Positions 1 through 35,429 of a stretch of DNA of 35,429 nucleotides are shown in pieces. A program made the translations under genes and the position numbers. The stretch is from a virus. Within the stretch, counting starts at the first letter, position 1, and each line of letters begins with the position of its first letter. The notes beneath the pieces are model-generated. The model saw only the letters and a list, made by a program, of their open reading frames with translations, was not told where the DNA came from and searched no databases. The stretch spans positions 1 to 35,429 of IMG/VR virus record IMGVR_UViG_3300023174_000388. One strand, given 5' to 3'.

Positions 1-77
1 CCAATAATAAGTTTCATACCGTATTCTGCAAGATGTTGTCTCACAAATTTTACGAACTGACGATTGCTCTGAGCCAT
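1..77 (-). CDS. Partial hypothetical protein (N-terminus only)
   Basis: A leftward gene enters the window from its left edge and only its first 25 codons are present. The ATG lies at 77-75 and the reading frame MAQSNRQFVKFVRQHLAEYG... stays open to the edge. A strong ribosome-binding site (GGAGG, about 5 bases before the ATG on the minus strand) supports this start. The visible part is basic and probably helical. I do not recognise the family. The gene is divergent from the winged-helix gene at 172. Confidence 0.6.
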   Translation of the reverse strand, partial: MAQSNRQFVKFVRQHLAEYGMKLII

Positions 78-113
78 AGGGCCTCCTTCAGTCAGAATTA
101 TTTAGGGAATTGC

Positions 114-141
114 TTGACAGTCAAGATATAAAGTGTATATT
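114..141 (+). promoter_or_regulatory. Sigma70-type promoter for the winged-helix gene
   Basis: A consensus TTGACA at 114-119 is followed after 16 bases by TATATT at 136-141; an overlapping TATTAT at 138-143 would give an 18-base spacer. The predicted start near 148 leaves a short leader containing the GAAAGGAAAG ribosome-binding region before the ATG at 172. This differs from the late promoters elsewhere in the window and suggests early or constitutive transcription by unmodified host polymerase. Confidence 0.65.
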
Positions 142-171
142 ATAGCAACTTCTTATAAGAAAGGAAAGTTT

Positions 172-408
172 ATGGAAATTACTACTGTTGACCGTCCGAC
201 CAAGATTCAGAGAGTGTTTGATTTTATGCGTAGTGGTGCTTCTTTGACCGCTGGCGAGGCCCGCAAGCGTTTCCGCGTCACTAACATGCGCGCAACAATG
301 CATGACCTCCGTGAGGCTTTTGATCGTTTTGACATGAACTACACCGTAGTTCGTGAGACAAAGAATGGTCGTTCGTACTACCGTGTAGTCCGTAATCGCT
401 CTCGTTAA
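172..408 (+). CDS. Small winged-helix-like DNA-binding protein
   Basis: This encodes a basic protein of 78 residues when started at the ATG at 172 (MEITTVDRPTKIQRVFDFMR). That start follows a purine-rich Shine-Dalgarno, AGGAAAG, and is preferred over the in-frame ATG at 133, which lies inside the promoter. The order is helix (IQRVFDFMRSG), turn, helix (LTAGEARKRF), recognition-like helix (MRATMHDLREAF), then a beta-wing (YTVVRETKNGRSYYRVV). This matches small winged helix-turn-helix proteins common in T4-like phages. A role as a transcriptional regulator or nucleic-acid organiser is inferred. The gene is monocistronic, with its own strong promoter and strong terminator. Its codons (CGT, CGC, GAG, ACC) are more GC-rich than those of its neighbours, which suggests high expression. 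Confidence 0.7.
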   Translation: MEITTVDRPTKIQRVFDFMRSGASLTAGEARKRFRVTNMRATMHDLREAFDRFDMNYTVVRETKNGRSYYRVVRNRSR

Positions 409-427
409 ATTTTAGTAAAGTTTGTAG

Positions 428-458
428 CAACAAAAGCTCCCAAAAGGAGCTTTTGTTG
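428..458 (+). terminator. Hairpin terminator after the winged-helix gene
   Basis: A perfect 13-bp stem (428-440 pairs with 446-458) closes a 5-base CAAAA loop. The GC core GCTCC/GGAGC is flanked by A-rich and T-rich arms, so it can act as an intrinsic terminator in either direction. It separates the early-type gene from the late promoter at 467. Confidence 0.85.
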
Positions 459-466
459 TATTTGTG

Positions 467-474
467 TATAAATA
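467..474 (+). promoter_or_regulatory. T4-type late promoter TATAAATA
   Basis: An exact match to the T4 late consensus TATAAATA lies just after the terminator and 17 bases before the ATG of the giant gene. The predicted start is near 480, giving a leader of about 12 bases that includes GTGAGA. Confidence 0.8.
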
Positions 475-491
475 TAGTGTGAGATATTCAT

Positions 492-3400
492 ATGCCTAAA
501 AAAGCCTGTTGCTGTAAGCCAGTTCCTACATCATTCTGCTGCAATCCTACTTTTTATAAAGATTTTATAACATTATACGGCGCTTCTATGAATGAACATG
601 CCGAAGTGAGTCCAGATGATTGGATTGCTTTATATGTACCCAGACCAGGAGCACCGAGAAGCAGAACACGAAGATGGTTTGTTCCTAACGCTGGTGGTGG
701 TAGTTGTCAATGTTGTTGTAATTGCCCTGGGAGGACAGAAACTACTAATAATGGTAATCCTATGACTGGCGGACTCAACGAAGGATCTGGTTTAGCTGAT
801 AATACTTTTAGATCATCTAGTGTAAAAACAACAGAAACATTTTCTTTAAAAAATAATTTAATTAATACTATTAAAAATAGTTTTTTTGGTTCCAGATCTG
901 ATGGCGCCCAACAAATTAAATTAACTAAAAATTTACCAACAACAGATGCTGATCCCAATCAACCGGGATTAAATTTACCACTTGATCAACCTGCTAATAG
1001 AGTATGGAATGATGACAGACCACCGTGCAACTCAAGTGCTGCCCAATGGTTGTCTGGCAATCGTGATTTGTCGCACCCAGAACATCAACGTTGTAGAAAA
1101 TCATGTTGTACTGGAGATTTTTATTCAGTATGGTCGGAAGCATCGCAACCAATTATATTTGCATACAAGTATTCTGGTTGTAATTTAATATGGTATCCTA
1201 GAGAATATTCATTTGACCATGATCCATATATTAATCAATGTAATGGATTTTTGGGAATGACTCGTATGATTGATGAAAATGGCAATCAAACAAATAATTT
1301 TGAAAATGTTCAAAACTCTTGTCAAAACTGGTCATATCAGAAACCTTATGCAGGAGCAGCATTTGATACTGGAGTATATCAATGTTATCAGGATGGTCGT
1401 TTACAACTTGATAGATCAACAAATCCAGTATTTCCTTGTGCATGCACGCCATTTCCGCATATACATGGTGGACCAAGAGATTCGGTATTTAACAGAGTTA
1501 ATGTAAGAATAACTTCATATCAGTTGGGTTATGTTTCCTACATGCCGCCATTTTCTCCTCCAATGTTATCAATCGATGAAGCTGGTTGCTGTTGGTGTGC
1601 TTCTTGTGGAGTAAGAGGTCTTGATTGGGAATTAATGCGAAAAGGAAGATCTGCACAATTTAGATCTTCCTATCCTTTATTTGATCAACAAGGAAAAGTA
1701 CCAACACAAACTACTACAGTTGGTGTTGGAATAAATTGCCATTTTCACCCTGGACAGCCTCAGGCCGGATTTACGATTGCACGCAATCCCAATTATAAAA
1801 GATCATGCTATGAATGGGGAATATCTCCATATCTTTTAAGAATTGCTAAAACCGACCATAAAATGGCATATAGCATATGGCGTTATGGTCGAAACGCATC
1901 ATATAGACAAGACTTTGGTCCTGTTTATAAAGGTGTAGAGGTATCAATTAATAGACAACAAAAAGACATAACAGTAAGATTTAAAAAAGTATCTGGTTTA
2001 AGTTGTTCTTTAAAAGAACAATATGTTGGGTTTATACAATTAGAACATCATTTTGAATGTTATGCTTATCGTTCTGATGATGCAAGCCAGACTATTGAAA
2101 TGTCGTCAATGATGAATAATTGCAATTATCAAGTTATACCTTTTGAAAGAGGCTATCCGGGTAAATTTGTAAATCGATCATCAGGAAAAACATATTGGGA
2201 ACCATGGAAATACACTTCAATACAGTGGCAAGTTAAGCGAGGCGTGCCCAGAAGAGTAATGTACCAAGGATCAGGAATTCCTTTATTCCATTTTGATTTA
2301 ATCACTATGGAAAATTTATCTCGTGATAATAATATTCAAGGACCAGATGGTAATTTTGATGGAATAAAATTTTTAGAACATTATTACAGATATTTTTTTG
2401 CTATGAGATATTTTACTGATGGGGGGTGTGAAGAAGATTACCAACCACCTGGGCCACCCGAATGGAATTTTAGCCATCTATTAGGTTCATATGATTATGT
2501 AAACCAATGGCTTCAATTAATGATTGTGCATGGTGTATTAAGAATAAAAGATCATGCAATAGATATTTCATCGGATGTAAATAAAATAATACAAGCCGGA
2601 AGATACATTATAAACAATGAAGGAAAAGAAGAATTAGTAATTGCTGATAAAATAGCATTACTTACTGGGGGTCTGAGCGGATATATTGATTTAATAAATT
2701 TCTTTGATGTTCGTGCAGGAACTCAAAATGCAACAACTCCAAAAATTATAAAACAAAAATTATTAAATACAGAAGGTTTGGGCGATTATGATGCTTCATC
2801 TGGTGTTAAAGAACAAATGCGTTGTTTCTTACCAAGAAAGGCAACATTACCACTGGGTTCAACTAAAGGTGGTTTAACAGCATGGGGTTGTTCACAGTCA
2901 ATTGCATCATTCACTAATAACGAAGAAATAATATGTCCTCCGTATACAAATGATGCAAAAATGGTTCCTCCACCATTAATGGATACAAATCCAGATAGTC
3001 CGTATAGTATTTTAAACCCAATAAAAGTAGTTTGTGGTCTTGGTGGAACGTTTGTTATTGATAATTCTGGAAAAATAACAGTTTTTGGTGGTATTCCTGC
3101 AGGAGGTGATGCTGGTTGTACAGATAATCCTAATATTGCAATACAATATCCATCGCAAATAGCATGTATTCCATGGTATTTGAGTTTAGCAGGTTTATTT
3201 GATTTAAGTACTAATCCACCAACCCCACAAAGTCCTGAAAAAATTCCAGACGGAACTGTCATAGATATTGCATTTAAAGGAGATGATTGCGCCGTAGCAT
3301 TATGTGATTTTGGATATGGTGCGTTGTCAGGTCTTGTATATGATCTTAATGCACCGGAAGCCAATCAAGCATATGAAGATGACGTTGATGATTATTCTAA

Positions 3401-6400
3401 AGAATATGCCAAAACAAACTGTAATGGTGAAAATTCAAGTTATGGTATAAGAGCAGCTGCACTTTTATATCAACCATTTGAGATTGTTCAATCTAATGCT
3501 GGTTCCGCTTATGGTCCCAGAGCAGCAAAAGAAAAAAGACCATCTAATGCGTATAGACTTAAAGCTTGGGGAAGCAGAGCCAAGTTTGCAACTTTTTCTC
3601 TTGCAAAAGAAGATGCATGTAGTCTTTATGGAGAAACATACCAGTGCAGTTTTTACCCAGGATTAGGACATGATGCGGTTATAAATCCAAATAATTTAAG
3701 ATATCCCGGTACAAATGCTTGGTTTATTTGGACAAAAGTTGCTGCAGGATTAAAACATTATGTTGCTTTAGATGATTTTGGTGGTGTATTTGCTACGCCA
3801 TTGAGCGACAATGAACATGGGCAGTGTGAAAAAGGTTTTCCAATTTCCTATGAAGAATCTGCTAATTACGGATATAAAGGATTTGGAATAAGTGGTCATC
3901 CTAGTGATGACAATTTAGGGTTCTTTTATTTTAATCATATTCCGCGACCCGGTTATATTAAAGAAGAAGAATGGACTAAAGATTTTTATGCATCGGTAAC
4001 AAAACCGGATTTCACGGAAATTACTTATCGTAAATATATTTGTGCATGTCGATATGGAGTTTCTACTACACAATGCCACCCAACCCTTCCAGGTGGTGGT
4101 CCAGGTGGTGGCGGTGGTACTGACCCAAATAGTTGTGGAAACCAGGCTGTATTAGTAGGAGATAATTGTGTGGTACCACAACCACCAGTGTATGACCAAA
4201 CATGCAATTTACTTGGAACATTAGTTGCATATTCTACTACACCTACACCAGAAGATGGAATCACTGCATATCTTGCTACAAATGATTTAGGAGTTAGTCA
4301 ACCAAGATATACTGATGTTGCTGCAGGTCATTTTAATACTTTGTTATTAACAAATGAAAATAAATTAGAAATATATGGAAAATATTGGCAAATTGATCAA
4401 AATGGAAATATCAATGGTCCACAGATTCCAGTCGGAAGTGGCCCAGATGGAGAAACAACTACGGTCTTGCAAGGAATTACGGCATTTATTCCTTCAGAAG
4501 TAGAAGCATTAAAAGGAACATGGAATGTAACATATGCTTGTACTATACATTGTGATGGCGTTACACATTCTCCCATAATAAATGCATCTTACAATGCCCC
4601 TGCTACTGGTAATGTTATTACTGCAATAGATAGCTCTTCTGACTATAGTATGTGTGTTGCAAATAATAATAGAGTATATGTATGGGGCGATGCTACCATG
4701 GTTCCAACTAAATACGACCCAGAAACATATGTGCCCGGAATGACTGCAAGTGTTCAATTTAATCTTGGAAATTTTGATCCAAGTTTAGTAACTATTGATA
4801 AAATAGCTGCAGGAGTCAATGCATTTTATGTTTATTATAGATTAAAAATTCCTGGAACTGAATTATCTTCTAGCAGATTGTATAGCTATACTAGATATGG
4901 CGTAGAAAATTTTGGAACCGAAGTTCCAACAAATATACAAAATAATCAAATAATTGATATATCAGCTGGTTATGCCCATGCTGTTGCAATAGTATCTGCT
5001 GGTTTAAATGCTAAAAATTGGGATTACAAATCATTTGCTCCCGATACACAAAAATATCAATACAAAAATTGGGAGTCTATACCAGCATATTTTAAAAGAG
5101 ATGCATTCTTTCATGCAATTCCTGGAGGGTGGGATTTTTCAAAATGGTTATATGGTGATATTTGTTGTTCAAAAATAATAGATGCAGATCACCCAGCAAT
5201 TCAACAAGATACTTGTTCTGCTTTGGCGTACAACATTTATAAAAGTGATCCCGATACAGGAAAACCTGAATTTAATGGAAATTTATCGTATAGCGGAAAT
5301 CCTCATTATTTTTGGATGCGCGCTGACTGGCGTAGAGTAACAAAACAAGCATTTTCTCCAAATTTTGGAGCACAAGGAGAAGGTGGTGAAGCCACTATTT
5401 GTGACCAAGTAGATATGGGTATGCAAATTGATAATCTTAATGCAGATAACAGTCCAGGTGGTTTATTTTCTACATGCGGATTATCATATTTATCAGTTTG
5501 GGGTGATAGTCGCCCAATGATTAGTAAAATTCAAACTTTACGAGAACCAATATTTCCACCTTGTTTTGTACCTGGACCATGTTTTGGTCATGATGCTGAG
5601 CCCATCTATACTAAAGGTGTCATACCGGAAGATTCAGGGAATGCATTATCATATAATGTAGATATTCCTCCAACAGTCTCATACAGGATGAGTAAAGATA
5701 TATTTCAAAAACGATTAGACCGATATGGTCTTAGTAACTGGGGACATGGTGAAGCAGCTCCATGCCCAGAACATAAAATTAGAACTGTTTCTTATTTTAA
5801 ATATTGTGAACGTCATTACTATCTTGGTTATGATAGAGATTTGGACACTTGGGAAATATATACAAATCCAGATTTCTTGCATGAATCTACTACAAATGGT
5901 CTTGCATATAAAATTGACGAAAATGGACAAGGAATAACATATATTATTCCAAATTCTGAAAATGGTTTTGGTGGGGCATCTGGAAGCCCCGGTTTGTGTG
6001 GTTATTTTAGTCTTTACAATTATCCAATGACTGGTCCAAGTTATCCAGTAGAAAAATATCAATATATACCAATTAATTTTCCTGTTAATCTGAGTATTCT
6101 TACAAATATATTGTATGCTAAATGTCAGGAAGAAGATCCAGAAAATAGTTGTTATGCGTGTTTGAATAATGATTCCCTTAATGTTGAATCTGCAGTGAAT
6201 CGTTTTGCAGGATCAGCATCATTTGTTTGGGTACCGGCATGTCGTGGCAGGGCTAGAAATGAAGGTGATGATATATATCGAATGTTTGCCCCATATTTTT
6301 ATAAATCTTTCTACAGAGAATTTTTAGCAGGAAAAGAATTATTAAAAGGTACAGATAACCATATTGGATTGACTTTACCACCTGAAATAGATCCAACTTA

Positions 6401-6704
6401 CACACGATATTCTTTTATAGATGCTCTTAAAAATCCAACCTATACTGAAATAGAAAAACCATGGCTATTTCCTGGTTCAAAGAAATGGATACCATTGTGT
6501 TGGGAAGCACAAAATCAAGTAGATTTATGTGGTATAACAACTACAGACAGTGCGATATGCTTTGCTGGTGTAGAAGAAGATTTGGAAGCAAATGAAATAA
6601 AGTATAACTGTATTACTGGTGTTTGTGGTAATATAGATATTGTTTTTTATAGCAATCCAGTTTTCTGTAATCTTCTTAAATGTTGCGCTCCAGCAGGTGA
6701 CTGA
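492..6704 (+). CDS. Giant cysteine-rich virion-type protein with RCC1-like repeats
   Basis: The gene encodes 2070 residues, the largest product in the window. The N-terminus is packed with cysteines (CCC, CC and CQCCCNC within the first 80 residues), and I count about 73 cysteines in all. From about residue 795 to 1500 it holds degenerate RCC1/BLIP-II-type blade motifs: VVCGLGGTFVIDNSGKITVF (about 846), VAAGLKHYVALDDFGGVF (about 1083), VAAGHFNTLLLTNENKLEIY (about 1275), a blade ending VYVWGDA (about 1376), and ISAGYAHAVAI (about 1490). A Gly-rich linker (GGGPGGGGG) lies near residue 1200. The C-terminus ends in another Cys cluster. RCC1 propellers are usually protein-interaction domains. A role as a late virion or adhesion protein is inferred from the late promoter, its size and the neighbouring fibre genes. 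No signal peptide or membrane segment is evident. The function is not known. Confidence 0.75.
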   Translation: MPKKACCCKPVPTSFCCNPTFYKDFITLYGASMNEHAEVSPDDWIALYVPRPGAPRSRTRRWFVPNAGGGSCQCCCNCPGRTETTNNGNPMTGGLNEGSGLADNTFRSSSVKTTETFSLKNNLINTIKNSFFGSRSDGAQQIKLTKNLPTTDADPNQPGLNLPLDQPANRVWNDDRPPCNSSAAQWLSGNRDLSHPEHQRCRKSCCTGDFYSVWSEASQPIIFAYKYSGCNLIWYPREYSFDHDPYINQCNGFLGMTRMIDENGNQTNNFENVQNSCQNWSYQKPYAGAAFDTGVYQCYQDGRLQLDRSTNPVFPCACTPFPHIHGGPRDSVFNRVNVRITSYQLGYVSYMPPFSPPMLSIDEAGCCWCASCGVRGLDWELMRKGRSAQFRSSYPLFDQQGKVPTQTTTVGVGINCHFHPGQPQAGFTIARNPNYKRSCYEWGISPYLLRIAKTDHKMAYSIWRYGRNASYRQDFGPVYKGVEVSINRQQKDITVRFKKVSGLSCSLKEQYVGFIQLEHHFECYAYRSDDASQTIEMSSMMNNCNYQVIPFERGYPGKFVNRSSGKTYWEPWKYTSIQWQVKRGVPRRVMYQGSGIPLFHFDLITMENLSRDNNIQGPDGNFDGIKFLEHYYRYFFAMRYFTDGGCEEDYQPPGPPEWNFSHLLGSYDYVNQWLQLMIVHGVLRIKDHAIDISSDVNKIIQAGRYIINNEGKEELVIADKIALLTGGLSGYIDLINFFDVRAGTQNATTPKIIKQKLLNTEGLGDYDASSGVKEQMRCFLPRKATLPLGSTKGGLTAWGCSQSIASFTNNEEIICPPYTNDAKMVPPPLMDTNPDSPYSILNPIKVVCGLGGTFVIDNSGKITVFGGIPAGGDAGCTDNPNIAIQYPSQIACIPWYLSLAGLFDLSTNPPTPQSPEKIPDGTVIDIAFKGDDCAVALCDFGYGALSGLVYDLNAPEANQAYEDDVDDYSKEYAKTNCNGENSSYGIRAAALLYQPFEIVQSNAGSAYGPRAAKEKRPSNAYRLKAWGSRAKFATFSLAKEDACSLYGETYQCSFYPGLGHDAVINPNNLRYPGTNAWFIWTKVAAGLKHYVALDDFGGVFATPLSDNEHGQCEKGFPISYEESANYGYKGFGISGHPSDDNLGFFYFNHIPRPGYIKEEEWTKDFYASVTKPDFTEITYRKYICACRYGVSTTQCHPTLPGGGPGGGGGTDPNSCGNQAVLVGDNCVVPQPPVYDQTCNLLGTLVAYSTTPTPEDGITAYLATNDLGVSQPRYTDVAAGHFNTLLLTNENKLEIYGKYWQIDQNGNINGPQIPVGSGPDGETTTVLQGITAFIPSEVEALKGTWNVTYACTIHCDGVTHSPIINASYNAPATGNVITAIDSSSDYSMCVANNNRVYVWGDATMVPTKYDPETYVPGMTASVQFNLGNFDPSLVTIDKIAAGVNAFYVYYRLKIPGTELSSSRLYSYTRYGVENFGTEVPTNIQNNQIIDISAGYAHAVAIVSAGLNAKNWDYKSFAPDTQKYQYKNWESIPAYFKRDAFFHAIPGGWDFSKWLYGDICCSKIIDADHPAIQQDTCSALAYNIYKSDPDTGKPEFNGNLSYSGNPHYFWMRADWRRVTKQAFSPNFGAQGEGGEATICDQVDMGMQIDNLNADNSPGGLFSTCGLSYLSVWGDSRPMISKIQTLREPIFPPCFVPGPCFGHDAEPIYTKGVIPEDSGNALSYNVDIPPTVSYRMSKDIFQKRLDRYGLSNWGHGEAAPCPEHKIRTVSYFKYCERHYYLGYDRDLDTWEIYTNPDFLHESTTNGLAYKIDENGQGITYIIPNSENGFGGASGSPGLCGYFSLYNYPMTGPSYPVEKYQYIPINFPVNLSILTNILYAKCQEEDPENSCYACLNNDSLNVESAVNRFAGSASFVWVPACRGRARNEGDDIYRMFAPYFYKSFYREFLAGKELLKGTDNHIGLTLPPEIDPTYTRYSFIDALKNPTYTEIEKPWLFPGSKKWIPLCWEAQNQVDLCGITTTDSAICFAGVEEDLEANEIKYNCITGVCGNIDIVFYSNPVFCNLLKCCAPAGD

Positions 6705-6710
6705 TAAATA
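6703..6710 (+). promoter_or_regulatory. Late promoter GATAAATA overlapping the giant gene's stop codon
   Basis: GATAAATA begins inside the TGA stop of the giant gene and lies 13 bases before the ATG at 6724. The predicted start near 6716 leaves a leader containing the GGAGAAACT ribosome-binding site. Confidence 0.6.
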
Positions 6711-6723
6711 TATTGGAGAAACT

Positions 6724-7284
6724 ATGGCAAATTTACATGATATGCATTTTGGTTTTAATACCAGTACTGTAGGAAATCATACCAATCCTTTTAAAGTGTA
6801 TTTGGATGATTCTGGCAATATTATTGATAAAGGTAAATTGGAATATGGTGTTTATAATAAAATTATAAAAATACAATTTCAAAAATTTTTATTAATACAA
6901 AAACATAAATTAAAATTAGGAGATATAATTGATTTCTTTACAAGAAAACTTTATATTAAAAATTTAATCATGTATATTACTAATGGAAATTGTGGTTGTG
7001 AACAAAGAAGAATTAAATTTAATAAGTTTTATATTCCATGGTATACTTTAAAGATTAGAGAATTGTATTTTCAAGATCAAGAAGTAATTAATTATGTTAA
7101 AAATGTAAAAAAATCAAAAGGTAAACTTCCTTCCTTTACTTCTAATGATAAAAAAATAAATGTTCCTTCATTTAATGAACTGCCAGAACAAATGCGTACT
7201 AATATTGTTGAAAGAAAAAAACAAACTCCACTAGATCCAGCGCAAATTAAAAAATCATGTGGATGTTCTAAAAAAAATACTTGA
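6724..7284 (+). CDS. Hypothetical late protein with two Cys-Gly-Cys motifs
   Basis: The product is 186 residues from the ATG at 6724. This start has a clear ribosome-binding site (TTGGAGAAACT), whereas the longer in-frame option at 6640 would overlap the giant gene deeply. The N-terminus is MANLHDMHFGFNTST. A basic, aromatic middle region contains CGCEQRR near residue 91, and the extreme C-terminus is SCGCSKKNT, so two CGC pairs are available for metal or disulphide chemistry. The protein is Lys-rich and probably sits beside the Cys-rich giant protein encoded just upstream; a partner or assembly role is inference from this adjacency and the shared cysteine richness. I do not recognise the family. 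Confidence 0.65.
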   Translation: MANLHDMHFGFNTSTVGNHTNPFKVYLDDSGNIIDKGKLEYGVYNKIIKIQFQKFLLIQKHKLKLGDIIDFFTRKLYIKNLIMYITNGNCGCEQRRIKFNKFYIPWYTLKIRELYFQDQEVINYVKNVKKSKGKLPSFTSNDKKINVPSFNELPEQMRTNIVERKKQTPLDPAQIKKSCGCSKKNT

Positions 7285-7308
7285 TTGTGTAAATTAATAG
7301 TGTATAAT
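7281..7308 (+). promoter_or_regulatory. Possible sigma70-type promoter before the Sm-like gene
   Basis: TTGATT at 7281-7286 is separated by 16 bases from a perfect TATAAT at 7303-7308, which precedes the ribosome-binding site TAGGAGA of the gene at 7326. In AT-rich DNA such matches arise by chance, and the predicted start near 7315 would fall inside the ribosome-binding site, so this is tentative. Confidence 0.35.
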
Positions 7309-7325
7309 AAAAATAGGAGATTAAT

Positions 7326-7628
7326 ATGAATTTAGGGTTATTTAAATTTAAATATGGTGAAGAAATTATTGCAGAATATATGGAATCAGGAAATTCGTAT
7401 ATTGTAAAAAATACAGCAGCACTTATGCCAGCAGAAGAATTTCAATGGCATTTGGTTACCTGGATGCCATATACTAATATTAAAAATGGATTTTCTCTTC
7501 CAAAATCCGAAGTCTGGTTTGTAACAGAGTTAAGTGATGATATGAAAGAATATTATTACAACTGGAAAAAAGCTTTGGAAAGTGGTCTAAAGCAAGTTCT
7601 TCTTCCAGACGAAGATCCAGTATTTTAA
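7326..7628 (+). CDS. Small Sm/LSm-like fold protein
   Basis: This 100-residue protein is preceded by a good ribosome-binding site (AGGAG, 8 bases before the ATG). It begins FKFKYGEEIIAEYMES, resembling an Sm1 motif (beta-strand, Gly-Asp/Glu-Glu, strand), continues through VKNTAALMP, and has a second block, VTWMPYT...LPKSEVWFVTEL, that resembles Sm2. The same block order occurs in the larger leftward protein at 34294-34962 (VKLINGDELLGIVRDA, then a VKLINY...INRNSIMYIAAPIPEL segment), so the two look like distant paralogues. Sm-like proteins form rings that bind RNA or act as scaffolds. An RNA-linked or virion role in this phage is unproven. Confidence 0.55.
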   Translation: MNLGLFKFKYGEEIIAEYMESGNSYIVKNTAALMPAEEFQWHLVTWMPYTNIKNGFSLPKSEVWFVTELSDDMKEYYYNWKKALESGLKQVLLPDEDPVF

Positions 7629-7642
7629 TAAAAACTGTAACC

Positions 7643-7650
7643 TCTAAATA
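7643..7650 (+). promoter_or_regulatory. Late promoter TCTAAATA abutting the ATG at 7658
   Basis: TCTAAATA is followed by only 7 bases before the ATG. By T4 geometry, where the octamer occupies -13 to -6, the start site is near 7656, leaving a leader of about 2 bases. No Shine-Dalgarno is present upstream of the ATG. Confidence 0.55.
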
Positions 7651-7657
7651 TTTTTAA

Positions 7658-7939
7658 ATGTTTAGAGGAAATTACAAAAAAACAAATATTGATGGCACTC
7701 CCGTAGGTTATATCTACGGGGATGTCATTTTATATGAAGGTAAATTATATAAAGCAATATTTTCAACATATGAATCCCCTTTTCAAAATTCTGAAACGTG
7801 GGAATATATTGGAAATGGATCTTTATTTTCTTCTCAGACACCACCAATTAATCCAGTTGTAGGCCAGCAATGGGAAAAAAATGGTATTGTGTATACCTAT
7901 TATTATGATGGAAATAATTATAGCTGGGTGCAGTTTTAA
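7658..7939 (+). CDS. Carbohydrate-binding-like fibre module protein
   Basis: The product is 93 residues, with an order typical of short phage fibre modules. The first half, DVILYEGKLYKAIFSTYESP, runs on to an SETWEYIG segment and resembles the CBM5/12 (chitin-binding) pattern of an exposed Tyr-Lys strand and a conserved Trp. The second half, QTPPINPVVGQQWEKNG, runs on to YTYYYDGNNYSWVQF and resembles the 'P.nP..Gd.W.d..t...yv.yd...W.q' module common at the C-terminus of phage tail-fibre and structural proteins. It is probably a surface or receptor-interacting piece of the virion. It overlaps the stop of the convergent gene at 7936 by 4 bases. The ATG sits directly behind a late promoter without a Shine-Dalgarno. 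Confidence 0.55.
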   Translation: MFRGNYKKTNIDGTPVGYIYGDVILYEGKLYKAIFSTYESPFQNSETWEYIGNGSLFSSQTPPINPVVGQQWEKNGIVYTYYYDGNNYSWVQF

Positions 7940-9243
7940 ATAACTATTTGCAAAACCATTTCGGTTTCTCTTTTAAACTTTAAAAATATGGTTGCTGGAG
8001 ATGCTGCAGATTTCAAATATATGAATGATGCACCATCAAATCCCATAACACCATTTAAAAAGTAAGAATCAGTTAATGGTACCGAGCAAGCAGAATTTAT
8101 ATACGGTTCAACCGATGCACCATAAAGTGAAGAATCTGACAAATCCAATTTTAATGTAGGATTTGATAATCTTGTTTGCGAAATATATGAACTATAGTTT
8201 GTTTGCACACCATCTACAATAAGAACATTTGTATTAGTTTGTACTGGTTGTCCATCTATTAAAACTTCTGATGTTACAGTAGTTACTGTAGTTCCTATTT
8301 TTACAAATGAATAATAGTTTATTGAAAGAGACAATCCATCCCAAGAATAAGGATTGTATATATTTTCAAAATTAGATGTTCTATGCGAAGCATACCAATC
8401 ATAATAGTTTGTTGTATCTGCTATTGATCTGCAATATCTTTGATATAAATTTTGATTATTTAAAATCTTTAAAATAGTTCCATTAGAATTTAAAATTTTT
8501 AATAATCCATTAACATTTTTATTTTGTGATAATGTAACAAGATCTGGTACACCACGCATGTAAACATTAACTGTTACCGGAGCAAAATATAAGTTTTCAT
8601 TCGTTACGGTAGATTGATTATTTAAATATACAATTTCACTTCCATTATTTAATTTTAATGGTGAATTAATTTTATATCTAAGAGAATTTGATGTAGATCC
8701 TACGACTTCTAGATATTCTTCATATCCATAATCATTTCCATATATTCCTAAAAATTCAATATTATATGGATCTGTTTTATTTACTTTAGATATAAAATAT
8801 TGTGCAGTTATACCTTTGATTGCAGTATAATTTAAAGGCCCAGAAAAGTTATTGTTTGCATAAACACCATCAACCAAAGATGTCGAATATGTAACTCCAG
8901 TAGCATTTACGTATTGATTAAAAGTTCCAGTAATTCCACTGAGTGTATATGTACCAGCAAAACTTAATTGTTGACCAGTACTTTCAACATAATATGTTCC
9001 ACCAGATACAGCAAAAGTGTTCCCTACAGTCAAAGAACCAAAAAATCTTTTTGTAAATTTTAAATCAGAACTATTTGAAGATGCTGAATAGTCAATAAAA
9101 AAACTATTACCATTTTTATAAATTGTTGGAGAGCTTTCCAACAAACCTTTTGTAAAACAAGGGTCTGCACTATTTCCGACAAATTCGGAAACATATGCAT
9201 TAGTTGACTTTACTAAAGTTAAAAATGTATTTGTATTTGGCAT
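7936..9243 (-). CDS. Beta-rich virion structural or fibre protein
   Basis: The product is 435 residues, rich in Ser, Thr, Asn, Tyr and Gly with few charges, as expected of fibre or decoration proteins. It starts MPNTNTFLTLVKSTNAYVSE and has many alternating hydrophobic strands, such as SFFIDYSASSNSSDLKFTKR and TVTTVTSEVLIDGQPV. It ends in a strand-rich segment, ATIFLKFKRETEMVLQIVI. It lies one base downstream of the 314-residue gene and shares that gene's MPN N-terminus and composition, so the two are probably co-transcribed and assembled together. Its stop codon overlaps that of the convergent gene at 7658. I do not recognise a specific family; a tail-fibre or head-fibre role is inference. 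Confidence 0.6.
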   Translation of the reverse strand: MPNTNTFLTLVKSTNAYVSEFVGNSADPCFTKGLLESSPTIYKNGNSFFIDYSASSNSSDLKFTKRFFGSLTVGNTFAVSGGTYYVESTGQQLSFAGTYTLSGITGTFNQYVNATGVTYSTSLVDGVYANNNFSGPLNYTAIKGITAQYFISKVNKTDPYNIEFLGIYGNDYGYEEYLEVVGSTSNSLRYKINSPLKLNNGSEIVYLNNQSTVTNENLYFAPVTVNVYMRGVPDLVTLSQNKNVNGLLKILNSNGTILKILNNQNLYQRYCRSIADTTNYYDWYASHRTSNFENIYNPYSWDGLSLSINYYSFVKIGTTVTTVTSEVLIDGQPVQTNTNVLIVDGVQTNYSSYISQTRLSNPTLKLDLSDSSLYGASVEPYINSACSVPLTDSYFLNGVMGFDGASFIYLKSAASPATIFLKFKRETEMVLQIVI

Positions 9244-9244
9244 A

Positions 9245-10189
9245 TTATGAGGCGAAATAACTCAATGTCTGTGTTCCACTCTTTGACATGGCATATATCA
9301 TATTGAGATTAGAAACATTGAGGAATACATTTTCTCCTGGTTCTAATTGATATCCATAGCTGGAACCCAATAAAGTTCCACCAAGATAAATTAAATCGGT
9401 GTTTGTTCCAAGTGCTTTTAGATTGACTCCGGCAGCACAAGTAAATCCAGATCCAAGCACAGTAGAAGCTGTCGTCAAAGACAATACGGTTGATCTTACC
9501 GATGTTGGTCTAACTAAACCAAATACAGCTAGAGCATTATAGATGGCATCTAGTGTACCACCCATAACTCCCATTCTGGAGTATATGTTTGTCATTCCAT
9601 TAATAATATTTGTATCGTTAATGCCAACAGTATTTCCTACAGTTACATTGACTGCAGTTGCTCCAGAAAGCCCCACTACAGTTACCGTAGAAGGAATTGT
9701 TGCATTAATGGTTGCGCCAATAACATTTACATTTAAAGCACCATTGGAATAACTTAAAGATTTTCCAGCTTGATCTACTAGACTGGCGTAAATATATGTG
9801 ATTCCATTTGGACCCCATACTGATACAGAATCATTCGTTTTAGATAAGTAACGACCGCCTGTAACTTCTACCTGTGATCCAGTAAAAGTTTTTACATATA
9901 CAGGTGAACCCGTAATACCAGAGGCAAGAACAGTACCAGTTATAGTCAATGGAGTACCACTGGCAATGCCCTGAACACTCATAGGACCGCTAAAACCAGT
10001 TATATTGGCACTTAAAGTGGCTCCAACGGAAACAGGGAATGGGTTGCTGGATGAAACAAGTGTTACGGACCCAGTGACGCCGTATCCTAGTTTAAAAATT
10101 TGAAAATTGGTAGTTATACCAGAAAGTTGAGCAAGATCAGTTGCAACAGAAGCAGTTGTTCCACCAGTTTCGATGATAATGTTTGGCAT
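9245..10189 (-). CDS. Beta-rich virion decoration or fibre protein
   Basis: The product is 314 residues and consists largely of Val/Thr/Gly/Ser strands with repeated 'G.t...T.tvtG.sG' texture. The C-terminal segment, SSYGYQLEPGENVFLNVSNL, runs on to MIYAMSKSGTQTLSYFAS. It resembles the terminal barrel of many phage head-fibre and decoration proteins (Gly-X-X-Leu-X-Pro-Gly-Glu, then a strand with Ile-Tyr-Ala, then Gly-Thr-Gln-X-Leu-X-Tyr). A ribosome-binding site (AGAGGA) precedes the ATG, and a late promoter (CCTAAATA) lies 25 bases upstream on the minus strand. It is the first gene of a two-gene leftward transcript. A surface virion role is well supported by composition, but the exact location is unknown. 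Confidence 0.6.
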   Translation of the reverse strand: MPNIIIETGGTTASVATDLAQLSGITTNFQIFKLGYGVTGSVTLVSSSNPFPVSVGATLSANITGFSGPMSVQGIASGTPLTITGTVLASGITGSPVYVKTFTGSQVEVTGGRYLSKTNDSVSVWGPNGITYIYASLVDQAGKSLSYSNGALNVNVIGATINATIPSTVTVVGLSGATAVNVTVGNTVGINDTNIINGMTNIYSRMGVMGGTLDAIYNALAVFGLVRPTSVRSTVLSLTTASTVLGSGFTCAAGVNLKALGTNTDLIYLGGTLLGSSYGYQLEPGENVFLNVSNLNMIYAMSKSGTQTLSYFAS

Positions 10190-10196
10190 ATGGTCC

Positions 10197-10204
10197 TCTA
10201 AATA
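10197..10204 (+). promoter_or_regulatory. Late-type promoter TCTAAATA toward gp33
   Basis: TCTAAATA lies in the divergent gap and would direct transcription toward gp33 with a start near 10210. It interleaves with the opposite-strand late motif at 10215-10222. The leader to the ATG at 10268 would be about 58 bases. Confidence 0.4.
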
Positions 10205-10214
10205 GATCTAGGAA

Positions 10215-10222
10215 TATTTAGG
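10215..10222 (-). promoter_or_regulatory. Late-type promoter CCTAAATA for the leftward fibre genes
   Basis: The minus strand reads CCTAAATA, 25 bases before the ATG of the 314-residue protein. The predicted start near 10209 leaves a leader of about 19 bases containing the AGAGGA ribosome-binding site. Confidence 0.5.
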
Positions 10223-10267
10223 TCAAATTAATTATTGAAATTAAATATAATGGTGGTAGACTGTATT

Positions 10268-10501
10268 ATGTACATAGACGAATCAGCAAAAGAAAAGTTT
10301 TCTAATAAAGTAATAGAACGAGCTAAATCTACAAAATTATCTTTTATGGATTGTGTTTTAGAACTTTCAGAAGAAATGGGATTGGATCCATCAGCAGCTG
10401 GTAAATTGTTAAGCAAACCAATTGTTGAAAAAATTCAAGCAGAAGCTCAAGATTTGCATTTTATGAAAAAATCAAAAACTAGAAAACTCCCAGTTGACTA
10501 A
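10268..10501 (+). CDS. 33: Late transcription coactivator gp33
   Basis: In T4, gp33 bridges host RNA polymerase and the gp45 sliding clamp to activate late promoters. The match rests on the C-terminal half: LDPSAAGKLLSKPIVEKIQA followed by EAQDLHFMKKS aligns with the T4 gp33 region ending in a GIIEKIQSEA segment, sharing the I.EKIQ.EA core at the same relative place. The position immediately before gp32 also fits related phages. I favour the ATG at 10268 (MYIDESAKEKF, 77 residues), which has GGTGG about 12 bases upstream. An in-frame ATG at 10250 and a TTG at 10235 are alternatives. T4 gp33 is 112 residues and ends in a hydrophobic clamp-binding tail. Here the protein ends TRKLPVD, so that tail is absent or changed. 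Confidence 0.75.
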   Translation: MYIDESAKEKFSNKVIERAKSTKLSFMDCVLELSEEMGLDPSAAGKLLSKPIVEKIQAEAQDLHFMKKSKTRKLPVD

Positions 10502-10507
10502 ACTGGG
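10489..10507 (+). other. RNA hairpin over the gp33 stop codon
   Basis: CCCAGTT (10489-10495) pairs perfectly with AACTGGG (10501-10507) around the loop GACTA, which carries most of the TAA stop. It has no long U-tract, so it may be a weak terminator, a processing site or a 3' stabiliser between gp33 and gp32. Confidence 0.45.
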
Positions 10508-10521
10508 ATTGGTTGTATTAT
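10494..10521 (+). promoter_or_regulatory. Sigma70-type promoter for gp32
   Basis: TTGACT at 10494-10499 is followed after 16 bases by TATTAT at 10516-10521. It would start transcripts near 10528 and allow gp32 to be made before late transcription. The arrangement closely resembles the promoter at 114-141. Confidence 0.5.
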
Positions 10522-10536
10522 AGGTGTAACACTAGG

Positions 10537-10553
10537 CCGAGGTAGAACCTCGG
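10537..10553 (+). promoter_or_regulatory. Leader hairpin next to the gp32 ribosome-binding site
   Basis: CCGAGG (10537-10542) pairs with CCTCGG (10548-10553) around the loop TAGAA. It abuts the purine-rich ribosome-binding region GGGAAAGAAG before the ATG at 10568. T4 gp32 represses its own translation by binding a structured leader, so this hairpin is a candidate autoregulatory element. That function is inferred from position. Confidence 0.5.
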
Positions 10554-10567
10554 GGAAAGAAGATACT

Positions 10568-11425
10568 ATGGCAAATTTTTCAGATTTTAAGAAGAAAAGT
10601 AAGAACTCGGTCGCATCTCTAACTGAACGGCTTGACAAGCTTTCATCCAAGGAAAGTTATAAGGATGACCGTATTTGGAAGCCGGGGATTGATAAGTCTG
10701 GTAACGGTTATGCCGTTATCCGATTCCTTCCCGAAATTGAAGGAGAAGATGCTCCTTTCGTAGCAGTCTATAGTCACGCATTTAAGGGTAAGGGTGGCTG
10801 GCTGTTTGAAAACTGCCCAACGACTCTCGGAGAAAAGTGCCCAATTTGCCAGTCTAATACAGAACTGTGGAATAGTGGTATTGAGGATGATAAGAATATT
10901 GCACGCAATCGTAAGCGCAAGTTGACTTATATCTCTAATATTCTTGTTATTGAAGATCCAGCAAACCCAGAGAACAAAGGAAAGAACTTTCTTTATCAGT
11001 ATGGCACAAAGATCTTCCAAAAGATCCAGAGCCTAGCTCACCCGGAGTATCAGGATGAGGTCGCAGTTGACCCATTCAACTTCTGGACTGGTGCAGACTT
11101 CAAGATCAAGATTCGTAATGTCGGAGGTTACGTTAACTATGATCGTTCAGAATTTGCATCTCCTGCCCCACTTCTTGGTGGGGATGACAAGAAGCTAGAG
11201 GAACTTTGGAAAAAGCAATATTCTCTTAAGGAGTTTACCGACAAGAGCCAGTTTAAGAGTTATACTGAACTGAGTGAAAGACTCAAGAAGGCAACCGGAG
11301 ACGATATCCGTGCACAGTTTGTAGAAAAAAGCATTGAGGATGATGTTATTGAAAATCCTATTGCTAGCGAAGACATTGAGGAAAAGGATCCTCTAAAGTA
11401 CTTCTCCGAAATGGAGAATGATTAA
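10568..11425 (+). CDS. 32: Single-stranded DNA-binding protein gp32
   Basis: Gp32 coats single-stranded DNA during replication, recombination and repair and recruits helicase loader and recombination mediators. The product is 285 residues (T4: 301). The N-terminal basic region KKKSKNSVASLTERLDKL corresponds to the cooperativity domain. The core carries the zinc-binding set His70, Cys83, Cys91 and Cys94 (pattern HAFKGKGGWLFENC...KCPIC), matching the T4 His-Cys3 zinc site. A KRKLT segment at about 116-120 and the aromatic-rich core follow. The acidic C-terminal tail (IEDDVIENPIASEDIEEKDP) fits the protein-interaction domain. Codon use is GC-richer than in neighbouring genes, consistent with high expression. 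It follows gp33, has its own probable sigma70 promoter and leader hairpin, and is closed by a strong terminator. Confidence 0.95.
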   Translation: MANFSDFKKKSKNSVASLTERLDKLSSKESYKDDRIWKPGIDKSGNGYAVIRFLPEIEGEDAPFVAVYSHAFKGKGGWLFENCPTTLGEKCPICQSNTELWNSGIEDDKNIARNRKRKLTYISNILVIEDPANPENKGKNFLYQYGTKIFQKIQSLAHPEYQDEVAVDPFNFWTGADFKIKIRNVGGYVNYDRSEFASPAPLLGGDDKKLEELWKKQYSLKEFTDKSQFKSYTELSERLKKATGDDIRAQFVEKSIEDDVIENPIASEDIEEKDPLKYFSEMEND

Positions 11426-11426
11426 G

Positions 11427-11452
11427 AAAAAGGCCCCTAACGGGGCCTTTTT
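11427..11452. terminator. Bidirectional terminator between gp32 and the leftward baseplate operon
   Basis: A perfect 11-bp stem (AAAAAGGCCCC at 11427-11437 with GGGGCCTTTTT at 11442-11452) closes a TAAC loop. The A and T arms give a U-tract in both directions, so it ends gp32 rightward and the operon of 13860-11452 leftward. It overlaps the TGA stop of the leftward gene by one base. Confidence 0.92.
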
Positions 11453-12066
11453 CATTTCCAGTCAGGATGTTGAGTCATCCTATTTTTTCTGTTTTCAAAT
11501 ATTAAATTTTCTGCTGGTATGGTAATTTTTTCTTCATAGTTGTCTTTTGCTATTAATCTACTATCAGGATTGCGCATTTCACCTGCTAATGATTCAAGAT
11601 CTAGACGAACTTTATCTAAATTTTTATCAACTTGATTGGCTTTATTTAATGCATCTTCTGGTTTAATTTTTACTGAAACTTTTATATCATTTAATGCCGA
11701 TGCACGTGCTTCAGAATAAGGTTGAATTTTTTCTGCTGTTGGTTTTAATATAACGGATTCTGGTAAAGCTATTGAAGGTTGAAAATTGTTATAAGTTGAT
11801 TTTGGTAGATTAGGAACTGCAGATGGATTTGTATAAAAAGATTGTGGAAGAGGAGCATCATTTTGTATATTATTAGGTATACTACGCGGTAATGCGGCAA
11901 CTTCATTAAATTCAAATGAACGTTGATCTGGTAACGGTATGTCTTGTATGGGATTAATTAAAGAACTGGGTTGTACTTCATTTGTCTGTATTGCAGTATT
12001 TAACCTTGTCATATCCGCAGATATATCAAGTTTAAAACCAGAATCATTTTGCAGAGAGTTTTCCAT
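11452..12066 (-). CDS. Protein with five 14-residue LPxS repeats, unknown function
   Basis: The product is 204 residues. Residues 45-114 contain five in-register 14-residue repeats whose Leu-Pro pairs fall at 45, 59, 73, 87 and 101 (LPDQRS, LPRSIP, LPQSFY, LPKSTY, LPESVI), with Asn and aromatic residues at recurrent places. A weak sixth copy may precede them (residues 31-44). The C-terminal 85 residues are charged and probably helical (ALNKANQVDKNLDKVRLDLE). The start codon overlaps the stop of the gp26 -1 extension by one base (TAATG), so translation is probably coupled. Its place directly after the frameshifted gp26 is where tape-measure genes sit in many tailed phages, but 204 residues is too short for a T4-length tail ruler. 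It is probably a baseplate or hub component. Confidence 0.6.
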   Translation of the reverse strand: MENSLQNDSGFKLDISADMTRLNTAIQTNEVQPSSLINPIQDIPLPDQRSFEFNEVAALPRSIPNNIQNDAPLPQSFYTNPSAVPNLPKSTYNNFQPSIALPESVILKPTAEKIQPYSEARASALNDIKVSVKIKPEDALNKANQVDKNLDKVRLDLESLAGEMRNPDSRLIAKDNYEEKITIPAENLIFENRKNRMTQHPDWK

Positions 12067-12262
12067 TAAAACATTGGTCCTTGTTGCATACTATTTGTTT
12101 TTATTCTTTCTTCTTCATTATAATCACTTAATAGTTTTGTATAGATTTCTCTTTCCCAAAAATACATTTCTTCTAATTCTTTTAATCTCCAGGAAAAATT
12201 ATTTATTAAGGTAAAATTTGTTTGATAATAATCATACAAATCAAAAAACTTTACCGATAAGT
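12066..12262 (-). CDS. -1 frame extension of gp26 (tail-chaperone-type, possibly gp51-like)
   Basis: The gap between gp26 and the repeat protein is open in the -1 frame. Read from the slippery site it gives YLSVKFFDLYDYYQTNF followed by NFSWRLKELEEMYFWERE and a charged tail ending in a TAA that overlaps the next start. The frame has no plausible start codon or ribosome-binding site near its beginning (the first in-frame ATG is deep inside), but it is continuous with gp26 after a -1 slip on T TTT TTT at 12269-12263. The fusion would be about 279 residues. The Trp-Arg and Trp-Glu-Arg helix resembles the downstream (T) parts of frameshifted G/GT chaperones. In T4 the neighbouring gene is gp51, a hub assembly factor; equating the two is inference. 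Confidence 0.6.
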
Positions 12263-12907
12263 AAAAAAATTTAAAATCCCAGAGACCTCCTTTATTTCAT
12301 TATTAAATTCTATTTCGGCATACAGTTCTGGTTGAGATTTCATAAATTCTTCAGTTTTCAATACAAACGATAAAGGAAGATTATCAATTGTTTCTTTTAA
12401 TTCCTGTGGAACAAACTTATTAACATCATATATTTCATTTTTTACAATTAGTTTTTTGATGCATGATTTTAAAATATCTTCTTTATTTAAAGTTTCTAAA
12501 TTCAATAAATCTTTAATTCTTGGTGTTTCCAATACCACTTTTAAATTTGGTCCAACAATAATTTCTTGTGATTGAATATTATTTTTGGTTTTTAATTCAT
12601 TAATATTAAATTGTTTTTTTGTATCGTTAAAAATAAGTGTAATATATTCCTCTATACTTTTTCCACGTACTTGTAAAAACAAATATTCGGCATCAGCAAT
12701 GCATAAGTCATGAATAACCACATCTTTTGTGCAATTTTTTAATACAGAAACCATAGCAATCAAAGCTAATTTTTTATTGTCTTCTTGCAATACGATTGCA
12801 ATATTTTTAGCATCTTTTACTTTAAATGGAGTAAATTGTACTTTTTGTTTACTAAAAGGTAATTCGGTTGTGTAAGTTGGTAGATAATCGTTTATTAATT
12901 CAAACAT
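12251..12907 (-). CDS. 26: Baseplate hub protein gp26
   Basis: The product is 218 residues (T4 gp26: 208), with the family's N-terminal pattern of a short lead and LPFSKQKVQFTPFKVKDAKN, corresponding to the 'Leu-Pro ... Phe-Thr-Pro-Phe' region of the T4 baseplate-hub family. A helical body with KNIAIVLQEDNKKLALIAMV and a C-terminal EVSGILNFFTYR follow. In T4, gp26 is required for assembling the central hub of the baseplate. Its ATG overlaps the end of the tube-fold gene by 8 bases, indicating coupling. The last codons contain a T TTT TTT heptamer just before the stop, which may direct some ribosomes into the downstream frame. Confidence in the family is good. The exact role (hub subunit or chaperone) is less certain. 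Confidence 0.75.
   Translation of the reverse strand: MFELINDYLPTYTTELPFSKQKVQFTPFKVKDAKNIAIVLQEDNKKLALIAMVSVLKNCTKDVVIHDLCIADAEYLFLQVRGKSIEEYITLIFNDTKKQFNINELKTKNNIQSQEIIVGPNLKVVLETPRIKDLLNLETLNKEDILKSCIKKLIVKNEIYDVNKFVPQELKETIDNLPLSFVLKTEEFMKSQPELYAEIEFNNEIKEVSGILNFFTYR
12263..12269 (-). promoter_or_regulatory. Candidate -1 frameshift slippery heptamer T TTT TTT
   Basis: On the minus strand the zero-frame codons of gp26 read AAT TTT TTT ACT, giving an exact X XXY YYZ heptamer of seven T. It lies 9 bases before the gp26 stop codon. A -1 slip opens a frame that ends exactly at the next gene's start. Seven U allow full re-pairing of both tRNA-Phe anticodons. Confidence 0.6.
12286..12293 (-). 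promoter_or_regulatory. Internal Shine-Dalgarno AAAGGAGG inside gp26
   Basis: A near-perfect anti-16S sequence, AAAGGAGG, occurs inside the gp26 coding region 16 bases before the slippery heptamer, with no usable ATG, GTG or TTG at initiation distance. Such internal sites stimulate -1 frameshifting in the bacterial dnaX gene, usually at 10-14 bases, so the spacing here is slightly long. The stimulatory role is inferred. Confidence 0.45.
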
Positions 12908-13448
12908 ATTTAAAATCCCTATAATTCATTAATACTTGCATAATAGAATACTCATTATTCTTCATCATTGTAAATTCCATTGGTTGTGTTTCCAATGGAT
13001 AAACTTCATAAAATCTTATTTTAGTATTGACATTTCCATTAGGATCTAAAATGTCAACAATCATATTTGTATTTTTTACTAAATCGTCATAATAACCTAT
13101 AGTAAAATTACCACCTTGTCTATAGCCGCTATACAGGGTATCAAACCATTTATTAAATAGCTTTAATATATGGTTATCATTTGTTACTGGAAATGCCATA
13201 AATACGCCACCTACAAATTTTTGACTTCTGGGAACAGCTCTACCAGAACCAAAGCCAGTTAAGTTGTCTGCCACGGCATCTAAAGCTCTTGCACCAATAG
13301 TAACATTCAAAGCTTGAATATCTGTAGGGCCACCTAAACCAATTCCTCTGGGAAGATTTTCAAAATATACTTGGTATCGATTGCTTCGCTGCAATCCACC
13401 ATGCCGCGAAAAGTAATCTTTAATATTGGTTATTGAATTATTTGGCAT
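12900..13448 (-). CDS. Tail-tube-fold protein (gp54/gp19-like)
   Basis: The product is 182 residues. Its start, SITNIKDYFSRHGGLQRSNRYQVYF, follows the tail-tube pattern 'I.dFk..f..Gg.raNrf.v.i' seen in gp19 at 26461. Later blocks (AFPVTNDNHILKLFNKWFDTL, then IVDILDPNGNVNTKIRFYEVYP and QPMEFTMMKNNEYSIMQVLM) match the middle and C-terminal strands of tube proteins. It sits between gp4 and gp26 in a baseplate operon, so it is more likely a tube initiator such as gp54, or a hub ring, than the main tube. It overlaps the end of gp4 by 11 bases and the start of gp26 by 8. Confidence 0.6.
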   Translation of the reverse strand: MPNNSITNIKDYFSRHGGLQRSNRYQVYFENLPRGIGLGGPTDIQALNVTIGARALDAVADNLTGFGSGRAVPRSQKFVGGVFMAFPVTNDNHILKLFNKWFDTLYSGYRQGGNFTIGYYDDLVKNTNMIVDILDPNGNVNTKIRFYEVYPLETQPMEFTMMKNNEYSIMQVLMNYRDFKYV

Positions 13449-13860
13449 TGGAAAAAAGTTCTTTTTCTGTTAATATTTTAAATTCCATATTGTTTTTTTC
13501 ACAATATGACTTGGCAGCATTCCATTTGGCAGTGTTGATTATCCAAGTATATGTTTCTTTTTTAGAAGCATTTTCTTTTAGATATGTTTGTTTTTTTGGT
13601 TTTATTTCAACCATCCAAATTTCTTTGTTATTGTTTGTTTTAAACTCTATTAAAAAATCAGGATAATAATTGTGAATCTTTTTATCTATTGGACTCATAT
13701 ATGGGATTGCTATTTCTTCTGATGACCATTTTGTTATTTGATCATTTTCATCTAAAAATTTGCAAACATGTCTTTCCCATAATGAACGGCATGTAATAGA
13801 AGAAACATCACCTATATATTTTTTAGGATTTTTTGGTAAATATTTGGTTCTGTACGCCAT
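13438..13860 (-). CDS. 4: Head completion nuclease gp4
   Basis: The product is 140 residues (T4 gp4, also called gp50/65: 150). The start MAYRTKYLPKNPKKYIGD and the RSLWERHVCKFLD segment match the T4 family (KYIPKNKEKY...RSSWERKFC). A PD-(D/E)XK nuclease core is visible: Glu29 in the first helix, Asp68 in YYPDFLIEF, and Glu85-x-Lys87 in MVEIKPKKQ. KWSSEEIAIPY before it is also typical. In T4, gp4 acts on packaged heads before tail joining. It is the first gene of the leftward operon. The ATG lies 6 bases behind a late promoter CATAAATA and lacks a Shine-Dalgarno, so a leaderless message is likely. Confidence 0.92.
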   Translation of the reverse strand: MAYRTKYLPKNPKKYIGDVSSITCRSLWERHVCKFLDENDQITKWSSEEIAIPYMSPIDKKIHNYYPDFLIEFKTNNNKEIWMVEIKPKKQTYLKENASKKETYTWIINTAKWNAAKSYCEKNNMEFKILTEKELFSNAK

Positions 13861-13866
13861 TAAAAA

Positions 13867-13874
13867 TATTTATG
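13867..13874 (-). promoter_or_regulatory. Late promoter CATAAATA for the gp4 operon
   Basis: The minus strand reads CATAAATA, ending 6 bases before the gp4 ATG. The predicted start at about 13861 leaves a leader of 1 base. It is back to back with the gp48 late promoter 5 bases away. Confidence 0.7.
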
Positions 13875-13879
13875 AAAAT

Positions 13880-13887
13880 TATAAATA
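13880..13887 (+). promoter_or_regulatory. Late promoter TATAAATA for gp48
   Basis: An exact TATAAATA ends 7 bases before the gp48 ATG at 13895, so the predicted start at about 13893 gives a leader of about 2 bases. No Shine-Dalgarno lies upstream. Confidence 0.75.
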
Positions 13888-13894
13888 TTGATAT

Positions 13895-14680
13895 ATGGCC
13901 TTTCTTCAATATCCTTTAGGTTCTTATGCCCGAGACCAAGTTGGTTGGATCAGTTTTTATGTTGCTCCCTATTCATTACTTAGTAGGCAAAGAAGACCAG
14001 CTGACATTAGAGGGTTTCCCGCTCAAGTTATAAGACTTCCTATGCCAAAAGATCCAGGTTATCAGGTAGCACACGAATTTGGTGTATCTAATGACAATCC
14101 TATAGCACCTGTAATGACTGCAGCTGGATTAAGAAATAGTGGAGGTTTGGGTAATCTTGCTTCGCGTCTACTGCAACCAGCATTTTTCTATTATGAAAAA
14201 ACATTTGCAACTTCTACTTATCGCAGATTTAGCAATGTAACAGAACTTACCATGACTTCAGAAGGAAGAAAACAATATTTTTTCCAATATATAATGGTTC
14301 CAAAAAATGCTAATGAAGCTAACCAAATTGACCAAATTGTTGGAACATTTTATAAATGTTCTTATCCACAAGTTGCATCCAATTTGCCCGAAAGATCTTA
14401 TCCTCAAAATTTGTGGGCATTTAGTATGGAAGGATTGGATGGTCAAGAAATATCTGGTGACTTTTTAGGAAGACCTCTAACAATGGTATTGAAAACAGTA
14501 ATTGTAAAAAGAAATGATGAAATTGATCCTATAATGAGATTTACTCCATCTGGACATTCAAATTTAACTATGCTGGGTTTAGTTTTTCAAGAGTTTGAAA
14601 CTGGAACGTATGATCCAAATGAACCAAATGGAGGTCAGATACTTTCCAAGTCCGAAATCGCTGCTAAGTATTTGAGGTAA
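13895..14680 (+). CDS. 48: Baseplate tail-tube cap gp48
   Basis: The product is 261 residues (T4 gp48: 364). Gp48 sits on the baseplate hub and starts tube polymerisation. The diagnostic part is residues 110-215, with RRFSNVTELTMTSEGRKQYF, then an MVPKNANEANQIDQIV segment, and LGRPLTMVLKTVIVKRND. This is the tube-fold core shared by gp48 and gp54: strand, long helix with 'A..I..Iv..f', strand. The N-terminus (MAFLQYPLGSYARDQVGWIS) is typical of gp48. It starts a rightward baseplate operon, is followed after 3 bases by gp53, and has a late promoter abutting its ATG. Confidence 0.85.
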   Translation: MAFLQYPLGSYARDQVGWISFYVAPYSLLSRQRRPADIRGFPAQVIRLPMPKDPGYQVAHEFGVSNDNPIAPVMTAAGLRNSGGLGNLASRLLQPAFFYYEKTFATSTYRRFSNVTELTMTSEGRKQYFFQYIMVPKNANEANQIDQIVGTFYKCSYPQVASNLPERSYPQNLWAFSMEGLDGQEISGDFLGRPLTMVLKTVIVKRNDEIDPIMRFTPSGHSNLTMLGLVFQEFETGTYDPNEPNGGQILSKSEIAAKYLR

Positions 14681-14683
14681 CAA

Positions 14684-15532
14684 ATGAAATATTTTTCAAC
14701 ACTACCCACTAAAACTTTTTCAAGCTCAATAGGTAATTTTACTATTTGTGATTTTTTTAGTCATTACGAAATAAATACCCCATTGGCTCAAACTCAAAAA
14801 GTGGTAATAGATGACCACACAACATTAGTTGAATTTTCTCAAAACATTTACCAAGATAATAATTCAATATGGTTATTTTTGTTGGCCAATAATTACATTG
14901 ATCCGTTTGATTTGGCCGCTTACAGCGTATCTTTATATTTGGCTAATAATAAAAATAAACTATCGACAAGTTTATCGTCAGATCCTGAAGGATTGGTTCC
15001 TCCCATTTCAGTTGCAGGTGCAGCATCAATTATAACTGAATATATTGGCTCAACATCTGGTAAAAAGTGGGAATATAGTTCTGTTGGTAATTTCAGTTTA
15101 ACTGGAGGATTTGCTCTTGTTGAGTCTAGTGATTATTATACAGGTAAATCTGTAGTAAAAAAACCAAAAGTAAATGATTTTATTACGGCGACTTCTTATG
15201 ATGAGCTTTCTGTTATAAATAAACCAATTTCAGGATCTTCATATTCTGTGTTGACAGATGGATCAGTAGATGCGTTTGGAACCGTAAACAAAGTTCCTGT
15301 TACAGAAGCTGTAGCTGTACAAGCTATTCCAGATGCAGGATCTATTATTTTAGCTGGTGATTCTGATTATGCTACAGCAGGTTTTGCGACACCACCTCCT
15401 CCCGCTACCAATACAGGAGCTGGAGTAACATTAACTAATTTGCAATATGTTACAGGACAGAATGAAAATATTAAAGTTTTTGTACCCGGAAAATTGAGCG
15501 GTATTTTAAGTAATTTAATATCATTTAAATAA
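14684..15532 (+). CDS. 53: Baseplate wedge protein gp53
   Basis: The product is 282 residues (T4 gp53: 196). In T4, gp53 joins adjacent wedges around the hub. The family is identified by the segment DDHTTLVEFSQNIYQDNNSI, which continues WLFLLANNYIDPFD and aligns with the T4 pattern of 'eeLA..iYg....ywvlL..N...dp', a LysM-like fold. The C-terminal 150 residues extend beyond the T4 protein, are rich in Ser, Gly, Val and Pro (PPPPATNTGAG) and look like an added beta domain. The start overlaps no other gene, and the ribosome-binding site GAGG lies in the last codons of gp48 4 bases upstream. Co-transcription with gp48 is clear. Confidence 0.8.
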   Translation: MKYFSTLPTKTFSSSIGNFTICDFFSHYEINTPLAQTQKVVIDDHTTLVEFSQNIYQDNNSIWLFLLANNYIDPFDLAAYSVSLYLANNKNKLSTSLSSDPEGLVPPISVAGAASIITEYIGSTSGKKWEYSSVGNFSLTGGFALVESSDYYTGKSVVKKPKVNDFITATSYDELSVINKPISGSSYSVLTDGSVDAFGTVNKVPVTEAVAVQAIPDAGSIILAGDSDYATAGFATPPPPATNTGAGVTLTNLQYVTGQNENIKVFVPGKLSGILSNLISFK

Positions 15533-15541
15533 GTGTGAGAC

Positions 15542-17566
15542 ATGCCAAATACTGATTCAAAATTCAATCCAAGTTATTCTACTATCAAAGATATTATCTT
15601 ATTAGATAAATCTGGAAAACAAATATTAGATATAACAAAAACAAATATTCAATGTCAATTTGAAAGAGTTGAATTTGTTGAAAATATTACAGATGTTTTT
15701 CCTTCTGGTGCGCTTATTGTTAGAGATTTAATTGACATTGCTTCATTTTTAGAAGTAAATTCTATAAGTCAAATACAATTTGATTATGCAAGTGGTGCTA
15801 AAACAGTTTTTGATATAACCTCTAATGCCTATATTACAAACGCGGCTTCTGCAACAGAACAAAATTATGTAAGCATATATTTTAGTAATGTGTTTTACAA
15901 ATATTCACAATCACATTCTTTAAATTCTGACTTATTAGCTTTAGATAAAAACTGGGCAATTCCTCAAGTATATAAAATATCTGAATTTATTGAATATGTT
16001 TATTTAAATATAATAAAACCATTACAAAAATTAGATCTTTTAGCAACATCACCAATAATTGATAAAACAAATAATTATCTTTTATACAAAACTTTAAATC
16101 CAAAAGAATATAGAATTGAAAGTCCAACAGATAACATAATTCAATATCTAAATTATTTGGCTAGTGCAGCAGCACCGTCTGCCGAAGATACACCACCATC
16201 AGAATCTGGTCCTAGATTTATGTTCTGGACTGATTTTAATAATAGTATTAATTTTAAATATTTTCCAATTGATATTCAAATTGATAAATCTTTTTCTAAA
16301 ATTGATGAAAATTATTTAAGATTTGCTGTTTATAACAATGAAGATCCAGTTCAAAAACTGGCAGATGGAAAACAATATAGAAAAATTAATCATTTCAGAA
16401 CAGATCCAAATAACCAATACGTATCTAAGAATTACCATTATGTAAGAAAAATTCCTAAAGTTTATGATATATGTACTTTGTCCAATCCTGGAAACTCATA
16501 TTATGCAGATGTTTTAAGTTATCAGTTCCAAGATGAAGGACAAAAGTATAATATAGAAGTTATAAATTCTAAAGGATTGACGGGAGCTACTGCTGGATCT
16601 GATGAAATAATTTGTGAAGACCATTGGGGATACTATAATGAATTGGAACCCGTTAGTGATGGCCAAGTTTTAACATTGCTTGGGCAAGATTTTGGCAATC
16701 AAAAGAAATTTGCAAATTTAAATTTTATGGGAAATAGTGGCTATTTCCAATATGTGGACAATCCAGATATGTGGAAAAACATGTTTGATATGACTGAAGT
16801 ACATCCACATTATCCAGATGATGTTAATCTTCCACCAGAAGGTATACCTGGAAACGCAACCCATTTACAAGATATTCTTTTAATACGTCACAAAAACTTT
16901 TTAGCAAGTATTGGCAATTCTGGGGATTCTGATAGATTAGAATTAAGTAGAAAAATTGAAAAACAAAATTTTATCATGTATGTACTATGTTGCATGGGCA
17001 AAGAAACTGAACCATTTTTTGCTTTATTAACTCAGTATGAACTTGATAATACGGTAGGCAATACTGGATCGGGTGATCCCACAGCAACTTCTACTTATAA
17101 ACCTTATCGATATAATTGGGTAAAATTAAATTTTAATAGTACTTATGGTAACAGCGGTCCTGCTGCAAAAGGAAATACGGCAAATGGAAATTGTGGTGCA
17201 ACGTATTACATACATCAATTAGAAAAATGGGACCTAGATACTGTTTGGAAAGGTAATACATCTCAAGATGAAACCTGGGCTATCAATGTAAATGAAAGAC
17301 CACTGGGTTTAACTATAAACCAGCAAACTTATTTACCTCCTGGTTGGGTTAATCCTATAGCCTCTTCTGGTTTTAAATGGAGACCTGTTGGCGCCAAACA
17401 AGCTACATTTGATGCAACTAAAGGCGATATAAGTCATATAGTTAAAATGGATATGATTCCTTATGCTGATTTGTTGATGGATAGTAGAAATTTAGTTGGC
17501 AATAGTTATGTTGGTAAATACTTATATTATTTTTCTGTTGAAAATGTTGTTGATGGACTATGCTGA
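15542..17566 (+). CDS. Baseplate hub protein, gp27-like (large)
   Basis: The product is 674 residues, much longer than T4 gp27 (391). The N-terminal 120 residues (QCQFERVEFVENITDVFPSG followed by ALIVRDLIDIASFLE) fit the first hub barrel, in which a ligand-facing strand precedes a 'G...v.D' loop. The segment PRFMFWTDFNNSINFKYFPI resembles the hub motif in which an aromatic strand reports on 'sinfk'. The hub is the trimer on which the spike and tube assemble. The C-terminal 300 residues are Gly/Asn/Trp-rich and of unknown role. Its position between gp53 and gp25 supports a baseplate function. The following gene at 17576 appears to supply a second hub-type barrel. Confidence 0.65.
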   Translation: MPNTDSKFNPSYSTIKDIILLDKSGKQILDITKTNIQCQFERVEFVENITDVFPSGALIVRDLIDIASFLEVNSISQIQFDYASGAKTVFDITSNAYITNAASATEQNYVSIYFSNVFYKYSQSHSLNSDLLALDKNWAIPQVYKISEFIEYVYLNIIKPLQKLDLLATSPIIDKTNNYLLYKTLNPKEYRIESPTDNIIQYLNYLASAAAPSAEDTPPSESGPRFMFWTDFNNSINFKYFPIDIQIDKSFSKIDENYLRFAVYNNEDPVQKLADGKQYRKINHFRTDPNNQYVSKNYHYVRKIPKVYDICTLSNPGNSYYADVLSYQFQDEGQKYNIEVINSKGLTGATAGSDEIICEDHWGYYNELEPVSDGQVLTLLGQDFGNQKKFANLNFMGNSGYFQYVDNPDMWKNMFDMTEVHPHYPDDVNLPPEGIPGNATHLQDILLIRHKNFLASIGNSGDSDRLELSRKIEKQNFIMYVLCCMGKETEPFFALLTQYELDNTVGNTGSGDPTATSTYKPYRYNWVKLNFNSTYGNSGPAAKGNTANGNCGATYYIHQLEKWDLDTVWKGNTSQDETWAINVNERPLGLTINQQTYLPPGWVNPIASSGFKWRPVGAKQATFDATKGDISHIVKMDMIPYADLLMDSRNLVGNSYVGKYLYYFSVENVVDGLC

Positions 17567-17575
17567 GGATTAAAA

Positions 17576-18301
17576 ATGGATAGTGGACAAATAAAAACAT
17601 GGGGTACGAATAATTCCAAATCGGCATTATTTCCTTTTAACTCTAAAGATTCATATGCATGTGCAAATGCGGCCATAACAAAAGGATTGACATCAAGTCC
17701 TTCTTCTTTAGAAAATTGTTTTGATAGATTTCCCTTTATAAAAAAAACTGCAGAAGCTCTTGGTGTAACCTTAGGAAGTCTGTGGTCAGGACCATACGGA
17801 GCATCTGGTGGTGGGGCTCCAGGTGCAACTTATCTTCTTGATGTTTATTTTGACAAACCCTCTGATGAATGTATAGAAGTAGCTACATCACCAAAATTAG
17901 GAAAAGATTGGTTGGGTTGTTTGTGGGGTTCTCCCGGTGCACCATTTAGTTGTATTTGTCCAGAATATGGTCCAAAATTTGATGCATATTTAAAATTAAG
18001 ACAAAATGTTGCCACATTTTGGTATACAAATAGTTCAACTCCAGTAAAAAGACAAGAATTTTTAGATGCTTTGCAGTTTGGTCCTAAACTAGAAATTGTA
18101 ACCGCTGGTGATTTTAAATATCAATTAGGTACTGTTGCGTTCATAAATGTCAATGGAATATCTAAAAATCCAAATAAACAGACATTTTCTACTATAAATG
18201 GATATTATTGGATTGTTGGAATTAAACATGTTATCACAAATAGCGGAACCCATGAAACCAGATTGATGCTTTCTCAGATGGCAGTAGACAGCCCTTATTA
18301 A
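17576..18301 (+). CDS. Second hub-type baseplate protein
   Basis: The product is 241 residues. The C-terminal 75 residues (FKYQLGTVAFINVNGI, then YYWIVGIKHVITNSGTHETR and LMLSQMA) resemble the last barrel of phage hub proteins of the gpD/gp27 type, in which 'G.y.V..v.H.i....y.T.l.l.r' is characteristic. The N-terminus has several Cys residues (CANAA, ENCF, SDECIE, GCLWGSPG, FSCICPEYG). It begins 9 bases after the large hub gene and has a GAGGA ribosome-binding site. The likely reading is that hub functions are shared by two neighbouring genes. Its identity with any T4 gene (gp28 or the gp27 C-terminus) is not established. Confidence 0.5.
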   Translation: MDSGQIKTWGTNNSKSALFPFNSKDSYACANAAITKGLTSSPSSLENCFDRFPFIKKTAEALGVTLGSLWSGPYGASGGGAPGATYLLDVYFDKPSDECIEVATSPKLGKDWLGCLWGSPGAPFSCICPEYGPKFDAYLKLRQNVATFWYTNSSTPVKRQEFLDALQFGPKLEIVTAGDFKYQLGTVAFINVNGISKNPNKQTFSTINGYYWIVGIKHVITNSGTHETRLMLSQMAVDSPY

Positions 18302-18305
18302 TCTT

Positions 18306-18313
18306 CATAAATA
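18306..18313 (+). promoter_or_regulatory. Late promoter CATAAATA abutting gp25
   Basis: CATAAATA ends 6 bases before the gp25 ATG at 18320; the predicted start at 18319 leaves a 1-base leader. No Shine-Dalgarno is visible. Confidence 0.7.
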
Positions 18314-18319
18314 TTATGA

Positions 18320-18697
18320 ATGGTTAAAACTAAAGATTTCAATATTTTGTTACAAAAAGTTTCTACAAGTGCTAATTTAAAAGATTTTGGCATGGTTAGT
18401 GACTATAACATGTACGTTCAACAAATTGAAAATGTATGTAGAACTCAAAAAGGAGAGCATTTAAATCATAGATTTGGATGTAACTTATTTGATTATTTAT
18501 TTGATAGACAAGCAAATCGTCATATCATTGAAACAGTTTTGGCTTCATCAATACAATCAAATATTTCAACATTAACAGAAGTAAAAGCATCTATGGTTTA
18601 TTCGGATGATACGTTAATGCGATTTAATATTAATTTTTACATCCGCGATGGTTTAAAAACTCAAAGCGCCTTTTGCACAATAGAGGTTAATCTTTAA
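18320..18697 (+). CDS. 25: Baseplate wedge protein gp25
   Basis: The product is 125 residues (T4 gp25: 132). Gp25 is the sheath-initiating wedge protein conserved in contractile tails and related secretion systems. The central block VCRTQKGEHLNHRFGCNLFD followed by YLFD is the family's hallmark (arginine-glycine-glutamate loop, then 'FG.dl...lF'). RHIIETVLASSIQSN and the strand pair with RFNINFYIRDG complete the fold. The stop overlaps the gp6 ATG (TAATG), indicating coupled translation. The ATG lies directly after a late promoter with no Shine-Dalgarno. Confidence 0.92.
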   Translation: MVKTKDFNILLQKVSTSANLKDFGMVSDYNMYVQQIENVCRTQKGEHLNHRFGCNLFDYLFDRQANRHIIETVLASSIQSNISTLTEVKASMVYSDDTLMRFNINFYIRDGLKTQSAFCTIEVNL

Positions 18698-19785
18698 TGA
18701 CATATGATATTAAAAATTTAAATGTAGCATCTTTAGACTTTGATGATATTCTTTTATCCCTCTCAACATTTTTTCAAGAACAACCTGAATTAAATGATAT
18801 TAATTTTAATGATGAGGGAACTGCAGCTAATATGCTTTTGCAAATTTTGGCTACAGCCACAGCATATAATGGTGTTTATGCACAGTTTGGATACACTAAT
18901 TCATGGCCTGTGACAGCAAACATGGTAGAAGGTGTATTGGCAGCAGCATCATTAAGCTCTATATTGATACCTTATACCCAATCGGCTTCTTGTTCTGCAA
19001 CACTTTCTACAACTTATACGGGTGGTGCATTAAGGTATACTACATTTAATGGACAGGGCTCCAATGGAGCTTTGATATATTTTTATAATATAGATCCAAT
19101 TCCAGGAGATGGTGTTGGATATGCTACAAATCTTTATGCTGGATCTGGTACAGCCATATATACAAATTATGATTATACAACTCAATCTTGTATAATACCC
19201 AAAGAAGTTGATCCAAGAACTATTTCTTTTTATACTGAAAATGTTTCTGCAACTGGTGTCAAAACATATTGGAGCAGAGTAGACAAAGGAAATAATACAG
19301 CATCTTCAAATCAAAACATATTTACTGTAACGCATTCATCAGATGGAAATTATTTAGTTACTAATAATTTGCCAAATGCAGCCACTATATCCACTTCTAA
19401 AAGAGTAAGTATTCAGGCCGTCATTTCAAATGGTACAGTAGGCAATGGTGCTTCAATCTCACCTCCTTCATATGTTATTCAAACCGTTTCAACAACACCT
19501 TCTGGTGGTTATAATTCATTGAGTTTAAATCAAGCAAAATCTAAATTTACCTTTAATGCAAATAGTTTTCAGCGTTGTGTAACTTTAGAAGATTTTAAAA
19601 ATGCAATTGCTGCATCTGGAATATCAGGTACAGAAGACAAATCTCTAATTACTGTTTCAAACGGTACTGTACCGGGAACTGTAAATGTTTATGTAAGTGG
19701 TCTTTCTGTGAGTGGGCAAAACACATTAACACAATATCTTTCTACAAAAACAATGGCTGGAACTACCGTAATTTATAGTTTATGA
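18697..19785 (+). CDS. 6: Baseplate wedge protein gp6 (short, gpJ-like)
   Basis: The product is 362 residues, against 660 in T4 gp6. The N-terminal region DFDDILLSLSTFFQEQPEL, continuing GTAANMLLQILATATAYNGV and LAAASLSSILIPYTQSASC, follows the gp6/gpJ pattern: a helical start, 'G..a..ll..la....Y', then 'r.sv...A..lgy.p'. The C-terminal part, FQRCVTLEDFKNAIAASGIS, runs into a terminal strand-helix-strand typical of gpJ. Gp6 forms the inner iris ring of the baseplate with gp25 and gp7. The reduced length suggests a minimal wedge closer to P2 gpJ than to T4. Its stop overlaps the next start by 4 bases. Confidence 0.8.
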   Translation: MTYDIKNLNVASLDFDDILLSLSTFFQEQPELNDINFNDEGTAANMLLQILATATAYNGVYAQFGYTNSWPVTANMVEGVLAAASLSSILIPYTQSASCSATLSTTYTGGALRYTTFNGQGSNGALIYFYNIDPIPGDGVGYATNLYAGSGTAIYTNYDYTTQSCIIPKEVDPRTISFYTENVSATGVKTYWSRVDKGNNTASSNQNIFTVTHSSDGNYLVTNNLPNAATISTSKRVSIQAVISNGTVGNGASISPPSYVIQTVSTTPSGGYNSLSLNQAKSKFTFNANSFQRCVTLEDFKNAIAASGISGTEDKSLITVSNGTVPGTVNVYVSGLSVSGQNTLTQYLSTKTMAGTTVIYSL

Positions 19786-20399
19786 TTTTATTATTAAACC
19801 ATCTTCCAGTATCGTTAGCCGGCAAAATTGAAAAACTTGTTCAATTGGCCAAAGAGAAATATGGCTCTGAGTTTTATAATGTTCAAGGAAATTATTGGAA
19901 AGGAGATCAATTAACCATAGATTCTTTGTTTCCTTCTTGGATAATTAAAGAAGCAGTTAATAGCCCATCAACGGTCAATATAACAGTTCTTATTAAAAAT
20001 TATCTTAGATGGTTGTTAAGTATTGAATATGGTTATGGTGCTCAATTAGAATGGAATACAATAAGATCACCCTTATTGATGAATTCTATATTTTTAGAAG
20101 CACTTGCGGATTATTATTTCTCTGGTTGTGATTTTAGTGGTGATTTAGCTCCCATATTACCAAATATTAGAAAGTTTGCAATAAAAGCAGATACACATTA
20201 TTTTGATAAAAAAGGTACACCGGAAGCCATTAAATGGGTTTTAACATCATTGTTTGGTATGGATTATAATACAACGTTAGTTCAAACCAGTTCTCCTGGG
20301 TTTATACGAATAACTGGAAATGTACCTCAAGCATATAAATCATTTTTAGAATATTATGTTATTCCAGCCGGAATAAATATAACATATGTGAGTGTCTAA
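19782..20399 (+). CDS. Baseplate wedge protein of gp7/gpI type
   Basis: The product is 205 residues. The middle segment, FLEALADYYFSGCDFSGDL, runs on to APILPNIRKFAIKADTHYFD and a KKGTPEAIKWVLTSLFGMD block. It resembles the phage tail protein I family, in which an 'R..i..a...h..kGT..ai...l...f' helix pair packs into the wedge core bundle. In T4 the same structural role is played by the N-terminal part of gp7, which is five times larger. The gene follows gp6 with an ATGA overlap, the place of gp7 or gpI in other contractile phages. The TonB-like 'LEYYVIPAGINITYV' end is typical of gpI. Homology to gp7 itself is inferred. Confidence 0.6.
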   Translation: MILLLNHLPVSLAGKIEKLVQLAKEKYGSEFYNVQGNYWKGDQLTIDSLFPSWIIKEAVNSPSTVNITVLIKNYLRWLLSIEYGYGAQLEWNTIRSPLLMNSIFLEALADYYFSGCDFSGDLAPILPNIRKFAIKADTHYFDKKGTPEAIKWVLTSLFGMDYNTTLVQTSSPGFIRITGNVPQAYKSFLEYYVIPAGINITYVSV

Positions 20400-20400
20400 T

Positions 20401-20850
20401 ATGTTTAAAAAAATTATGATGTTTGCGGCATCAATTGCCTCACGCGGTTTTAATAATAATGTAGTTGATGTACCAACAAAACAATTAAGAGTTTTGTCTT
20501 GTTATGGTGATAACATACAAGTTGGGCAATGCCCATATTTAAAAAAGAGCAGTCATTCTGACTATTTTTATTGTTCTGGATGTGGATGTGGTGATAAAAA
20601 ACAAACATGGTTGTTACAAGGTGATGGAGAATATGCAAAACTGGATTATCCCGTATTGAATTGTCCCATGAAAATGCCTGGTTTTACCAATTATGATCCA
20701 AATTTTTATAATGATACCATAAAAGCACATAAGACTATGGTAGAAGATTATGATCCTGAAAAACTTCAATATATTCAGGTTACAATAAATCGTAATCAAG
20801 AAAATGAAAAAATATTTGATGAATATAACAAACTGTTTAAGAATTCATAA
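20401..20850 (+). CDS. Hypothetical protein with a zinc-finger-like Cys cluster
   Basis: The product is 149 residues from the ATG at 20401; a GTG start at 20392 would add three residues and overlap the previous gene. A conserved-looking cluster CYGDNIQVGQCPYL...YCSGCGCGDKKQTW places five Cys and one His within about 40 residues, followed by a further Cys in VLNCPMKMPG. This pattern fits a zinc- or iron-binding knuckle. The C-terminal half is acidic and mixed (VEDYDPEKLQYIQVTINRNQ). It is the last gene of the baseplate operon and precedes the neck genes. I do not recognise a named family, and a structural metal-binding role is inference. Confidence 0.6.
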   Translation: MFKKIMMFAASIASRGFNNNVVDVPTKQLRVLSCYGDNIQVGQCPYLKKSSHSDYFYCSGCGCGDKKQTWLLQGDGEYAKLDYPVLNCPMKMPGFTNYDPNFYNDTIKAHKTMVEDYDPEKLQYIQVTINRNQENEKIFDEYNKLFKNS

Positions 20851-20853
20851 ATA
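20846..20853 (+). promoter_or_regulatory. Late promoter CATAAATA abutting gp13
   Basis: CATAAATA overlaps the previous gene's stop and ends 8 bases before the gp13 ATG at 20862. The predicted start near 20859 leaves about 3 bases of leader, with no Shine-Dalgarno. Confidence 0.7.
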
Positions 20854-20861
20854 TTTTTATA

Positions 20862-21695
20862 ATGAGCACAAGTATAACCACTCGCCAAGAGTTTATAGAC
20901 TACACTTTCCGTTCTTTGGGTGCCCCAGTAATCCAAATAAACATTGATCCACAGCAAGCTGAAGATCGTCTAGATGAAGCTTTGGATTATATGCAGGATC
21001 GTCATTTTGATTTTAATCAAAGAGCTCTGTTTGTAAAAGAAATAACATCGGATGATATAAATAAACAATATTTTGATGTATCTACATTTGGTAGTGCTAT
21101 TGGCGCACAATTAAAAACAAAAAGTGATGGTTCTACTGCTTATTGGCCACTTGCATCAGATATAGTTACTGTTAACAAAGCATATCCAACAGGAAATGCA
21201 GTTGGTGATTATATATTTGATTTAAGATATCAATTAACTTTATTTGACTTCTTTGGTTTATATATGAACCAAACAGGGTTTTCAACAGGACCTATGGGGT
21301 CTTATATTGAAGGTATGAGTTATTTGCAACTTGTCAATGATGTATTCAATTACCCATCTGCCTTTACTTATAGCAAAACTACTACCAGACTTTTCTTAGA
21401 AACAGATTATACAAAATTATCTGCAAGCCAATTTTTATTAATTGAAGCATATGTTCGTATAGATCCAGAATTATATCCATTAGTTTGGAATGATCGTATA
21501 TTTAAAAGATATTATTCGGCATTATTAAAAAAACAATGGGCACAAAATTTAATGAAATTTTCTGGTGTTCCGTTGCCCGGTGGAGCACAATTAAATGCTG
21601 GTGCAATAATGCAAGATGCTGTTCGTGAACTTGCAGAAATTGATACTTCATTGCTAAAGACAATGGAACTCCCCGTAGATCCCTTTATAGGATAA
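20862..21695 (+). CDS. 13: Neck protein gp13
   Basis: The product is 277 residues (T4 gp13: 309). Gp13 and gp14 seal the packaged head and form the neck that receives the tail. The N-terminus TRQEFIDYTFRSLGAPVIQI, continuing QQAEDRLDEALDYMQDRHFD, is the diagnostic gp13 motif ('TR.eF.dY.lR.LGaPvi.in.d..Q..dri.dal......H.d'). The C-terminal helix set, FKRYYSALLKKQWAQNLMKF, and the end ELPVDPFIG follow. It starts the block of neck, packaging and tail genes, with gp14 one base after its stop. Confidence 0.92.
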   Translation: MSTSITTRQEFIDYTFRSLGAPVIQINIDPQQAEDRLDEALDYMQDRHFDFNQRALFVKEITSDDINKQYFDVSTFGSAIGAQLKTKSDGSTAYWPLASDIVTVNKAYPTGNAVGDYIFDLRYQLTLFDFFGLYMNQTGFSTGPMGSYIEGMSYLQLVNDVFNYPSAFTYSKTTTRLFLETDYTKLSASQFLLIEAYVRIDPELYPLVWNDRIFKRYYSALLKKQWAQNLMKFSGVPLPGGAQLNAGAIMQDAVRELAEIDTSLLKTMELPVDPFIG

Positions 21696-21696
21696 A

Positions 21697-22359
21697 ATGG
21701 CAACAAACCCATACATTAACACAACTAATTTTGGACCAGAACAAACTCTGGTCGAAGGTATAACCATAGAAGTTATTCAGGCTATGGGTCAAGATTGTGT
21801 ATATGTTCCAAGAAAATATTTGAATATTGATAAAGTTTTTGGAGAAGACCCAGGATCATCATTTGAAAAAACATATACAATAGAAATGTATATTCATGAT
21901 TATAAAGGATTTCAAGGAACGGATGTAATAACTCAATTTGGTTTGGAAATTAAAGATAAGATATCTTTAATATTTGCTAGAAAAAGATTTAAACAACAGG
22001 TTACTGATATTGATCCCACCATTATAAGACCAAGAGAAGGAGATTTAATTTATTTTCCTCTGTCAAAATCTTTATTTGAAATAAACTTTGTAGAACATGA
22101 AAATCCATTTTACCCCCTTGGAAAATTGTATTCCTATTTTATAACTGCTGAATTGTTCACATATAGCTATGAAAAAATGGATACTTATAATCCTGCGATA
22201 AATAAAGTAATGGATGATACTAGAGGACTTTGCGGATCCACAATTATTCCATTGAATAATGGAATAGGAACCACAGCCGGCATAAATGATGTTCTTGAAT
22301 CCGAAGCCATGGGCTACACATTTGATGCTAATGATCCTTTTGCTGCCTGCGATTCTTAA
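21697..22359 (+). CDS. 14: Neck protein gp14
   Basis: The product is 220 residues (T4 gp14: 256). Diagnostic segments are MGQDCVYVPRKYLNIDKVFG, a DVITQFGLEIKDKISLIFAR block, RPREGDLIYFPLSKSLFEIN, and YSYFITAELFTYSYEKMDT, all in the order of the gp14 family. It works with gp13 in the collar and portal vestibule of the completed head. The C-terminus is Gly/Asp-rich (EAMGYTFDANDPFAACDS). It lies one base after gp13 and 11 bases before gp15, within one co-directional operon. Confidence 0.92.
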   Translation: MATNPYINTTNFGPEQTLVEGITIEVIQAMGQDCVYVPRKYLNIDKVFGEDPGSSFEKTYTIEMYIHDYKGFQGTDVITQFGLEIKDKISLIFARKRFKQQVTDIDPTIIRPREGDLIYFPLSKSLFEINFVEHENPFYPLGKLYSYFITAELFTYSYEKMDTYNPAINKVMDDTRGLCGSTIIPLNNGIGTTAGINDVLESEAMGYTFDANDPFAACDS

Positions 22360-22370
22360 AGGAAATATAA

Positions 22371-23042
22371 ATGTTTGGACAATTTTATAATAAAAATTTA
22401 AGAAAGCTGGTAGTAGGGTTTGGCTCACTATTCAACAATATAATCATCGAACATGCAAATCCCGATGGTGGCGATCCATTGCAAATTCGTGTACCAATAA
22501 CATATGCCCCACAGGAAAAATTTATTCGTCGTTTGTTGGAGCCATCTTCTATAACAGATACGACCAGAATTGAAACTCAACTTCCAAAGTTGAGCTATAT
22601 CATAACATCTATAGCTCCCGATCCAACTAGAAGAAGAAATAAATTTTCAGATGCAAATTCATTAAATCAAGTAAATGGTGTTTGCCAGGCAACGGGAAAA
22701 ACTATATTTCAAGAAGTTCCTGTAAATGTTAATTTATCTTTATACATCTATACCAGACATATAGATGATACTTTACAGATAGTGGAACAAATAATTCCAT
22801 ATTTTAATCCAGAACATTTTATCCAACTTGATATGAATGAAGTTCACAGTGGAGTAAATATTCCTATTATTATGACAGGAAATAGTATTAGTGAAAGATA
22901 TGATGGTGACTTAAGTACACGTAGAATTAATATTTCATCCATAAACTTTACCGCTAAATCTTTTATATTTGGTAAAGTCTTTGGAACAACAAATATTAAT
23001 TCTACAAATGTTGTTAATGAAATTGATTTTGGTTTAGATTAA
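22371..23042 (+). CDS. 15: Tail terminator gp15
   Basis: The product is 223 residues (T4 gp15: 272). Gp15 caps the finished tail tube and sheath and joins it to the neck. The segment IRVPITYAPQEKFIRRLLEP runs on to RIETQLPKLSYIITSIAPDP, then VNVNLSLYIYTRHIDDTLQI and VEQIIPYFNPEHF. This is the family's signature, including the 'v.vPi.ya..ek...r' and 'P...f.l.i......d...Q.vEqIlp.f.P' motifs. The start has an AAAGGA ribosome-binding site. It sits between gp14 and gp16, as in T4. Confidence 0.92.
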   Translation: MFGQFYNKNLRKLVVGFGSLFNNIIIEHANPDGGDPLQIRVPITYAPQEKFIRRLLEPSSITDTTRIETQLPKLSYIITSIAPDPTRRRNKFSDANSLNQVNGVCQATGKTIFQEVPVNVNLSLYIYTRHIDDTLQIVEQIIPYFNPEHFIQLDMNEVHSGVNIPIIMTGNSISERYDGDLSTRRINISSINFTAKSFIFGKVFGTTNINSTNVVNEIDFGLD

Positions 23043-23043
23043 T

Positions 23044-23487
23044 ATGAATATCAATAAAAATTTGGCTAACTTTTTTAATGTTCCTACTCCACCGGATAAG
23101 GAAAATAAATCCCTATCGGGCGGTACTTTTGATGTAAATAATTTTCAAAAAGATTATGAACAAGTACAAACCAATTTAAAAGAATTAATAGGAAGTGGTA
23201 ATGTAGCTCTTGAAAGTGCTTTAAAGGTAGCAACAGAATCAGATTCTCCACGAGCATTTGAAGTAGTTGCAATACTTTTAAAAACTATGGCAGACTTGAA
23301 TAACAATATGTTAGATGTGCACAAAAAAGCCAAAGACACAACATCTTCAAAAACAGAAATAAAACAAACAAACAATTCTGTATTTGTTGGATCAACCAAA
23401 GATCTGCAAAATTTATTAAATAAAGAACGAAGTACTGAAAAAAATGTGATTGAGGCAGAGGTAGTAAAGAATGAGCCTAAACAATAA
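23044..23487 (+). CDS. 16: Small terminase gp16
   Basis: The product is 147 residues (T4 gp16: 164). The small terminase recognises phage DNA, forms rings and stimulates the large subunit. The central helical hairpin NVALESALKVATESDSPRAF, followed by a VAILLKTMADLNNNMLDVHK segment, is the family's core ('a.e.a...a....prayEv...llk.la..n..ll.....'). A Lys/Glu-rich C-terminus follows. It overlaps the start of gp17 by 17 bases in a different frame, a coupling seen in many T4-like phages. Confidence 0.88.
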   Translation: MNINKNLANFFNVPTPPDKENKSLSGGTFDVNNFQKDYEQVQTNLKELIGSGNVALESALKVATESDSPRAFEVVAILLKTMADLNNNMLDVHKKAKDTTSSKTEIKQTNNSVFVGSTKDLQNLLNKERSTEKNVIEAEVVKNEPKQ

Positions 23488-25117
23488 TCAACAAGGTTAT
23501 AGAAATAATTCAAAATTAAAACCACCGGGCGTACAGCTTCAATATACCGAAGAACAGTTACGCGAATATGTAAAGTGTGCAAACGATCCGGTTTATTTTT
23601 GTAGTAAATATGTTAAAGTAAAAACACTTGATAAAGGTGTCATGCCTTTTGAGTTGTATGATTACCAACAAAAATTTGTAAAAACAATTCATGAAAATCG
23701 TTTTACCATTTCTAAGTGGCCTCGCCAATCTGGTAAATCTACATCAGTAATCGGTTATATTACACATTATGTTACTTTCAATCAATCCGTCAGCTGTGCA
23801 ATTCTCGCCAACAAACTAAAGACTGCAAAAGATGAATTGTTTGCAAAATTGCAATTAGCATATGAAAACTTACCACACTTTCTACAACAAGGTGTTGTAG
23901 AATGGAATAAGACCAGCTTTAAACTAGAAAATGGGTCTAGAGTCGTATGTGATGCAACTTCGTCTTCTGCTATCCGTGGTGGCTCTTATAATTTACTTCT
24001 ACTAGACGAGTATGCCTTCTTGCCCTCACATATTGCAGAAGAATTCTATTCATCCACCTATCCAACTATCTCGGCTGGTCTGACCACAAAACTTATTATT
24101 GTTTCTACTCCAAATGGAATGAATCATTTTCATAAACTTTGGGTAGATGCAAATCGTCCAGAAGGCCATAAACTAAAAAATAAGTTTGTTCCTATTGATG
24201 TAAGTTGGAGACAAGTTCCAATTACTCCCGGTGGTCCGCGAAGAGATGATGTATGGGCAGCAGAACAAATTGCCAATACCAGCGAAGAACAGTTTCAACA
24301 AGAATATGGTTGCAGCTTCTTAGGATCAGCAAATACTTTAATTTCATCGACCAAATTAAATGTACTTGCCCCAGAAGAATTCATAAGTGAAGACGCAGAT
24401 GGACTAAGACTATTTGTAGAACCTGATCCAGATAAAACATACTTCTTGCAGGCTGACGTATCACGTGGGCAGGGATCAGACTATTCTGCATTTACTGTGG
24501 TTGAAGGAACTGAAGCTCCATATAAAATTGTGGCCACATATCGAAATAATACAATCAGTCCTTTTAATTTTCCACAGATTATTAAAAAAGTTGGAGAAAA
24601 ATACAACAATGCTTATGTTCTTGTAGAAACCAATGACATTGGTGGCCAAGTATCAAATATTTTATACCAAGATTTAAATTATGAAAATTTACTCATGACC
24701 AGAATCAATGGAAGAAAAGGTCAAGTACTTTCACAGGGCTTTGCCCAAGGTAAAAGTGAAATGGGTTTGCGAACCACAGCTCAAACCAAAAAACTTGGAT
24801 GTGCCATATTAAAACGTCTTGTGGAAGAAGATAAAATACTTTTAAATGACGAAAGAATCATCCAAGAGTTAATGTCATTTGTTTCCAAATCAAATACCTA
24901 TAAAGCCGAAGATGGCCAACATGATGATTTAGTAATGACTTTGGTATTTTTTGCTTGGCTGACCAGACAGGAATATTATTCGGATTTAATAGAAACTTCT
25001 AAATTAAATTATGAAAATGCTCAAAAACCAGAAGATGACAATGTTTTGTTTATGGTAAATGACAAAGATGATGATGAAGAATTTTCGGATGGGAGCGTTG
25101 TTTGGTATCCTGTATAA
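23471..25117 (+). CDS. 17: Large terminase gp17
   Basis: The product is 548 residues (T4 gp17: 610). It is the packaging motor ATPase and headful nuclease. The ATPase part shows SKWPRQSGKST (Walker A, residues 81-91, Lys89), LLLLDEYAF (Walker B, 175-183) and VSTPNG (coupling motif, 211-216). The RNase-H-like nuclease part shows LQADVSRGQGSDYSAF with Asp329, VLVETNDIGGQV with Glu386, and GQHDDLVM with Asp485/Asp486, giving the acidic triad. The N-terminal adenine-binding region ELYDYQQKFV is present. The start ATG lies within gp16. All catalytic residues are intact. Confidence 0.97.
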   Translation: MSLNNNQQGYRNNSKLKPPGVQLQYTEEQLREYVKCANDPVYFCSKYVKVKTLDKGVMPFELYDYQQKFVKTIHENRFTISKWPRQSGKSTSVIGYITHYVTFNQSVSCAILANKLKTAKDELFAKLQLAYENLPHFLQQGVVEWNKTSFKLENGSRVVCDATSSSAIRGGSYNLLLLDEYAFLPSHIAEEFYSSTYPTISAGLTTKLIIVSTPNGMNHFHKLWVDANRPEGHKLKNKFVPIDVSWRQVPITPGGPRRDDVWAAEQIANTSEEQFQQEYGCSFLGSANTLISSTKLNVLAPEEFISEDADGLRLFVEPDPDKTYFLQADVSRGQGSDYSAFTVVEGTEAPYKIVATYRNNTISPFNFPQIIKKVGEKYNNAYVLVETNDIGGQVSNILYQDLNYENLLMTRINGRKGQVLSQGFAQGKSEMGLRTTAQTKKLGCAILKRLVEEDKILLNDERIIQELMSFVSKSNTYKAEDGQHDDLVMTLVFFAWLTRQEYYSDLIETSKLNYENAQKPEDDNVLFMVNDKDDDEEFSDGSVVWYPV

Positions 25118-25122
25118 AAAAA

Positions 25123-25130
25123 TCTAAATA
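25123..25130 (+). promoter_or_regulatory. Late-type promoter TCTAAATA before the sheath gene
   Basis: TCTAAATA lies 22 bases before the gp18 ATG. The predicted start near 25136 leaves a leader of about 17 bases containing AAAAGG, so this promoter has a normal ribosome-binding site, unlike the abutting ones. Confidence 0.6.
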
Positions 25131-25152
25131 ATTAAGATAAAAAAGGTTCAAA

Positions 25153-26454
25153 ATGCCCAATCCATCTCTAAGTTCCTTTACAAATAGCAACCAGTATCAA
25201 ACTGAAACCGCACTCAATCCTCTTATTGCTGGTATTATTGCCGGTTCTACGTTCAATCAACCAGCTTTTAGCGGCCAAAATGGTGCTGCAGAAAAGGATC
25301 CAGGTGGACTTTTTGGATGGTTAGTATACTCCAGAGCAACAAAATATTCACCCGCTCGCGGAACCACCGCAGACACATACATTGCTTATACCAATCCCAA
25401 TGATCTTGTATCCGATCTTAACCAATTGGGTGGTATTACATACTGCTTAGTTTCTGATACAACCCAAGGTGGTACTTACGGAATATTTAAAAATGGTGGT
25501 GCAGGATACCTTAGTTCTTTGACTCCCGGCACAGATTTCCTCTATGCCGTCAATTATCTGGCATACGGTGGTATTCTTGTAGTTGCTGGTACTACTGGTG
25601 GATTAAACAAATATGAAACTGACAACAATACCACTTTGGATGTATTCTTTGGTAGCACAGCAAGTTCTGGAGCAGTTACATGGTTATTGAATAAACCATA
25701 TACAACTGCCATATTCCCATCTGTCGCAGACAGTACTGGAACAGTTGGATCTGGATATTCTATGGCACCTTATGCTACTTTATTACCCGGAGCCCCAGTA
25801 AGTGCTGGATCAACTTTTGCGAGTAGAATGTTTAATGTATGTGGATTGAAAAATGTAACAGATTTAGGAACAGATTCTGTTGCAGCAAACACAAAAATTA
25901 CATATACAATATCTGCTGTATCAGATGTAGCTGGCGCATTTAATAGAACAAAAGATAGAAATGAACTGTATCTAAGCGTTGCTGGATTGAGTCGTTCTAC
26001 TGTTCTTAATGGATCCATTTCAAATTCTATTAAATGGGATGATATTACAACCAAAAACACTTTAAGAACAAATAGAGTAAATTTCTTTGTCACCTATACA
26101 CCCCCGTTCTTGGGCCAAGATTTAGTTGGTGCTACTGCGGGAACTTCAACAACAATCTTAATAGATGAAAGAATTGGACCTGCCAGATTAAAGATGGCAG
26201 TCACAAATGATGTAACAAACATTACATTGAAATATTTGTATCTAGTAAACAACGCAACAACAAGAAGTAATTTGAGCTCAGAAATTTCTGTATATCTTGA
26301 AAAATATGCAGCATATCTTGACAATACAAAAACTCAAATTATCTGTGACTCTACAAATAATATTGACAATGCACAAGCATTGAATGTAACTGTAATACTA
26401 AAACCAATATTGAGTACCGAATCACTATCTGTAACCGTAAATCTAGTTGCTTAA
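25153..26454 (+). CDS. 18: Tail sheath protein gp18 (short form)
   Basis: The product is 433 residues, against 659 in T4 gp18. Identity rests on the C-terminal sheath domain: TLKYLYLVNNATTRSNLSSE, followed by a helix ISVYLEKYAAYLDN, then CDSTNNIDNAQALNVTVILK, and the final strand SLSVTVNLVA, in the order used by contractile sheaths for the interlocking arms. Its place directly before gp19 confirms it. The outer decorative domains of T4 gp18 appear to be missing, leaving a minimal sheath like those of simpler myophages. It has its own late promoter. Confidence 0.88.
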   Translation: MPNPSLSSFTNSNQYQTETALNPLIAGIIAGSTFNQPAFSGQNGAAEKDPGGLFGWLVYSRATKYSPARGTTADTYIAYTNPNDLVSDLNQLGGITYCLVSDTTQGGTYGIFKNGGAGYLSSLTPGTDFLYAVNYLAYGGILVVAGTTGGLNKYETDNNTTLDVFFGSTASSGAVTWLLNKPYTTAIFPSVADSTGTVGSGYSMAPYATLLPGAPVSAGSTFASRMFNVCGLKNVTDLGTDSVAANTKITYTISAVSDVAGAFNRTKDRNELYLSVAGLSRSTVLNGSISNSIKWDDITTKNTLRTNRVNFFVTYTPPFLGQDLVGATAGTSTTILIDERIGPARLKMAVTNDVTNITLKYLYLVNNATTRSNLSSEISVYLEKYAAYLDNTKTQIICDSTNNIDNAQALNVTVILKPILSTESLSVTVNLVA

Positions 26455-26460
26455 TAACAT

Positions 26461-27000
26461 ATGCCATCACCATCAAAAAATAGTATAACAAATTTTAAAC
26501 AAGGTTTCAATGGTGGAACCAGGGCTAATCGTTTTGAAGCTCGCATAGTTGATGGCTGGCCTGGAATGGCTCCAGATGCAAACGATACAACATTTAAAAT
26601 AGTTGCTGCACAACTTCCAATGGCACAGTTAAATACTATTACTATTCCATATAGAGGAAGACCTGTTAATTATGCTGGAGATAGACAATATTCTCCGTGG
26701 CCAATTACAGTATATGACGACAGCAATAAAAATAATTTATGGAGAGCATTTAATAGGTGGAAAGAACTATTAGATGGACATAAAACTCACAAAAGCCAAG
26801 ACTATACTTATGCAACTTTGCAAAAAACATGGCGAATCAAACAATATGATAATAATGGAAACAGTATTCGGGAAATTCAATTGCAAAAATGTTGGCCATC
26901 TGTAGTAAGTCAAATAGATTTAAACATGGGTTCCACTGATTTGGTTTCATTTACAGTGCAATTAGTCTTTGATAAGCTTAATTTTATCAAAGGAATATAA
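26461..27000 (+). CDS. 19: Tail tube protein gp19
   Basis: The product is 179 residues (T4 gp19: 163). It polymerises as hexameric rings to form the inner tube. The N-terminus SITNFKQGFNGGTRANRFEA is the family's signature, followed by a loop ending QLPMAQLNTITIPYRGRPVN. Next come PWPITVYDDSNKNNLWRAFN with a helix, and a C-terminal LQKCWPSVVSQIDLNMGSTD strand set. It is preceded by the sheath gene and followed after 2 bases by a paralogue. Confidence 0.93.
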   Translation: MPSPSKNSITNFKQGFNGGTRANRFEARIVDGWPGMAPDANDTTFKIVAAQLPMAQLNTITIPYRGRPVNYAGDRQYSPWPITVYDDSNKNNLWRAFNRWKELLDGHKTHKSQDYTYATLQKTWRIKQYDNNGNSIREIQLQKCWPSVVSQIDLNMGSTDLVSFTVQLVFDKLNFIKGI

Positions 27001-27002
27001 TA

Positions 27003-27611
27003 ATGACAATCACTGATTTTAAAACAAATTTTCAAGGTGGTTCACGCGCAAACAGATTTTACATTGAAGGAGATATTCCAACATTTTCTTCGGTAGCTGG
27101 TTCTGTAACTTCTAAAGCAGCATTTACTAAATTTCATGTAAGATCTACTATGATTCCTCAATTATCAAGTAAGACTCTTTCTTATGATTATTTTGGAAGA
27201 AAATATCATTATCCTGGTGAAAAAGATTACGGAACATGGTCTTTTACTGTATTAGATGACAATACATCAATAGAAGGCGATTTGTGGAAAAAATTTCATC
27301 AATGGCAAGATGCTATTAATAACCACGATAATAATAAATCTTTTCAGGCAACTGGAGTAGCTGGCACTGCCACTGCAGATAGTGCCAAATATAAAGCAAT
27401 AAATTGGAGAATTAACCATTTACATCTTGATGGCGAATCTCAAAATTCTTTAAAAACTTTTATCATGCATGGGTGCTGGCCAACTGCAATCCAACCAATA
27501 AGCTTTAATATGGCCAATCCAAATTCGTTAAATAGCTTTGTGGTTATAATGGTTTATGATTACATTGAACTTCTTGACAGTTCTGGTACATATATAACCA
27601 AACAAAATTAA
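27003..27611 (+). CDS. Second tail-tube protein (gp19 paralogue)
   Basis: The product is 202 residues. It shares the order of gp19: TITDFKTNFQGGSRANRFYI, then STMIPQLSSKTLSYDYFGRK, TWSFTVLDDNTSIEGDLWKK with HQWQDAIN, and MHGCWPTAIQPISFNMANPN with a final strand. Divergence and an inserted Gly/Ala loop (VAGTATADSAKYK) set it apart from gp19. It may form a special ring at the baseplate or neck end, or mix with gp19. It lies between gp19 and gp20, in the same direction. Confidence 0.85.
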   Translation: MTITDFKTNFQGGSRANRFYIEGDIPTFSSVAGSVTSKAAFTKFHVRSTMIPQLSSKTLSYDYFGRKYHYPGEKDYGTWSFTVLDDNTSIEGDLWKKFHQWQDAINNHDNNKSFQATGVAGTATADSAKYKAINWRINHLHLDGESQNSLKTFIMHGCWPTAIQPISFNMANPNSLNSFVVIMVYDYIELLDSSGTYITKQN

Positions 27612-27631
27612 ATTTATATTAGGAAAACACA

Positions 27632-29182
27632 ATGGAGATAGAACTTTTTGGATTTGAATTTGGTAAAAAAAAGGAAGATAAGTCGGCTAGAGTTGATAAA
27701 GCCATTCAATCCTTTACCGCTCCAGAAATCTTTGATGGTACAGTAACTGTCGAAGCAGGCGGTTTCTTTGGAACCGCTTTGGATTATGCTGCCAATCTTC
27801 GTGATGAAAATGCTTCTGTAATACAATACAGAAACATGTCAATGTATCCAGAAGTTGATAATGCAATTGATGAGATTATAAATGCGTCAATTGTTCCCGG
27901 TTTAGATAGAAAAGTAGTAAAATTAGATCTTAAAGATCTTCCCATTTCTGAACCAATCAAGTTTAAAATACACAAAGAATTTGATAAAATTCTTCATCTA
28001 TTGGATTTTAATGGAAAAAGTTATGAAATTTTTAGACGCTGGTACATAGATTCAAAAATATTTTATAACTTAACAATTGACAAAGATCTTCCAAATGAAG
28101 GCATAAAAGAAATTCTTCCAATTGATCCTTTAAAGGTTAAAAAGGTTCGTAAAGTTAATAAAGAAATGTCCAGCATAAATGGACAAAGTGTATCTACTAT
28201 CAAAGATATTGAAGAGTATTATCTTTACACCAATACTGATAAAGAATCATATATGATGACTGGCCCTGGTGGGCTTCATCTTTCTTTAGATAGCGTAGTA
28301 TACGTACCATCTGGTGTAGTTGATTTGAATACCAAAAGAGTAATTGGTTATCTTCATAAAGCAATCAGACCACTAAACATGTTGAGACAACTAGAAGATG
28401 CTCTTCTAGTTTACCGCATTGCCCGTGCACCCGAACGTAGAGTATTCTATGTTGACGTTGGCCAGCTGCCAAAACAAAAGGCAGAACAATACATGCGCGA
28501 TATGATGAGCCGATTCAGAAATCGTGTCATTTATAATCAAGCAACTGGTGAAATTCGTGATGATAGACATCATCTTTCCGTTCTAGAAGATTACTGGTTA
28601 CCACGTAGAGAAGGTTCTCGTGGAACTGAAATCACCACTTTGCCTGGATTGCAATCTACTTCTCAAATTGAAGACGTTGAGTTTTTCAAAAAGAAACTAT
28701 ATCATTCACTAAATGTTCCAGTAAGTCGCTTGACTTCAGAATCAACCGGATTCAATATGGGACGTTCAGTAGAAATTACAAGAGAAGAAGTAAAGTTTTA
28801 TAAATTCATAGAACGTCTTCGTCATCAATTCACAAAATTATTCTTAGATCTGTTAAGAGTTCAATTGCTTCTAAAAGGTGTAATGACCGATGAAGATTGG
28901 ACTGAGTTAAGAAATGAATTAAAGATTGTTTTCAATACCGATAACTATTTTGTAGATTTAAAAGAATCTGAAATATTGGCGGAACGCATGAAAATTCTGT
29001 CTCTTGTTCAACCATATATTGGTCAATATTATTCAACAGAATATATTCGTAAAAATATACTAAAACAAACTGAAGAAGAAATGCGCATTCTGGATCAACA
29101 AATGCAGGTTGATCGTCAAAGAATACAAGCTGAACAAATGGCAATGATGGCACAACAGCAAGCAGGACAACCACCTCAATGA
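27632..29182 (+). CDS. 20: Portal protein gp20
   Basis: The product is 516 residues (T4 gp20: 524). It forms the dodecameric portal at one capsid vertex and is the entry and exit channel for DNA. Family segments are YPEVDNAIDEIINASIV, LHLLDFNGKSYEIFRRWYID with SKIFYN, LPIDPLKVKKVRKV-type strands, LEDALLVYRIARAPERRVFY with VDVGQLPK, and the tunnel-loop region KKLYHSLNVPVSRLTSES with MGRSVEITREEVKF. The C-terminal helix ends in a Gln-rich stretch (QQAGQPPQ). The ribosome-binding site is TTAGGAAAAC. The stop overlaps the next start by 4 bases. Confidence 0.96.
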   Translation: MEIELFGFEFGKKKEDKSARVDKAIQSFTAPEIFDGTVTVEAGGFFGTALDYAANLRDENASVIQYRNMSMYPEVDNAIDEIINASIVPGLDRKVVKLDLKDLPISEPIKFKIHKEFDKILHLLDFNGKSYEIFRRWYIDSKIFYNLTIDKDLPNEGIKEILPIDPLKVKKVRKVNKEMSSINGQSVSTIKDIEEYYLYTNTDKESYMMTGPGGLHLSLDSVVYVPSGVVDLNTKRVIGYLHKAIRPLNMLRQLEDALLVYRIARAPERRVFYVDVGQLPKQKAEQYMRDMMSRFRNRVIYNQATGEIRDDRHHLSVLEDYWLPRREGSRGTEITTLPGLQSTSQIEDVEFFKKKLYHSLNVPVSRLTSESTGFNMGRSVEITREEVKFYKFIERLRHQFTKLFLDLLRVQLLLKGVMTDEDWTELRNELKIVFNTDNYFVDLKESEILAERMKILSLVQPYIGQYYSTEYIRKNILKQTEEEMRILDQQMQVDRQRIQAEQMAMMAQQQAGQPPQ

Positions 29183-29592
29183 GTACTTTAAACAAAACAC
29201 TATTAAAAAATGGATTAAAAGGTTTGGCAAACCTTGAAGAAGATTATTTTAAAGAAAATATTACTCATGCTCTGGCATTAAAACTCAATGAATCTATTGA
29301 CAACACTTATAAAGAATGCTCTAAAAAGCTATTATATCAATACGAATATACCAAAGAATCTAATGAATTAAGAGAATTTGTTGAATTTGTTAAAGGATTT
29401 AAGCCTGGAAAATATGAATTTAAAAATTATAGTGTTCTAAATATTACTGAATCTGATATGGACGCAATAAAAAATTTGTTTGAAGCATTAGGTTCAGAAA
29501 ATAGACAAAAGATGGTTGAAGAAATCTTTACAGATCCCGTTAATTTCCAAACTCATATTGAATTTTACAACCAATCTAAAGGACTCATATAA
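29179..29592 (+). CDS. Prohead core-type protein (gp67/gp68 position)
   Basis: The product is 137 residues, mostly helical and charged (MSTLNKTLLKNGLKGLANLE, then KENITHALALKLNESIDNTY and FVEFVKGFKPGKYEFKN). In T4 two core genes, 67 and 68, lie between 20 and 21, and this gene holds that position. No residue signature allows assignment to either one. It couples to gp20 through an ATGA overlap and to the next small gene through a TAATG overlap, so its level is probably tied to the portal. The role as an internal scaffold component is by position. Confidence 0.6.
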   Translation: MSTLNKTLLKNGLKGLANLEEDYFKENITHALALKLNESIDNTYKECSKKLLYQYEYTKESNELREFVEFVKGFKPGKYEFKNYSVLNITESDMDAIKNLFEALGSENRQKMVEEIFTDPVNFQTHIEFYNQSKGLI

Positions 29593-29753
29593 TGAAGAAT
29601 CAAACCAGACAAATTATCAAAAATGTAATTGAAGAAAATGCAGTTGCATTCAAAGAAAATACAGCAAAGCTAATGTACTCCAAAGTCAAGGATCGCCTTG
29701 AAGAAGAATACAAGACTGTTTCGCAAAACATTTTAAAACCAAGAACCAAATGA
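29592..29753 (+). CDS. Small prohead core-like protein
   Basis: A 53-residue gene lies between the previous gene and gp21, sharing bases with both (TAATG at its start and ATGA at its end). The product MKNQTRQIIKNVIEENAVAF, continuing KENTAKLMYSKVKDRLEEEY and ending ILKPRTK, is a single charged amphipathic helix. Similar short helical genes occur before gp21 in cyanophage-like T4 relatives, where they are annotated as capsid core or scaffold. The tight overlaps on both sides strongly support that it is translated. Confidence 0.75.
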   Translation: MKNQTRQIIKNVIEENAVAFKENTAKLMYSKVKDRLEEEYKTVSQNILKPRTK

Positions 29754-30394
29754 AGCTAATAACCGAAATCAACGAAGATATTAAGTATATCAAAGAGAAC
29801 ACCGGAAACGGTGATAAGGCTTATTTCATCGAAGGTATCTTTATGCAAGCCAGCGTAAAGAATCGTAATGGAAGAGTATATCCTCAAGGTATTCTTGTAA
29901 ATGAATGCAAAAGATATATTAAAGAATATGTTGATAAAGGCCGTGCTCTTGGTGAACTAAACCACCCAACTGGTCCAACTGTCAATCTTGATCGTGTTTC
30001 GCACATCGTCAAGGAACTTCATGAAGATGGCAATACCATTTACGGTAAGGCTAAGATCATGGATACCCCAATGGGCCGCATCGTAAAGAACCTAATTGAA
30101 GAAGGTGCCCAACTTGGTGTATCTACCCGTGGAATGGGTTCTTTAAAGACCAAGAATGGTTATCAAGAAGTTCAAGAAGATTTTATGCTTGCTGCAGTCG
30201 ATATTGTAGCAGATCCTTCTGCCCCCAATGCTTTTGTAAATGGAATCATGGAAGGAAAAGAATGGATCTATGAAAATAATTCTTGGTCTGAAAGAAATAC
30301 GGAAGAAGCAAAAAAAATAATTAAACGTTCAAGTGGAAAAAATCTAGACAAGAATATTGTCAGTTTGTTTAATCAATATTTCAGAAACATCTAA
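29750..30394 (+). CDS. 21: Prohead core protease gp21
   Basis: The product is 214 residues (T4 gp21: 212). It is the serine protease that digests the scaffold and trims capsid proteins at Leu/Ile-X-Glu sites. The family's catalytic segments are visible: GELNHPTGPTVNLDRVSHIV with His72, and LGVSTRGMGSL with Ser125, followed by AAVDIVADPSAPNAFVNG, which has the conserved Asp-Pro-Ser. The N-terminal strand MQASVKNRNGRVYPQGIL is also typical. The C-terminal 50 residues probably form the autoinhibitory tail. The start overlaps the small core gene by 4 bases. Confidence 0.95.
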   Translation: MKLITEINEDIKYIKENTGNGDKAYFIEGIFMQASVKNRNGRVYPQGILVNECKRYIKEYVDKGRALGELNHPTGPTVNLDRVSHIVKELHEDGNTIYGKAKIMDTPMGRIVKNLIEEGAQLGVSTRGMGSLKTKNGYQEVQEDFMLAAVDIVADPSAPNAFVNGIMEGKEWIYENNSWSERNTEEAKKIIKRSSGKNLDKNIVSLFNQYFRNI

Positions 30395-31113
30395 TGAGAA
30401 AAGAACTGTCCGAATCTGTTAAAATGAGTTTGATTCAAATTTTGAATCAAAATATTCGTTTGGATGAAGCTGCAAAATCTCAAGAAAAAGATGAAGACGA
30501 AGATACGGAAAATGGAACTCCATACAACGGTTTAATAAAACGTCCAGGAATAGATACACCCGGAACCGGAATGCCTTCTGGTATTCCAGAACGTAAAGAC
30601 AAAACAATTCCAAGCAACAAGTCTTTAGACTGGAATGATGTTTTGATGGGAAAACAATCTAAAATGTTGGACATGGATCCCACAAAAGCTCTTGGATTGG
30701 CTGCGGGTGGCAAGCTTGCAGGATTTGCTGGACGAGCTTTAGGGTCAGCAGGTGCACAAGCGGTAACTAATATGTTTGGTGGCAAAAAGGGTATTGCAAA
30801 ATTAGGTGGAGGGCTTGGTGATATATTTAATAAAGTTGCAAGTGATATAGAAACTTTGAGCGGTGGTCCTGGAATGGAAGCTCAAATTGGAGATATAGCC
30901 CGTGCGCAAGTTGCTAATCGTTGGCAAGGTGCTGGTTACACACCACAAGATGGATGGTTCCGACCATTGGCCCCACAAACTGGTGTCAAACCAATTGAAC
31001 CAGAAACAGCCGAAGAAACTGCAGCAAAAACAAGAGCAGCAAGACAAGCAAGAATTCAAGATGTTAAACTTTCACAGGCAGAAAATAAATATGGATTGCC
31101 TCCATTAACTTAA
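30394..31113 (+). CDS. Extra gene between gp21 and gp22, probable internal head protein
   Basis: The product is 239 residues with no counterpart at this place in T4. Residues 1-25 are helical and end RLDEAAKS, a good match to the gp21 cleavage rule (Leu-X-Glu then small residue). An acidic, Pro/Gly-rich linker follows (EDEDTENG, IPERKD). Residues 95-145 are a Gly/Ala-rich, weakly hydrophobic stretch (LGLAAGGKLAGFAGRALGSA) that could insert in a membrane or pack in the head. The C-terminus has a Gln/Ala/Arg helix. The start overlaps the gp21 stop (TAATG). The position and the putative cleavage site suggest a processed prohead protein; the function is unknown. Confidence 0.6.
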   Translation: MRKELSESVKMSLIQILNQNIRLDEAAKSQEKDEDEDTENGTPYNGLIKRPGIDTPGTGMPSGIPERKDKTIPSNKSLDWNDVLMGKQSKMLDMDPTKALGLAAGGKLAGFAGRALGSAGAQAVTNMFGGKKGIAKLGGGLGDIFNKVASDIETLSGGPGMEAQIGDIARAQVANRWQGAGYTPQDGWFRPLAPQTGVKPIEPETAEETAAKTRAARQARIQDVKLSQAENKYGLPPLT

Positions 31114-31125
31114 AAATTAATTTAC

Positions 31126-31133
31126 TCTAAATA
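31126..31133 (+). promoter_or_regulatory. Late-type promoter TCTAAATA before gp22
   Basis: TCTAAATA is 25 bases before the gp22 ATG. The predicted start near 31139 leaves a leader of about 20 bases carrying AAGGA. It would give the scaffold and capsid genes extra expression. Confidence 0.6.
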
Positions 31134-31158
31134 ATAAAAGATCAAGGATCATTGACAA

Positions 31159-32193
31159 ATGCAAAAGAAAAACAACAAAAAGTCTCTATCAGAAGCCGTC
31201 TCCGATGCCATGGGCAAGGGAGTCGTTGACATGACCGGTAAGTCCGATATGGACATGAGTGGTCGTGGATCACAATTTTTTTCTCCAATCGTTTCAGGTA
31301 TGCCTGCTACTGTAGCAGGAATTGGTAAGCCCGGCGTTCCCGCTACCATGTCCGCTATGGTAGGTTCTAAGGGTTCTGCCCAAGCTTCTCACGAAGAAGA
31401 AGAAACCACTGAAGAAGAATCCGCCGAACATGAAGAAGGTGGAGAAGAAGAAAACGTTGAGGAAGTTGATGAACAATTCCGCCATGCTATTTCTCAAATT
31501 TTGGGTGAAGAAGTTTCTCTTTCGCTCGTAAATCAAATTGAAGCTATTTTTGAAGCCGCTGTCAAAGATCGTGTAGAAAAGAATCTTACCAGCATCTTGG
31601 TTGAACTTGATGAAGGTGTTCAATCTCACTTGAATAACGTCACCGAAACCTTGGTCGAAAAGGTTGACGATTATCTAGATTATGTAGTCGAAGAGTGGAT
31701 GACTGAGAACGCCGTAGCAGTTGAACAAGGCATCAAGACTCAAATTGCCGAAAACTTTATTGGTGGTCTAAAGAATCTTTTTGAGAATCACTACATTGAT
31801 GTTCCTGCCGAGAAGTACAATGTTCTTGATGAACTCTATTCTCAAAATCGCGATCTAGAGACTCGTCTTAATCAAAGCATTAATGAGAACATGAATCTTC
31901 GTAAGGAAGTTTCTCTCACTGAATGCGCAGGAATTTTTGTTGCTGAAACCAGAGATCTTGCTGATACTCAAGTTTCCAAGCTTCAAAATTTGATGGAAAA
32001 CGTAAAGTTTACCACTCCCGAAGAGTATCGTGAAAAGCTCGTTGCCATTAAGGAAAATTACATGCCCGGATCAAAGCCTGCACCAGCCCGCGTTGTTGAT
32101 GCAGTCGATACATTCTCCAAGCCAACAAACGTACCCGGAACCTTGGTTGAAGGTTACGTCAGTGCCCTTGGTAGAATGAATAAGAAAGTATAA
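31159..32193 (+). CDS. 22: Prohead scaffold protein gp22
   Basis: The product is 344 residues (T4 gp22: 269). It is the main internal scaffold, removed by gp21 during maturation. A polar N-terminal 75 residues precede an acidic stretch (EEEETTEEESAEHEEGGEEE) reminiscent of the acidic core protein gp67. The conserved scaffold region follows: FRHAISQILGEEVSLSLVNQ, then VEKVDDYLDYVVEEWMTENA, FIGGLKNLFENHYIDVPAEK and LDELYSQNRDLETRLNQSIN, which is long coiled-coil. Codons are GC-richer than in neighbours, consistent with high dosage. It lies directly before gp23 and has its own late promoter. Confidence 0.93.
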   Translation: MQKKNNKKSLSEAVSDAMGKGVVDMTGKSDMDMSGRGSQFFSPIVSGMPATVAGIGKPGVPATMSAMVGSKGSAQASHEEEETTEEESAEHEEGGEEENVEEVDEQFRHAISQILGEEVSLSLVNQIEAIFEAAVKDRVEKNLTSILVELDEGVQSHLNNVTETLVEKVDDYLDYVVEEWMTENAVAVEQGIKTQIAENFIGGLKNLFENHYIDVPAEKYNVLDELYSQNRDLETRLNQSINENMNLRKEVSLTECAGIFVAETRDLADTQVSKLQNLMENVKFTTPEEYREKLVAIKENYMPGSKPAPARVVDAVDTFSKPTNVPGTLVEGYVSALGRMNKKV

Positions 32194-32204
32194 ACGCAAA
32201 ATTT

Positions 32205-32212
32205 ACTAAATA
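32205..32212 (+). promoter_or_regulatory. Late-type promoter ACTAAATA before gp23
   Basis: ACTAAATA ends 28 bases before the gp23 ATG. The predicted start near 32218 leaves a leader of about 23 bases carrying the strong ribosome-binding site ATAGGAGAG. This is the expected arrangement for the most abundant protein. Confidence 0.65.
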
Positions 32213-32240
32213 ATTTAACTCAATAGGAGAGTATTACAAA

Positions 32241-33662
32241 ATGCAATTTCAAGAAAACACACCATATGATATTTTAACTGAGAAATGGAATCCCGTCTTA
32301 AACCATGACGCGCTTCCAGAAATCAAAGATGATTACCGTAAGAAGGTCACCGCTGTCCTTCTTGAGAACCAAGAACAAGTCCTTCGTAGCCAACATCTCT
32401 ATGAAGATATGAATGGTAACAGCAACCTTGGCGGTCCCTCCAGCTCTACTGGTTACAACACCGGCCAAGTTTCTGGTTACGATCCCGTTCTTATCAGCCT
32501 AGTTCGTCGCGCCATGCCAAATCTCATGGCTTATGACATCTGCGGCGTTCAACCAATGACCGCTCCAACTGGCTTGATCTTTGCCATGCGTGCAAATTAT
32601 CAAGGTAGCGGTTACGCCAATGCTTACTCTGGCACAACCTACACCGAAGCCATGTTCCAAGAGCCACAACCATCCTTCGGTGGTTGCGGTTGGACTCTAG
32701 GTACATTCGGTGGTGCTAATAATGGTAATGGTCTCAGCGCTGGCTGGAACTATGCTAGCGGTGTTAAGCCATCTTCGGCTGCTAACCTTGCTACCATGCG
32801 TGGTATCCTCACCAATTTCGGTGAAGGTATTGGTGGTGCAGCAGGTGGTGCATATGCTACTTGGAACCAAATGTCCTTCTCAATCGACCGTGTTGCTGTA
32901 CAAGCTCGTACACGCGCTCTAAGCAGCAACTACACCGTCGAACTCGCTCAAGACCTCAAGGCCGTTCACGGTCTAGATGCCGAAGCAGAGTTGGCCAACC
33001 TACTTAGCACCGAAATTCTTGCCGAAATCAACCGTGAAATCGTCAAGACCATTTACTACGTTGCTAAAGCCGGTTCACAACAAAATGACTTGACTTCTGC
33101 TGGTACTTATAATCTTGATGATGACTCAGACGGTCGTTGGTCTGCAGAACGTTTCCGTGGCCTCAGCTTCCAAATCGAGCGCGAATGCAATGCTCTCGCT
33201 AAGGAAACCCGCCGTGGTAAGGGTAACTTCATCATCTGCGATAGCGATACCGCAGCAGCCCTCGCCATGTCTGGCTTCATGAGCCTCAGCCCCGGAATTG
33301 CTCCTCAACTAAATGTTGATGACACCCAAAGCACCTTTGCCGGTATCCTTAATGGCAAGATCAAGGTCTACATCGATCCATATTCACCACTCGGCTACAA
33401 CTACTTCGTTGCTGGCTATAAGGGTGAATCTGCTTACGATGCAGGTCTCTTCTACTGCCCATACGTTCCGCTACAAATGGTACGCGCAGTTGATCCCAAT
33501 ACTTTCCAACCCCGTATTGCGTTCAAGACCCGCTATGGTGTAGTTGCTAACCCCTTCGTTATCAACACCAGCAAACTACCTGACGCTGACAACCTAACTG
33601 CTGGTCTCAACCAGTACTACCGTTTCACCGCAGTAACCAACCTCCACGGCAACACCATCTGA
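32241..33662 (+). CDS. 23: Major capsid protein gp23
   Basis: The product is 473 residues (T4 gp23: 521). It builds the shell. The HK97-type T4 signature LVRRAMPNLMAYDICGVQPM followed by TAPTGLIFAMRANY is exact for the family, as are the internal ELAQDLKAVHGLDAEAELAN with ILAEINREIVKTI, and RGKGNFIICDSDTAAALAMS. The N-terminal 55 residues are probably removed by gp21. LYE followed by Asp at residues 53-56 fits the Leu-X-Glu rule, and LPE at 25-27 is an alternative. Codon use is the most GC-rich of the window. The gene ends before two hairpins, the second a strong terminator. Confidence 0.97.
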   Translation: MQFQENTPYDILTEKWNPVLNHDALPEIKDDYRKKVTAVLLENQEQVLRSQHLYEDMNGNSNLGGPSSSTGYNTGQVSGYDPVLISLVRRAMPNLMAYDICGVQPMTAPTGLIFAMRANYQGSGYANAYSGTTYTEAMFQEPQPSFGGCGWTLGTFGGANNGNGLSAGWNYASGVKPSSAANLATMRGILTNFGEGIGGAAGGAYATWNQMSFSIDRVAVQARTRALSSNYTVELAQDLKAVHGLDAEAELANLLSTEILAEINREIVKTIYYVAKAGSQQNDLTSAGTYNLDDDSDGRWSAERFRGLSFQIERECNALAKETRRGKGNFIICDSDTAAALAMSGFMSLSPGIAPQLNVDDTQSTFAGILNGKIKVYIDPYSPLGYNYFVAGYKGESAYDAGLFYCPYVPLQMVRAVDPNTFQPRIAFKTRYGVVANPFVINTSKLPDADNLTAGLNQYYRFTAVTNLHGNTI

Positions 33663-33670
33663 TAGGTGAC

Positions 33671-33687
33671 CGTGTGTAAGACACACG
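33671..33687 (+). other. Hairpin after gp23
   Basis: CGTGTGT (33671-33677) pairs with ACACACG (33681-33687) around the loop AAG. It lies between the gp23 stop and the terminator hairpin and may stabilise the abundant gp23 transcript or aid termination. Confidence 0.5.
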
Positions 33688-33715
33688 AAGACCTCCCCAG
33701 AAATGGGGAGGTCTT
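33688..33715 (+). terminator. Terminator after gp23
   Basis: A perfect 12-bp stem (AAGACCTCCCCA at 33688-33699 with TGGGGAGGTCTT at 33704-33715) is closed by a GAAA tetraloop and followed by a T-rich tract. It ends the head-gene transcript. Confidence 0.92.
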
Positions 33716-33723
33716 TCTTTTTG

Positions 33724-33731
33724 GATAAATA
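33724..33731 (+). promoter_or_regulatory. Late promoter GATAAATA abutting the tube-fold gene
   Basis: GATAAATA is followed by five T and the ATG at 33737. By T4 geometry the start site falls on the A of the ATG itself, leaving no leader. The site follows the gp23 terminator, so this gene needs its own promoter. Confidence 0.7.
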
Positions 33732-33736
33732 TTTTT

Positions 33737-34297
33737 ATGCCAACGAATCCATGCGCTGACAACATCAATATTCTGTACAACAATCAATTTAAATTGGTTT
33801 TTGGTCGCGGTACTAATCAAATGGAGTTAATGTGTCAGCGGGCAAATATTCCTGGAATCAAATTAAATGATCAACCACAGCCAACCACTTTAGGAACTAC
33901 AATACCAATACCTACTATGGGAGTTGTGTTTGAACCTTTGAATGTTGAATTTTTAGTAGATTCAAATCTATCAAACTGGAGAAGTATTTATTCGTGGATT
34001 CGTAATTTATCAAATATTGCGGATGATTCTACATACAATGTAGATTATCAAGACTGGCATTATAAAGCAAGTCTATATGTATATGATCCCCTGTTTAAAT
34101 TTAACACTGCACAATCTCAACAAGAGTGCAATAATAATATTTTATTTACTATAAATTTTAAACATATTATTCCCGTAGCATTGTCAGGAATAAATTTCCA
34201 ATCAGATTCGGCAGATATCATACCCCAAAAAGCCTCATGTTCATTTAAATATTCTCATTATGAGATGACGCCAGACGCTCCAGGAAATTTGGGTTAA
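33737..34297 (+). CDS. Tail-tube-fold protein after gp23
   Basis: The product is 186 residues. It begins NINILYNNQFKLVFGRGTNQ and continues LMCQRANIPGIKLNDQPQPT. The middle block, VVFEPLNVEFLVDSNLSNWR followed by SIYSWIRNLSN, and the final strand and loop, FKHIIPVALSGINFQSDSA, match the layout of gp19-type tube proteins (strand, 'P...l......t......i...f..d.nl..W..iy.Wi'). It is separate from the main tube genes and has its own leaderless-type late promoter, so a special ring or baseplate use is likely. Its stop overlaps that of the convergent gene (TTAA). Similar proteins are annotated as tail tube in T4-like cyanophages. Confidence 0.65.
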   Translation: MPTNPCADNINILYNNQFKLVFGRGTNQMELMCQRANIPGIKLNDQPQPTTLGTTIPIPTMGVVFEPLNVEFLVDSNLSNWRSIYSWIRNLSNIADDSTYNVDYQDWHYKASLYVYDPLFKFNTAQSQQECNNNILFTINFKHIIPVALSGINFQSDSADIIPQKASCSFKYSHYEMTPDAPGNLG

Positions 34298-34962
34298 ATA
34301 TAATCTTTTGGATCATCCGACCAGCTCTCCGCTGATTTTGGGTCGCCTTCTGGATTAAAAGGTAATTTTTTCCCCTCAGGATTCATTATACGGCGTTTCT
34401 TTGGCTTAGGTGGACTTGGAGCCTCTTCTTGAGGAGTGTCCATTACAGGCAATTCTGGTTCAGATTCTTCTATTTCTTCTATATCTTCGTCTTCTATTAA
34501 TATTTCAGCTGCTTCAAAGCTGTCAATCATGTCATTTACAAAATTTATAAAATCTTCATTTGTAAAAAGGTCATTCAACATTTGAAGACCAGCTTCTGGA
34601 CCCATTAAAATTTCATTGTTTGAATTGTTTATGATTGCTGTTGGATCAGTCTTCATTGTTATGAAGAAGGCATCATACATTCCATTTAATTCAGGAATGG
34701 GAGCAGCAATATACATGATAGAATTTCTATTGATGGAAATTTCATGATTTACTACATTTGCTGCATAGTTAATAAGCTTTACATATTCAACGAGACCGCC
34801 TGTTTCGTCTTTTGTAAATGCTGATTCTATTTTAGCAGGAAGAATCATGACAACTTTATCAGAAGTGGCATCACGAACTATTCCTAATAGTTCATCACCA
34901 TTAATAAGTTTAACTACTCTTACAATCCCATCAAAATGGTGTTCGGGTACTAAGTCAGACAT
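34294..34962 (-). CDS. Sm-like domain protein with acidic tail
   Basis: The product is 222 residues. Residues 11-100 contain an Sm1-like strand set (GIVRVVKLINGDELLGIVRD, then VVMILPAKIE) and an Sm2-like block (YVKLINYAANVVNHEISINR, then IMYIAAPIPELNGMYDAFF). The middle part has an acidic helix (FEAAEILIEDEDIEEIEESE). The C-terminus is Pro/Lys-rich (PSPPKPKKRRIMNPEGKKLP), a possible nucleic-acid-binding or localisation stretch. The small protein at 7326 shares the same block order. It lies directly after uvsW on the minus strand, with a late promoter overlapping the uvsW stop. The AGGAGG ribosome-binding site is strong. Its function is unknown. Confidence 0.6.
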   Translation of the reverse strand: MSDLVPEHHFDGIVRVVKLINGDELLGIVRDATSDKVVMILPAKIESAFTKDETGGLVEYVKLINYAANVVNHEISINRNSIMYIAAPIPELNGMYDAFFITMKTDPTAIINNSNNEILMGPEAGLQMLNDLFTNEDFINFVNDMIDSFEAAEILIEDEDIEEIEESEPELPVMDTPQEEAPSPPKPKKRRIMNPEGKKLPFNPEGDPKSAESWSDDPKDYI

Positions 34963-34977
34963 AGCAGCCCTCCTACT

Positions 34978-35429
34978 CTATTTATCTTTTATACTGTCCT
35001 TTAAAGACATAGAGAAGATCTTATGATCAAACTTTTCTTTTTTGTAAATCTTTACACGTTCTTCAAAGTGGCGAAAAATATGATTCTTGTGTTTTAACCA
35101 ACAGAGATCATCAACAATATCAAATACTTTGAGTGTCTTCTTTTTTGCAGATACTCTGAGACCACGACCAATGCTCTGTAACAATCTAATTATAGATTTA
35201 GTAGGCGAGGCAAAAATAATATTGTCGATATTAACAATATTGATACCAGCGCTAGTAGTGCCATAACTCGCAACCAATATAGCATCTCTTTCCGTATCAA
35301 CAACTTTTCTAATATATTCTCTTGTGTCTGCTTCTGTTTTTCCAGAGATGAAATATATTGGTCTACCGCTTTTTGCTGACTCCAAGAGAGCGGCGAGAGG
35401 CTTGCCGTGATCTTCGACGTAATTGAAGA
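34978..35429 (-). CDS. uvsW: UvsW-type helicase, C-terminal part (runs off the edge)
   Basis: The gene continues beyond the right edge; about 150 codons are present. The visible part is the second RecA-like domain of a superfamily 2 helicase. AILVASYGTTSAGINIVNID is motif V with its flanking strand, and SIIRLLQSIGRGLR is motif VI with the arginine fingers. An N-terminal strand reads YVEDHGKPLAALLES and RPIYFISGKT. The C-terminal end has LKVFDIVDDL and a charged helix. T4 UvsW is an RNA:DNA and branch-migration helicase that removes R-loops and restarts forks. The true start lies outside, and the TTG inside the visible frame is not the start. Confidence 0.88.
   Translation of the reverse strand, partial: FNYVEDHGKPLAALLESAKSGRPIYFISGKTEADTREYIRKVVDTERDAILVASYGTTSAGINIVNIDNIIFASPTKSIIRLLQSIGRGLRVSAKKKTLKVFDIVDDLCWLKHKNHIFRHFEERVKIYKKEKFDHKIFSMSLKDSIKDK
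34979..34986 (-). promoter_or_regulatory. Late promoter GATAAATA at the uvsW stop
   Basis: The minus strand reads GATAAATA, sharing bases with the TAG stop of uvsW and ending 16 bases before the ATG at 34962. The predicted start near 34973 leaves a leader with AGGAGG, so initiation here is conventional. Confidence 0.6.

Follow-up and report, generated by a model that had tools for sequence, protein, structure and literature searches.

The late promoters of phage T4 depend on gp55, gp33 and gp45, and their octamer covers positions -13 to -6 (PMC1524935). In the 50-kb late region of this phage, octamers lie 12-35 nt upstream of the real starts, a Shine-Dalgarno (SD) motif is nearly always present, and no octamer was found 5-8 bases before an ORF start. 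In a variant of the Aeh1 type, CTAAATA, C replaces A at -12; nothing on leaderless starts was found in the paper on that promoter (PMC1524935). The uncultured aquatic T4-like phages described here share with T4 the N[AC]TAAATA octamer, the AT-rich stretch after it, its place at late structural genes and a gp55 homologue. They also accept C at -12, as the Aeh1 type does, but mix A and C within one genome, and they differ from the T4 late region in how close the octamer can stand to the start codon.

The window, that is, the whole stretch of DNA analyzed, comprises 35,429 nt of virus DNA (IMG/VR record IMGVR_UViG_3300023174_000388, positions 1 to 35,429). An earlier note had reported six NMTAAATA octamers with their 3' end 5-8 bases before an ATG, and all six were recovered:

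7643..7660, plus strand: late octamer TCTAAATA at 7643-7650, spacer 7, ATG at 7658 of a 93-aa protein; predicted 5'-AAAUG, 2-nt leader
13858..13874, minus strand: late octamer CATAAATA at 13874-13867, spacer 6, ATG at 13860 of gp4 (head closure); predicted 5'-AAUG, 1-nt leader
13880..13897, plus strand: late octamer TATAAATA at 13880-13887, spacer 7, ATG at 13895 of gp48 (tail tube cap); predicted 5'-AUAUG, 2-nt leader
18306..18322, plus strand: late octamer CATAAATA at 18306-18313, spacer 6, ATG at 18320 of a gp25-like gene; predicted 5'-AAUG, 1-nt leader
20846..20864, plus strand: late octamer CATAAATA at 20846-20853, spacer 8, ATG at 20862 of gp13 (head-tail adaptor); predicted 5'-AUAAUG, 3-nt leader
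33724..33739, plus strand: late octamer GATAAATA at 33724-33731, spacer 5, ATG at 33737 of a gp3-like gene; the predicted 5' end of the message is the AUG itself (0-nt leader)

These leaders follow from the T4 rule, as the note had proposed, and the predicted +1 base is A in 6/6 sites. Likewise as claimed, the start codon is ATG every time and SD is absent from all six; moreover, each ATG is the first ATG, GTG or TTG past a stop in the window ORFs, and therefore none of these genes has a start further upstream. The names gp4, gp13 and gp48 are backed by HMM or pairwise matches, the gene at 33737 belongs to the tail-tube family (27% to HTVC008M gp3), and gp25 is named from synteny and HMM matches below threshold.

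The same note had listed five late genes with longer leaders and ribosome-binding sites. This was borne out for gp18, gp22, gp23 and the 34962 gene, with predicted leaders of 11-26 nt and SD-like motifs, but not for gene 6724:

25123..25155, plus strand: gp18 late promoter TCTAAATA, spacer 22, 17-nt leader, weak AAGG motif; contrast class
31126..31161, plus strand: gp22 late promoter TCTAAATA, spacer 25, AAGGA; contrast class
32205..32243, plus strand: gp23 late promoter ACTAAATA, spacer 28, AGGAG; contrast class
34960..34986, minus strand: late promoter GATAAATA of the 34962 gene, spacer 16, predicted 11-nt leader opening with GGAGGG; contrast class
6703..6726, plus strand: late promoter GATAAATA of gene 6724, spacer 13, predicted 8-nt leader with GGAG straddling +1; intermediate case

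Pairs of octamer and ATG could arise by chance in an AT-rich genome. A dinucleotide shuffle that ignores ORFs was weak, with 8 pairs observed against a mean of 3.0 and a maximum of 10 in 300 shuffles. Placement anchored on ORFs was strong: when the 29 octamers were placed randomly against the real gene starts of the window, a mean of 0.058 sites and a maximum of 3 in 20,000 placements were obtained, compared to the six observed. Since the ORF-blind shuffle is less impressive, the case is carried by the ORF-anchored and comparative tests. Given 15 octamers 0-40 nt before a start, six sites have P = 0.002, and 14 other permutations of TAAATA gave at most two such sites each in the window. Furthermore, nearly every relative has the close spacing at identical genes, and the orthologue table already refutes chance, to which we assign a practically negligible probability. 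AT richness as the source of the spacing was ruled out by control octamers, permuted hexamers and random placement.

The comparison across the clade covered about 240 related loci, in which octamer-to-start spacing was two-peaked, with one peak at 5-9, mostly exactly 5, and the other at 16-31. Counts were 124, 33, 18 and 16 at spacers 5, 6, 7 and 8, with only 8 in total at 0-4, and the few spacings at 9-15 form a near-empty gap between the peaks; ten control octamers gave no comparable peak. Close, leaderless-type spacing was found in 26/28 orthologues of gp4, 26/26 of gp48, 40/40 of gp25, 46/49 of gp13 and 61/62 of gp3 (199/205 pooled), all orthologues of these five genes starting with ATG, and SD was present in 0/199 leaderless-type starts. 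For the 7658 gene a single relative was found, with a spacer of 6. On the other side, gp18 was leadered in 58/58 orthologues, gp22 in 51/51 and the 34962 gene in 53/53, the latter two always with SD, and gp23 in 59/64 (SD in 63/64). Each gene thus keeps its class throughout the clade. ATG accounted for 195/204 starts at spacers 5-9 versus 160/365 at background distance. Some genes without an octamer also lack SD (e.g., 19782, 0/46), and therefore SD absence is not special to the leaderless-type class. In the window and its relatives, the octamer stands upstream of late structural genes; a homologue of the late sigma factor gp55 was found in 8/8 clade contigs tested, the window fragment being too short to show it. 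Among 50,697 phage records searched for cultured near relatives, the window had no megablast match, and a portal search of a genome collection for the host of the clade gave no relative.

What is observed directly is how the sequences are arranged, that each gene conserves its arrangement, and that spacing falls into two mutually exclusive classes. From them, leaderless late messages are strongly predicted, and we put at about 85% the probability that gp55-dependent T4-type late promoters set the transcription start 0-3 nt before the AUG, exactly on its A in most relatives, the start site being taken over from T4; the messages of gp4, gp48, gp25, gp13, gp3 and the 7658 gene would consequently be leaderless. 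A start at the AUG or 1-4 bases before it would leave no room for a ribosome-binding site, and translation would presumably proceed, as its main route, via 5'-AUG recognition (70S/fMet-tRNA type initiation). In gp18, gp22, gp23 and a few other late genes, the same promoter would act from further upstream through a short leader and SD. At the level of the clade, the two classes of late message proposed in the note are hence supported, as a prediction from sequence, by the two-peaked spacing, gene-by-gene conservation, exclusive ATG usage and lack of SD.

Because the +1 position is borrowed from T4, the late polymerase of these phages might start elsewhere than 6 bases after the octamer, giving ordinary leaders or messages that begin inside the gene. 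We consider this very unlikely, given that both promoter classes prefer a purine at exactly octamer+6 (85% of leadered promoters; 75-100% of leaderless-type promoters with spacers 6-9). In addition, the SD of leadered genes begins at or after that base, i.e., inside the predicted transcript, with one leader opening with GGAGGG, and the spacing has a sharp edge at 5, the limit to be expected for a transcript whose first base is +1. To start further upstream, the polymerase would have to melt DNA inside or before the octamer.

The T-rich spacers that follow clade octamers could instead suggest that TAAATA and its spacer at the ATG are not a promoter but serve translation initiation, as an AT-rich start region free of structure, and some hosts do translate without SD. 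However, these genomes also carry the identical octamer 16-31 nt before late genes that have an SD; it fits the gp55 consensus of T4-like phages and is absent from internal genes, the phages encode a gp55, and permuted AT-rich hexamers show no such spacing. This explanation is accordingly extremely unlikely.

If the octamers are late promoters, most of the protein might still be made from longer messages that arise by readthrough, the promoter next to the ATG being redundant or its RNA poorly translated. Readthrough is common in T4 late transcription, and no terminator was detected between gp25 or gp13 and the same-strand genes that precede them, so that it may contribute at these two genes. 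As the general source it is improbable, because gp4 and gp48 point away from each other, their ATGs being 27-38 bp apart in relatives (in the window, their promoters stand back to back in a 34-bp intergenic space), and because gp3 lies behind a strong terminator-like hairpin in 54/57 relatives (0 in shuffles). In the window, this hairpin corresponds to the following feature, with a folding z of -6.4 for 33663-33720:

33688..33722, plus strand: intrinsic terminator of the gp23 operon, 12-bp stem, GAAA loop and T-rich tail, ending just before the gp3 octamer

Under readthrough, spacers of 0-4 should also be tolerated just like those of 5-8, but hardly any occur, and leaderless-type ATGs have no SD to use on a longer message. 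The purine at the common +1, the SD inside leadered transcripts, the divergent promoters and the terminator before gp3 thus lend further support to two late classes.

As for the reason for the arrangement, compact promoter-start units in streamlined genomes are a likely though unproven one, as is a lower output of low-copy neck and baseplate proteins than of capsid, scaffold and sheath. The note's suggestion that levels may be lower or condition-dependent because of leaderless initiation would agree with the gene list as a conjecture, space saving being an equally good reason. In phages, leaderless messages tend to be regarded as isolated curiosities. Here, one promoter class within the phage family that has been studied best appears locked to the start codon at particular genes throughout a large clade of uncultured phages, and we found no published description of late promoters locked to the AUG. 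Such locking would help to correct start-codon calls.

Similar locking was seen in phages that infect SAR11, an abundant bacterium of the ocean; in a portal tree, these phages form a separate branch from the clade. The myophage HTVC008M has 13 octamer-5 nt-ATG sites genome-wide, gp3 among them, and a gp13 spacer of 8, the same as in the window, with gp18, gp19, gp20, gp21 and gp23 leadered. Among SAR11-type environmental relatives, gp3 was leaderless-type in 41/50 (39 at exactly 5). Unlike in the clade, only gp3 is widely leaderless-type, gp13 being leadered in most relatives and in Mosig, and the spacer motif is GTAGT versus TTTTT. HTVC008M gp4 was set aside as a clean orthologous case, as window Met1 aligns to its residue 15 and the true start is uncertain. 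Pairwise comparison gave no usable cross-clade match for gp25 and gp48, and the between-clade comparison therefore rests on gp3 and gp13. Late-promoter prediction failed in SAR11 myophages in a published survey, which AUG-adjacent promoters may explain (PMC7029224). HTVC008M or Mosig on Pelagibacter HTCC1062 offers a cultured pair for direct study.

The cyanophages S-ShM2, P-TIM40 and P-HM2 and the methylophage Melnitz have the identical octamer and broadly the same gene order, but at gp3 and gp13 the cyanophages either are leadered or lack the octamer. Melnitz-type phages retain the octamer-5 nt-ATG of gp3 as an out-of-frame relic, the gp3 start lying downstream behind an SD. The gp3 arrangement is not shared by T4, most cyanophages, DLP6, Cr30 or phiM12. 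An alphaproteobacterial host was rejected as a sufficient cause, since Cr30 (Caulobacter) and phiM12 (Sinorhizobium) are leadered, as was the phage-encoded ribosomal protein bS21 as a general requirement, which is present in HTVC008M, Mosig and Melnitz and was not found in eight incomplete clade contigs or in T4. It is conceivable, albeit doubtful, that two aquatic T4-like lineages independently made defined late virion genes strictly leaderless, that terminator-promoter-AUG units make the expression of low-copy tail and neck components independent of the highly expressed capsid message, and that virion stoichiometry is set by an initiation mode that shifts with the host, as the relic gp3 start in methylophages suggests.

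Finally, the predicted messages resemble the leaderless mRNAs of mycobacteria and E. coli in their 5'-terminal AUG without leader or SD. In mycobacteria, leaderless initiation needs no more than an RTG at the start site, which is also indispensable (PMC4633059). Short extra bases can weaken such initiation (PMC4633059), and the leaders of 1-4 nt predicted for some clade messages therefore count against the leaderless reading. Whereas the class in mycobacteria and E. coli consists of host genes served by host sigma factors, here one phage promoter class is fixed to particular virion genes.

The window, an IMG/VR virus record of 35,429 bases, carries T4-like structural genes (gp32, gp26, tail-tube-like genes, gp4, gp48, gp53, gp6, gp13 to gp23 and a gp3-like gene), and the six pairs claimed in the earlier note, in which a T4-type late-promoter octamer (N[AC]TAAATA) lies just before an ATG, were all present:

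7658: ATG, spacer 7, predicted leader 2 nt
13860, minus strand: gp4 ATG, spacer 6, predicted leader 1 nt
13895: gp48 ATG, spacer 7, predicted leader 2 nt
18320: gp25-like ATG, spacer 6, predicted leader 1 nt
20862: gp13 ATG, spacer 8, predicted leader 3 nt
33737: gp3-like ATG, spacer 5, predicted leader 0 nt

Leaders follow the T4 rule, in which the octamer spans -13 to -6 (PMC1524935) and the start site lies about one helical turn away (PMC2988020). The predicted first base was A at all six sites, and each ATG was the outermost one, with no start codon possible further 5' in any of these ORFs. Four separate window genes matched tail-tube family phrog_45 (26461-27000, 27003-27611, 12900-13448 and 33737-34297), two of them forming an adjacent gp19-like pair, and gp4 (13438-13860, minus strand) matched TnsA-like and other PD-(D/E)XK endonuclease models (Pfam PF08722, E = 4e-22).

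With regard to chance, random placement of the window's 29 octamers against the real gene starts gave 0.058 expected sites and a maximum of 3 in 20,000 trials, and alternative permutations of the hexamer gave at most 2 in the window. An ORF-blind shuffle showed an excess (8 observed, mean 3.0) but was weak evidence, reaching a maximum of 10. The real test is the comparative one. Related loci, about 240 in number (2.57 Mb with some overlap), were collected through gp48, gp20, gp14 and gp23, and ATGs opening ORFs of at least 60 codons were counted; spacers of 5, 6, 7 and 8 were seen 124, 33, 18 and 16 times, those of 0-4 in 8 cases in total and those of 9-15 rarely, with a second rise at 16-31. 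This pattern was absent with ten control octamers.

Orthologue starts were then located by tblastn, in a set including a few reference phages, and the nearest octamer was measured. Spacers of 5-9 were found for gp4 (26/28), gp48 (26/26), gp25 (40/40), gp13 (46/49) and gp3 (61/62), exclusively with ATG and with no Shine-Dalgarno (SD) in 199 leaderless-type starts. Longer leaders were found for gp18 (58/58), gp22 (51/51), gp23 (59/64) and the minus-strand gene at 34962 (53/53), with an SD in nearly all orthologues of the last three; for gp18, a strict motif list caught 20 of 58, AAGG-type motifs being frequent. Since the octamer was, moreover, almost absent from operon-internal genes, the two classes of late message proposed earlier belong to particular genes across relatives, and both have been retained while the proteins diverged to roughly 55-85% identity.

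Six bases past the octamer, at the predicted +1, a purine occurred in 85% of leadered promoters and, among leaderless-type ones, in 75% (spacer 6), 94% (spacer 7) and 100% (spacers 8-9). The SD of leadered genes lay at or after +1, and many 34962 gene copies, including the window's, have the SD itself as the predicted 5' end. The spacing has a sharp lower edge at 5, below which the message would lose the A of AUG, and leader lengths between the classes, which exceed what is leaderless but leave no room for an SD, were nearly empty. Taken together, these sequence features indicate that the octamer's own transcript is the likely template for translation. As regards readthrough as an alternative source, gp4 and gp48 diverge from start codons 27-38 bp apart, with two back-to-back octamers in that interval, and a strong predicted terminator precedes gp3 (33688-33722; 54 of 57 relatives vs none in shuffles), which should stop the gp23 message short of gp3. 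Readthrough may contribute at gp13 and gp25, which lack such insulation. The compact terminator-octamer-5 nt-ATG unit splitting gp23 from gp3 (33688-33739) is conserved in the clade and in SAR11-type phages.

The leaderless-type genes encode low-copy proteins of the neck, the baseplate and tail completion, and the leadered ones are headed by capsid, scaffold and sheath, which in T4 far exceed the former in copy number. This split and the predicted gp23/gp3 terminator fit the earlier note's idea that leaderless initiation could set virion protein stoichiometry. In T4, however, SD leaders serve these same low-copy proteins, and economy of space accounts for the arrangement equally well; we consider the regulatory reading doubtful, with a probability of roughly 0.3.

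All eight clade contigs tested carried gp55. Two contigs of about 136 kb held 15 and 16 octamer-ATG pairs at spacer exactly 5 (open frame 40 codons or longer), and the leaderless-type class therefore extends outside the structural module. Contigs G001 (L424-L430) and G002 (L431-L437) each had more than 20 pairs at spacers 5-9, several encoding N-termini such as MKSFKNFLVE or MLSFKQYLIE, reminiscent of the peptides that target T4 internal head proteins to the capsid; paralogues with starts like MDYLTNYYKNLSEQLQ were among these genes. G001, a 137-kb clade contig, also carries about ten tRNAs and an ARAGORN-predicted tmRNA gene (L429:2244-2643, tag ANIKAAPMRMAA). Ribosomal protein bS21 is encoded by HTVC008M, Mosig and Melnitz (L261-L263); a search of eight contigs from the clade of the window found none.

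A portal tree, quickly built and with long branches, grouped cyanophages, DLP6/Cr30 and SAR11-type phages together and placed the clade containing the window (33 rows, support 100) outside them. The arrangement may have been gained twice, or gained once and lost several times, and the tree favours neither history. On the SAR11-type branch, the terminator-octamer-5 nt-ATG unit at gp3 persists in Melnitz-type phages as an out-of-frame relic, gp3 starting 17-20 nt further downstream behind an SD; such relics were seen in Melnitz-type and related phages at L252:37694-37745, L331 near 9793 and L393 (upstream of gp3). Together with the host change proposed for Melnitz, whose host is a methylotroph (PMC9004378), the relic hints, from a few sequences, that initiation mode follows the host.

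Leaderless initiation and late promoters of the T4 type are each well known. Searches confined to openly available papers turned up no account of T4-like phages with leaderless late messages, and novelty is therefore not certain; in a survey of SAR11 myophages, late-promoter prediction was reported as failed (PMC7029224). No comparable leaderless-type class was seen in T4 (late region only), S-ShM2, P-TIM40, DLP6, Cr30 or phiM12, and P-HM2 had five exact pattern matches genome-wide, one at an annotated start. By contrast, the cultured HTVC008M had 13 exact sites genome-wide, its gp18, gp19, gp20, gp21 and gp23 being leadered. Of 50 environmental SAR11-type phages, 41 had a leaderless-type gp3 (39 of these with a spacer of exactly 5), and a terminator preceded gp3 in 33 of 50.
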